Source: Utricularia gibba (Eukaryota > Streptophyta > Magnoliopsida > Lamiales > Lentibulariaceae). Taken from it: a stretch of 64,000 bases of DNA. The notes beneath the pieces are model-generated. The model was not told where the DNA came from. It saw only the letters and a program-made list of their open reading frames with translations, and did not search any database. Numbering within the stretch: the first letter of the stretch is position 1; the number at the start of each line of letters is the position of its first letter. Positions 1 to 64,000 of this stretch are shown piece by piece. The DNA is taken from contig NEEC01000016.1 in NCBI GenBank assembly GCA_002189035.1, positions 1,566,001 to 1,630,000 of the forward strand, given 5' to 3'. The position numbers were made by a program, and so were the translations under genes.

Positions 1-30
1 CAGAACTCCAGTCAAGAGGTTCCTAAGCAA

Positions 31-273
31 CTAAGCAGCGATCATATATCTGGCTGATGTATCAGTAACCTTGCGCAGGTGCTTCCCCATCTTCAATATA
101 GGAATCAGTGTCGACTGGTTGCTGGTTAGTGGTGTAGCTGCTGGAGACGTTGAGCTGGTGACGGGAGTAGGAGAATTATCCCTTAAATCATCATCTGTAT
201 CAGGAAAAGGCTCTTTAAACAGGTCATTCCATGTATAGGAAGCAGGTATATTTTCTGGAGACCAATCCAGCAT
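31..273 (-). pseudogene. Copia integrase-reverse transcriptase linker
   Basis: An 80-residue minus-strand frame follows integrase. It is rich in Asp, Ser, Thr and Pro (PDTDDDLRDNSPTPVTSS), as expected for the variable linker upstream of reverse transcriptase. It begins 7 bases after the integrase frame ends, in another frame, so one more shift is present. It has no catalytic motif of its own; the call rests on position. Confidence 0.6.
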
Positions 274-279
274 TTTTGT

Positions 280-1149
280 TCATCTACTAAGACAGATTAT
301 GATTTTTTGTGTCTCCAAATGCAGTACTCGATATGCCTTAGAGACATCGCTATACCCTAAGAAAATCCCAGTATTTGCCCATTTAACCAGTTTTCCATGG
401 CGTTTTTCTGGAGGCACATAAATGTAATAGAGACTTCCAAAAACGTGCAGATGTTTCACTTGAGGAGGTGTCCCATACCAAGCTTCATATGGTGTTTTGT
501 TAGGTAAAGAGGAGGTAGCACACCAGTTCAGAATATAGATTGAGGTATTTGCTGCTTCGCCCCAAAAATAGCTGGGTAAGCTTTTTTGAAACAGGAGACA
601 CCGGCTCATGTTCATGATGGTCTTGTTCTTACGTTCTGAGGTTCCATTCTGCTGCGGAGTGTACGGGGTAGTTAACTCATGCTTGATCCCTTGAGACTCA
701 CATAGGGTAATCAGCTCGGTGGGTGAGTATTCTCTACCGTTATCAGTTCTGAGTTTAACAATCCGTTCTTTGGTTTCATTTTCAATTGCAGATTTGAAGA
801 GCTGGAAATAGTGAAGGACTTGAGATCGATTCTTCCAGAGGAAGATCCGGGAAAATTTGGTAAAATCATCAATGAACAGTAGGAAGTACCGGTTGCCACT
901 TGGAGTTGCACAGTTCATGGGGCCACACACATCAGAGTGCACAAGTTCCAATTTTTGAGAGCTTTTCCAGGTTCGGGATTCGAACGGAAATTTGCTCATC
1001 TTTCCTTGCTGACATATGGAGCATACAGCTGTGTCATGTTTCAGTTCTGAGATCCCATCAACCAGCTTGTGCCGCTGCATGTGAAGGTTTGTTGACATAT
1101 GTGCCCAAACCGTTGATGCCAAGTTTCTGTCGTTAGGCTGCTTAGACAT
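280..1149 (-). pseudogene. Copia integrase
   Basis: This frame carries the integrase of the element. A zinc-finger (HHCC) remnant ends in HDTAVCSICQQGK near residue 45. The DDE core follows: LVHSDVCGPM gives the first Asp, VKLRTDNGREY the second, and NGTSERKNK the Glu. IDDFTKFSRIF and VHLHVFGSLYYIYVPPEKR are further typical blocks. The 289-residue frame is continuous. A second minus-strand frame (273-31) continues with the acidic, Ser/Thr/Pro-rich linker that precedes reverse transcriptase in Copia polyproteins. Confidence 0.92.
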
Positions 1150-1420
1150 ATGGCATTCCTGTCACTGGGAGAAAAATTGATAGGATATATTCTGTGATGT
1201 CACTCTGCCTTAAAGAGTACTTTTCCTATTGAGTCTTTAGCCGTGATGGAAGTACTGTCGTGTGTATAGTTAATATTTTGATCCTGCAATTGGCCATAAC
1301 TGATAAGATTGTGATGTGCTCTTGGCACATAGTACACGTCTCTAATGATTTTTCCAGATATGGAGATATTGCCGATTCCAGCAGGGATGAGTTTTTCTTG
1401 TCCAGCAGCTTGCAGAATTC

Positions 1421-1865
1421 TTATTTCTGATAGAGATTCAGGGTTTGAAAGCAGGTAATATCATAAGTCAGGTGGTTGCTGCAGCCACTGTCTAGGTACC
1501 ATTGCTTGTCTTTTGTGCATGATTCTTCATTTGCAGATAGACTGGCGTGAGTTTCAGTAATAGCAAGAACCATATCGCTCATATTCTGGGAGATTTCGGA
1601 GATACCAGCTACTACTAATAACTCTTTTGCCTTTCTTTTTTTCAAGACAGACCCCCTCAATATGTCCTGTGGCAGAGCAATGGGTACACTTGTTTGAAGG
1701 ATTCCAGAAGCAGTCTTTGTTGAGGTGATTTTTTCCTTTACAGAATTGGCAAGGTGGGTGAGGTCCTCTTTTCTCCGTTTTCGTCCCTTGATTTTGGCTT
1801 GATCTATAGTTCATGTATGCAGCTTGGAGGATTTTTTCTTGGGGCTTCTCTTGTTCTTCTAGCAT
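1421..1865 (-). pseudogene. Copia gag zinc knuckles and protease
   Basis: Two overlapping minus-strand frames (1865-1554 and 1660-1421) together carry the end of gag and the protease. The first has two CCHC knuckles in tandem, CQFCKGKNHLNKDC and CTHCSATGHIEGVC, which would bind the element RNA. The second has WYLDSGCSNH, the catalytic DSG motif of Copia proteases. The frames switch between about 1660 and 1600, so one shift separates them. The region from 1420 to 1150 between protease and integrase has no long frame but should hold the integrase zinc-finger start. Confidence 0.85.
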
Positions 1866-1886
1866 ATTGATCCTTTGTTCTTCACC

Positions 1887-2465
1887 CTATAGAGTGTTCA
1901 GTAATTCAGATGGTGTCAAATTTGTGAGACTCCTTGTAGCAATAAGAGCACTCACTACCGGGCTGAACTTGGAGGGCATACTTGTGCATATTTTGTTAAT
2001 AACTCTCTCGTCATCGACTGTTCCTCCTAGTAGCTTGATTTTGATAATAGGCTTGTTGAGTTTGTCTGCAAATGACTGAATAGAGTCTGAGTTTGATATT
2101 TTCACCAAGTCAAATTCCCTCCAAAGGTTTAGTCTTTCTGATTGTCTGGAATTTTCGGTTCCTGAAAATTCCACTTCTAGTATTTTCCAAGCTTCCCTTG
2201 CTGTTTCGCAGTTTACAATCATCAAAAACATTTCATCTGTAAGTGAGCCATGAATTGCAACCAGCACCTGCGAGTTAGCCATTGTCTCTTCTTTGGTGAG
2301 TTCTCTTGTTTTTCCTTCTTTGTCTGTGGGTGGATCTTTGGTTACTATGACCCATAAACCAAGAGCTTGCATGTAGCATTTCATTTTAGCTGCCCAAATA
2401 AGATAGTTCTTTCCATCGAACGGGGGTGGTTGTAGCGGTATGAAATTGTTTGTTTTGTTGCTCAT
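1887..2465 (-). pseudogene. Copia gag (UBN2-type capsid)
   Basis: This 192-residue frame starts 92 bases after the primer-binding site. It opens with the FDGKNYLIWAAKMKCYMQAL pattern that begins plant Copia gag proteins, and continues with the helical UBN2 region, including AREAWKILEVEF near residue 90 and TPSELLNTL at the end. Gag would form the capsid of the virus-like particle. The frame stops at 1887 and the next part of gag, with the zinc knuckles, resumes in another frame at 1865. This break is either a shift in this copy or a sequence error. Confidence 0.88.
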
Positions 2466-2556
2466 GTTGTTCCTGCGTTGTTAGTGAGATAAAGATGAAT
2501 GTAAGGATGTGTGTCGTCGTGTGGTGTGCTATACCTGATTTATTGTTCGAAATTGG

Positions 2557-2568
2557 GCTCTGATACCA
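2557..2568 (-). promoter_or_regulatory. Primer-binding site (initiator tRNA-Met)
   Basis: The minus strand reads TGGTATCAGAGC immediately after an LTR end of ...TCTTCA. This is complementary to the 3' end of initiator tRNA-Met, the usual primer of plant Copia elements. It fixes the inner LTR boundary at 2569. Confidence 0.9.
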
Positions 2569-2760
2569 TGAAGATATGCTGTGCAGTTGTTTGAAGCAAC
2601 GTTGGTGCTTGAGCTTCGGAAGTAGATTTAAAAAAAAACAGTTTGCAACAAGTAAGACTTGGGAGTATTTAAACTACTTCTTATGAAGGAGTCGACCATT
2701 GCGGTAGATAGTGGGCTTCATATGATGATTTGGATCTTTGGGCTTTTCTAGGTTGATGTC
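2569..2760 (-). repeat. Copia 5' LTR (outer end not located)
   Basis: The LTR must begin at 2569, next to the primer-binding site. On the minus strand a TATA-like TTTAAATACTCC (around 2670) precedes the primer site, as expected for an LTR promoter. The outer end and the target-site duplication could not be placed by eye because the partner LTR is outside the window. The end given is approximate. Confidence 0.5.
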
Positions 2761-5107
2761 GGGCCGCATTCTCTAGTCGACCCAGGGTTCGGTCTTCTCC
2801 AGAATCGCAGCATCACATAGATGCTGGTGAGCTGAGTTCTTCGCGACGGAGTGGTGATGCAGCACAATCTAACATCCCGTACCCGCACCAACTTGGTCAA
2901 TTCTCTGAGTCCCATGACCCCATTTCCTTTCAAGATGGATATTTATGTGCTCCAGAGTTTTGACTTTCATCATGTGAATTATCCAAAGTTTCTGTTTGTT
3001 TTGCTATGTAACCACTGAAACATAGTGCAGACATGGGAATTGGGATCCCTTTTGGTGAACGAAAATTGTGAAAAAGGTGTCGTCTTTGGTCTTCACTGCA
3101 GAAAAAATGAAGAGGGGGGAGATTGATTGAAGATTTGGGTCCACTTCCCAAAGAGGATCGGTGGCCCTTAGCTATCATCCTAATGTTTCCTCCCTGAGAA
3201 ACTTCACTTCTGTTCGGCCTTTGATTGCACTGTTCTTCAACGATTTTGCTCTGATCATTAAACAATTTGGCAAATGGAGGAGTCAAGGTACAGTTCAGAG
3301 AAAATTCCTATTGAGATTGCATGCCTTGTGGAGTTAATCATGTGTGTTTTGCTTTTGCGTATCATATCAAATCCCCAACATTTTCTGATATGGAGTAACC
3401 TACGCTGGAAGAAACTAGGGAGGTGTTGGGTTTTAAAAATGGTACCTGTTGACAATGAAGACTAAAAAGTTCCAGATTCACACATGGAGATGCAGGGAAG
3501 TAATGTTTTGTGGCAGCTGAGATTTTCTCCATATGGATTGGTAGTCTCTTTCTGGGTATTAAAAAGTTGCAGAAAGGCAATGAAATTGATACAAACACAG
3601 AGAGGACCAAATCTTCAAAGATTTCGGAAAAGAGGGAGATGATTGCAATCTCCTTACAAGAGGAGGTGTGCAATAAATATATGCAGAGAAAGAGGGAGAT
3701 CTGTGTAGAAGCTGTGCGTGTTCGAGGAAGGAAACTCGCACACAACGTAAAAGCATCCCCATTAACATATGTGGAGTCCATGCATCTGCTCTGTTTGAAG
3801 AACATTCTCGAGAATGAAGGACATGGCTGGCCGGCCCCCCTTTAATGCTCACTATTGCAACATCATTTGCCTTATGTAGATTACGATGAAATTCGTTGGT
3901 TTCTCCGCAGTTTTGTGAAGCCATCATATCAGCCACCAGCAAGATGGGGTGCGTAGAAATGGATAGTAGTGACAATGCATTTATTTTCTGGAGGTGTGTG
4001 CACTGTGTTGATGCTTCTGAGCCTCGCGGCAATGAACCAGACGCGTCCACCGCCGGAGCTTGGCCTTTCCGGCGAGGCAAGACATGGATATCAACATTGG
4101 AAGACGCATGTAAATTACTTGGGACGAATTATTTCCTGGCCGGCCGGAGCTATGCCCTTAGGAGGATGGGCGCCTTTAGTTTAGTTCCCTTGGAAGACCG
4201 CCTTTTCGAAAAGGAGCGACGCCTGCGTCCCTATTTATGCGTAATTTATTGATTCGGAATAGGTGTTTTTTTTAAAAAAAAATTCAATTTAATTTTTTAT
4301 TAAATGTATTTTATAATACTTGATTTGTAAAATACTCACGTAATTTTTTCAATCATGTTAATGAAATTTTTTCTGTCATAGTTAACTGTGTGTTTAAATT
4401 TTTTCATATATTTAAATTATATATAATTTTAATTATAATATGTTAAATAAAAATCAATCAAATATTAAATAAATATTTTATAGATAATATAAGTCAATGA
4501 GATTATTTATGATTTCTCAAAGAGGTGATGTGGCTAAATAGAAAAATTCTATTAATCTTATATTAGTTATTGTTCCCATAAGATTATAATGTAAAATTGT
4601 AAATGTTAAGTATTAGAAATGAATAATAGCGTATAAGCCAATCATGAATCTTAATATTTGATAACAAAGTGAAACTTGAGCTTGTGCCATAGTGAAGGTA
4701 AATTCAACGAACAAGTTGAATGTCTAAGAAGGAGATAACGTAAATTTAAAAATCTAATGACGGAATAGTTTTAATTTGATTTTATAATAATTTTATTTAA
4801 ATGAATATTTGATAATAATTATAAATTAAATCAATATTTTAATGTATAGTTAATTTTAAACTTATTCTATACATTTATTGAAAATAAAAAGAAATAATAT
4901 ATTTTATTTTAAATTTTAATATATAAAAATTCATTTATCAAATATATTAAAAATATTTTATTTAATTATATAATTAGAATTCAGATGAATTATTGTTATT
5001 ATTATTATTATTTTAGTGAGGAGGAGGGAATAGGGATGTTGGGGTTGTCAACGTCAGCAGTCTTTCTCTCCCAGATATCTCTGTGATCGCCGAATCCCGA
5101 CTCCCAT
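2761..5107. other. Spacer between the Copia element and WUS
   Basis: From 2761 to about 4255 there are short overlapping open frames on both strands (for example 2930-3286 and 3559-4080 on minus). None has a domain I recognise or splice sites I could connect. A G+C-richer patch near 4020-4200 may be an eroded exon. From 4256 to 5020 the sequence is extremely AT-rich and has no reading frame. The final 90 bases are the WUS promoter. Confidence 0.5.
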
Positions 5108-5147
5108 GTGCCCCACGCCTCTCCTTCCTCCTGTTCCTTCCTTCTTC

Positions 5148-5157
5148 TTTATATATT
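5148..5157 (+). promoter_or_regulatory. Probable TATA box of the WUS gene
   Basis: TTTATATATT lies 68 bases upstream of the chosen WUS start codon (5225), within the pyrimidine-rich leader typical of plant promoters. It also argues against starting translation at 5108, which would lie upstream of this TATA box. Confidence 0.5.
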
Positions 5158-5224
5158 GAGCACCCCCGTTTTCCGAATCGCAACTACTGTTGTTTTAATT
5201 GGTATTCTAGCCAGCTTACAACGC

Positions 5225-6053
5225 ATGGCGGCGCCTAATGACGACGGCGGTAGCGGCGGCGGCGGATCAGTAGCCGGCCGTCAGACGAGCACAAGGTGGA
5301 CGCCAACGGCGGAGCAGATTCGGATTCTCAAGGATCTTTATTACAACAATGGCGTACGGTCCCCGACGGCAGAGCAGATTCAGAGGATCTCCGCGAAGCT
5401 GCGGCACTACGGTAAGATCGAAGGCAAAAACGTCTTCTACTGGTTTCAGAACCATAAGGCTCGTGAGCGCCAGAAGAAGCGCTTCACTTCCGTCCCCCCT
5501 CCGCCTCTCCCTCCCCCGCCGCACTCTTTCTCCGATCATCTCGCCACCGCCGCCAAGCTCAACGCACCCTTTTCGTCTTCAGGTTTACACACATTTCTTT
5601 TTTTTTTTCACCTCCTCCGTGTTCTTACGTTTTCTCCCTGTAGGTGGATTCGGAGGTCCCTTAGCCATGGAGATGAAGTTCAAAGTAAGCTGAAGAACAA
5701 CGCATTATCAAAATAACAAATCTTCATCTTTTTCTTCTCATAGTGCATGCTTCTCTCGACAGGAGTTCTGCGTCACTCCGGGAGGCGTTTGTACTCCCCA
5801 GAGCTTGGCATGGAACCCCTTCTCCTCCTCCTCCGCGTGCTTCCCTCCGCCGGCAAGGGAGATCGAAACACTGCCGCTGTTCCCGATCCAGGATGAAATG
5901 GCGTGGAAGTTGGTCCCTGAGGGCGGCGCGTCGAGTGTCCCCGGCGAGGGCGCGTCACTGGAGCTCAGCCTGAGCTCCTCCTCCGCCTCCTGGTACCATG
6001 ATGAAGCATGTCGTCTTCCAAATCCGGCCTTGAAACCCCATGCCCACAGTTGA
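5225..6053 (+). CDS. WUS: WUSCHEL homeodomain transcription factor
   Basis: Three exons (5225-5582, 5644-5684, 5763-6053) splice in phase with GT-AG introns to 229 residues. The homeodomain (about residues 22-87) reads [20 protein letters not shown] and [20 protein letters not shown]. The YYNN insertion and the final KKRF are the form seen in WUS rather than other WOX proteins. Exon 3 has the WUS box TLPLFPI (169-175) and an EAR-like repression motif LELSL (199-203), which recruits TOPLESS in the family. WUS keeps shoot stem cells undifferentiated. The protein is short for WUS (usually near 290): the linker between homeodomain and WUS box is reduced, and exon 2 is only 41 bases. A proline run follows the homeodomain. 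Neighbouring genes support orthology. Confidence 0.93.
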
Positions 6054-8940
6054 TGCGAAGCTAACGTTACTTGTATGTTTTGGTCATGAGTATTATGAAT
6101 ATAAGATATGATACTAAGGGTTGTGGGTTGGCGAGGGGAGGAAATGATTGGAATGTTGAAAAATAGAGTGAAGTGGTGATGGGAGGCCCAAAAAGCTGAA
6201 TGATTGATTCATCAACACACTTGTTGCATGTCACTTCCCTTCACCTTTTCCAATACCCCTAAAATCCTCATTTCAACCCCAAAATATTTTCCAAATTTCT
6301 ACTATTTAACAAAATTCTACATTTAATTATTATTATTTAATTAACATTAGAAGTTTAATATAAGTAATGGGTCCTCATTGTTTGACGTACTACTAATATT
6401 TAGTTTCTAAAATTTAATGTATCAAATAAATTTAGTTATTGATTGATTTAAAATATTTAAAAAATAAGTATATATAGTTTTTATTATTCTGGGAAATCGG
6501 CGATGATGGTTGATTTTGATAATGAGGATCAATTTTGTCATAATAAAAAAAATAATTGTACATAATTTTTTAAATAATGAAGATGAATATTAATTTTTTA
6601 TGAACTAATCATCAACCATGCCATTTGAGAAGACACCCAAATTTGCAATTTTCAAACTTTAATAAAGTGAAGTAAACCAAATATTGAATACCCAAACAAA
6701 AATGCAAGCATGGGAACCCCTCAATAATTGAGGATTTTTATATAGTTTTAAAACTAAAAATAAAAGTGAGTTTCGAAATACACCATCATTAATTATTTTA
6801 TTGTGTTATCCTCTGCCGTAAGGTTTGGGGATGATGCAGTTGAGGAACTGAATTGTCTCCTCTGGCGAAAGTTGAGGAAAGCGTTGCAGTTACAGAAGTC
6901 ATGTGGCGTATTCCGATGGGACTGAGACAGACAAATTCATTTTCCCATTCACATTCCTGTCTCCGCTTCCGCACAAAAAGCAGGGAGATGGAGAGAAGAC
7001 AATCGAATGCAACACGGTGGAGAGATGGGCGGTTGTTTGTTTGTGTGTGGGGGGGTTCCAGGACCAGGAAATGGTGTGGGGATTCAATCGGACTGTAAAG
7101 CATGTCGACTTTACATCCTGTTCTGGGCAGCAGGGGGGATTCCGAATTCAAAACGCACACCAAAACGTCAAGATCGCAGAGATTCTGTGTACCTTTTGCG
7201 GTTCATATCTTTGAAACTTTAGCAATCTTGAGGTACACGCACGCCCCATCTTGAGTTTTTGGAACCAGAGCACGATGATGATGATGATGATGAGTGAGTG
7301 AGTCGCAGCAAAGGAAATGATGTCATGGGGTGACAACAAACAGACATGTAACAGCTACTCTTCACCTGCACCCAATCGCAATCTTGTCATCAACCAGCTT
7401 CTGTAAGTGCAGATGGGCTGCGCAGACAGCAAATGCGAGGGTATATAGAGAATGCTCAGCTTCAGTTGCAGTATCTCCAGTATACGAATACCGAAGCCTT
7501 CGACTGTACGCATCATCTACAGGAGATGCCGGTTTCATTCTGCTGCTTCAAGGCAATCATCCCTTTTCATGGGAATGCCAGCAACTCTGACCGCCCGCCA
7601 TTGCAGCACTGAAAGACGATTCACTGAGCCTTTTCCACATGGAAGCTCCAACGACAGCAAGTAACGGGAGGACATCCTGCATAATATATCAACGGACCAG
7701 TCAGTATCTTTATTGAGCATTGGCAATTGAATCATTTTATTATTTCCATATAATTGTAGGTAAAATAGGTATAACTGTTATTTTACCATCAAGTAGATCA
7801 AAATTAATGAACGTATTAAACTTAGATAGTAATTCTATTTAATCGAATAAATAATTAGTGATATAAACTATACGATGCATCCGACCATTCTCGCTCAACG
7901 CGCAGTACGCCACCATGGTGTCACTCGACATCCCAACATATATGAAGCTTTTGATAAAAAATTGTTTAATAATAAGTTGTTTATAAGTTATTTTTATTGA
8001 TTATAAATTGTTTATAATTTATATAATTATTTTATTTAATTCTATAATTGATTTTAAAATAATAAATTTAAGTTAATTTTATAAATATGAAAAAACGTAC
8101 ATATTTGTTTTTTTCAAATTAATTGAATTATCGTAATTATCAAAATATTCATATTTATTATACCAATTTAAAATCAAAAAATTACTTACCTTTATGTTTT
8201 TACTTAGTTTTCAACATTCTCTCCTCATCCTATTATCACCTTTTATTCAAAAGCTATTTTTGTGTAATTTCATTCACTTGTGTTATTTAGACATTGAAAT
8301 TCAGTATTTAACTTGTAAATCTTATGATTTTATAGTTCTTATGATTTTAGTGATTATTTTGATAGTGATTTAAAAAAACTTTGTTTTTTAATATTATTTA
8401 ATAATAAGAGGTAAAATAGTATTTAACAGAAAAATAAATTAATATATTTAAATTCTAATAACTTAATTTTTAAATTTTTAATAAATATATCAGATCAAAC
8501 ACTATGTACTCATAATTGATTTATGAATTTATTAACTTAAAAAAATCAATAATAGTAAAAATCATACAAAACACCCAAAATGAAAACTGCCAATAGCTAT
8601 TATTACCTAATGCTGAGATGTTTGTAAGAGGAAAAAAAATTAAGCGTGCGTCCTCTCCCAGCGTAAGCTTCAAGTTTGGAGACACCTGGAATCCAGAAGG
8701 AAATCTGAGAAGCAGGCAGGAGGCTCAAACTTTTCAACTTGAAACCTGCATTCCAGAAGAAAAGAAACAGAACCACCATCTCATTATATGTGCTGAGTTT
8801 AGTGCGAAAAATGGTCTGTTTCAAGATTGACTGCTGCGGATGTATGCTCCAAAATGAACCTCATGGACACTCATTTAACAGAATTCACCCGGGTATAAGT
8901 ATGTCGTTTCGATGGTGATAAAGCATGCAGAGAAGCTAAG
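6054..8940. other. Spacer downstream of WUS
   Basis: The first 200 bases are probably the WUS 3' untranslated region. The rest is AT-rich, with a less AT-rich island at 6800-7700 holding overlapping short frames on both strands (for example 6798-7163 on minus). None of these matches a family I know. A (GAT)6 microsatellite lies at 7274-7291. A second small island at 8600-8830 has a 70-codon plus frame and an opposing minus frame, also unrecognised. Confidence 0.45.
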
Positions 8941-10130
8941 GTAACGAACATGGAATGGCTACGAGGAACCCCTCTACTTGGCAGTCCACACGCAAGGAGT
9001 CGGTCGGCTTCGAACACGGCGTGCAACTCTTGTCAAAGGATTACCGGACTCTTGGGCGAACCCCGAGAGTGCTCGTGGGAGAGACCCACTCGAGCTACGG
9101 GACTCTGTGCGATCGAACAAGCATGCGTACCCAAGGGATGGTGAGTGACGTGCTGAATCCTGGGAGGAGAGTGGTCACGAGCCCAAGTGCCCAAGTGTTA
9201 GGTGAGATATGGCTGGTATGCATTGGCCCAATAGAATGTTGGAGAAGGGCCCAAAGGTACAAGAAGGGTAAGAGGATTGACCTTTCATATACTAGGTCCA
9301 TAAGATGAAGGGTTGGAAGTGGAAAGGGTTCAGAACCTCAACGGTTGGGAGGTAGTATACAAGGGCTTGGCATGGTGGTGGGTTGGACATTGGAAATCAG
9401 AGAAGGAGCGCCACCATGCCGAGATACGGAAGGAGAAGGTCACGGTTTGGCAGAAGGGGAAGGAGCCACATGAAGGTAAGAGGAAGCATGAGCCGGAACG
9501 TACGAATAAGGGCTGAAGGGCCATAAGATGATGAGCTCGAAAGGGCGGGGTCGGACCCTTCGCTGAGGTATCTCCGACGTCAACCCAACGTGAGTTTGGA
9601 GGTAGATATCATCATGAGCTCCAAAGGGAGCGGGGTTGGGACGAATCACCGTGGCTTGTATCCCTCCCGACGGTAACGTGATGTGCCATCATGGGATACA
9701 CACCCGTTGTGACCAATGAGTTTTTACGATATATGTGTTTATGCTATTACGATGATATGTACCATGCTTATGGTAAGCCTTGGAATTCAGGAGTTCCCTG
9801 ATCTGATATGAAAAACATTCCCTCAGGGCTGAAGAAGATTCCGAAGTGGAATCACTGGTGAATGGCTTGACGTTAAATGGAATCACCCGAGGCTTTTTCT
9901 ACCTTCTCCGGTGAACCTCATGCGTAGCTCAAGCAGGAAAGTAGCACCCGCCACATGGGTTTAACCCCGCAAATCGTTCAAAACAAGCGCGAGTTGTGGA
10001 AACAGCAGTTCTTCGTCTTACCAAACATCGATCCCCGTCTTTTAGGTTACCGATTGGGGGAGGCCTCTCGGGGTTGAAAAATTAGCCATTTTGTGGCGTT
10101 TGGGGGTACGAACAAAAACACGCCCCCTGA
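8941..10130. repeat. LTR-like repeat, family not assigned
   Basis: This stretch is markedly richer in G+C than the DNA on either side and lacks long reading frames. It has two imperfect copies of a segment beginning ATGAGCTC-AAAGG-GCGGGGT (near 9530 and 9613). The texture resembles the long LTRs of plant Gypsy elements. I found no primer-binding site or TG...CA ends that would fix the borders, so both the coordinates and the class are tentative. Confidence 0.35.
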
Positions 10131-10585
10131 GACAAGATTCGATCATCCCAATGGAACTGCAGATAGTAGCGATTTGCGAAGAAGCCCAGTTCCAAGGTGC
10201 AGATAGATCGATTTCTAAGAGGCAACACTCTGCTAGCCGCAGATCGCCGGAATTTCTTCAATTCACCACCTCAATCTAATATAGCCCCTGGCGGATCTCC
10301 GCCAGAGAGGATGGGCGACTGCTGATTCCAAACTTCCGAGGGAGGAATGCGAGGCAAGAAGTAAAGAACCAGACTGCGGTTTATATGATTTTGTAGGGGG
10401 AGAGACTTGAGGCAGACACAAAGGAGGCAGATTTGAAACTGATCGTAAATGACAGTTTTTGGGTGTCAATTTCCAAAAAGTTTAGGGTTTGAACAAAGGC
10501 ACAAAAACTTCCTATCCTTCAAAGTAGAGGTGTCAACAGGAAGACACCATGAACAAGGAACTTCAACCACATCAAGCCAAAGTAA

Positions 10586-11746
10586 TCAAATCAACGCAGA
10601 ACTGATTTTTCCCATTAAACTGGGTGGAGAAGCGGCTGCTGGGGTTTCAATCTCATTCTTCGCTTCTTCCTCTCCTTCAATCTCATCATCACTATTGTAG
10701 ACGAACCGGATGTGCTTGCCCGTGAACTTAGGCCAATCACGGACACTCATTTTAGTCATTCCTTTGCAGAGTTCATTCATCAGTTCTTCATCTCCCTCCT
10801 CTTCTTCTTCATCTTCATGTTCAAGGTAATCGTCACTCTCTAGCCACTCGTCTCCTTGGTCTTCCTCATCTTCATCCATCATGCTACTGGCATTTGCCTG
10901 TATAGACCAAATGGATGAGCTATCATCTTCAATGGATAGGTTTTCTCCACTGCTCATTTTGCCTCCTTGGTATGAAGAGCCTCCTGAAGAATTTGATTTC
11001 TCTGAGAAATCCAACAGCAAAGACCTTGTGATCACATTATCACCCTCCAACCCTTCCTTGTTATCCTTAGTCATCATCTTTATCACAAAAAAAATGAGTA
11101 TCAAAATCACAAACTGTTAATCAAAAAATGACAAAAAACTAGAGCTGATTTAGAACCAACCTGGGGTATCAGAATCCTTTCTGTTACAGGTGTAATGGAA
11201 GGTAAATGGTCACCCTCACCAGAGAAGTCCGCTACTTGGGGCGTGTTAGCCGGAGTCGGAGCCACCAATGTAATAGGTACTGGAGAATCGATGCTGAGTC
11301 CATAAACCTTGAAGAGTGGCCTATTTTCAATCGCAATCTTAGAAGGCTCTCCCTCTTCCTCAACCTTCTGCAGAAGACTCTTCACTTGACCACGCAACAG
11401 GGCTTCACCAGATCCAGGCGCCGATTGAATGGTTGCCTTCTTCTTGTAAGCAAACGACGATGGAGTCGCCTGATTTCCCATCGCCAATCCAATAATCGGC
11501 GAATCGTTCGTTATATCAATCAGCGCAGATCGATCTTGCCGCTGCACCGACTTCGCTTTCTCCTTTCCATATTCATCAAGTTTTCCTACAAGAATAATCA
11601 GAAACAGAAAAAAAAAAAGAGTGATCGTAACCGGAACAGAGGAAACGACCCATACCCGTCGCCGGGAAAGGCAAACTACCGTTGTTGGCGGCAGAAGAAA
11701 GGGCATGCGATCTTGTTACTCTTCTAATGGACGACGGAGTTTCCAT
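10586..11746 (-). CDS. Conserved plant protein of unknown function (METPSS/VTRS family)
   Basis: Three exons on the minus strand (11746-11656, 11585-11161, 11077-10586) join in phase to 335 residues. The start METPSSIRRVTRS is followed by RSALIDITNDSPIIGLAMGN (about 53-72), GSGEALLRGQVKSLLQKVEE and APTPANTPQ. The last exon has a long Asp/Glu run and a conserved-looking tail WPKFTGKHIRFVYNSDDE. I recall proteins of this shape annotated in plants as 'chalcone-flavanone isomerase family' (such as AT5G66230), but no isomerase fold is visible and that label is doubtful. The acidic, low-complexity make-up suggests a nuclear regulator. MSA elements upstream suggest G2/M expression. Confidence 0.8.
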
Positions 11747-11830
11747 GTTCCCGATCTGGCCGGAGCGTTAAGAATCCGTAAGATTTGAGATGAGAAAGTA
11801 GAAGACTCTAACAAAGGAGACGCTGGTAAC

Positions 11831-11866
11831 ATATATAGCAAAGCTACAACGTTTTTGACCGTTAGG
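11831..11866 (-). promoter_or_regulatory. TATA box and MSA element of the METPSS-family gene
   Basis: On the minus strand CCTAACGGTCA (11866-11856) is a perfect match to the mitosis-specific activator consensus YCYAACGGYYA bound by MYB3R factors. It is followed by a TATA box CTATATATG (about 11838-11830), some 85 bases before the start codon. A weaker copy, CACAACGGCTA, lies at 11903-11893. This layout predicts G2/M-phase transcription. Confidence 0.6.
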
Positions 11867-12149
11867 CGCGTGGCAGTGACGCCTCCAGAAAGTAGCCGTT
11901 GTGATTTAAATCTTATGGGCTTGGGCTTAACATACAGTGATTGCGACGTATAAACAATTTATTTTTTTTACAAGAATGAAAATAAAGATATTAATACAAT
12001 AAATCGAACGAAATTTAGGATATTTAAATTCTATTTTGTATATGTTTTTTTGGAAGAATACTTCAGAATAATTCTATTTTAAAAAATTAAAAATTTTAAA
12101 AATCAAAAGTTATAGAATTTTAAATTATGTTTTATTAAAACAGTTTTCG

Positions 12150-13000
12150 ATCTTCTACCAGGGCGTTAGGGTAAAATTTTGCGACGATGAAGTTGCACTC
12201 ATTAACGATTTCGAGGTGAAGGTTACTGGGTATGGAATTCAACTGCTTTATGGGTTTGGAGGACTCCGTGTGTTTTGTGGGTGAATTTTTTTACCATTGA
12301 GAATGATTGTTTTTGTAGAGATATCGAAGATTGGATGCGGAAGTAGGTTTATTGAGGCACTAGCTGCATCTGATTCAACAGGGGAATGAAGATAGCATGG
12401 CCCAGGGGAAGAAGTTTCAGGTGTCTGTGGATCAGGAACCAACTAGATTAGTGGTAAGATTGATGTTTGGATGATTAGGACTTGTGAGAGGAAGAATTGA
12501 ATCCTGGACCTTCTCCAGGGGCATTTGGCATCGGCGAGCCCTTTTGAAGGCGCCTGATAACAACAAGATGAAAATGGCAGGAGAGGTTGGCAGAGGCGAA
12601 TGAGGCTTTGCCTCGGGTTAAGCCGGCCATGGCTGACGGTCCAAGAGTCAGCGATTCCCGTCTTGAAGCCAACGAAAGAGCCCAGCAAATGCTTCATGAT
12701 CTTCAATCTGAGAAGATGAATTGCGGCGGCGATCATGCGGAGCAGAGACGGGTTCTCGGGTCATCTGCTCTCTGGAAATTTCAAAGCCATTAGAGGAAGA
12801 GGCCATTGGAGGTGAGAACGCAAATGCAACTCGCAAATGGACACCCTGAAAATGCTAAGAATGCAGCAGCAAACTTGTAACTCAATCATCAACTCACTCA
12901 GCGTCGATGCACCTTCGTTTTACGTCTCAAAAAGCTTCTCCTTTGCAGAGAGTCTCAAGAGAACAAGGTCAGGCAATGAAAAACGCGCAACATAATCTAT
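12150..13000 (+). pseudogene. Possible degraded protein-coding gene, unidentified
   Basis: Several plus-strand patches translate to protein-like sequence without joining into one gene. Near 12160 a frame reads VKFCDDEVALINDFEVKVTG. From about 12560 to 12793 a frame contains RLEANERAQQMLHDLQSEKM. Near 12900 another reads SVDAPSFYVSKSFSFAESLK. Stops and frame changes separate them, and no complete splice chain was found. This could be an eroded gene or one with introns I failed to place. I do not recognise the family. Confidence 0.3.
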
Positions 13001-13516
13001 GTAACCAGAGTTGAACTAACAAACAGTTCCTTTGTCTTCGTTGTTTTCTCATTATTGTATCTCGTGCGATGGAGTGAATTGACTCCTTCCCTTTTCACTT
13101 TGGTGCTCTAAAGTTGGATTTTTTTCAGTTATATTTCTATTGCTGGATGAGAAATTCCCCCCCAAAAAAAAGTTCAGTTGGATTTAGCGAGAATTGCGAG
13201 TGGAGAAAGAGAGAGCCGAACGGTTCAATTCAATGGCAGCATTTTCTTGCCAAAAAAAAACTACCCAATTTAATAACCAACACACACAAAATTGAGCCCC
13301 CCAATAGCGGCTTGTTTTCTTTCTTACGGTTTTTCTCTTGTCTCGACATCGCCCAGTACATTTTCCGATCTGGGGTTTCTTGTTCGTTGATCATTCGGCA
13401 TATGGTAGGTGTAGGGGGTGAAAAGATTGTTTCTTTTTATGCTTCTGATTGCTGAAATTTCCATCCTTTTCAATATTGATTCTTACAAAGATTTCTGTGT
13501 ACCTGGTTAGGTATGA

Positions 13517-14747
<1,231 letters not shown>

Positions 14748-14829
14748 ATTCACCGAGTTCTTTGTTACGTGCGTTGGGAAGAACAAGACCAGCAGAAGCG
14801 GCAAGTTAGAACAGTTGTCGTGTTCTCAA

Positions 14830-15640
14830 ATTCTAATATATTTCCATAATTTTTAATTGATTTTAGTTCCAAATTTTATTATTAAATATCAATCATCTAT
14901 GTTTTCAAAAAATATAAATTTAGAATTGTTTATTATTAATAACAAGATGTAGAAGTAAGATTTTCATTTTATTTGAAACAGTTCTTGAAAATTTAAATAA
15001 AAATCACAAATTTAGATTTCGTATATATGATTAATTTTATTTGAATATATGATTTAGGATATGTTGAATTTAGTTAATTTTAAAATTTGAAATTATGTGG
15101 ATGTAATTAATTTTAAAATTGTGTATTATAACAATATATTAGAAATTTTGATTAATATATTAGAAATTATTTTAGAATTTAAATAATAGTCTAAATATAT
15201 ATTTAAAACATAGAAAAATGAATAATATATTTTTTTAAAGAACTTTAAATAAATTGTGAAATTAATTTCAATAATTATTAATACCAAATGAACCTCATAA
15301 TTTCTTGAAAAGAATTTTTGAGAGGATATTCTTACAAAACATAAGTTAGGGTTATGCAACATAATAGGATTTCTGGATTTTTGAGTTTTTTAAAACATAA
15401 ATTACTTGTATGAATATTAAAATGTTTGAAACATAAATTTACTTTATCAAAAGCACTGATTTAATGCGTCACCCGTAATTCACGGTTTATGCCAACATAG
15501 GATTCGCTCCTGTGTGGGGACACGCACGTCCGTACGGTACACCCGCGGCGCTTTCACTCGCAATCAATACAGCGCTGGAAATGGCGGCAATTTGATGCCC
15601 CTCATCGTTATTCAAATTACACTTTTTTCCCCAAAAGCAA
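14830..15640. other. AT-rich spacer
   Basis: Almost pure A+T sequence with no supported gene. The last 150 bases become richer in G+C as the F-box gene promoter and leader begin. Confidence 0.6.
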
Positions 15641-15909
15641 AACCCTAGCCCGCCCTCGTTTTTTTCCCTCTCGTTTCTCGACTACTCGCCTTCCAACGAC
15701 GATTTCCTGCGCCGCCACTGAGTTCTCCCGTCCATTGCTGGTACGTTCGTGTTTCGCTGCTGATCAATCGCGTTTTTTGGTTGTCGGTTTGGCCTGGTTT
15801 TTTTTTGGTCACCGGAAATTTTGCTCTTTTTTTCCCATGAAATTGTTGGCGTTGTTGCAGAACCGCTTGATGATAAGTTCGAAGTGATACAAGGGGTTGG
15901 GAGTGGTGG

Positions 15910-17132
15910 ATGGGGAAGGTATCGCCAAATGAGATGCAATTAAAAGGTGGGAGACAGAAGCCATGGTCGAAAAATCGCAAGAGTAGTAAGTACTTGAAGC
16001 CCGGTGCTCTTGCCCAGATTCGAAATAGCAAGGCTGCTAGTAAAGCTTGCACGGATCTTGGGAAGAAACGAGTTGCTATTGCAAACGCCAAAAGGATCTT
16101 AGCAAGTGATGCTGATGATGCGGCTCATCGCAATATAAGCCCTGGATATTTATCGCCTGTGAGGTCCCAGTTGGATACCTTGTATGGGGCTTTAGGTAGT
16201 ATTAGTCAGAACCAGTTACCAAGTACACCATCGACACCCTGTGACAAAGTTTGTGATTCCGAATCACGCCTTGAATCTCTTCCGGATGACTTGCTGGTAC
16301 ATTGTTCTCACCCTTTTCTATCTGATCATTCAGTTTGAATTTTCCAATTTAAGCACTTGAGATTTGCATGTTCGCGTATATTTGATGACCCTCTTTGAGT
16401 CCAATTGAGAATGTAGCACTTCCACCAGTGTGTCGTTTCACAGTTCATACAGCACTTCACAATGATAACTGGGAATTTCCACCACCAATCATGGGTCTGT
16501 TTTCTGATGTAAAGGTGAAAATACTTTGCCATCTCCACCACGATCAGCTCAAAGCAGTGTTTCATGTCTCACGGAAGATTAGAAACGCAGTGAGTTGTTC
16601 CAGTACCATTTTGTTCCTGATTACTTGTCTTTCTGCCCGTAGAAGAAACTGATTGCACACCTTTTTATCCATCTGCTTTAGGTGATTATTGCAAGACAGT
16701 TCTACTTCAATTATACCACTCCAGACAGAACAAGGCAGGAGATGCTGAACACAAGAACTCCACTTCCAACTGATCATTGGCCTTTCATGAGGTTAGCCTT
16801 GACATTTTGAATTCTACGTGACATCCAGTGAAGACCCTTTTGTTTTACAAACTGAACGTATGCATTGCAGCATGCGAAGTGGTAAAGGGATTTGGATTCG
16901 AAGCCCCCACACACCTAAGGCACCCAAGCACGGACAACGCCCCCCATCTCGTTTGAAAATCACAGAGATGAGGCAAATCGCAGCCGTTCTTTTCCAAGAT
17001 TCCTCTTTCTCATCCAAGTGCTTGGTGCCATCAGTACTTGGAAAACCCATGTGTAAGTCGTTGGCTTCCCACAGAGTGTTGCTCTACGAAGATGAACTGT
17101 GCCAAGCAGTCGCTCAGAACAAACTCCGTTGA
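15910..17132 (+). CDS. F-box protein, At4g35930-like
   Basis: Four coding exons (15910-16296, 16515-16589, 16682-16791, 16871-17132) join in phase to 277 residues. A leader intron probably ends at the CAG before 15861. The F-box starts at about residue 121 with LESLPDDLL, crosses the first intron, and continues VKILCHLHHDQLKAVFHVSR and RQFYFNYTTPDR. F-box proteins bind SKP1 and choose substrates for SCF ubiquitin ligases; the substrate here is unknown. The N-terminal third is basic (KPWSKNRKSSKYLKPG), and the C-terminal part has no repeat domain such as Kelch or LRR. It closely recalls the Arabidopsis family including At4g35930, which fits the gene order. Intact. Confidence 0.88.
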
Positions 17133-17626
17133 CCTTGCCCTGCTTCCTCAAGTCCACGCCATGCTCGCCCCGCCGTGGTACCCCTAAAGGCCGGTATATG
17201 TACAGCCCATGCATCTCATGTCTCCACTTTTTTTTGATTCTCAGTGCCTCCCGTGTTTCAACTCTCTACTTCACCGCCTTGGTGAAGGTGCGTCTGCGAC
17301 TGCCCTCTGCTCGCTCATTTTTGTAACATATTGAGGTGTTTATTAGTATTCCTCTGTTTTCAAACGTATTCTGGCGAATCCAACGGTCACCCCTGGGCTT
17401 GTCGGATTTAGAACAAAAATGTAATAACCTAAGACTTGGTGCAAGGCGTTTGGGCAGGGAGCTGCTTTTCTTGAAGGAAAACGTTCTACTTGATGGTTAC
17501 AGGGAGTGAAAAGACGGACATGCCCTTCATCCGGGAGCGGGTCCCACCTTCCCCGCAACTCTAGGACTACTAGACGACAAGGATAGATAATAATAGACTA
17601 GCCAATACATTCACAGTGAGCCAGGA
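17133..17626. other. Convergent gap between F-box gene and FD
   Basis: This interval lies between two genes that point toward each other, so it should hold both 3' untranslated regions. No further coding frame is supported. Confidence 0.5.
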
Positions 17627-18532
17627 TCAAAACGGTGCCGTTAGCGTTCTCTGGAGACGCCTCTCCTTGGTGCTTTGGTGGTGGTGGTAGTCGTGGTCGT
17701 GGCCGTTCTGGGCAGCTGCCGCTCTCAATAGCTGCGTGTCACGTTCAGAGAGTGAAAAAAGACGGGAGGGAAAAAAGGCGACATTGTAATGGACTTTTAG
17801 ATTTCCAGATTCAGCATACAAGTTGTATGCATTCTATTCATTGGACTACCCTTTTAGTTCTTTCCCCACTCGAATCCTAGGCCCTGTTATGGAATAGCAG
17901 GCACAAACAAAGACACCCGGTTTCCTTGTATTAACAGTGGTAGATCCAAACCTGTTGCTGCTGTTCCTTGAGGCGGGCGTTCTCCGCAACAAGTTGTGCG
18001 ACCTCCATTTCCAGCTCGTTGGTGTAGGCCTGAACAAAACAGAGAGAAAGAAAACAAAAAAAAAAAAGACAGGGGATTGTGTTCAATATTTTACGGAGTA
18101 AAGTTTGGTGTTGAGTAAGAAGGAATGGGGGTGTTTTTGTTTCGGTGCCTGTTTTCTAGCTCTGGATCGGGCGGCGGACTCGCGGTTCTTGATCATGCGT
18201 TTTTGCCTCCGGTCACCGGGGCCGGGCTCGAGATCCACGAACCTCTTCCTGCCGGCAGCGTTGGCGTGCTCGAGTGCTTCGAGAGCGATGTTGAGTGATA
18301 TGGACTGGGGGCGAAGGGAGTTGAGTGCGAGGGCGGTTGGAGTTGGGGGAGGAAGCGCTGCAGAGACGGGAGCCGCGTCGTTGGAGAAGAAGTCCTGCAG
18401 GATGACACCTCCGACGGCGTGCCGCTGGAGATCGGGCTGCAGAGTGAGGTCCCTCCAAAGATCCTCCATTGCCGGAGATGATGAAGACTGGGTGGAGTTA
18501 GATTTGAAGACAGAGGAGGAAGATGGCCACAT
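17627..18532 (-). CDS. FD: FD-type bZIP transcription factor
   Basis: Three minus-strand exons (18532-18149, 18029-17952, 17731-17627) give 188 residues. The start MWPSSSS was chosen because FD proteins often begin MWSS and the frame then runs to MEDLWRDLTL, the conserved A motif. The basic region RRQKRMIKNRESAARSRARK (109-127) leads into the leucine zipper AYTNELEMEVAQLVAENARL. The last residues LQRTLTAPF form the SAP motif, whose Thr is phosphorylated so that 14-3-3 proteins can bridge FD to florigen (FT). FD activates floral meristem genes at the shoot apex. Intron 1 has an unusual GC donor (CAG|GCACCG) between the basic region and the zipper. Group A bZIPs are the alternative, but the SAP tail and gene order favour FD. 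Confidence 0.9.
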
Positions 18533-18612
18533 TTGGAGCAGCAGAGGAACACGTTGGGGGCCAATTGGGGGACCTCGCAGCCAAACCCACAAAAATACAC
18601 GAAAAACAACAA

Positions 18613-18622
18613 GATTTTTATA
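18613..18622 (-). promoter_or_regulatory. Probable TATA box of FD
   Basis: On the minus strand TATAAAAATC lies about 80 bases upstream of the FD start codon at 18532. This is a normal spacing for a short plant leader and supports starting at MWPSSSS rather than at a more distal Met. Confidence 0.45.
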
Positions 18623-18699
18623 CTGAGTTCTGTTCTGTTCAGTTCTGTCCCCCAGCCTTTTTCACTAAACGTGGCCACCATGGCATGGCATTCGCACAC

Positions 18700-20244
18700 T
18701 CGCACTACCTTCGAGTCCCAGATTCATTTCCATGTTCATCTAGACAAGGGATGAATGAGAGGGGTGGGTGTGTGTGGAGTGGGGGAGGGGAGCAGTGTCA
18801 CGCATAATCTTTTCAGTACATTTTAGTCGGATTCTGCAGCAGAGAGGTTTGGCAGAATTGAATTGAATGGGAGTGGTGGGGCTTTGTTGTCATTGTCTTG
18901 TCGCAGCAGCTGCCTCGCCTGTAACATAATTACAAGAAGCCACATATCCCACATCGAAAACTCCCAAATTCTGTACTTGCTCCTGACGCATTATCCATCT
19001 ATACACACGCTTACCTCCCTCTATACATACATACATACAGTGCATTTCCCCGCATTTGGATTCATTGCTTCGAATCTCATTTGGAGTGAATTTGCCCAAA
19101 CTTCATTTGGAGAACGAAAAAATGACCTTCATATCATATCCTCCTTACAAGTGTTTAGGGCGAATGCCATCTACTCATGTTGTGGAAGTGGAACAATTAT
19201 TTTTCCCTAAAATAAAGAAATGTATTACCGAATACTATATATCATCGAAATAAGAAGGGTGTTTAGAATCCACAATATTTTAAATATACAAAGAAATAAG
19301 AAGAAGAATATCATGATCTATTTTTTCGAGAGAGAAACCAATCTCTTAGATAGAAGCGAACAAAGTGTATCAAGTTATTGTAACTACTATAAACCTTTGC
19401 TCATCTTCCTATGGCCACTTTCTATTTTTTGTTTTTTTAAATTATCAGCTCTGTTTATCTATTTATTAATTTATAAGTTATTTCCTAAAATAGAGCAGCA
19501 TATCATCTAATGCAATATATATGGTTGGAGTAGATGCAAAAAGAAAAAGTGTGTCAAATAATGCATCTTCTTAATACATGAAGAATTAATAAGTAGAATA
19601 CTAGGATCCATTTTTAAGATAGAAATGAAATTCCTAGAGTTCTTCTGACTTTCTTCTATGAGCCTTCATTAGGATTTATTATTTATTTATACTTTTTTGA
19701 AATAATTTTGTTTAATTTTTAAAAATTTAAATTTTTAATCATTCTATATTAAAATTGCAAATCTAAATTATATGATTAAGTTAAAAAATTATTAAATTTA
19801 TTACATCTATATTTTAGTTATTGAATAAAATATTAATTTTTACATACTTCAAAAATATATTTATATTCTAATATTTAATATGTTAAAATTTATAATATAT
19901 ATAATTTATTTTATTAAAATTTATAATATAATTTATTACTATAATTTTGAATTAATTTTGAATTAATTTTATTCACAAAATATGAAAACTGCTTTTATTA
20001 TAATTTTTAAAATATATAACAGGTATATAATTCAATTTTCCTTGTTTTTTTTTCCTCTATTTATCAGTTTCATAGTTATTTAAATTGTTTGAGTAAGAAT
20101 GTCAACAATGGCACTCATCTCACATGCAATCCAATGAATTTTTTTTAAAAAAATGCACCTTAAAAACAATGTTTTAGCACTAATTTGAGATCGGGCAGCT
20201 GCATCAGCTACTGTCAAGGAAGAAGAGGTTAGTAGTTGGTAGGG
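18700..20244. other. Spacer between FD and CYCB2
   Basis: Promoter DNA of FD on the left; AT-rich DNA from about 19200 on. A short (CATA)n run is at 19024-19039. No supported gene. Confidence 0.55.
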
Positions 20245-22192
20245 TTAAATGCTGCTCTGTGCATCGCATGCTTGGCCTCTTTTCTGTGCATGAAACCGGG
20301 CCGGTTCGCATCTCGCGGCGTATCCGAATTTTAGTGTGTTGTATTTCCTATGTACTCCTGTAAGTTTACCCGTTTCTGCATTCCCATGAAATTCGACCAT
20401 CTCCCTTGAACACTCTCTGCGAAACGGGAAGAGAGTCGTTACGAAGTTAAAGCTTGAATCTTGCACTGCGGTTGAGTTGAATTATACTCACTGTAACTCA
20501 TCTTCTGAGTAGCCTGTGTGCCATTCACATGTCTTGCTCCAGTGCCCAACTCCGTATAACGTTAGCTGTGCTGTGTAGACAGCTGCAGCAGCGAGGAATG
20601 ATGGGGGGTGCTTCAGCATGTCATACTCCACTAGACAGAGCTCAACCAGGAAGAAAGCCAGTTGCTCAAGCTGCACATAAAGGTGTGCTCTTTATATGTG
20701 GGTAGTTACAGTTTCCCAAGTAAAACAGCAAAACAGTATTCGAACCTTTCGGTCAGATTGAGCAGCCTTGAGGAATCGTCTCATGAAAACGTACGGAGTT
20801 GGAACAGACATGTTGAATTGAAGAGTGTTCAGCATCTGTTTCTCCTGCGGAAGGAAGAAGCAGCGCACAGGTTTAATCTGCAAATTCAAAGTTGCAGTTC
20901 AAATCTTCTCATTTCCTACCATTTCAAGGACTTCCTTTCTCGTATATGCTTTGTCCGAAATGAAGATCAGATCAGCTACTACAGGGACGGAAACTTCCTC
21001 GTACTTGCAGGCTAAGAGCATAGCCACAAGGCCAACGAGCTGCAGCTTCTTTCTAGCAACCGATTGGTTAGCTAAAAACCGATCAATCAGATTTACAGTT
21101 AGAAACAATGTCTCTTCGCGAAGTTCAAACTTATGGTGAACCTCTACGAGCCAGTCGATGAGAATGGCTCGCATTTTCTCATTGATGTCGAACTGGTTTA
21201 CCATATACACAGAAGAAACGCAGCTGGAGCTCTGCAACAAGCAACAACCGGCTGGTAACTCAGTGCGCTGCACTTTGTTTGTCTTCAACTGAGATGCATC
21301 AGAGCAAGTATGATGGAGTCGGCATTGTTGTACTGTACCTCAATTTTCTTGTAGTATGTGTATAGGTCTTCTATGTAGTCTACAACGGCAAGTGGATCCT
21401 TGCAGTCACCGCCATCAATGTCCACGATTGTCTCTTCAAATATGTCTTCCATTTCTACCTCCTGCACAGATGTCATTTTGCAAGATCATTGCTTGTTCGA
21501 AGATAGGGGATGAATTTGAAAAGGGGTGCTTACTGTTTGGTCCGATCCCGTTGTTAGAACCTCGGATCGCTCCAAAGACATGGGCTCAGCATCAGTTAGG
21601 GGAGTATCCTCCCACACTGTGAACACATTGGCACCAGTCTTTGCCTTCTTTGCTTCCTGCTCAGCTCAGAGTTAACATTTTCTATGTACTTCATTTACAA
21701 ATCAATAGAAGCTACGCACCTCAGGGTACTTTTTGGATGAAACTCCCACTTGTGCATCGCACTTCCTGAAGACAATTAAGAAACATACATGAAACTAGAA
21801 TCCAATGAACCAACACAAACAGGCAAAGTAACTCCCATTTTCCCAGAAGAGACTACAAACAGGAGACGGAAATTCATATCCAATGAACAATTTTGAAGTC
21901 AAAGTGTTAGAATTATACGCTGCAATTCCTCTCTTGTTGACAAAACCACAGAAACGAGGATCAGCAGATTCTCCAAGCTTACGGTTAATAACGCTCAGAG
22001 GTCTTCTCTTTGGCCAAATCTCCCCGCCGAACTTCCTCCCCACCATTACCCCCTCTGCCATTATTCGAAACCAATATTCAAGAGAAGGAATCAAAATAAA
22101 GAAAACAAAAGCTACTAACCAGTGGGTTGTCTAATCGAAGCATTATTCTTATTCTCATCAGAAGCAACAATTTCTTCTGCTTTTCTCGACAT
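20245..22192 (-). CDS. CYCB2: B2-type mitotic cyclin
   Basis: Nine minus-strand exons (22192-22120, 22054-21919, 21765-21720, 21656-21534, 21461-21339, 21231-20920, 20844-20746, 20670-20492, 20416-20245) join in phase to 420 residues. The N-terminus has a destruction box RRPLSVIN (41-48), read by the anaphase-promoting complex. The cyclin N box begins near residue 182 with [20 protein letters not shown] and includes [16 protein letters not shown]. The C box follows ([20 protein letters not shown]) and ends [18 protein letters not shown]. Cyclin B activates CDK at the G2-to-M transition. The tail after [12 protein letters not shown] is 13 residues longer than I expect for the family. All splice sites are canonical and the gene is intact. 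Confidence 0.94.
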
Positions 22193-22372
22193 TTCTGAAG
22201 TGGGTTTTGAGAATAAGGAAGAAACTTTCGATGGAACAAGAAAAATTCAAACATAAAAGACGAGACTTTGAGGAAGAGGGGAGCGGCCAGTGGGGACGAG
22301 CAAGAGCCTCTCTCCCTCTGCTGTCTGTCCGCCACTCTCATCCACTTCATATAACTCCATTGTTTTGAAAAG

Positions 22373-22381
22373 TAACGGCTA
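22373..22381 (+). promoter_or_regulatory. MSA-type element upstream of CYCB2
   Basis: TAACGGCTA matches the YAACGGYYA core of the mitosis-specific activator, about 180 bases upstream of the cyclin start codon. A second AACGG core lies at 22447-22451. These elements work in either orientation and bind MYB3R factors to restrict transcription to G2/M. Confidence 0.55.
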
Positions 22382-22459
22382 GTGAATCCCCTCCATTGGA
22401 TCGCCTAAACTCCAAAACAAGGCAAGTCCCGGGACTACTCGGACACAACGGTAACCTTG

Positions 22460-25020
22460 GTTTCCCGGAGACCCCCACGTGGGAAAGAGACGTTTTTTTT
22501 TTTTCCAAATGAAGGCTACCCTCCCTCCATTATCCCCTGAATACAAACTCAAATGGAATGGATGGATACTCGCCCATCCCTGTCTTGCAGTACGGTATCG
22601 GGATATGAAATTTTAATTTGATTTGTTGAAAAAAAAAACCTTGATAGAAATTATTGTATTAAAAAATATTAATATAATATATTTGACATAAAATTTTGTA
22701 ATTGAATTTACATAAAAATCTATCAAAATGTTCGTGAATGAGTAAGTTTTTAATATAAATTTCATTGTTATTCTTGACATTTTATTTACTATTTTTTGTC
22801 TAATAAAACATTTGGAGTGAAATTGATAGTTGAAGAAAAAATATCTTAGGAATATTAAAAATAATATTTTATTTAATTAAAATTCATTTATATATGAGTT
22901 TATGTTTTAGTTTTAATGTGTTTCATTTAATATAAATCAATATTTCATATATTATGACGTCTAACGGCATCGCAGGGACCACAAAATTCAAAATGAGTCT
23001 CCAATGCATTCATTTATGGTTCCTTATCCCCAAGTGTGACATGGTTCGGCATGTGGGCCCACTATAATAATTTAAATTATATATTATATTCGTCCACATA
23101 ACGAAAAGATCCCATGTGTCGAACCTCGGTGGTATGTAGTTTCATGTCCCCCACAAATGCCAACACAAGAATATAGTTTTTAATTAAATAATTATAAGTT
23201 GCCATTGATAACTCGAAAAGGGGAAAATCATAAGATATATTAAAATGTATAAACTATAAATTATTAATGATAGTTATTTTACATATTAATGAGCATTTCG
23301 AAAGTTTTTGCAATCTGTTTCTATTTCTCAAAAAGTTGAAATATAAATAATTTACTGAAGTAGGAAGGGAAATGTAGTGTTTGGAAAAACGCCTAAGGTA
23401 GATCTAGAAATATTTTAGAAATAAGTAGAGTTTTGTGCAAAAATATTTTTGACATTTTTGAATTCTTTGGAGCTCTACATTGCTATTTTCTTCTTATTTT
23501 GTGTGATCTATGTTATGATTACTATCTTAAAGGAACTACGGGGTTTGAAGAGAAAGACATGAAATAATTTGAAAAATGATGTACAATAATACTTCAAGAA
23601 CACTTGAGTTGTACTTTGAATTTTATAAAAGAACAATTAAAAAATTTATAGATAATATTGAATGAAAAATCTATGATCTATCATCACCAATCAGTGGTCT
23701 TAGTTATACATCTAAATTCGAAGAAAAATCGATAAATCATAATGACCAACTAGGAGTCAAAATTGTAGATGGCAAACCCCAAAAAAATCTACAACTCGTG
23801 ATGGCCAATAATGGATCATGAGTGAAGAACTTATTTAACCAAAATCTATCTAATGAATGGTAATATATTTCAACATTGGTTTCTTTTTTCAGCATCATGC
23901 CTTCTTTGTATTGTATTGGTTGATTTCTACTTTATAATAAAAAAAAATAGTCAATATTTTATGAGAATAAAAAATTCCAGAAATAATCTCTTGATTAAAA
24001 ATTGAACATTTAGGTAACTGTTGTATGCTGTTTTTTTTAACAAATTTTAAATAAAAAAATGTACAATAGAATTAAGTGTAATATGAATATCAATCACAAG
24101 AAGCTGAACTTTTACAAAAGCTGAAGTTTTAAAACCTATTATATATTGTCACAGATTTTGTAAAACAGATAAAAGATGCTAAAATTGAAAATAAAATTTA
24201 GGTAATAGATCTTCATTAAGGAAATCAGTTCTTAGAAAATGAATCTTTCTTATTTCTCTCTTATTATTTGAGTTTTTACTAATTTCTTTCATATACCAGT
24301 TATATGAATAAAGAATTATCTAGAATTTCTTCACTTTCATACAAATAAATACGAGATTTGTCTCATTTGATTTCCTCTTGTATATTAAAAAGAATAAGAG
24401 TAAATAGCTTATGATTGCTCCCAAGATTGAAATTTGCGCATATGCGCAATTGTTGTGAATGTTCAATGCCTGAGAATGAGGTCACTACCTATTTATTAAC
24501 CAAATATCTTGATAAGAAGCAATTCATCATCTCTCTCAAATTAGAAAAAAAAAGGAGAAGTTTTTCTTCTTTTTGCTTTTTATCAAAATTCACGAAAAAT
24601 ACCTAATTACCTATTGAGAACTAAAAGAGTAGGGGGACTCAATTAATAGACTTTGAGTTTGTACATAAAAAAATGACACTCATAGATAGATATAGAAGCA
24701 TAGACATTCAATACATTAAAACATTAAGGTAATCACAATAAGCTCTAAGATAACAGATAGTGCTTAAATTAGACTTAGAAATAAAAACACGTGCCACATT
24801 AAAAGCATTAAAAAACATGCAAAAATTTTTGCCCCTATGGCAAAAAGAAAGTAAATCTTTGGAAATGAGATTACCTAAAAAATTATCAAACACAAAAGTG
24901 ATTAGAATTCAAAGACTATTTTTGGATAAACAAGAAAACTTATCTTAAAAAGAGTGACATCGTTTATGAGAATATTCAAACAAGAGAACTATTACATGGG
25001 AAATAAAGAATGAAACGACT
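22460..25020. other. AT-rich spacer
   Basis: No gene is supported. Short frames (24415-24606, 24708-24948) have biased composition and no family match. The stretch is probably old, eroded repeat DNA. Confidence 0.55.
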
Positions 25021-25029
25021 GTAGTGGGC

Positions 25030-25345
25030 AAAGGGCGATCATTCCAGTGTATCTGAAATGTGGCTGCCAACATGAGTGAGATTGCCGCTATGGAGTTTGC
25101 TTCAATTGTGAATAAAAGGGTCATATCGCATGGAATTACACTACCAAGGAAGTTAAGATAGCTCCACCCCCAACGGCCTATGGTACGGGACGAATTTATC
25201 ATCCTGATTGGGCCTGGAGCAAAGTAGGACTAGAAGTTGATTATAGGTACGATCCAACTCCTTAGAACTAATGTCATGGTTTTATTTGATTGTGGTGCCA
25301 CCCATTTGTTTGTATCAGGGGAATGCGAGGTGGGGTCGGCTGCAT
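25030..25345 (+). mobile_element. Ty3/Gypsy remnant: gag knuckle and protease
   Basis: Broken plus-strand frames read a CCHC-like knuckle (CFNCE-stop-KGHIAWNY) followed, about 170 bases on, by VLFDCGATHLFVS. The latter matches the active-site strand of Gypsy retropepsins. Stops interrupt the frames, so this is a dead fragment. A similar protease remnant occurs at 30040. Confidence 0.7.
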
Positions 25346-25399
25346 GAGGAGGAGTTGAGTTTCAAATAAGGATCTTAAGAGGGGAAATCCTTTGTAGTC

Positions 25400-26170
25400 G
25401 GCGACTGGCTTTAATATCAACTGTGACGGCCCTACCTAAACCCTAAGTTGGATTCTACCCTTGATCACCTTATACAGTCAAGGGATTGAGGTATCACCCA
25501 ACAACCACGACCTTTCAAAAAAATAAAAAAAATAAAAAGATATCCCCTTTAATCAAAAGTAAAGTAACAACAATCCGAGCAACTATGACAAGCAACAGAA
25601 AAGGTTCATATAGTCTATTAACATCAATTGTAACCCAAAACCAAGTGAGCCATTACCCAAAATATCCGACCGCCTACCCAGCTCTTTCCTCTAGCTGATT
25701 GCTAGCACCAGCTTGTTACTCGCCACTAATCGCTAGGTTGCATGTGCTGCCATGAAGGCTCCGACCTGCAGAGAAAGTTAAGGTGTTAGTCTCTACAGCT
25801 TTTACCCATTACAACACACACCCACACGAGCCCAGCACCACCCTGTGCTCACATGTCCTTAGACACTTCAGGCTAGCCTTCATAACCCATATGCCCAAGT
25901 TAAACTCCATGATCCCCTTGTGCTCGTGCCCACCCAGCACCCTACTCCTTCCTTCAGCACCTAGGCTAACGACTTCATCCCACATGACCCGATGACGTCC
26001 TTGTGTACCAAATTCCACGATAACCTCCCAGTCCAGAGCACCTGCTCCGCTATCGTGCACCCACTCAACTAGCACGCCCAACGTCATTCCCATGACCCTG
26101 CACGACATATAACCTCTGCGCTTGAGGCTCAGACCGTAGCACCCAACGTTGATCTCCTAGAGACTATGGC
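25400..26170. other. Unassigned repeat-like DNA
   Basis: A cytosine-rich tract at 25670-26150 contrasts with its AT-rich surroundings. It has overlapping short frames (25809-26108 on minus) without a family match. It may be LTR or untranslated sequence of the neighbouring Gypsy remnants. Confidence 0.3.
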
Positions 26171-26173
26171 TAT

Positions 26174-27465
26174 TGTTGATTTATGCACACTATGGGTTAA
26201 GTGTCATTTTTTAATTTATTATTAGGTATTATTATGTGTTAATCTAGTGTTAAGTCTTCCAATTAGGAATTATATTGATAAGTAATTTATTTTCCTAGAA
26301 AAATCCTATTTTCCTATTTTGTATATATTTTATTTGTCTTTTTCATGCATTTTGATCGAGATATGTGAGGAGGCAGTCGTGGAGTGTTGCAAGAGGATAG
26401 ACTCTGACTTTTCGTGCCTTGCACGTGACTCGGAAAAATTGTGGGCGGAAGACTGACACTGGTAAGGCCCCTGACTTACGGTATGTCAAAGTCTTCAGTA
26501 ATAATTGGGCGCTAACTTGCACACAAAGAAAAGCTGGTAGCACACGCAAGACAGAAGGAATGATGGAAGGGGACCAAAAGGAGTTAATGCATGTAGGAAG
26601 TGATATAAAATCAACTTGGAACACTTGCTTTCGGATCTTCTTTTTGCACTTATCTTTGTACTTAGAACTTTGAGGTTTTCCCCCCTCCAAGGAGGAAGAA
26701 TACTTAGCTCCCATTTTTGTTCTGTTTTCATGGCCCTTTGTGGCTAAAACTCTTTAGTTTCTGAGAGTAGATGAAGTTTCCTTCCAAGTCTTGAGCATTT
26801 CACTTGTTTCTTCGCTAAATTCAATCCGGATTTTGCATACTTCCACGTGTATTGTTGCAGTCTTTCTGTAACGACTCTTAGTCATGGTCTATGAGTAGCA
26901 GGCCACTCCTTGCGGGTCTTGATGAAGAGCAAGGTGAAGAGCACCAACTCCAACCCTACCGGTTTGAGGGAAGTAGCGAATTGTTTGTGGTAGAGGTAAC
27001 ACGACAATGGACGAGTAGTGACCTCGTACCCGCTACTGGTCATTGGCAACAGCTGAGCACATGCACACAATTCTCTTCTCTTCTTAATTGTCCAAGCGAG
27101 AATCACATGAGGCTATTTCCGTGCCTCCTTGTTAATCAGAGTGTAAGAGAAAGTAGGCTATTCCTTGATCCTATAACCAGCTATTCGGAAGGAATTAGTG
27201 AAAATTGAGGCAAGGATAGACAAAAGAAGGAGACGGAATCTCATTCTACAGAACTGTGTCCCGTAGTCAATGTCAATCACTTAGATTGTAACTTTTATTT
27301 CTACATTTCAAAAACCCCTTTTTACAAATCCGTGACAATTTATGAAAGTTTTCTACAAAACACTTTTCGCAAAACTCAACTCCCTGAGATCGATACTTGT
27401 ACTATGCTCTTTTGTGTTTTACATTTTACATATTTAAAATTTGTTGGGGAAATGACATGCAACAA
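26174..27465 (+). repeat. Probable 5' LTR of an Athila-like Gypsy element
   Basis: A tRNA-Asp-type primer site at 27470 fixes the inner end of an LTR near 27465 (...CATGCAACA). A plausible TG start lies at 26174, giving about 1.3 kb, a normal length for Athila LTRs. The outer border was not confirmed because no partner LTR was found to compare. Confidence 0.5.
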
Positions 27466-27469
27466 ATTT

Positions 27470-27486
27470 TGGCGCTGTTGCCGGGA
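27470..27486 (+). promoter_or_regulatory. Primer-binding site (tRNA-Asp type)
   Basis: TGGCGCTGTTGCCGGGA closely follows the TGGCGCCGTTGCCGGGGA primer site typical of Athila/Tat Gypsy elements. It sits five bases after the probable LTR end. Confidence 0.8.
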
Positions 27487-27879
27487 GTTGTGTATTTTTG
27501 TATTTAGTGTTGTATATAGTTTTTCTTTTTCTTTTCTTTTTCTTTCTTTCCTCTTGCTTTTCTTTTGTTTCCATTTTGCTATTGTTTTTCTTTGTTTTTA
27601 TGCATTCAGCTCCACCCAAGGGTCACTGAAGCTTGAGATCGTATCGAGAAATCTTGTGCCCCTTAGATTCGGAGATTGAGTGCACATTTCTAGCGAAAAA
27701 GCGAGAATTAATTTCTATTTCATCTACTGACAAAGAAATGACTGCTTAACCACTACTAGAGTCCCCACAATGCACGAAGAACAGGAGCAACAGCATTTGC
27801 AATTTTTTCCAGTTCTGCCGATCACTAATCATGGCCTAACACTAAGGACCATCAAAGAAGAAATCACCACCAACCATGC

Positions 27880-29600
27880 TGACCAACCATTTTGTATCAT
27901 CTTTGATGCGGAACAGGACTTTGAGCTTTGCCCATATCTGTTCTAGACACTTTCTAAATTTGCTGGGAGAGAAAATGACGACTCAAATCGTCATCTTAGA
28001 GAGTTGCACACGTCTTGTGCATCCATGCACCTAAAAGGTGCTACGGAGAACCAAGTCAAGCTGCAGATCTTCCCTTTCAGTCTCACTAAGCGAGCCTTGG
28101 AATGGCTATGTGGACTACCACCATCCTCTATTGCAACCTGGGAGCAAATGGTTCAGATCGATATGCGCCACTAGGAAGAGCCTCCGCGGGAAGAAGAGCT
28201 TTAGCTACCATGCTACAAAGTGAAGGAGGGAATTTACAAAAATATTAGGACAAATTCAACCGGATATGTGACACATATTCACAGCATGGACTTACTTAAG
28301 GTCAAATTCTACAACATTTCTACGAAGGATTGACCCCCATGATCAGAGGACAAATAGATGCCACTTGTAATGGGTCATTACTAGAGAACCACCACAGCGC
28401 TAACGCCCGAAGATTGATAGAAAAAATGGCTGCCAACTCTTATTCTACTTCCAGTCAATATGACCACTCATATCGAGCACCTGAAGGAATTTCTCAGCCT
28501 ATAAAATCAATGCATGAAGTGGACAATTATGAAGTTTTAGCTCAACTTGCTGCTATGAGTGATACATTGAAGCTATGATACATGAGATGCCAATAGAAGA
28601 GGTAAATGCATTTTACCAGAACCAATGAGGAGCTTACAACTACGAAAACTATCAAATGCTGCGAAGATACCACCCTGGTTTCTGCTGGAGACAAGCAGTA
28701 CCTCCTGTTCAAGCCCCATCACTAGGGAACCCTTATGCTGTTCCTCAACAAACTCTCACTGCTCTGCCTCAGCCTTTGCAAATCACTGGAGTTGCAGATC
28801 AACATCTTGTTCCTTATCATCCGAATCATAATTTAGAGTCCATGGTGAAGTACCTTGTCGAAAGCACCACCAAAATGCATGCCGCCCAAAAGGATATCGA
28901 TGGATGAATCACTAGCATGCAAACTCAAATCACCTAGTTAGAGCAAGCCATGAACTGGTTGGAGATGCAAGGAGCACTGCCATCCCAGCCAGTGAAGAAC
29001 CTAGAGCACATCAACGCAATATCTTTAAGAAGTGGGAAGGATCTACCGGAACCTTACCCATGGTTCATGACTAAGGTGGACAGATCCGAAGAAAAGGAAT
29101 TAGAAGTCTTGGACGACGATGATGACGTGGATGAGGAGATTATTTTAGAGAATTCTGATGGTTCTCCAGTCGAGAACAATGTTGTACCGATGCCACCTGA
29201 AGAAGTGAAGGAGAAGGAGTTGCAAGAAGTTGATCATCCCAAGACTTTAGTCATTCAACCTCCTTTTCCTATGAGACTTTGAAGGAAGAGCAAGGACAAA
29301 CGTGGACTAAAGGCTTTCATGGAGGTGATGAAGAAGGTTAATGTGAATATCCCTTTGCTGGAAATGATTGATCAAATGCCAAAATTTGCAAAAATGTTAA
29401 AGGATTTGTGTGACCCCAAGAAGAAGATAAAAGTGGAAGAGGTAATTCCTTTGACTGAAAATATTTCAGCAATTATTCAAAGATGGCTTCCATGAAAGTG
29501 TAAGGATCTAGGTATTTTTCCATACCTGTTACTATTGGTGATACCAAAATTTCAGTTGACATGTGCGATTTATGAGTTCTATGTGCGATTCCAAAGCCTG
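27880..29600 (+). pseudogene. Athila-like gag remnant
   Basis: Disrupted plus-strand frames align in order with Athila gag. They are QIFPFSLTKRALEWLCGLPP (28060-28130), GLTPMIRGQIDATCNGSL and IEKMAANSYS (28330-28450), then EHINAISLRSGKDL (28997-29046) and IPLLEMIDQMPKFAKMLKDL (29350-29410). The last block corresponds to the gag-protease junction of the family. Several stops and shifts break it (for example at 27944, 28175, 28577 and 28905). No reverse transcriptase follows before a different Gypsy remnant begins, so the element is truncated. Confidence 0.82.
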
Positions 29601-29759
29601 TTGAGGTTTGCTTTGGGGCTAATGGACAACAAGCATCTCATGATGCTCAGATTTCGATAGGTGTTCCTATCTCAACTGAGGGAGTGGCTCATCTTTGTGG
29701 CTGTGGAAACCACTGAGGAGCTACTTCAGGTAGCTTGCTACTCAAGACTGAACTAGGGG

Positions 29760-30420
29760 TGATCGATGAAGAGAAAGGCAAGAAGTTTGATTTTGGAGAG
29801 CAAAAACCTGAGAGAAGTGCCATGGGTTCGATGGCAGGTCTCCGGACACCCTATGGAGAGTGTCGTTATGCCGGAACCCATTTTAGCTACAGTTAGATGG
29901 GACATATCACTTAGAATTGTTTGGGGAAGGAGACGAAGGCTATGTAGAACACGATAGAGTGAGTCATGGCAACCATTCAGATCACACAGAGGCAAAGAAG
30001 AATGAGAATGATATATAATAGGTATGCTCCTACTCTTAAAAACAAATATTGCAGTTTTTTTCGATTGCGGAGCCATGCATTCCTTCATCACGAGGGAATG
30101 CACATGACAAGCAAGACTTTAGGGTCATGAATTGGTTGAGTGTTTGAAGCTAAGACATCAAGAGGAAGAGTACTGTGTGGAAGGCATAAACACACTAAAG
30201 TGGTGATATGCCTAAGGGCTATGGGAGCCAAGGTGGATTGATAGAATTAGATATTTTTGGGATTGATGTTATCTTAAGATTGAATTGGCTATGATGGTAC
30301 CAAGCAGGGATTGGTTGTGCCGGATGGGTCATTGAGCTTGAGGATGCACAAAGAAGGAAATAGGAGTAAAACCATGAAAAGAGAGCCAATGGATGAAATA
30401 GTGGAATTTATACAAAAATT
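29760..30420 (+). pseudogene. Gypsy protease remnant, second family
   Basis: Broken frames read FFDCGAMHSFITREC (around 30060-30105), a retropepsin active site, then IDVILRLNWL and WYQAGIGCAGWVIEL (around 30255-30340), the block that leads into Gypsy reverse transcriptase. The DCGA form differs from Athila protease and resembles chromovirus-type Gypsy. A second, unrelated insertion abutting the Athila-like remnant is the simplest reading. Confidence 0.65.
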
Positions 30421-31560
30421 TCGAGATGTGTTTTTGATAACACTGTTTTTATGGTATTTTTATATGTGTTTTTAGTTGTAGGTTTAAATGTTATTTAGTG
30501 TGTTAAATTGTCTACTTTTGTCTATTTAGATTGTTAAAATGTATTTATTAGGAAAACATGCTCAATTGGCAACAATTGAGCTGAAAACTCTAACATTTTC
30601 CTCTAGTCCGTGTTTAAGTCTTAACAAGGTAAGAACTAGTACTGTAGCAGTGCATCTTCCACATTGACAAGTCAAAATGGACACAAAAGTTGTGCAAAAG
30701 TCACTTTTCTCTGAAAGCAGCCACTCTTCTGAAAAGATAAGATTTGGAACAGATATCTCTCTTCTAAAAGCTTGAGGAAAAGACGAAACTACCCTTACTT
30801 TTGAGCTGAAAAAGGAAAAAGTAAGAGAGAGATAGAGCGAACAGTGAGGGGGGAGAAGCGGAGCGAGAGCGAGGAGAATTGTGTTTCTCCGGCGACCTTC
30901 AGATCTACATTCTACACCAGCATTCCACTCAAGATTTTGATTTTCAGTAGATCTACATCTCACAGAAGTATCTTGATACTTTTATTTGCATTTTTCTGCA
31001 CTTTCGTTGTTGTTTAACTTACGCTATTACTTCCTTCATTTTCATGCTTTCTGTTACATTTCGATGCCTTGTTGTGAACGAGAAATCCCTTGTACACCTT
31101 ATTTCAGCTTATGAACATGATCCTGTTTAAGCCTTTCGTGTTTGACTTTGGATTTCCATGCAGTGCAATGGCATGTTTGTAGTGTCTAGAGAACATTGAA
31201 ACCTCTTGATGTTGGAACACATTAATGACATCTTTGCGGTACCTTGAGGACATTGAAGCTTTGTGATGGCTAGGCACTACAATTGCAAGTTTGTGCATTG
31301 CCAAAAGAATTTCACATGAAATTATAAGTTTCCCCTTCTCCTTATTTCAAGCTTGGGTCTGATTGTGTCCAAACATGGACACATGTGGAGTTAAAAACTT
31401 GTACTTCAGTCAGTATATGAAAAAAATGATAAATGAATAAATAATATGGTAAAGTCACTCATTCTCATATATGGAACTCCCTTCACCACCGTCATCATCT
31501 TTACCATTTTGTATAAATGATATCAAGCTTGACCGTCTCAGAGTGAGAATCTTAACACTC
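30421..31560. other. Unassigned DNA between Gypsy remnants and hAT
   Basis: AT-rich at 30430-30600, then more mixed. The minus frame 30562-30963 and similar short frames have no family match. The segment may be an LTR of the preceding element. Confidence 0.3.
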
Positions 31561-31700
31561 AAGCTGAAGGCACTTTGTGATGCCACGGTAGAAGCTAGGG
31601 GTGCCAGCACATGTCTAGCCACCTATGCCAATATATGATACATTGCAACTTACAATTTCCACCAATTTAAGACGTCAAAGTTATCACTCTTAGCTTAAAA

Positions 31701-33299
31701 CTAGTGGGTTGTATTGGACAATACCACCTCGTTAGCCTTGATGGTCATGCTAGGAGATGTTGAAATCATGGAATAATAATCATATGCAAAAGAGAAGATC
31801 CATCTATGCAACTTCTCACTTCCAACCCGCATATTGGACGCTTCGCACTCATACAAGTCATACAAATATGTTAAAGCATCTAAAGAAGAGGTATACATTT
31901 TTTTTGCATCAAGTCGGATATTAGGAAGTTCAAGGGATGTGAAATAATCACAAATCAAATTTAAACCGGCGTGCAAACTGGTTGCTTTTACCCTAGGATC
32001 AAGCATGTTTGCTACAAGAAACAACATAGGTATAGTCTCAAAATATTTCATAAATGTAGTGGCTATGACAATCAAGGTAGACAACACAGCATGTATGGTA
32101 AGATAGTAAACACCACTAAATAACCTAGTGTATTTATGAAAAATAGAAAGCAAGTCAACCAATATGTCAAACTTAGCATGCACATCATCATCATCCACAA
32201 TATTAAGGTCTGTATACGTAGTTAAAAACAATGATACAACTTCTCTATAAGGAATAAAAAATTGAAGCATAAAAAACGTAGAACTCCATCGTGTTGGCAA
32301 ATCTATTCTTAAAGTTTGGAAAGGCGGACACTTTAACCACATAAACGCTTAAAAGACACCATTTTGTGCTAAACATCTTCACATGATAAACTATCCTATG
32401 CACACTAGACAAAGCAGCCTCAATATCATTTTCATTTAGTGCATCTTGTACATATAAATTCAAAATATGACATGACAAATGCATCTTGATCTAAAGAAAC
32501 ACCCACTTAAAACAGGATTTATAGATGATTTCAACATGGACATCGCACCAACATTATTGGAAACATTATTAAGATTTATATTAAAGACACGATGAATAAT
32601 TGAATACTCAATATATAAGTAACAAATTTAGCAATTTGTGACTCCATGTGTGGAGTCACTTTTGTATAAACCATTTGCAATCAATCTAATGAGCAATTAC
32701 AACTAAATAATTTTCATCATTAATATCATGCCAACCATCACAAGTTAAACCAAATTTGCATTTCATAGATTGAAAATCATAGATCAAATGTGATTTTTTT
32801 CTTCGAATTGTTTTGACGCAATTCCACCCGCTTTTCTCTTAGACATGGGAGCAAGTCTAGGTTGCAATCTAGATTAATAAAAATGTCGAAAAAACAGATT
32901 CTCTACTTCTAAAAAAGATTTTTCACTAGCAATCAATGCAATTACATAATCAACTTAGGTATCATCAAGATCAAATGAAAAGTTTGAAACATAGCCACGC
33001 AAAAAATTCAAAGTAGATTGTCCTAATGAAGTATATGTCTTGTCTATATGCTTACTTCTAATATTACGAATGAAATTAGAAGTTGAACCACTCTTACCAT
33101 AATCATACATGATGACATAGTACTTACAACATACTTTTTTAGCCTCTTTATCGTGGTTGAAATATTCATACCAATTGATGCATGAAGCATCTCGTTTTTT
33201 TGAGGTGAAAGAGATATCTTCCCTATCGCCCAAAACCTCAATATTACACTCAGGATGTTGCTCGTGTGAAGGTGTCACACTTTGATGTGATTCTTCCAT
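31701..33299 (-). pseudogene. hAT transposase remnant
   Basis: The N-terminal frame (33299-32955) carries a BED zinc finger: INWYEYFN, VCCKYY and a distal FIRNIRSKH supply the Cys-Cys-His-His ligands. After a gap with stops, frames at 32484-31701 read the hAT core, including LPTRWSSTFFMLQ, the middle helical domain and ANMLDPRVKA. The C-terminal hAT dimerisation block is not visible. A functional copy would move DNA by cut and paste; this one is inactive. Confidence 0.85.
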
Positions 33300-33699
33300 A
33301 TTAGGTTACCTGAAACACAATTGGGAGAAACAAATCATTCCCAAACCTTACATAAATTACTATTAACCGCACATACGCATGCTTGTGTTTCTCTTTGGAT
33401 AGTCGCACACATACATTTTGGAAGGTCTCCAAACACCACAAAGCATGTGAGTTCTAGGGATTTAGCTTCAATTTTGGTCCAAAAGTCTTTGATAATGCAG
33501 AATTAATCTCCTAAATGCGCAATGAACAGCACACAAAAGTCACAAGAGGGAGGGGCACAAGCATTTGAAAAACATGTTATTAGCCCATGTATTTATATGA
33601 TGGTGAATTGGGACTTTATAACATTCATATACATTAAAGAGATTGAAACCCAACGGTTGAACATCCTAGCTCTTTTTGATAGACTACATTACAAGCCCA

Positions 33700-33824
33700 T
33701 ATTGGTTGACCTGCAGGGTCAACCCGTACTCGTGCACCTCCGACCCGTCCCGTACCCGTTTTGGATGGTTACAGGTAATGGGTTGGACCCATCACAGGTA
33801 AACCCATATCCGTGCCCAGCTCTA
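33700..33824 (-). repeat. Terminal region of the hAT element
   Basis: Read on minus, the sequence begins TAGAGCTGGGCACGG and continues with short GGGT/ACCC-rich repeats, typical of plant hAT ends. It lies 5' of the transposase remnant on the same strand. The opposite terminus was not found with confidence. Confidence 0.6.
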
Positions 33825-33839
33825 GCGGGGCATTGAACC

Positions 33840-36148
33840 AAAATCTCAATCGCCCTTTGTGAATCGAGTAACTCCCCCATCACCTGCATGGTCTTTTGCT
33901 TTCATGTGATAACATATGTTTTTCAATGTATTAGGACTACAAAATGAATAATATTATGTTATTAAACTAGTAGTTTATTAGATATTTCTTTATTTTCATG
34001 ATTAAGAACATTATTTAGATTTTTTAGTCCCAACGTTCATCCTAATTATTTTCTTTGAGCAATGCACCACATTTTGGGCAATGCAAATTCCAATGAGTTG
34101 AAAGTGTACAATGGAAGTAGACCAAATTCCAAGGAGACCAAAAAGTAGATTTTGGAAATAATGAAGAAATAAAAAGTGGATCTCCCCGTTGAAAAATACA
34201 CAACACAATTCTAAGGAGGGGGATTTAGTAGAAAATCATAGAAAAACCATGAAAAAGAAGAAGAAGATGAAGAACTCAGCTACATTTGAAGATATATTAC
34301 TTCTAGTCAGGGGTAATTTTAACTTTTTGCACGGAAGAACCAGGAAAATTGTTTATTTTCTATTGTTCAACTTTAAAACGTGGATGATGTTTATGTTATG
34401 ACATCCACAGAAAACAATAATCCAACATAAAAGTAATTCATTATTTATGTAAAATAGAAAAGAAAATAAAAACTTTCATTTTTTAAGTAACTTGAAAATA
34501 TAAAGAATAATGAATGTAATTCATTATATTTGGAGTGTGACATAAAAAGACCAAAAGGGATAAATTCAATCAATGAACATCTTCAAACAACCTTTAAAAA
34601 TTAAAGAAATGATTTGTGAATTGTTGAAACTATGACTATTCACTCAAAGCATTAGTGACGTTACAAAATAAGAAATGTTGTAGCATCGATCACATCTTCA
34701 CCTTCTTGAATGTTGATATTGTTGAAAATTGGACATTAAGAATGAGAAAACAATAAAAAACTCAAGCACGTAACATGCTATGCTAGTATTTCTCGATCTT
34801 CAAGGATTCAAGAGTCTTTTCAGGAACACTATTCAACTTAGAAATTAGTTATATATATATATGTCTAACTCTAATGAACTCAAAAAAAAAAAAAAAAAAT
34901 GTGGGCTTAGCCCGTATGCACATGTAAGAGGCTTTTGGGGTCGGTTAGTTTTGCACCCCTCCTCCTTCACATGTAACCTTTTGAGTTTTAGGGCCCTTCG
35001 AAAATCCAATTCGATTTAATAAATTAGAACCATGCGAGATTAACTCATTTTCAAGTTCATCAAAATTAATGTGTTAATATTTCATATAAATTAGTTGAAG
35101 AGAACTTCAACTAATAATGCGGGATACTCATCTATTCTCCAATATCCAATATTTTCAATAGATACTCCCTATAAAGATGACGTTGAGTATGTTCATGCCC
35201 AATAGGTTGCATAAACAACAACACTTAATTCAGTCATAGAGATGCTTCTAACAAGCTCAAGTCCATAACTTGTTTTCAACAAATCACAAAGTTGGAAAAA
35301 AAAATGTATCCATCATCAACTCATCATAACATCTTGCTGGAGTTCCTTCAAGCATCTCTTTCAATTTTCACTGCCCCCATAAGTCTTCTAGTTGGACATG
35401 GCATTTTTGAGATTTCAATGAGTAATTACCAATGGAGGAGACAATTTTTCCTCGTATGTTGTAGTCTTTGTACGGTAGACTTGAAAGAATATCCATCATT
35501 TTCAGATGACATTTTAAGAGGCTATGAATAAAATATAAAACAATTTATCATTAAGTACCCCATAAGAAAAATTCTAGTTTATGATATTACAAAAAGAAAA
35601 ACTCTAATTTTGTTATGGCTATAGAAACAATTTAATAGCTATAAAAACTCTAGTTTGTTTATTTCACTATTTGCTTAAAAAAAAATCATGTAAAAATTAA
35701 TTCACTCAATATCCACAATTCTACTATCATTTATTGATACCTTAAAATTTTACAATCAACCATAATCAACAATTCACAAGAAGTGCAGTATCCCAAGCGA
35801 TAAAAAACATTCGAGAAAATTGTATATAATGCTTTTTGCATATAATGCATAGGAAGAACAATTTCGTGTTGAGCTTGGCATCAAGTTGATACAGTCACAA
35901 TAGTAGAGATTACAAAGTATATTGAATTTCAAAGAGAATCCAAAGGGATCGAATTAGTCATCTTAATTTTTGACAAAGAGAACAAAATATTACTTATGAA
36001 AATAAATCTATTTGACTCTTGATTAAAAAGAAATAAATTGTCAACACCAGAGAAGCTTATGGATAGAAGAACTTTTTTGTCTTTTTACGATTGCAGTATT
36101 TGTATGGAATCTATCTTAGAAACATTAGAACAATCTCTTTTTAGATAA
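33840..36148. other. AT-rich spacer with poly-A tract
   Basis: No gene is supported. An A18 tract at 34884 abuts the short sequence TGTGGGCTTAGCCCG, which looks like the end of a small retroposon or other repeat. Frames such as 35292-35531 have no family match. Confidence 0.45.
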
Positions 36149-36373
36149 CAGTGGTGTTATGAAAAATTTTTAGAAGCTATTTTTATTTTTCAAAAAATAA
36201 AAATAATTTTATTCTAGAACACTATCAATTGTAAATGTAATTATATCACAAGTAATTTTGAAATTATACTACAAAAATTATTTTTAGAGAAGTAAAGAAT
36301 TACCTACTTTTCCATCTTTAAAAAGTAATTTTGAAAAAATAGAAATACATTCTAAAAATTTTTCACAACGCTG
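36149..36373. mobile_element. MITE with about 30-bp terminal inverted repeats
   Basis: A 225-base AT-rich unit begins CAGTGGTGTTATGAAAAATT and ends with the inverse of CAGCGTTGTGAAAAATTTTT. The two arms match over about 30 bases with few differences. It has no coding capacity. The flanks (TTAGATAA and CTTAAGAA) could be a decayed 8-bp target duplication, which would suggest a hAT-type element. The class is uncertain; the inverted repeat is clear. Confidence 0.7.
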
Positions 36374-36449
36374 CTTAAGAATATACTACAAGGCAATGTG
36401 CAAAATATTACTTTTTTGTGTGTAAGTGCCCCAAGTCTGCCAATGGAAT

Positions 36450-36740
36450 TAGAGTTGTGTTAATGACAAATCCTGTATAAAATAGAACATGTTGCTAATG
36501 AAACAAATCTGAAGGTTTTGATGTTATTATCGTATTAGTATATTTGGAATATTAGGCGGAAAAAGTTTTTTGTGAATGAATATTCCCATAAAGATTCTAT
36601 TGAATACAAAATATATGAATAAAAAATGCACATACATTTAAATAAATAGTTGCTCAAATCATCCTTGACAATTCGACGAGCCTCAACCACCTAAACAATC
36701 TTTATTTTTCGTAATATTTAAGCATATTAATTTTATTTGT
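36450..36740 (+). repeat. Dispersed repeat, copy A
   Basis: About 290 bases resemble the segment at 46230-46560 in the same orientation. Shared blocks are TTAATGACAAAT, ATGAAACAAAT, TATATTTGGAAT, GATGAATATTC-like sequence and AAATAGTT. The copies are diverged with small indels. No coding frame; the family is unknown, possibly an old LTR. Confidence 0.6.
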
Positions 36741-37393
36741 ACATTTAATTTAAAAACCATCATCTAAATATTACCATTAGAAAAAGTTTGAAAAAAAATA
36801 TCCCTTGATTTTGAATTCTTGTTTTATAAAAAGACAGCTATTAAGCAGAAGGTGTTCCAAACCTATGGAAATTGTTGTTGTTAAACCGGGTACGGAGCAG
36901 GAGTTGGAAACCTTGCTCTCAAATTACGACACATACTTCCAAATTTCTTTTAACCAAAAGCGAGAGCATCCCGTATTATAGTTTTGGACGAGCATTGATT
37001 ACACAGAGAGAGACTTCATTTGAAACATGAAACCACTACTGCGTTTTGGTATATTATATTAATGGGGCTGGCGGGAGATTCTCTCTTCAAATTTAATTTT
37101 TTTTCTATAACAAAAAACCATAAATATAACAAAAAAATTATAAAAAAACCGTCTCAAACTGATTGGGTTGGGTAGTACCCAGCCAATGCCTGACTGATAT
37201 CATGCTGAAGTTTAGTGGGCTATCTATGGTGTACATTTCACACCAACACTTTGGAGGTTTTTAATTTCATGTACAAAGTGTGTAGTTACTGCTAGTAACT
37301 TGCCCAACTCAAAGTTTGATTAAACTGGGGTTTGTTTGAAAATTTGCGGTTGGATTGATGCTCAGCTAGGACAACTCCTACCCGCACTCTCAG

Positions 37394-37400
37394 TATATAA
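37394..37400 (+). promoter_or_regulatory. TATA box of the C2H2 gene
   Basis: TATATAA within CAGTATATAATACGAGG lies 55-60 bases upstream of the ATG at 37455. That implies a leader of about 25-30 bases and favours this start over 37469. Confidence 0.5.
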
Positions 37401-37454
37401 TACGAGGTTCCTACACCCAGGTTTGTGCGTGTTGCCTCTGCTGTCGGGAGAGCA

Positions 37455-38083
37455 ATGGACTCCCCCAATTGGGAATCGGACGAGGGCTCCTCAGCGGCTC
37501 ATCCGAACCCCAGGCGCAAACCAGAACAAGAACAAGGAGAAAAGAAAGATTCTCCTCCCAGGGTTTCCCGTGGTCCGCCAGTTCCACACTCAGAACCCCA
37601 CGGGGTAGGCCTTCCGATGAATCTGCTTTCCAGTGGTTTAGGAGGCTTGAACCACCGCCGAATCCGATTACTGGTGAGTTGGATTTTTTAGGTACGCAGG
37701 GTTTGGTTGTGACTGTGCAGGGGGGAGTACACGCTGTGCCGATGGTAGGATCTCCCGGGGAGATGACCCGAAAGAAGATGCGCCACGGCCAAGGATCCAT
37801 GAAGCAGCCCAGACATGGATCCGGGAAGAAGTGCTATGTTTGTGGTAAAGAGTTCCATTCTGACAAGGCTTTGTTTGGCCACATGCGATCTCATCCCGGA
37901 AGAGGGTGGCGAGGGGTTTACCCTCCGCCGTCTTTTCAAGCTAGCCAAGAATTCGCTGACCTTCGGGATCTTCAACAAGCTGCTATCGCCGCCGTCGCAT
38001 CCCCCATGAGGATACCGCAACATCTTCTGTGCGAGACCGTGGGCAGAATGCGCCGGAGGGGCGCCCTGGCCTGCCGGATCTGA
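37455..38083 (+). CDS. Single C2H2 zinc-finger protein (probable one-base frameshift)
   Basis: The finger CYVCGKEFHSDKALFGHMRSH is followed by PGRGWRGVYPPPSF, a pattern of a plant C2H2 group with one finger and the ALFGHMR variant of the QALGGH helix. It probably binds DNA. Two frames are open at the 5' end: from 37455 (MDSPNWESDEGSSAAHP) and from 37469. Only the second reaches the finger. One extra G in the GGGG at 37602-37605 would join the first frame to RPSDESAFQWFRR and give about 209 residues. The TATA position favours that start. No intron is needed. The position between CYCB2 and WOX13 matches Arabidopsis At4g35610, also a C2H2 gene, from memory. Confidence 0.75.
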
Positions 38084-38418
38084 ACCACTCGCCGCCATCG
38101 GAAGACAATTAGATTAATCCTGGAAACCATCCTATGTTTTTGCTTGTTTGTGGTTGTGTGTTTGAGGGATGTCCTGCCTTGTAGTGAAGGCATAGAGTGA
38201 GCCCTTAGAAAACTTTTGATGGATTAGGGTTTCATGATTAGGGCTCATGCCATCCCATGAATGTCTTGTCATATTTGTCGCCTTACTTATGCTACTTCCT
38301 CATCAATAAACATGTTGTGTCTTAATACGTTCTTGTGAGCATCAATCTACAACTACATGGAATCACTAGCTTACTATCAAGGAAACTATCAATCCTCCAA
38401 ATCTAGACTATATCAACA

Positions 38419-38466
38419 TGTGCGTCGCGTTGCGATGTGTCGTGTTGCGATATGTCGCGTTGTGAA
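38419..38466 (+). repeat. Short tandem repeat, three imperfect 15-17-bp units
   Basis: Three successive units resemble TGTGTCGTGTTGCGA and differ by point changes (TGTGCGTCGCGTTGCGA, TGTGTCGTGTTGCGA, TATGTCGCGTTGTGA). They are CpG-rich in an AT-rich setting. No function is apparent. Confidence 0.6.
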
Positions 38467-39409
38467 ATCACAAGTCTCCCTATCATAATCTCACTAAATA
38501 CTTCTAGATATATATCAAGATCTCATCCAACATGAATGTGAATCACCACCCTTGTTTGCAAAGTCCCTCTTCCACATTCCACCTCACATTTATCGGTTTT
38601 ATTACACACATAATGGGATTGTTAGATTTCTAAATCACATTAGTGTCAAAAGGGATATCATTCCCGCCCCTTTTTGTAATCTTTGCAAAAAGACAAAGCG
38701 AGCATCTCAAGTCGTCTCTATCTTCAAACATCACAGCATTTGCTGATTCCTGTCCTCTTTGTCAAAGGATCGCATTGCTTTGCATTGCATTTGGTTGGAG
38801 ACAAAGCATATTAATGAAATAGGTTGCGATTAATGGTGGTCGTAGTTTCCAGCCCACAGAGAAAAGATGCTCGCGGTAAAAATAAAAATAAAAAAAAGCA
38901 AGAAAAGTTGGAGAGTAAAACCGTGAAGGAGATAACTAAAAGCAGGAGATAATTAGTGAGGAGATGTGTGTGTTAAAGGCACAGCTTTTCACCTGAGTCT
39001 CCGGCAGCGTTCTCGTTCTTTTGTGCGTTTCCGAGCACTAAAAGCAATGATTCTGTTCTATGGCGTTAAATGCACATAAGCGTTACAAGGGGAGGGAGTC
39101 CAAGTGGAGCATTCTCCACCCGGCTGGCTGCTCTTAAAGACTAGGGGCCAAGCAATGCCGGAATCTAAAATTATGAACACTTCGTCTTCATTCCAAACAC
39201 CTTTTATTTACAGAGAAAAGCACTCTAGAATGTGTTTCAAAGTGGTTCTTAAAAATATTAAGGTATGGAGGTTCAACTTCTTCTATTTTATTAGAATGAG
39301 TTCAATAACTCAAGATACTAAAGCTTGAAAGAAGGCAATTATACTTCTTGCAGTTATTAAGGAACTAATATCACATTTGATTGCTTTCCCTAATGTTATT
39401 TAAAACGTG

Positions 39410-39797
39410 GACATGAGTCAACTCGAATATTCTTGGGGTTGACCCAATGTGGATCAGACCCGTTATCTGTAATTATAAAAAATAGGTATGTGACGGGTTC
39501 ACAATACACGGATACAAGTAGATTCAGCGGATTAGGAAGGGTGAGTCTAAACATAATCCAATAACAATAAAAAATGTATTTTTTATAAAATGAGTTTGAC
39601 ATTCCAATCAATTGGGCTTATAGCTTATGAATTAAATCCAATTCATGTTAGTATATATAAATTATGTAATGATTTAGGTTAACATGTGGCCTGAAATGTG
39701 TCTAACATGTTGACCCCTATCTATAAAATCATAATTTTTTATGCTGACTTGACAGATTCAACCCATAACCTATCGGTTTGACCCGTGCTTACCTCTA
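39410..39797 (-). mobile_element. Non-autonomous hAT-like fragment
   Basis: Read on minus from 39797 the sequence begins TAGAGGTAAGCACGGGTCAA, matching the form TAGAGNTRRGCACGG of the hAT end at 33824. Further GGGTTGA-like motifs follow over about 100 bases and recur near 39430. There is no transposase frame. The far end is not fixed, so the left coordinate is approximate. Confidence 0.5.
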
Positions 39798-40485
39798 TTT
39801 CTTTAATTCCAATGTAATGCTAAGTTTTGATTTTTCATATCTCATCATATTTTTTAATAATTCCACTACTATTAATTTTTACATGACTAGGATTTTTGAA
39901 AAACTATACTTGATTTTTTGTTATGCTATCTAAAAAATATGAAATATTTTGATGTAGTTCATCATATGACTAATAAATGATTCCGTTTTTAAAGTTTGAA
40001 CATAATTTTGATAACTATTGCAATCTTGTGGTTCGCTGTACACATAGAGAATAACAAGCACGGATTGAAAATGACATTTTTCAAATATATTATTTTATAT
40101 AGCATATAAATTCCTAAAAGTAGATGGGCCCAACAATTTGGAATGATCCGATGGACAGAAGGGTAGGCCCATTTTGGCCCATTGGGATACTAAGTGGGCC
40201 CTTCCCCTAAATGGAAGACAAGAAGCCCAAAGACACAGGTCTGGGGTGGGGACCGCAATCGCATCCCGCCAATCACGGAATGATTGGCTCGGGGTCCACA
40301 ATCTGAAAGGGTTTTCGCATAAATTGAATAATAAAAATTTGTGAGATTAAAAAAAGAGTATAAATAAAAATATGAAGAAATAAATGGATGATGTTGGGGA
40401 GGAAAATATTCGCGTACCCGATCGTTGTCATTATTTCGCCGAATCCCTTGGAATTTCACTCGCTTTACTTTCTTCGCCGGGATCC

Positions 40486-41503
40486 ATGGAGTGGCAAAAG
40501 CAACCGCCGCCGCCGCCGCAGCAGCCGGAGGATCCGGGTGGCGGTGTGTTTGTGAAGGTCATGACCGACGAGCAGATGGAAGTTCTGCGCAAGCAGATTG
40601 CAGTTTACGCCGCCATTTGCGAGCAGCTCGTGGAGTTGCATAAATCCCTTACTTCTCACAACGATCTTGCAGGTACGGAATCCAGGATGTAAATTGAATT
40701 AGCTCCATTTTTTTTTTTTTTGTCGCTGAAGCGCAATCCCTGTCTGTGTTTCAATTGAAAACGCTGCTTATTTTTTGGATTAGGAATGAGGTTGGGAAAT
40801 ATGTATTGTGATACGTTGATTGCATCGGGGACGCACAAAATTACTGGTAGACAGCGGTGGACTCCCACAGCGATGCAACTTCAGATTCTGGAGCGCATGT
40901 TTGATCAGGGAATTGGAACCCCAAGCAAGCAGAAGATCAAGGAAATAACTGGTGAATTGTCACAGCATGGCCAGATTTCTGAAACCAATGTCTATAACTG
41001 GTTCCAGAATCGGCGAGCTCGGTCGAAAAGGAAGCAGCAGTCTACTCCTTCAAACAAGGAAGAATCAGAGGTGGATACTGAAGTTGAATCTCCCACTGAG
41101 AAGAAAGCTAAGCCTCCAGAGTTTCAAGCTCACCACGCGCTAACGTCATCTGCAGGCGATCTCTGCTTTCAGGATCATTCATTTCATTCCGTGGATACTC
41201 TCAATGGGAAGATAGACTCTATTATGTCTCCAGAAGGCAGCTCAAAGTTCGGTGACATTCTTGGGCAAATGCCCTTCTATGGGAGCACGCTGTCCGGTTC
41301 AAGTAACTGTTTCATCTTGACAAGTTGCTTTCTTTTCCTAAAACATAGCTTTATCTGCTTCAATTTTCATCTTTGTTCTCTTTTCTTCGTGTTCAACTCA
41401 CACTTTCTGTTTTAAAGGCGCAGGGATAGATCAGATAATGGGGAAGATGGAAGTTCAAGGAAATTATAATTATTTGCTACAAGATGGCTATAGCATGGAC
41501 TGA
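40486..41503 (+). CDS. WOX13: WOX13 homeodomain protein
   Basis: Three exons (40486-40672, 40784-41302, 41418-41503) join in phase to 263 residues. The ancient-clade signature [13 protein letters not shown] precedes the homeodomain (about 84-148): [32 protein letters not shown], then [17 protein letters not shown]. The [16 protein letters not shown] helix is diagnostic of the WOX13 clade. There is no WUS box, as expected. The N-terminus carries the family block [23 protein letters not shown]13 proteins act in fruit and root development and in cell fusion during regeneration. The start at 40486 was chosen over 40384, which would add an atypical extension. Intact. Confidence 0.95.
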
Positions 41504-42341
41504 TAGCTTGCAGAATATATACATATCATATACAGACTGAAATGCTCCAAGTTGACCTTTGGACAAATGATATTGCTTTGATGCTTTTGGTTTCCTGTTT
41601 TCCTTGCTGTGTGGAGTAAAATCTATTGCAGGATAAAGAATGAACTTCGTGTATGTTAAAAGTTACTGCATTCACTGCGCGATGTATTGTTTTTCTGTAA
41701 TGGAAGCCATGGTGGGAGGTAAAAATGCAGAATATTTGTCTCTCCACTTTTGTGGCTTCCCATGATGACTAGAACTGCCTGATTGTCACGTGTGTAGTGC
41801 TTGAGCTCCTAAGACATCTGCGAGTTCTCTTGAGCATGTCTCTGTGTTATTTTCCTCTGTAATGTAACAGTAAAATAACAGACGTAAAAAACAAAAGACC
41901 TCCAGCACTTGATGGGCAAATTTGTAGGGGGCATTCCACGTGAATGCGGGGACACGGATACGGGGACACATCCGGATCCTTAGATTTTGAGTTAAAAGTG
42001 CCACTTAGTTGAACCATGGTTGCCAATGGTCGGTTTATGTTCAATTATTCATCTATTTCCCAGCATGTGGTGACGCGCACTTGCCGTGTCCTTGTTCTTA
42101 ATCATTTGAAAGAAGCTATCTTGAATTCAGTTTCTATTACAGGAGAAGAAGCACCTCAAAGTCACCAACTACAGTGCTACACCGCAAAGAGGAAAGAAAC
42201 CATACTGTGTTTCCCACTCTATGGCAAGAAAACAAAACAAAAAAAACTTCTTCATGTGATCTCTATATCCCTTTAGATCCATATCATCATCCAAAATAGA
42301 AAGAAACGAAAAATCAGATCCAATAGTATGCTAAAAACCAG
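41504..42341. other. Convergent gap between WOX13 and SRPK
   Basis: The two genes converge here, so the interval holds both 3' untranslated regions. The plus frame 42016-42276 has no family match. Confidence 0.5.
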
Positions 42342-44047
42342 CTATTGCTTGTGCATCTTGAGCTGAAGGCCGGCCACTCCAGCATTGAGCTTCTCAATCT
42401 TAGGCTCATGACTCACCCCATCCTCATGCTTCTGATCATCCACGTTAAGCCAAGGATGCTGAAGACACTGCCGGACGGAGGGCCGTTTCTCGGGTCGAAA
42501 TCGAGTATCGGTTGAAGGAACTCTGTGAACTCACGAGCATCGCTTTCAGAGAACTTGTACTTGTCAATGAGGAGCCGGCTCAGTGATCCATACTTGAGTC
42601 TTCTGATCCTCTTCAGGTCCCCATATCTGTCGAAGTAATCTTTGGCTCGAGCCCCAGATGTGGCTACCTTTAGATAACAAGTGATGGAACATCATTCACA
42701 ATATTGAAACTCAGTGATATTCAAAAATGATGCATACCTTGCGAGGAATCTTCCCAAGGAGCTCCATCATCAATGCAAGGTGATCCTGCAATTTTCGTTG
42801 GAGAATAAATGATATTGATCCATGTGATGTTTTGGGGACTGATGCAGTTTGTGAAACAGTCAAGAACCATGCAAAGTGAGTAAAAATTGAGGCTTGAAGT
42901 TGTGCATAGAGCAGAGGGATAAATGATCAGAAATGTACCTCATCCTCACTGAAACCTTGACCATTCTTGGGAACAAACATCATCTCACCGGTGGCAAGTT
43001 CGAATGCAGTACAAGCAAATGACCACATATCAGCAGGAAACGAATAGCCAGACTGAAGTATGACTTCTGGAGCTCGATACTGCCTTGTCTGAATCTCTTC
43101 AGCAATTGGCTTATCAGCCCAACACGCATTTCCAAAATCTACAACCTTACATCTCAAATCAATCCCATCCAAGGATCTAGCAGGCTTGGGAACAATGGTG
43201 GGAACTCCCATTGAAGCTCGTCTTTCTGATATCCGAGCAACCGCACTTCTTGCCTTCTGCTTCAGTTTTTTCTCAATGCTGTTCATGGTAGCCCCAACAT
43301 TGGGGTTCCCTTCAGGCCTCTCAAGGATAGGAGTCATTCCTGACCTAACTGGATCTTTCGAAGGGTTAATAGTAGAAAACAGCAGAATGTTCTCCGGCTT
43401 AAGGTCAGTGTGTAAGATTCCCAACTGACAATGCAAGTAATCCAGTGCAGTCAAAATGCATTTGCAGATCTCCCTTACTCTGTTCAGCTCAAGACCCTTG
43501 TATCTGTTATACTTGATCAGTTGAAGTAAACTATCACCAAGAAACTCAAGAACCATGCAGATGTGCTGCCCATTTGGTCCCGAATGCTTGAAGTGATCCA
43601 CTAAGCAGACAACATATTTGCTGTTGGAGGGATCCCCTTTAGCGATCGATGAAAGGATGTCGATTTCATGTAGTGCAGCTTGAGCAAACTGGGGAGCACT
43701 TTTTTGGATTTTCAAGGCAACATATTTCTGACACCAAAATCAAAAAGCTTCAGTCAACAGAGAGCAACAAAAATCGCAATCCTGAAGCTCCCACAGCACC
43801 CACAAACCAAAATGAACGCAAAACAGACAAAAAGAGACAAAGAATCGATTTTTCTTACAGATGTTCGAGTATCGTAAGCTAGCCAAACCGTGGAAAACTG
43901 TCCCCAGCCCAGTTTCTGCTGCGCGATGTATCTCCCAGAAGCGAATGAATCGCCGAACCTGACGGCATGGTACCCTCCTTTCCTATAGGAATCGATTCCT
44001 TCATCTTCGTCCTCCGATCCCGAAGACGAAGAGGGGCAACCAGACAT
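42342..44047 (-). CDS. SRPK: SR-protein-specific kinase (one-base frameshift)
   Basis: Four minus-strand exons (44047-43859, 43727-42939, 42785-42738, 42667-42342) encode about 450 residues. Kinase motifs are GWGQFSTVW (47-55), the VALK lysine (69), HTDLKPEN (169-176), DFGNACW (260-266) and YRAPEVIL. HTDLKPEN and the roughly 80-residue insert between the catalytic loop and DFG are SRPK marks. SRPKs phosphorylate Arg/Ser domains of splicing factors. The acidic N-terminus SGSEDEDEGIDSYRKGGYHA is typical. In exon 4 the reading DFDP-EKRPSVRQCL requires GACCCCGAG but the sequence has three Cs (plus strand 42492-42494), so the frame breaks near the C-terminus. The exon is 326 bases, one short of 327. 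The rest of the gene is sound. Confidence 0.92.
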
Positions 44048-44249
44048 GGCGATCAACACGACAGGCGATCAGGAATGATGAAAAATATCAGAAGGTCGAG
44101 ATTGGAAAACGCAGAAGGCGAAGGGAAGAAACCGATAAACTGATTCTTATTCAGTGAAATCAAATTGGGGTTTCCTATTTTTGATCAATCCAGAGATGTG
44201 GCCATCAAAACAGGACTCTCTCCACTTTTCCCTCCTCCCTTTTTTCATC

Positions 44250-46816
44250 CTGAAGCAAGGAATCCATTCATGCAAATGGTAAGGTAAGCTCCATCCCAGG
44301 GATCACATGAGATCGCATCCATCGCATTCACCAACTTTACTGTTTTTGTATTTTCATTAATATTTTCGAGTTACTTAAATTAAAATGCATTTATTATTGA
44401 TCAATATACAAAAAATAAGACTAATATCATTTTAGACTTAACTGTTTAAAAACTGTGACAAAATAGATCTCAATATTTTTAGCAATTAAATCATTTTATT
44501 AGATGTAAACAGATATTTTGGTATATTTTTAATAATAAAACAGATATAATTATTATATTTAAATTTTGGTTTTTTTATGTTAATTATCTTAAATTTATAA
44601 TTAATATTATTATATTTAAAACATTATTTTGATTAAAAAATTTAATCGATTCGTTATAATTGGAATTTTATCTAATATTTCACTAATACTGTTAATCATA
44701 ATTAGATGTAAACATGACTATGAGTCATTTTAATTATTTTATAAATTGACTTTTCCAATAAATACCATATCATTTTTATTATTTTAAATATTATGTTCTT
44801 TACACTTAGCATATGAGATTTTCACAACATTCTTCAACATCCGACCATGCTCAATAACATTAAAAAAGAATTGGAAGATAATGGATTAATTGAAATAGGC
44901 TTTGACAGAGAGGATCAAAATATTACTAATAAAAGTGAATGAGATAAGCTTATACATAGAGGTATTGTTTTGACTTCATATGATTATTGTACTTATGAGG
45001 AACTTATTGGTAAATTATTTTATTTTATTACAAAACATGATCTTTCATTATTTTTGAATGTTGTTTTTAATTACTTTACATTTCATTATTTTCAATTGAT
45101 TTTAGATATTTCATACTATTTTGATCTTTTTGAAAAGAAATTGTATTTTATGGATTCTTAAGATATTTTTAAATAAATTTAAGAATAAATCAAAACCCAA
45201 CAAATTATGAATTTGATAAGCCACGAATCTCAGCCCATGCTTTGGTCAAGGAATAAAGATTTGATTTAAGATTCATGGATAAAATAAATATTTTTAATAT
45301 ATTTAAATAAAATATTTTGATATAAAATTTTATCCAAACACATCAAATAATTTCAATAGGAATACTCAAGTTTCCTCTATTATAAATATCCCACCTTCTT
45401 AATTATTAAAGACATCTTTGGATCACTTTTTTTTATATTTTTTTTCTATTTTTGTATTTATTTTCATATTACAGTCAAACACATGTAGAGTCTTGCAGCT
45501 AAGGATTTGCAATTAAGTTTTGTTTGCGCAAGTCCTACATGTATAACTGATTTATTATGTTTCTCAACATTTAATTTGAGGTATGATTCTATTTTTTGTA
45601 ATATTTTCTTCACCAATGTGCTCTTTAGTACCATTAACTTTAAAAAAGTGTGAGAAAATCTAACAAACACTTAAGGAGAAGAGCTCAATCGTAGATCATT
45701 GATAAGATATATTTTGTATAATTTGTCTACGAGATGTGAAATGTAAGAATTAGATTTAAGTGTGGGAAGAATATGGGTCATCACATGAGATGAAATAGTT
45801 TTGGTGGTGTGATTGATTCTATAATTTTGTTAAACAAAGAATGGAACTATGATGATCGTCAAATAGTAATATTTTAAAGTAGCATCTCCAAAATTTATAC
45901 AAGCAAATCAGTTTTCAAGGTTTACACACACAGGTATAAATGAGTTTTAAGCAAATTGAATCCTAAATCCAAAACCATTATTTATATTGTTTTTAGAACC
46001 AAACTTTTGTTTTGTTTTTTGCCTTCTCGAGTCATTGTTTTGAAATAAAACTTCAATAACAATTTTCTTGTGAATATGATCTTATTTTATTATTTCAACG
46101 ATTTTTATGCACTTGTAAAATTACCATCACTTATCTTAAAAATATCATAGCATTCTCTTTTTGAGTATGAGTATATTAAAAAAATAGTATATAAAATTAT
46201 ATTTTTAGTTGAGAAGTACTCCAATTCAATCATTGAACATGTTAATGACAAATGCTATATAAAATATCAATGAAACAAATAGAATAAATTTGGAAGGTTA
46301 CAACATTCATATTGTGTTGATATATTTGGAATGTCAAATGAAAAAAAAAAATTTTATAGATGAATATTCTTATAAAATTTCTATAGAACTAATAAATAAA
46401 GTTTGTTTATAAATAGTTCACTGAATATAAAATAAATGAAGTACATATAAATGAATGATTATTTGAACTATTTTTTATAATTTCATGATACTCTCACAAT
46501 CAGTCGCTTTAATAGTATCTTACTTTTGTAATATTTTTATCATATTACTATTATTTGTATATATCGTTTAGACATTAATAAAATTTTAATTCTTACTCTT
46601 AAAAAAAAATCATCAGATTGCTTCTATTGTTCATCGTGTAACTTCATTATGGTCTTTTGTTATGTTTTTTCTTTTTTGAAGGTGATCAATAGATGGTTCA
46701 ACTCAGTTATCCTAAGCCTTGCAACAACTCTATAAACAAAACTTCAATGGATCAAAAAATGTTCATTATACATTTATTTTTGAGTTTTTTCTTCTCTTTG
46801 TTTGTATTCATTCTTC
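44250..46816. other. AT-rich spacer
   Basis: No gene is supported. Short frames (44970-45161, 45464-45670) are low-complexity. It includes the second copy of a dispersed repeat (46230-46560). Confidence 0.5.
46230..46560 (+). repeat. Dispersed repeat, copy B
   Basis: Diverged relative of 36450-36740 in the same orientation, sharing the blocks listed for copy A in the same order. It is slightly longer because of AT-rich insertions. Confidence 0.6.
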
Positions 46817-47454
46817 TTATTCAACATATAGATTCATGTCGTTGCTCCTTGGCTTTTGATTCTTGCTTTTCCTTTGTTTCTGCTTCTGTTTCTTCCTCAA
46901 GGGCCATTGCTTCTTGGATTCTGAAATAGTAGAAGCGGCTTTGATAGCAATAGGACAGTCGCCATTGCTACAAGATTCGTGATTCATGACCTTCAAATCC
47001 AACAGCTTCTCATCCCCCACCAACAAATCATCTTCCTCCAATGAAAGAAGATCTTTGCAAGTTTCATCACAATTAATCACCACCTCGACCACCATCTTCT
47101 CATCAACTTGGATCATACAAGGCATCTTCTCATATTTATCTTTGGTTTGAAAAAAGAAAAAGAAACTCAATTCATAAAACCACTTTATTATATATGCTTG
47201 TCTAAATTTTCAATACTGACCTTGATTTTCAACCCCTTTGTTGCCATTTCCAATTTTTTTAATGCTCCCACTACTTCTTGTCTTCCTCATGTGGCCCTTT
47301 TCTTCTCCTTTAAAACAAACCTTTTCCCTTGTCATATGGAAGAACACACATTACTCTTGATGGAGGAAGATATGGTGGGCTTCAGATAGTTGGGAGCCCA
47401 TCTTGCCATTGTCATCTTTTTATCAATAACATTGTTTCTTCTTCCAGAGGCCAT
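46817..47454 (-). CDS. Three-exon gene of unknown function
   Basis: Three minus-strand exons (47454-47355, 47307-47221, 47139-46817) have compatible phases (1, 1) and plausible sites (A|GTAATG, TTTTAAAG|G, CAAG|GTCAGT, CCAAAG|AT). They give 169 residues. The start reads MASGRRNNVIDKKMTMARWA, then NYLKPTISSS; exon 2 is basic (HMRKTRSSGSIKKIG). Exon 3 has an acidic middle (LLSLEEDDLLVGDEKLLDL) and a lysine-rich end (KKQKQKQRKSKNQKPRS) that could be a nuclear signal. There is no signal peptide or membrane segment. I do not recognise the family. Consistent phase across three exons is the main support; chance cannot be excluded. Confidence 0.5.
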
Positions 47455-47929
47455 GTAATGTAAGAAAAGGATAATGATGAAATGATGGAGGCAATATCAA
47501 GGGAAGAGAGACGGAGACAAAGAGAGAGAGGAGGCAAATCAGCAAATAACATGGATAGCCATTAACCATAATTAGTACTTTCTTAATCTAGGGGTATGTT
47601 CTAAACACCTTTTGGTTTCTCATTCTCATTTCTAATAAAATGAGGATGAGCAAATATGAGAATGAGTTTTTTTATAAAATGTAAAATATGTAATAATAAT
47701 ATTCTGTTAGTTAATGAGAATGTAAAATAAATATGCTGAAAAATGACTAAAATGCCCTACCATTAAATAAATATGTTATTTTCTTTATATTTCTTTAGAG
47801 TAAACTAATATCATTAAAGTTTAAATTATTTAAATAAATTATGTGAAAACACAATAAACATAAAAAAATTCATATAATATGTTGATTTATGCCTTTTAAT
47901 TCAATGTTGATCATGATATTCTCGCCACA

Positions 47930-49070
47930 TAGTAGAATGAATGGTTTTCTTTAAATCATCTATCAAATTATTATTCATTTCAATATCATGTTGTTCTTCA
48001 TAATTGACTAGTGGTGGTTTTTGAGTATATTCCAACCATCATCGCTTGCATCCACTTTACATAAAAGTCATAGATTGTCATTGTAGCAAAGATTAGGTGA
48101 ACCTATTTTTGAAAAGTTAAATTATGGGGAATATCATTGATTATATGAAATCAGTTTTTTCAAACACCAAATGCTCACTCAATAATGATTCGAAGTAACA
48201 AATGTCTATAGTTAAATAACTCTTTGGTAGTTCATTAACCTCATTTATGTTGAAAATCAGCAAGATGATATTTTTTTATTTTTGAATGATGCTATGTATC
48301 CTGTTGTATTGATAAATCTAGAATATACTAAATAATATTTAATTATAATATAAAAAAATTATTAATAAAAAATTTCTTTAAACATTAAACAAATAACTGA
48401 TTTGTTATAATTTGAGATTGATACCTGATGGTGGTTTAGCAAAATTGCTTTGGTTATTGTCTAAACATTCCTGTAAAATTCTACTATTGTAATAAGTGAC
48501 TTTGTTTCTAGCTATATAAAATATGAAATACATTAAAGTCAGAAATTACAAGTATATTTTGTGTTAATTCATCTTTACATCCTATAAAATGAATACTAAC
48601 TTCCATTGTAATCGAATTTTAAAAATGTATTCCATCAATTACGTCAATATAATCTTTGAAATATAGATAATATCTAAAATTTGAATAAATGTGAGGATCA
48701 ACTGAAGCATAATCATGTCAAATTTAATACGATCTAGAGGCACTTGAACACATACTTTGTGTGTACATCATCTCTTTGGAGAAACCCCTATAAAGATTAA
48801 TTAGTGTCACAATAACCTACTCTTTAAGGAAAATTGCAACATCTTATTCCACAACCACATATTTTCTTCCCTTTAAGTCATATTGATTTACTAATAATGT
48901 ACATAACTGTAGAAAAGTTTCAATGTTAACGTGCAATGAATTGCAAGCTTGAGAATTATGACCCTTAATTATATCTAGTAATATGGACCAGCTACTTGTT
49001 AGACGATTATGAATTGATTTTTTTCACCATATATCACTCTTGATATACTGCAACTAGCCCCATTACCTGC
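47930..49070 (-). pseudogene. PIF/Harbinger DDE transposase remnant
   Basis: Broken minus-strand frames carry Harbinger landmarks in order. YLYFKDYIDVIDGIHF (around 48690-48630) corresponds to YFKDCIGAIDGTH, which holds the first catalytic Asp. ELFNYRHLLLRIIIE-stop-AFGV (around 48230-48160) corresponds to the LFNYRHSSLRNVIERxFGVLK block. FHIINDIPHNLTFQK follows. Many stops show that it is inactive. The ends of the element were not resolved, although AATGAGAATG-rich sequence near 47620-47700 and 51520-51600 may be subterminal. Confidence 0.75.
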
Positions 49071-50309
49071 AAATCCTCATTCAAACAGGACAACTAATCA
49101 TTGAAGCAACTACTATCGTCTGAGGAACCATTTGATCTAACTTGGCTTAATGAATCAGATGAAGATATCGTTGATGGCGCTTTCAATTATAAAGAAACAA
49201 ATATACTAGAAGTACTTATCAAACTTCAACGAAATCATCATTTAAATAGAAAAAGTAAGCATTCTTGTGAAGCATATGACAAGAAAATCATAAATATATT
49301 AAAATTTACAAAAAAATAATACAAGTCACATAAAAACAAAAGTAATCATAAGTGAGCTATAAACATTATCACATACACAACAATTCACTTCAATATGGCC
49401 ACGAGATTTGGCCTTGAATTAGAAGCTTTTTTTTTTTAATTTTTAATTTATTTTCTAGGTAAAAGCATATGGTGATATTACAAAATTTTATATAGTCTTT
49501 AAAAAAAGTTTAAAGAATATATTATAGTATTTTTTTATGGAATATATTTTTAAATTGATAAAAATGTATTGATGAAATGCAATTTTTAGAGAAATAAATA
49601 TATAAACTTAATTTAAATTTTAATCCATTTAATCTTATTTAATTCAAATAATATTTTATTCTAAATAAATAGTAATATATTTTTCGAATTTTGTATACCA
49701 CAATATATTTTTAAGTAAATAATAATTTAACTTATTTTAATAACTTAATATAAATATTTCATAAATAATGTTTTAAATATTTTATAACATTTATTAAAAA
49801 TGCGAAAATTTACATTTTTCTATAGAGATGTGTTATTCAATGGAAAAATGACATAATTCTGAACATGACTGATACATTGCAATGCCAAATCTTAAGGGCA
49901 TCCATAACCATGTCATGTTAAATTTTATGAACTGTACTTTTAATATAAATAATATAAAATAAAAAATTATATTTTTTTATATACAAAACTCATAAAAGAT
50001 TAGTTTTTAATAAATTAGAAAATAATTAATGAAAATATAATAAAAATGTATTAACTTGCAATTTTTTAAGAATAACATTACCCACAATCTTTATAAATAT
50101 ATGTTTTTAAGTTTTTAAACATTTGGACATGTTAAAGTTACAATAAAAATAGCTAATTTAATAAAATATTGAGTTTCAAATATTTTTAGATCACTAAGTT
50201 TGAGAGTCAATATAAAGAAATGATAAATATAAATATAATATAACATAAATACTAAGAGAGGAAAATCAAGTACGTTAAGTAGGCTATTATGAGGGGAACT
50301 TCCCTCTAA

Positions 50310-51130
50310 TTGAACATCAATTCCAATTGATCAGAGAGATGGTCCTTGAGCCATACAATATTACCAATATTACATTTGATAGTTGAGAACAATTCTCGAT
50401 TGATCGATTTTGTAAACAAACGAATCCCTGTGCACCATAATGTATCATCCTCATTGATTCCCCAAGTTGATTCTAAAACTTCAACACTACGTAACACTGA
50501 AGTGCTCCTTCAAGTTAATACGATGTGTGTTTGTATCAACAATTACTTCATGGACCTTGCAATCAAGTCACTATTGCTATTTGACCCTAATTTTTTCGTT
50601 TTAGAACGAGCCAATGCCTCTTGTTCTTTAGATGCTCTAAATGAGATGTTCCCAAGGCCTCATGGGAAAGAGTAATGTCATTGAGGTAGTTGATATCTTC
50701 TAATATTGGTTCATCATCTTCATTCATTCCTTAAGTAATATGCCAAAACTTGGAGTATAACTATGTTGACCATATGATATGATTCCACCGAATACTCTAG
50801 CTAAGTATTTCGTAAGGAGGTGAAGCGTCATGAAATTTCTTAGCATTCCAATTCTCCTATAATGTAATCAATAAGAACAACATTTTTATTAACATGCGAT
50901 ACTAATATCGTATCATTTTAATGTAAAAATATGAACAAATTGATTACTGCTATTCATTCATTCTTTGCCTTAATTGTATTCCTTATTGGATCCCACCCTA
51001 CACCAGTCGAGTTTTTCAAACGAGTCCATAATGCCCACAACCCTCGAAATTCTAGCCATTTATTTTTTATTTGTCACATTATATATTTACACCTGCTTGT
51101 TGATTGGACTTGGATACACCTCTAAAAACA
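50310..51130 (-). pseudogene. Myb/SANT-like protein remnant of the PIF/Harbinger element
   Basis: The minus strand near 51060-50960 reads FRGLWALWTRLKN followed by GVGWDPIRNTIKA, the end of a Myb/SANT-like DNA-binding domain. In PIF/Harbinger elements a Myb-like protein is the partner of the transposase. Same strand and proximity to the transposase remnant at 47930-49070 support one two-gene element. Downstream frames (50497-50306) are short and uninformative. Confidence 0.6.
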
Positions 51131-51865
51131 TTAGTATTCATCCATAAAATTTTCACTATGGAATATCGCTTTTCATTATAGATTTTTGATATTTTTTATC
51201 CTTATCCATGCTGCTTAATGAATGTTGAAATAATGATGTAAGTAAATGAGATAAAAACATGATAAAATTTATGATGTTAATTCAAGCAATTGACATTGAC
51301 CAAGTTGGATAATACAATGCTTTTAAACAAAACAATCAATCCTCTACATTAAAACAAAGTTCATCATATACAATTCAGCGACATTCAACTGCCCAGTCAA
51401 TGGCTCACATAATATTGTTCTTCTCTTTGATAGATGCTAGGTTAATGAGTGTGAATAGATTTTTTTATGAAAGTTTATATTCTTTTTAAGGGTATTTTTG
51501 TTAAAAATGCTAGAAAAATGAGAATGAGGGAAGGACAGAGAAGTATTACTTATATTTTGGATTTCTATTTATATTTTTTTAAAATGAGAATTTTTATTTT
51601 TGTAAGAATGTAAAATAAATAAGTAATGATGTTTTTTTTTTGTGATGAATAAATGCATATATCACATGTTCTAGGGTGGTTGTTGTTTACCTTTTGGGCC
51701 TGAGGAGTTTCCGTAACCGTTTTGGGCCTCTGGTTCAAAAGAACAAGTCAATTCGCACAAAATGGCGTTTCAAGTCATACAAAATTCTCTGTCCTCCGAC
51801 CAAGTCCCCCGCAGCATCGTTGTTGCCTCAACCTGGATTTCGGATCGGACCCTAGCATCTTTACG

Positions 51866-53105
51866 ATGTACAGAAGCTCCGGCAATGTCAGCGGCCATCT
51901 TTCCAGTCCTGGCAGCAGCGGCGGTGGGGGTGGCGCTGCTACGCCGAGAAGCAGTGGCGGCAACCGGTATCCCTTGCAACACCCCCAGGTTTATCAGCCG
52001 GTGATGGTACCTGTTCCTCCTCCTCCAGCACCTCCATCTCAAATGTTTTTCTCTGCATCCAGAGGCGGCGGTGATTACTCCGATTTCCCCTTTAGTGATG
52101 CTGAGTGGGGGAACCAGGAAATCAGGGACTTTATCGAAATAAGGGCACAGCTTGAATGGAATTTTTCTGTAGGTAACAACAATAAAGATCTGTGGGAAAC
52201 TGTGGCTAACAGAATGAGGGAAAGGGGGCACTTAAGGACTGCTGAACAATGCAGATGGAAGTGGAAGTGTCTTAAGGTAAGGTTCATTTTCTTTTGTTGG
52301 AGTTCCCATATCTGATTTTTAGGACTATGATGTGTATCGCAGAGATCTTCTGCCCTTTGATTCTATATCTGAGCTGATTTGTGAGACTGTGGCATCTGGG
52401 CCATTGATCTCGTGATATTGGATCCTGGGATATGTGACCATTTTATGCGAGGTTATGACATGTAAACATGTTACGGAGGGTTCTTTGACCATACAGGAGC
52501 AGGAAGTCTCCAACTTGGGGGATGATCAGCAGTCTCTGTTCTATGACGAGATGCATTCAGTTTCATCTGTACAAACCACAAGGATGGTGCAGCAGCACGC
52601 GCTTGAATCTGAGATGGTGCGGATGAGAGATGAAAAGAGGGCTAAGAAAAGTTGTGGGGACGAGTGGAACCAGGAATGCTCGTTAGAACATGAGGATGCC
52701 ATAGCTGCTGAAGCAACTGTTCCCAGAAAGAAAACGAAGAAAGAAAAGCAACCGAAGTCGGTAGAAAATGAAATTTATTTAACCCCCACTCCCGTGAGTG
52801 CGAGCAATGGTGGCTATTTCATCAAGAGTGTAAAAGAGATAATGAGAAAATTCATCCAGCAGCAACAAAATATTGACATGCAATGGAGGAAGCGCATGGA
52901 GAAGCAAGCGGAGGAAAGGGAGCTTTTTGAGCGTGAGTGGAGGCAAAAGATGGAGAACCTTGAGAATGAGAAATTGAAGATGGAACGAACTCAATCAGAG
53001 TATGATGAACAAAGAAGGGTTAGAGTAGAGATTCGAGCAGAGAAAGCGGATGCCCTTTTAACAGCACTTCTGAAGAACCTCATCAAGGATGAAATTCAGT
53101 CTTAA
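51866..53105 (+). CDS. Trihelix transcription factor, GT-3-like
   Basis: Two exons (51866-52276, 52497-53105) join in phase to 339 residues. After a Gly/Ser/Pro-rich N-terminus (MYRSSGNVSGHLSSPGSSGG) comes the trihelix domain (about 88-137): EWGNQEIRDFIEIRAQLEWN, LWETVANRMRERGHLRTAEQ, CRWKWKCLK. Exon 2 has QQSLFYDEM, matching the QQFPFYNE block of GT-3 proteins. A coiled-coil C-terminus (EREWRQKMENLENEKLKMER, then AEKADALLTALLKNLI) is also characteristic. Such factors bind GT elements. The residues expected after CLK in the family (a VTRYK-like strand end) are missing from this splice model, so a small exon or an altered donor may be hidden in 52277-52496. Start chosen at MYRSSG. Confidence 0.82.
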
Positions 53106-53373
53106 ACAGAAAGTGTTCCCTCTGCGAATCATCCAGGTTATGTCTTCTTTAGGCACCGGCAAATAAAGTACATTGATCATATATACGGTGGCATTGTTCA
53201 TCATTATAGTAACGAGCTTGACAGATCTCTACGACGTTTTACCTGAGTAAAGCCATCTTCTGCTTCAGGTTTAACTTTTCGAAATTAGGTGGCTCTTGTT
53301 GGCTGTAATGAATTTTCTGTATGTATATGAAGCAGCTTTGTACTGTAGACCTGTTATTGCGAATGGTTTCTTG

Positions 53374-53954
53374 CTAAGCTGACATGCACCAAGTTGCAAG
53401 GGAAATGCATAGAAATATTGGACACAGATGTATGAAGATAGTAGTTGGTTTTCCAATCATTTTACTCTGCTGGAATTTGAGCATTCGTAAGGTAGGAATT
53501 TCTTCTTGCCACTTAATCTTGAAACTCATTTGAGCTGTGTTTCCCCAAATTGGCAACATGGAACCATGCTGACCTACAAATTTCAAAAACTTCACTCCAT
53601 CTTTAATCTCTATGAAGACATTGGAATCTGGCAACTTCAAGTCTCCACCACCAAGATCCACTATCAAAGATGGTGGTCAAAATTCACAGTTTATCGCCTG
53701 TGTGATAGAACAATGCTAAACCTTGCTTTTCTTCTGCGACTCAGATTGCAGGCGCACTTGGTGGTGTTAGTGAGATTGGTGACGATTCTCTTGGTCAGGT
53801 AATTCGGGAGGTAAGCTAAAGTGGTTCCTGAATCGATAAAAATGTTACCCTTTTGAATCACTTGGGAGAACATGATTTCAGTAGAACGGATCTCGAAGTC
53901 ATAGATGGTCATGTAGAAGAATGGATTGTCATCAGAGGATGCAGTAACAATCAT
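53374..53954 (-). pseudogene. Truncated copy of the CDR1-like aspartyl protease
   Basis: Minus-strand frames 53954-53691 and 53667-53374 resemble the C-terminal half of the neighbouring protease. Examples are TASSDDNPFFYMTIYDFEI against TSSDDNPFYYLTILGFKV, FIDSGTTLAYLP for the second active site, and GGDLKLPDSNVFIEIKDGVK against GGDLNLSDTNTFIEVEDGVK. The N-terminal half with the first catalytic Asp is absent, and a frame change lies near 53680. It is a partial tandem duplicate on the same strand. Confidence 0.85.
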
Positions 53955-54554
53955 CTATTTGCTTTTTTTGCTCTTACAATAAGGGATTTCGTGTAGTCTT
54001 TTCATCAGCAATGAGCTATTTTGATCTAGAAAAACTACGTGGCTGCTCATTCGTAGGATATTGATTCTCATTTAACCATCGCAGCAGCAGCAGCAGATGC
54101 TTTTGCTAATTTTTTTTAAAGCTTACTTTATCTAAAAAGATGTATTTTTTTTTTTATTCCATGTAGTCAGAAAGAAAAAAACTTACGTCTAGTTTGCATG
54201 GGCTGTGAAAGAAAATACTAGCGTCCACAAAGGACTGCTAACTAGTTAAGTCTCACCATTTAAAATTATGCAGTAATTTTTGAGTTCTGAATTTTAATGA
54301 TAATAACTGAGGAATGAATACATTTTGGAGCTTAGTCATTTTATTTCGCTGCAGGGAAGGGGCATGGGCAGGAATGGAAGAACAGAGAGCCAGTCTTTAG
54401 TTGAGACTAGCGGATCTTGTGTTGGATGAGATGCTCCTCAAATGAGATCGGGTAGCTGCTGTGGTTTACGGGAGGATGCGTTTCCTTATTTGTTTTTTCA
54501 CTTCCATATACTGAGATGATGCTAATGGGGTGATTTCCCTTGGGTGTTTGTTCG

Positions 54555-55884
54555 TCATGGGTTGGAGGAATCCGGAGGCAGGAATTTCAGCTTCCTGTTT
54601 CCGAGATCATACTCGGTTTGTATGTACGTTTGAGCTATGTTACCCCAGATCGCCGGCGTAGAGGCAGGAACTCCAGCAAGACTTAAGCACTTCACCCCAT
54701 CTTCCACTTCGATGAAGGTATTCGTGTCGGACAGGTTCAAGTCGCCGCCGTCGAAATGCACGATCACCGGCGGTAACGAGAAGTCACAGCCCGCTGACTT
54801 TACATTGTAGCATAACGCTAACCCCACTTCTTGCTCCGCAGTCCGGTTGCGGCTGCAGCTGATATCATCGGCGAGCGCCGAGGCGACCCCAGTGACCAAG
54901 TCCGATGGGAGTAAAGTCAGAGTCGTGCCGGAGTCGATGATGGTGTTCCCCTTTTTCCTAGCTTGTGATGATGTGATCTCCGTGGAGCCAACCTTGAAGC
55001 CTAAAATAGTTAGATAGTAAAAAGGGTTATCGTCGGAGGAGGTGGTGATCAGCGGCGTCGAGACCAATCCCTTTCCCTTGATCGCCGCCTTGCTGCCGAA
55101 CTTGACCTTGCTCACGACCTTCCCGGCGCTGTCAGGCAAGCAATACGAGAAACGGGAAACGTTGAACTGATTCACTATCGAAATCGGGCTGTTGCCTAAC
55201 CCGACCAGACCCGAGCCCTGGGCGCTGAAAAGCCCCCCGTTGGCATACCCGCAGCCAATGTAAACCCCGGAGAACGATGCGTACCCATCCCGTGAAAGAA
55301 AAGAGACCTTATCAGTTGCAAGATTTCCGGCGGTGAAGGAGCCATCTCCATAGCTGTACAAATAGTTGCATCTGGAGCCGTATCCGCAGGACACGGTTCC
55401 AGCCCCCGACACAGCGGGTCTGTGCAGGACGCGAGCTCGTAGGTCCCGATAGCACGGGGTTATAAGGCACCGCGTCTTGCTTGTAGCACGCCTCGCAGGG
55501 AAAGCACTGTGTCCATGTTAGAGTGCTGCCCGTGTCCGCGATCGCCCAAATGGGGTACAACTGTGTCCCTAAATATATTTTCATTAAATACTCGCCACTG
55601 TCACCAACTATGCCTGTGGTGAAGGACTTCCTAAAGCTCGAAGCTCTATTGTGCGTAGAAAATGAGGTCAGGGATTCATGGCGGGCGAATGAGCGACGGA
55701 TGGCTCGTCGCACTCGCTCGAACCTGGGGATCGAGGGGTCGTAGTAAGGCGAGCGAGGCGAGTCGCGATGGATCATGTCGACGTCGAAGCCGAGGCCGTT
55801 GATCTTGGCCCCGACGGGCGACGCGGAAAGTGAAGCAAGGAGAGCAAACAGGAAGACGAAGCAGGAGCTGGGGAAGGGAGCCAT
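54555..55884 (-). CDS. CDR1-like aspartyl protease (two one-base frameshifts)
   Basis: Intronless, about 440 residues if read across two shifts. The start MAPFPSSCFVFLFALLASLS is a signal peptide, so the protein should enter the secretory path. GFDVDMIHRDSPRSPYYDPS is the propeptide mark of the CDR1 group. The active sites are IADTGSTLTWTQC and IIDSGTTLTLLP. YGDGSFTAGNLATD and IWGNIAQTYIQTEYDL are family blocks. Arabidopsis CDR1 acts in disease resistance; substrates are mostly unknown. Between CYKQDAVPYNPVLSG and SGAGTVSCGYGSRC the frame changes twice (near 55455 and 55413). Each change is cured by one added base, TCGGGACC to TCGGGGACC and TGTCGG to TGTTCGG. The gene is either a recent pseudogene or carries sequence errors. 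Confidence 0.87.
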
Positions 55885-55929
55885 TGGATGCAGAGCACCA
55901 GAGTGCGGTGAAATGGCGCCGGGGGGCAT

Positions 55930-56367
55930 TTTCTCTTATAGTCGCCGAAGTCAGAATCATGGGCTTTTTGTACTAATTGTGAGTTTAAGTGTAGTTTCTA
56001 GAAAGATTTTGTTTTGATTTTTTCCCGCTGTCTGCCGTAAATAGCAATGTCTGCTGAAGAATCCCAATTTTGAAAAATAGAAAATAAATGTGTTCAAAAT
56101 TAGTCATAAATTTTTTTTTATCTGAAAACGGTTTTTTTTGTTTTTTAATAGTAAAAGTTTTTATTTCCATTGTTTAAAGATAAAAACAAGGTATATTTTA
56201 CAAAATTTGAATGATGCTTCTACTATATGCAATTATCTTCTTATTTTTTTAATGTGAAAAGAATTAAAACTACCTAGTTATGACTATAAAATTTTAATGA
56301 CATGTACTTTAAATAATTGTTCAAAACATTGAATACACAAATTATTCATTTATATCAATTTAAATTA

Positions 56368-56407
<40 letters not shown>

Positions 56408-57439
56408 ATTTATGTCATTTGTAATCATTGGTGTCTCATAAATTATATCTTATGAATAATTTTATTGATAAACATTCAACTTATTTGAACTATTTGATAT
56501 TTTTTCAATTCCAAATAATATAAAGTACAATATGTGAAATGAAATTTATAATTACTATCTATCGTTCATTCTATTTTATATTTTTGGACATGGATGTAGA
56601 ATATTATTTATTTTTAATTATTAATTTCGAAAATCATTTTACTTATCAGAAATAAAAAATAAAAATAAAATCATAGCACAGTTGTAGAAGACTACCTAAA
56701 TGGGGCCTACAACATAAACTGTTTGTTGTCCAAAGAAAATGGTGTAATAGCCCTATGACACCTCAAGTCAAGAATCAACACCCGCAAGTGGAAATTCCTT
56801 TCACGCTATTCTTCAATGTGCAGTAATTGTTCTTAGAGACCCTCCATTTTAGGCATTTAGTGAACAAATTTCAAATTAAAATTTCATTTAATAACTATGC
56901 ATTATCAAGAAAAATGAAAATCTAATCACAATTGTTCCTGAATGTGAGCTTTTGATTTAGTTTTGAGGTAGTGTTTGGTTATTAGAATTAAATATGTTTA
57001 TACTATGAGTAATAAATAATAGTGCCGCTCTTGATGAATTTAATTTAATTTAATTGGTGAGTGAGATTTTTTTAAACTTATTAATGGCACACTTGGTATA
57101 CATGATTTGATGGATTCGGGAATTTCAACACGCTTGAGGATTCTTGTAAGCATGTGAGCTTTTACAAAACCCACCTCTATGGTTCATTACATTTTTATGA
57201 TGGTTGAGGTGTTGCCGTCCACTTACTACCATGTCTGGGTAACCTACAAAATTGATATCTTTGTTTTCTTTCTCACACATTAAAACAAAAAAAATTAACA
57301 TTGATGGTGATCAATTTTTTCAGGCACACTTCATAAAATGGTCAGATTTTTAAATTATGTGCAATGTCTAGGCTTAACCACAGGCTACCCCCACTTGTCC
57401 TGCCTGCACTGCTCATGCGCTCACCACTTTGCCTCCAAT
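55930..57439. other. AT-rich spacer
   Basis: Upstream region of the protease followed by AT-rich DNA without a supported gene. It ends at the Copia LTR. Confidence 0.5.
56371..56405. repeat. (TA)n microsatellite
   Basis: About 17 uninterrupted TA units in AT-rich spacer DNA. Length is likely to be polymorphic. Confidence 0.9.
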
Positions 57440-57695
57440 TGTTATGACCCAGCCTAGGAAGGACTTGGGGAAGGGGAAATTGTTAATCAGATGACCATGA
57501 CAGATCAGCATACACTCATTAGCTCAAGTAAATGCACATAGTCCTTAGACTAGGAAATACTGTATAAATAAGCAGTATACGTCTCAATACTTTGTATCTT
57601 GAGTTTACTATCTCATCAATACATTAATGCTGTTCGTCTTCCCTCAGATCATCCTCTCAATGCCGTTTGTACTCTAAAACTTCTTCTGTGTATCA
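57440..57695 (+). repeat. Copia 5' LTR
   Basis: The segment starts TGTTATGACCC and ends TGTATCA, directly before a tRNA-Met primer site, giving a 256-base LTR with TG...CA ends. A TATA box CTGTATAAATAAGC is near 57560. This is a different, shorter LTR from that of the Copia element at the left edge. Confidence 0.8.
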
Positions 57696-57707
57696 TGGTA
57701 TCAGAAC
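57696..57707 (+). promoter_or_regulatory. Primer-binding site (initiator tRNA-Met)
   Basis: TGGTATCAGAAC follows the LTR directly, as in plant Copia elements; the last bases differ from the usual GAGC. Confidence 0.8.
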
Positions 57708-57713
57708 GATAAA

Positions 57714-58310
57714 ATGATCTCAGATGGCAACATAAACTCTTATCCAAGAGCTAATATCAGCCCTCAAGGTTGCTACTCTCAACAACAACACATCTGCTGT
57801 CAACTCTGATTTTACTTCATATTAAAGGTGCTTCCAAATGACACCAATGATGTTACTCTCACCTGTCCGCCGTATCTTTACTAAATTATTCTTAGTGGTA
57901 ATGAAATGTTCTTCAAGCACTTCGAATTAGAGGAAAAGAAGGATTTGTTACTGGCGAACTTGAAAGCCGCAACTCTCAGACCCTCTCTACAAATAGTGGA
58001 AGAAATACAATGATTTGGTTATTGGGTGGCTTCATTGCTGCATGGAACCAGCAACCTCCACGACTGTAGCACATTGTGATACAGCCAGAGAAATCTGGTT
58101 GATGCTCCAAGAACAATTTACACACCAAGATGAAGATAGAGTGGCACATCTGCAACATGAAATAGAGACCTTGGTGCAGGGTAACTTGTCAATAGATCAA
58201 TATTTCAACAAACTAACAATATTGTGGCAGGAATACAATGTCTCAAGAACATTTGGACACTGTAAGTGTAATAGGTGCAATGACACTGATTCAACCCATG
58301 AACAATATGA
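57714..58310 (+). pseudogene. Copia gag fragment, cut by plastid DNA
   Basis: The first frame after the primer site begins at 57714 and is broken by stops. From about 58010 the sequence reads VIGWLHCCMEPATSTTVAHC, TAREIWLMLQEQF and LSIDQYFNKLTILWQEYN, a UBN2-type gag. It ends near 58310, where sequence like the plastid trnN-ycf1 spacer starts. The rest of the element is absent from the window. Confidence 0.78.
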
Positions 58311-58566
58311 GCTCGAACCCTCCTTCGTAACTCCCGGAACTTCTTCGTAGTGGCTCCCTTACGTGCCTCATTTCAGAGAGAACCTCAAAGTAGCTCTATT
58401 TCATTATATTCCATCCATATCCCAATTCCATTCATTTAATACCCTTTTGGTGTCATTGACATAACAGATGTCGTTTCTAGTCTATCTCTTTCTATTTCTT
58501 TTCTATAGTTAAAAATTATATAATAATCCAGAAATTGCACTAGAAAAGAAATAAGGGAGGTTTGTG

Positions 58567-59415
58567 ATGCTTTTTCAATCTTTTCTACTAGGTAATCTAG
58601 TATCCTTATGCATGAAGATAATCCATTCGGTCGTTGTGGTCGGACTCTATTATGGATTTCTGACCACATTCTCCATAGGGCCCTCTTATCTCTTCCTTCT
58701 CCGAGCTCAGGTTATGGAAGAAGGAACTGAGAAGAAGGTATCAGCAACAACCGGTTTTATTATGGGACAGTTCATGATCTTCATATCTATCTATTATGCG
58801 CCTCTGCATCTAGCATTGGGTAGACCTCATACAATAACTGTGCTAGCTCTACCATATCTTTTGTTTCAATTCTTCTGGAATAACCACAAACACTTTTTTG
58901 ATTCTGGATCTACTACCAGAAATTCAATGCGTAATTTCACCATTCAATGTGTATTCCTGAATAATCTCATTTTTCAATTATTCAACCATTTCATTTTACC
59001 AAGTTCAATGTTAGCCAGATTAGTCAAGATTTATATGTTTCGATACAACAACAAGATGTTATTTGTAACAATTAGTTTTGTTGATTGGTTAATTGATCAC
59101 ATTTTATTCATGAAATGGCTTGAGCTGGTATTAATCTGGATACGGCAAAATAATTCTATTAGATCGAATAAGTACATTCGATCTAATAAGTACCTTGGAT
59201 TAGAATTTATCAATTCTATGGCTCGGGTCTTTAGTATTCTCTTATTTATTACCTGTCTCTACTATTTAGGCAGAATACCGTCCCCCATTCTTACTAAGAA
59301 ACTGAAAGAAACCCAAAAAGTGGAAGAAAGGGTGGAAAAAGAAAGAGCTTATGAAAAAATCAAGGAAACCAAACAAAAAAAAGAGAAAAGGGATATAAAA
59401 TATAAGAAAATATAA
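58567..59415 (+). pseudogene. ycf1: ycf1 5' fragment (plastid origin)
   Basis: The sequence reads [20 protein letters not shown] and continues with [17 protein letters not shown] and [20 protein letters not shown], the N-terminal membrane part of Ycf1 (Tic214). It is the short copy found in one inverted repeat; the last 67 bases are the antisense of the ndhF 3' end. Gly-to-Asp changes ([11 protein letters not shown] where plastid copies have Gly) fit C-to-T type decay. A local duplication gives [12 protein letters not shown]. The frame is still open to 59415. Confidence 0.92.
59158..59187 (+). repeat. Perfect hairpin in ycf1 fragment
   Basis: ATTAGATCGAAT and ATTCGATCTAAT are exact inverted repeats separated by AAGTAC, and AAGTAC recurs just after the second arm. 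The structure duplicates the Ile-Arg-Ser-Asn-Lys-Tyr segment. Confidence 0.85.
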
Positions 59416-61607
59416 GAAGAAATACGACCACCGTCAACATATTTTGTTACTTCTACTGCAAATAAATTACTGACACCAATTACATTCGGAGTTGCGTCAA
59501 TTACTTTTTTTTCAAAGAAAGAAATTAATTTAGATAATTCCCGTATTGAGGCAATAAAAGCTGCTCCATAAAAGGGATCGATATAAGCACGATTATACGC
59601 CCACTCGTACAGTACGTTTAAAAGGTTTTCCCAAAAACTAATCTTGACACATTTTTTTAAAAAATAATTTATTAAGTCGAAATTTTGGAAGATGAATAAA
59701 TAGGTTTATAAAAAAAACACGCCACAACTATTCCTAAATAAGCTATACTTACCGAACAAATTGCATTTTGAAAAAATTCATACAAATCTGGTGAATCTTG
59801 TGACGTTTGATGTAAAAGGTTAATAGACGGAAATATCCATTTGGATAAGATATCAAACGAAAATCCTTTTTCATTAACATTAAAAGGGATTCCTAAAAAT
59901 CCAACAAACAAGGTGAATAGTACTAATATAAATAAAGGAAATAACATAGTAGTATCCGATTCACAAGGATAGTAAAAACAGGAAATCCTTTTTTGATTAT
60001 AAAAATTAAAAATTTTATATTAATAAAAGGACGTTCGTTATTTTCATTTGTTTTTCTTACATTATCATTTTGATTACTTACATATATCTTTTTGAAAAAA
60101 AGATCATAACTTTTATTATTATTCATTCTTACTAGACTAAATTTTTTGTTAATTTTTTTTGAATACCCTTTTCCCCATAGAGATAGGGAGTATAAAGATA
60201 TATTTTGGTTACCACTATAATTTTGAAAATAAACATTTAAATGGCCCTCAAAAGTAAGTAAATAAATACGAAACATATAAAATGCCGTGAATCCTGCCAC
60301 AGTCCAAGATATTAGTGCGAGAATAGGTGAATATAACCATCATTAAGGATTTCATCCTTTGACCAAAAACAAGCAAGCGGTGGAATACCGCAAAGAGAAA
60401 GTGTTCCTAATAAAAAAGCGTTTTGAGTAATTGGTGCATGTTTTGTTAACCCCCCCATAAGACCCATATTCTGACTTTCATTCGGCGAATAGCCAACAAC
60501 AGTTTCCATTGAATGAATAACAGATCCAGAACCCAAAAATAATAAAGCTTTGGAATAAGCATGCGTAATCAAATGAAATAAAGCACTTCGATAAGACCCC
60601 ATTCCGAGAGCGACCATCATATAACCCAATTGAGACATTGTAGAATAAGCTAAACCTCTCTTAATGTATTTTTGAGCAAGCGCTAAAGTAGCTCCTAGAA
60701 ATACTGTGATTATGCCTATCAACGAAATTAAATTCATTATATAAGGTATAACTATAAAAAGAGGAAGAAGGCGAGCTACAAGAAAAATACCCGTTGCCAC
60801 CATAGTGGCTGCATGGATAAGAGCCGAAATCGGTGTGGGTCCTTCCATAGCATCAGCTAACCATACGTGCAGAGTAAATTGTGCAGATTTAGCAACTGCT
60901 CCAGCAAATACTAAAACAGCACACAAGGTAGCAAATTGAAAATTTACTTGATCATGAGAAACCAAGTTATTCATTATTTCGAATAAATCGGTCAGTTCAA
61001 AACTCCCTGTTATCCAATAAAAACCTAAAATTCCTAATAATAAACCAAAATCTCCTACACGATTAGTTATAAAAGCTTTTTGACAAGCATTTGCCGCAGA
61101 AGTTCGTGTGAACCAAAACCCAATTAATAGATAGGAAGACATTCCAACCAATTCCCAAAAAATATAAATTTGTATAAAATTTGAACTAGTAACTAATCCC
61201 AACATTGAAGAACTGAAAAAACTCATAGAAACAAAAAATCTCAAGTATCCTTGATCATGAGACATATAATTGTCACTATAAATAAGAACTAGAATTCCAA
61301 CAGTAGTAATTAACATTAACATAATGGACGTAAGCGGATCGAGTAAATACCTGAATTCTAAATAAAAATCATTATCGAGGGACCAAGACCATACATATTG
61401 ATAGATTGAACTACTATTTATTTGTTGAATAGACAAATTAATTGACAAAATCATAGCTATAGTTAACAATAAAATACTCGTAAAAGCACACATACGACAA
61501 ATATTTTTTGTTGTTGTCGGGAAAATAAGGAGTCCCATTCCTATTAAGATAGGAACTGGAAGTTGAACCAAATGTATGATTCACGTATATTGATATGTCG
61601 TTTCCAT
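59349..61607 (-). pseudogene. ndhF: ndhF (plastid origin), disabled
   Basis: This nearly full-length copy of plastid NADH dehydrogenase-like subunit 5 starts METTYQYT at 61607 and ends at TAA 59351-59349. Long frames (61571-60312, 60300-59923, 59947-59672) carry blocks such as [31 protein letters not shown] and [19 protein letters not shown]. Codon 9 is TGA where plastid ndhF has Trp. Four bases are missing at NDSW (near 60345), shifting the frame, and one T is missing near 59708 (YSSxQNFDLIN). It cannot encode the subunit. Its 3' end overlaps the ycf1 fragment by 67 bases, as in many plastomes. Confidence 0.93.
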
Positions 61608-61959
61608 AAAAAAATTTTTAATTCTTTTATTAATTAGTTTATTAATTAGTTCGGATTCACTAGCTATTATCTAGTTTGAAAAAAATTACTAAAATTAACA
61701 AATGAAAAATGAATATATGTCCTAACTTAACTAGAACTTTTAAATTTTAAGTTAGACTTATTAGATTGCTTTCGGAATTGCGCATAAATAGATCAGATAT
61801 TGAAATCAAGAATTTACAATCGGTCAAACCCTCGTAAAAAATCGATTAATTACTAGATTTACTTTGACAATTCAAGTAAAATTAAGGATATTTTTCTAGG
61901 TTTTCAACGTTACTAAAAAGTTGAGCCGTCCCGAACCCGGTGAATCAAGTATTTTATGG

Positions 61960-63600
61960 TGGTTCCACTCTTTTGACAGACAACCTTAGAAGCGGATTCT
62001 TGTTGTGAGGCTGACTTCAGAAGTTCTGCTCGTGTAGCTCTATTTGACTCCTTATGTTGGGAGTAAGTATGAAAATACTCCTGAGGCGACAAATGCTTTC
62101 GCTCTCTCTAGGCGCAGACTGATTCTTTTCGGCCCTGAGAGCTAGGAGTATTAGAAGTATCTGGGAGAGCGATTCACTCGTCAGATTGATGGAGTCGTCC
62201 GAGTGCCGATTGATCCTCCTACTCATATGACTTGACTTTTTAGGTCCATTCCTTCTATGGATGATCGACCTCTTGAGGAGAGACTGAAGGAGCATCAACG
62301 TTGGCTTCATTGTGGATGTCACCCTGTCCTTGGTGGTATGATGGTCGGGGGCAAGGTACTTTACCACTGGAAGGCGCTATTCCATTGAGAAAGGGCAATT
62401 CCATAGCGCCTGATTTCACACTACCGCAAACCTAACATACCCGATAGCATTCCGGACTCTGGCCTTCAATTGGTCCTCCTAATCTGCTTGCAGAAAAGGT
62501 GTACAGAAATACACATCTCTTTTCATCCGGAACTAGTAAAGTCGTATTCAAACTCCCTGAGGTGTCCTGTGGAATAAAAAAACTGAGTTCTAGCGTTGTC
62601 TCTTACCGGAGAGAATCGGTTTTTTCTAATAGTTTCATTTCCCGGGAAGATGCTTCTGATCTTACGACCACCCTTGACGTAAGCGCATATTTGGCAACGA
62701 CTGATTCCTTCAATGGCAGAAGGATAAAATCCCAACGAGTACTCAAGATTCGGGACAACAATCCTACAATTACTTTCTTACGGAAGGAAATGGGTAACTC
62801 ACCAACAGGTGGAGGGCATTCGAGATGCCACTAATTCACTCCAGCTCCACTGAAGCTGCTCACCTTTTTCAGCAGGGTAGTCTGTAATTGACTTGGTCCC
62901 AGAGTGTAGGAGTTGAGAGCTACTAAGGGAGGGACCAATTGAAGACCGGAGGATCAATTGAAGGCCTACGGTTTCAAGATCTCGACCGGAATGCGGGAGT
63001 GTGAAGGGAGTTCGTTTGCGGGAGTCATGAAGCAGTGGACATCTAGCAGTTAGGGATAATGCTTGTCCGAGTAGAGTTCTTCCAAAGGAAAGCGGCCGGC
63101 CAATCAACCCTAACGGTCATGAAACACATTTTTGTAGTATATTGGATAGGAATTGTTTAAACCCACGTCAGAGCCGCCTAGCTTGATGGCGGTTTCCACC
63201 GATTAGATGGGGAATTCATAAATAGCAAAGATAAGAAATCGACTTCCCCCTTAGATGACTTATAGAGCAGCTAGGCAGTTAGAAAGTATTCGCCTACTAG
63301 AGAGCGGGCGTGGAGTGCCTCTTTAGTTTGACTTATCCATCCACGGGGCAGGAGCTTTTCCCGCTTCTAATCTTTCATCTTCTAATCTAATACGATCTTT
63401 CTGAAAGAAAGCACAGCAAAGGCGCATAGAACAAGAGAGGCAGAAGTCAAAATCCGACTAGTTCGGAACCATGGCTGTTAAGGGATCAATAGATAGGAAA
63501 GGTTTCACGAAGTCTTCTCCCGAAGAAAGAATAGAAAGATGCTAGAAATGAGATAAACAGCCTAGCAAACTCTTTCTCTCCGCTCTTTATTGAGTGGCCT
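61960..63600. other. Mitochondrial-like insertion (NUMT), tentative
   Basis: Base composition rises to near balance and the texture (short GAAAG, CTTTC and AGGAAG motifs, no long frames) resembles plant mitochondrial intergenic DNA. No mitochondrial gene was recognised; frames such as 62017-62367 (-) have no family match. It lies between plastid-derived ndhF DNA and plastid-derived ycf2 DNA. It may therefore be a separate insertion, or mitochondrial DNA that itself carries plastid pieces. Confidence 0.45.
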
Positions 63601-63990
63601 ATGAATGGGGATATTCCCGAAACTCACACAGAAAAAAGGAAGTGAGTTAGACAAAAAGAAAAGCAACTTGGATAAAAAAAGAAGTGACTTGGACAAAAAG
63701 AAACGAAGCGGCTTAGACAAATCTTTTTTGTCGATAACCTCAGACCAATCAATCGAATATTGATTAATACGTAATCAACCAAACACTATTTGAAAACGGC
63801 TCTTCTGCTCCGAAACGAAATGTTCCAAATGTTCCTGGAAATTCTTGCTCCCATTGGACCATTTGTATCTATATGCATCAGGATCCCGATTCATGGATCT
63901 CTTGGTTCGAGAAATAAAGATAAGAGGATCGAACCATTTCTTCTGACTCTTTTTCAAATTCGATAAATGTTGGTTGATCGTATATTTCAT
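63600..63990 (-). pseudogene. ycf2: ycf2 internal fragment (plastid origin)
   Basis: The minus strand reads [20 protein letters not shown] and then [20 protein letters not shown], matching an internal part of plastid Ycf2. It continues past a stop at 63777-63775 into [17 protein letters not shown] and a Ser/Leu/Lys repeat zone to about 63600. The stop is TGA where the plastid codon is CGA (Arg), with a neighbouring change. The fragment reaches close to the right window edge and may extend beyond. Confidence 0.9.
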
Positions 63991-64000
63991 TATAGTTATG

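Follow-up and report, generated by a model that had tools for sequence, protein, structure and literature searches.

A WUS and WOX13 gene block in Utricularia gibba, probably compacted by gene loss after genome duplication

The analysis of a 64,000-nucleotide stretch of Utricularia gibba DNA (the window, on contig C402) reveals eight genes between positions 5225 and 44047, ordered WUS, ROP, F-box, FD, CYCB2, C2H2, WOX13 and SRPK, with WUS and WOX13 separated by 34.4 kb from gene end to gene start. This block is very likely a fractionated whole-genome-duplication (WGD) copy of a segment in which the two WOX genes lay about 1 Mb apart, compacted by gene loss and genome shrinkage. The first-pass annotation had reported the same eight genes in the same order, and all of them (8/8) were located. 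It had also called the block ancestral, a description that does not suit the host, which is a repeatedly duplicated, reduced asterid and not a basal angiosperm. Specifically, the genome-wide account of U. gibba describes a genome that passed through three or more WGDs, was strongly fractionated and is below 10% of ancestral size (PMC10663240). The CcsA encoded on plastid contig C516 is 100% identical to that of U. gibba, the next match reaching 93%, and this settles the rejection of a basal-angiosperm origin. Matches to WUS had been scattered across many plants, and the best ndhF matches reached 83-86%, with U. gibba not among the 120 listed.

Gene content of the block

WUS (5225..6053, + strand) comprises three exons (5225-5582, 5644-5684 and 5763-6053) encoding 229 aa. 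Its homeodomain is of the WUS type, one residue longer and carrying LYYNN, and matches the WUSCHEL chain (PDB 6ry3) at E 1.2e-36 versus 1.5e-26 for STENOFOLIA, while exon 3 encodes the WUS-box TLPLFPIQ and a C-terminal EAR-like motif, ASLELSLSS. WOX13 (40486..41503, + strand; exons 40486-40672, 40784-41302 and 41418-41503; 263 aa) has no second intact WOX13-type gene beside it in the 100.09 Mb genome searched, and its homeodomain carries YNWFQNR, the signature of the ancient clade (T1WOX; PMC7148364).

The ROP GTPase gene (13601..14747, + strand) matches known ROP chains. Of the four listed from Arabidopsis, ARAC6 scores best, and RACB scores above it; four exon stretches match RACB, and three match ARAC6 with a fourth matching weakly. 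At a late exon junction the frame of this gene is displaced by one; the copy in a second block, on contig C505, reads through there. The F-box gene (15910..17132, + strand), which we take to be FBS4-like, has a domain score of 21.1 bits, under the Pfam cut-off of 24.3, and its exon 1 has a single match in the genome. The FD-type bZIP gene (~17627..18532, ends approximate, - strand) combines the basic region RRQKRMIKNRESAARSRARKQ, a leucine-zipper exon and RTLTAPF directly at the stop, presumably a 14-3-3-binding motif; bZIP_1 scores 26.5 bits against a cut-off of 27.6 and bZIP_2 scores 23.4 against 22.3. CYCB2, a B2-type cyclin (20245..22192, - strand; Cyclin_N E 3e-40), is followed by the C2H2 zinc-finger gene (open frame 37370..38083, + strand), and the block closes beyond WOX13 with an SRPK-type kinase (42291..44047, low end approximate, - strand) whose best solved match is SRPK1. 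For the F-box, C2H2 and SRPK genes, and for the gene of unknown function described below, orthology to named loci is our assumption. Elsewhere in the genome, C412 and C1 hold SRPK paralogues with genes that we take to be WOX4-like at distances of 118 and 177 kb, for which chance may suffice; the case counts once if C412 and C1 are mutual duplicates.

Further features accompany the eight genes. A stretch upstream of WUS (3051..3744, no strand assigned) is shared with C505 at 77% over 703 columns, with 50-column peaks of 90-92%, and its part 3420-3744 has only two matches in the genome, namely the window and C505. Three short blastn matches at 9777..10318 (no strand assigned) mark the relic of a WD40-like/FHA gene region that on C505 shows an FHA domain and weak WD40 matches; tblastn found no protein-level match left in this relic. 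A gene of unknown function (10586..11715, - strand), containing ITNDSPIIGLA, has genome matches on C402 and C505 only, and an NCBIfam search with its part 10586-11116 found nothing. The relic of a TPR gene (12291..12992, + strand) was recognized by blastn and tblastn (E 6.6e-42), its counterpart on C505 being open and having TPR. The gap between CYCB2 and C2H2 (22500..37300, no strand assigned) contains transposon pieces, specifically a gag-like frame seen by eye (28300-29282; nothing found by NCBIfam search) and hAT-like frames (31701-33305) scoring under the cut-off, and holds no repeats of at least 60 bases; between the two genes the match gap is 15.2 kb in the window versus 1.1 kb on C505. 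A trihelix (Myb/SANT-like) gene (51704..53105, + strand) has a collinear counterpart on C505, and Rfam at gathering scores gave 0 matches in the window.

Duplicate copies and complementary gene loss

The comparison of the window with C505 yielded 21 blastn pieces, every one of them collinear and in the same orientation (21/21), and because a second block in the genome repeats both order and orientation, the gene order is not a product of chance. Five gene pairs gave Ks values of 0.37, 0.42, 0.52, 0.55 and 0.62, so that C505 is a collinear copy with similar synonymous divergence, as of a WGD-derived block. At the far end, the two aspartyl protease genes stand apart with a Ks of 2.06 and were rejected as a clean duplicate. 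A third WUS block, on C255 (examined over 40 kb), carries a 2OG-oxygenase, WUS, a kinase with EF hands, a cold-shock protein and ROP; its WUS has a Ks of 0.82 against the window and 0.99 against C505. On C375, examined over 8 kb, lies a ROP gene whose nearest relative is the C255 ROP. Genes on C505 and C255 are open frames rather than transcripts, and their kinase, rhodanese, WD40 and 2OG assignments fall partly under Pfam cut-offs. Taken together, the window block probably belongs to a set of three or more WGD copies, with four the likelier number.

The same observations bear on whether the eight genes were assembled by chance or by secondary transposition. Were the 20 WOX homeobox loci distributed uniformly across 100 Mb, chance would yield about 0.14 pairs of them no more than 36 kb apart, and the spacing alone is therefore not decisive; the collinear C505 duplicate, the third copy with matching order and the linkage of WUS and WOX13 in three other eudicots (see below) nevertheless leave this explanation a negligible probability.

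The two closest copies have lost different genes. C505 carries a CDPK-type kinase, an armadillo-repeat gene, COX15, a rhodanese-like gene, a PP2C, an LRR gene and others without a protein match in the window, and just 1 of 16 C505 gene pieces, the TPR gene, has such a match, as a relic. Conversely, no protein match was found on C505 for the window F-box exons or FD exon 1, and WOX13 on C505 is a relic without a homeobox (68% over 41 aa to exon 1 of the window gene, a within-genome comparison only). The window thus does not hold the genes that its duplicate retains, and the earlier description of the block as unfractionated was wrong because C505 keeps genes absent from the window while itself lacking F-box, FD and an intact WOX13.

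Linkage in other plants and the origin of the short spacing

Published tables place WUS and WOX13 1.07 Mb and 129 locus numbers apart in poplar, and 1.12 Mb and 128 locus numbers apart in citrus; in tomato, where linkage is judged by locus number, the distance is 128. As in U. gibba, WUS shares a chromosome with a WOX13 gene in these three species, and their linkage together with that in U. gibba supports an origin before asterids and rosids split, at which time both genes probably lay on one segment. Poplar's other WUS gene and its two further WOX13 genes are located elsewhere, and the tables show the pair unlinked in cucumber, Nelumbo and Arabidopsis (WUS AT2G17950, WOX13 AT4G35550). The available text of a phylogenomic WOX study describes synteny among WOX10/13/14 and inside other clades, not of WUS with WOX13; the accessible parts of published WOX accounts of grape, Annona, Liriodendron and Phoebe held no usable gene positions. 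We also found no publication combining four of the six Arabidopsis loci of the block. One might read the linkage as a trace of the origin of the WUS clade by local duplication of a WOX13-type gene, the pair having stayed on one segment since and been redrawn together in Utricularia, but we consider this improbable.

The spacing differs markedly: the 34.4 kb of U. gibba compares with about 1.1 Mb in both poplar and citrus, and by locus number the pair lies 128-129 apart in these two species and tomato. No other genome among the six species has the pair within about 100 kb, and the only other close pair is the U. gibba duplicate itself. The proposal that WUS and WOX13 were neighbours until gene loss in Arabidopsis separated them thus survives as probable location on one segment, not as adjacency; since the published spacings do not support original neighbours, the 34.4 kb is best explained by lineage-specific gene loss.

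The Arabidopsis comparison relies on locus numbers, most of them assumed. We take the gene order of the window to be monotone on chromosome 4 (seven genes) and chromosome 2 (five genes), the chromosome 2 segment presumably holding WUS, CYCB2;1 and CPK16 and the chromosome 4 segment WOX13, CYCB2;2, CPK18 and FD, with an assumed origin by duplication. The CPK16/CPK18 and CYCB2;1/2;2 loci come from published papers. Gene set and relative order are, with this reservation, as in U. gibba, and the earlier suggestion that the order matches the union of both segments agrees with the data to that extent; WUS and WOX13 sit on separate chromosomes in Arabidopsis, whereas U. gibba keeps both in one copy and much closer. 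This order, along with the distance of 32-34 kb from WUS to WOX13 or its relic in both in-genome copies, would suit an ancestral unfractionated block whose original neighbours were split by gene loss in Arabidopsis. That reading is nonetheless very unlikely to be right, given the host, the genes that the duplicate alone retains and the spacing in poplar and citrus.

Under the preferred explanation of gene loss after duplication, about 1 Mb and some 130 loci would have separated WUS from WOX13 on a segment of the asterid-rosid ancestor. Each duplication would have been followed by loss of different genes from different copies through deletion and decay, the surviving genes keeping order and orientation, and repeated loss with genome shrinkage would have brought the pair to 34.4 kb. 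We infer the long interval in U. gibba's own ancestor, and likewise how many duplications occurred and in which order. The distance from WUS to WOX13 (or its relic) is about 34 kb in the window and about 32 kb on C505, and most of the shrinkage therefore seems older than the split of C402 and C505. Such compactness in both copies could also reflect a single large deletion or rearrangement that preceded this split in the U. gibba lineage. We regard this as rather unlikely to be the main cause, as the remaining genes, in an order that we take to be that of Arabidopsis, are distributed along the entire interval rather than only at its two ends, and gene-by-gene relics are visible after the split.

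Implications for WOX gene linkage and genome reduction

Several copies, complementary loss, and short introns and spacers likewise characterize the fractionated blocks reported across the U. gibba genome, as far as the available text goes (PMC10663240); the present case differs in being one specific block that contains two stem-cell WOX genes, and the accessible U. gibba literature yielded no mention of a WUS-WOX13 block. The mechanism, gene loss after genome duplication, is ordinary, and the block is a good example of it. In place of the attractive idea of an ancestral block belonging to an early plant, the analysis documents complementary loss after genome duplication in a plant genome that ranks among the smallest. 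Moreover, poplar, citrus and tomato already appear in published tables with WUS and WOX13 on the same chromosome, and the near-equal locus-number distance in these three species means that the age of this linkage between two stem-cell regulators, and selection on it, can be asked about.

Gene content of the WUS-SRPK block

The first-pass annotation had placed WUS, ROP, F-box, FD, CYCB2, C2H2, WOX13 and SRPK in one collinear block, and when each of the eight was tested by exons, domains and best matches, all proved to be present in the window in that order; searches of the genome throughout covered 100,091,633 bases in 516 contigs. WUS (exons 5225-5582, 5644-5684 and 5763-6053; 229 residues) carries the WUS homeodomain, the WUS-box TLPLFPIQ and ASLELSLSS, and Lamiales sequences top its match list, with other eudicots and monocots close behind. 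It is followed by ROP (13601-14747; best solved matches RACB, then Arabidopsis ARAC6), an F-box gene (15910-17132) whose F-box domain, at 21.1 bits, lies under the Pfam cut-off of 24.3, an FD-type gene with a basic region, a leucine-zipper exon and RTLTAPF at its terminus, CYCB2 (20245-22192), a C2H2 gene (open frame 37370-38083), WOX13 (exons 40486-40672, 40784-41302 and 41418-41503; 263 residues) and SRPK (about 42291-44047). Between WUS and ROP lies a further gene (10586-11715) that carries ITNDSPIIGLA; Pfam gave no match for it, and its matches in the whole genome are confined to the window's own contig and to contig C505.

A late exon junction of ROP (14340-14520) is one base out of frame and the C505 ROP reads through the same junction, reflecting either a decayed gene or an assembly error. 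Mobile sequence was also observed. Retrotransposon pieces occupy 31-2480, just upstream of WUS, with a Pfam integrase core in 280-1161 and a Copia type and gag-like part judged by eye. The gap between CYCB2 and C2H2 holds, at 28300-33305, a frame that is gag-like by eye, for which NCBIfam gave no match, and hAT-like frames, one of them under the Pfam cut-off. A plastid insertion at 59171-61919 (ndhF and surroundings) is 98.15% identical to the plastid contig C516 (172,489 bases) and is a recent nuclear copy. The CcsA protein of C516 is 100% identical to that of Utricularia gibba, with 93% for the runner-up; for ndhF, the best of at least 120 proteins listed reach 83-86% identity and U. gibba does not figure among these, an absence put down to other causes given how clear the CcsA result is.

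Duplicate blocks in the genome

The genome search revealed a second cluster on C505 (SRPK at 93% and CYCB2 at 85% identity). When the window was compared by blastn with C505:1010001-1060000, all 21 of 21 matching pieces agreed in strand and order, giving a collinear series of an upstream stretch, WUS, the ITNDSPIIGLA gene, ROP, CYCB2, C2H2, WOX13, SRPK, a trihelix gene and an aspartyl protease. Between the two copies, synonymous divergence is 0.42 for WUS exon 1, 0.62 for SRPK, 0.55 for CYCB2, 0.37 for trihelix and 0.52 for the ITNDSPIIGLA gene; the aspartyl protease, at 2.06, is hence no clean pair. The upstream stretch (3051-3744, 1.5-2.2 kb upstream of WUS) is 77% identical to its C505 copy, with 50-column peaks of 90-92%, and may represent a control element of WUS or an RNA gene. 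Within it, 3420-3744 is matched nowhere in the genome outside the window and C505, and blastn found nothing of the stretch near the WUS gene on contig C255.

This third WUS, with homeodomain, WUS-box and EAR-like motif, brings the WUS-type genes to three in one small genome. In the 40 kb read on C255, WUS is preceded by a 2OG-oxygenase (domain score under cut-off; presumably ALKBH9-like) and followed, in order, by an EF-hand kinase, a cold-shock/zinc-knuckle protein and ROP; other frames are interspersed. For WUS, the C255 copy differs from the window's at a Ks of 0.82 (80 codons) and from that of C505 at 0.99 (83 codons). A further ROP on contig C375, where 8 kb was read, is 72.7% identical to the C255 ROP versus 66.9% to the window and 67.4% to C505. 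These values point to two duplication rounds. Separately, two WOX genes that we take to be WOX4-like (C412:2446600 and C1:4113511) each share a contig with an SRPK paralogue, at distances of 118 kb and 177 kb; the arrangement may be related to the WUS-SRPK block at an older level, or may be due to chance.

Gene loss in both copies

The proposal that the block is unfractionated is contradicted, since each copy has lost genes. Between WUS and SRPK, C505 holds open frames absent from the window: an FHA gene, a CDPK-type kinase, an armadillo-repeat gene, COX15, a rhodanese-like gene, a TPR gene, a PP2C and a long frame for which Pfam gave no match (the kinase pieces, rhodanese and WD40 calls being under or near Pfam cut-offs). 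An LRR gene lies past SRPK on C505, and none is found in the window. Of 16 pieces of C505-only and neighbouring genes, a tblastn search of the window (E 0.01) placed only the one from the TPR gene (12529-12992), the other 15 giving no match. Three short blastn matches to the C505 WD40/FHA region survive at 9777-10318.

Conversely, nothing on C505 matches the four exons of the F-box gene or FD exon 1, and F-box exon 1 has a single match in the whole genome. The FD basic region has eight genome matches, the window at 100% and seven more at 68-91%, mostly over part of the query, and none of the eight is near the block on C505. The C505 WOX13 retains only portions of its N- and C-terminal regions, with the homeobox gone and the frame broken. 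WOX13 has 23 matches in the genome. Twenty of them are pieces of WOX homeoboxes; the remaining three come from elsewhere in WOX13, two being exons of the window's gene itself and one the C505 relic. By identity and letters, the window's is the only WOX13-type copy among them.

Linkage of WUS and WOX13 and origin of the block

The block had been matched to the union of two Arabidopsis segments. The loci of ROP3/ROP5, F-box, C2H2, SRPK, PIRL, ARO and ALKBH9 are presumed. With these, order is monotone on both chromosomes; the same partly presumed loci underlie the shuffle odds of 2/7! and 2/5!. In the literature, WUS is AT2G17950 and WOX13 AT4G35550. CYCB2;1 is AT2G17620 and CYCB2;2 AT4G35620 (PMC11207893), and a grape chromosome 4 gene shows synteny with CPK16 (AT2G17890) and CPK18 (AT4G36070; PMC4485369).

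From WUS end to WOX13 start the window spans 34.4 kb, and C505 about 32 kb to the WOX13 relic; the CYCB2-C2H2 gap, with its transposon pieces, makes up 15.2 kb of the window's spacing and 1.1 kb on C505. According to published tables, poplar has WUSa at Chr05:8858336-8859980 and WOX13a at Chr05:7788135-7790958, 129 locus numbers apart, with WUSb on Chr07, WOX13b distant on Chr05 and WOX13c on Chr02 (PMC4023605 Table 1). Citrus Chr1 has WUS (Cs1g25270, 27.43 Mb) and Cs1g26550 (28.55 Mb), 128 locus numbers apart, the latter paired with AtWOX13 but also with a rice OsWOX9 gene (PMC8124563), and tomato has WUS (Solyc02g083950) and WOX13 (Solyc02g082670), 128 apart by locus number only (PMC9788163). 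The two are unlinked in cucumber (WUS on chromosome 6, WOX13 genes on 3 and 4, from gene numbers; PMC7148364), Nelumbo (WUS on chromosome 1, WOX13-like on 5 and, by elimination, 6; PMC10531982) and Arabidopsis (chromosomes 2 and 4). Linkage thus appears in three of six species with usable positions in these sources, one asterid and two rosids. The first proposal, that WUS and WOX13 were originally neighbours, is supported as to a probable shared segment but not as to adjacency, with 128-129 locus numbers between them in the linked species, a distance that is not an exact gene count. No remark on this linkage was found in the parts of the WOX-family and Utricularia literature examined, which is not proof of novelty.

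U. gibba has undergone at least three whole-genome duplications with strong fractionation, and less than 10% of the estimated ancestral size is left, as reported in PMC10663240; given the species and this history, the window is a piece of a reduced asterid genome. The bulk of the shrinkage probably preceded the split of the window and C505 copies, since both are compact, and part followed it, since relics are copy-specific; the earlier shrinkage was either gradual or in part one large event. The simplest account is that an old linked segment would have held WUS and WOX13 and been copied by whole-genome duplications, that gene loss would have thinned the copies while the survivors kept their order, and that shrinkage would have drawn WUS and WOX13 together.
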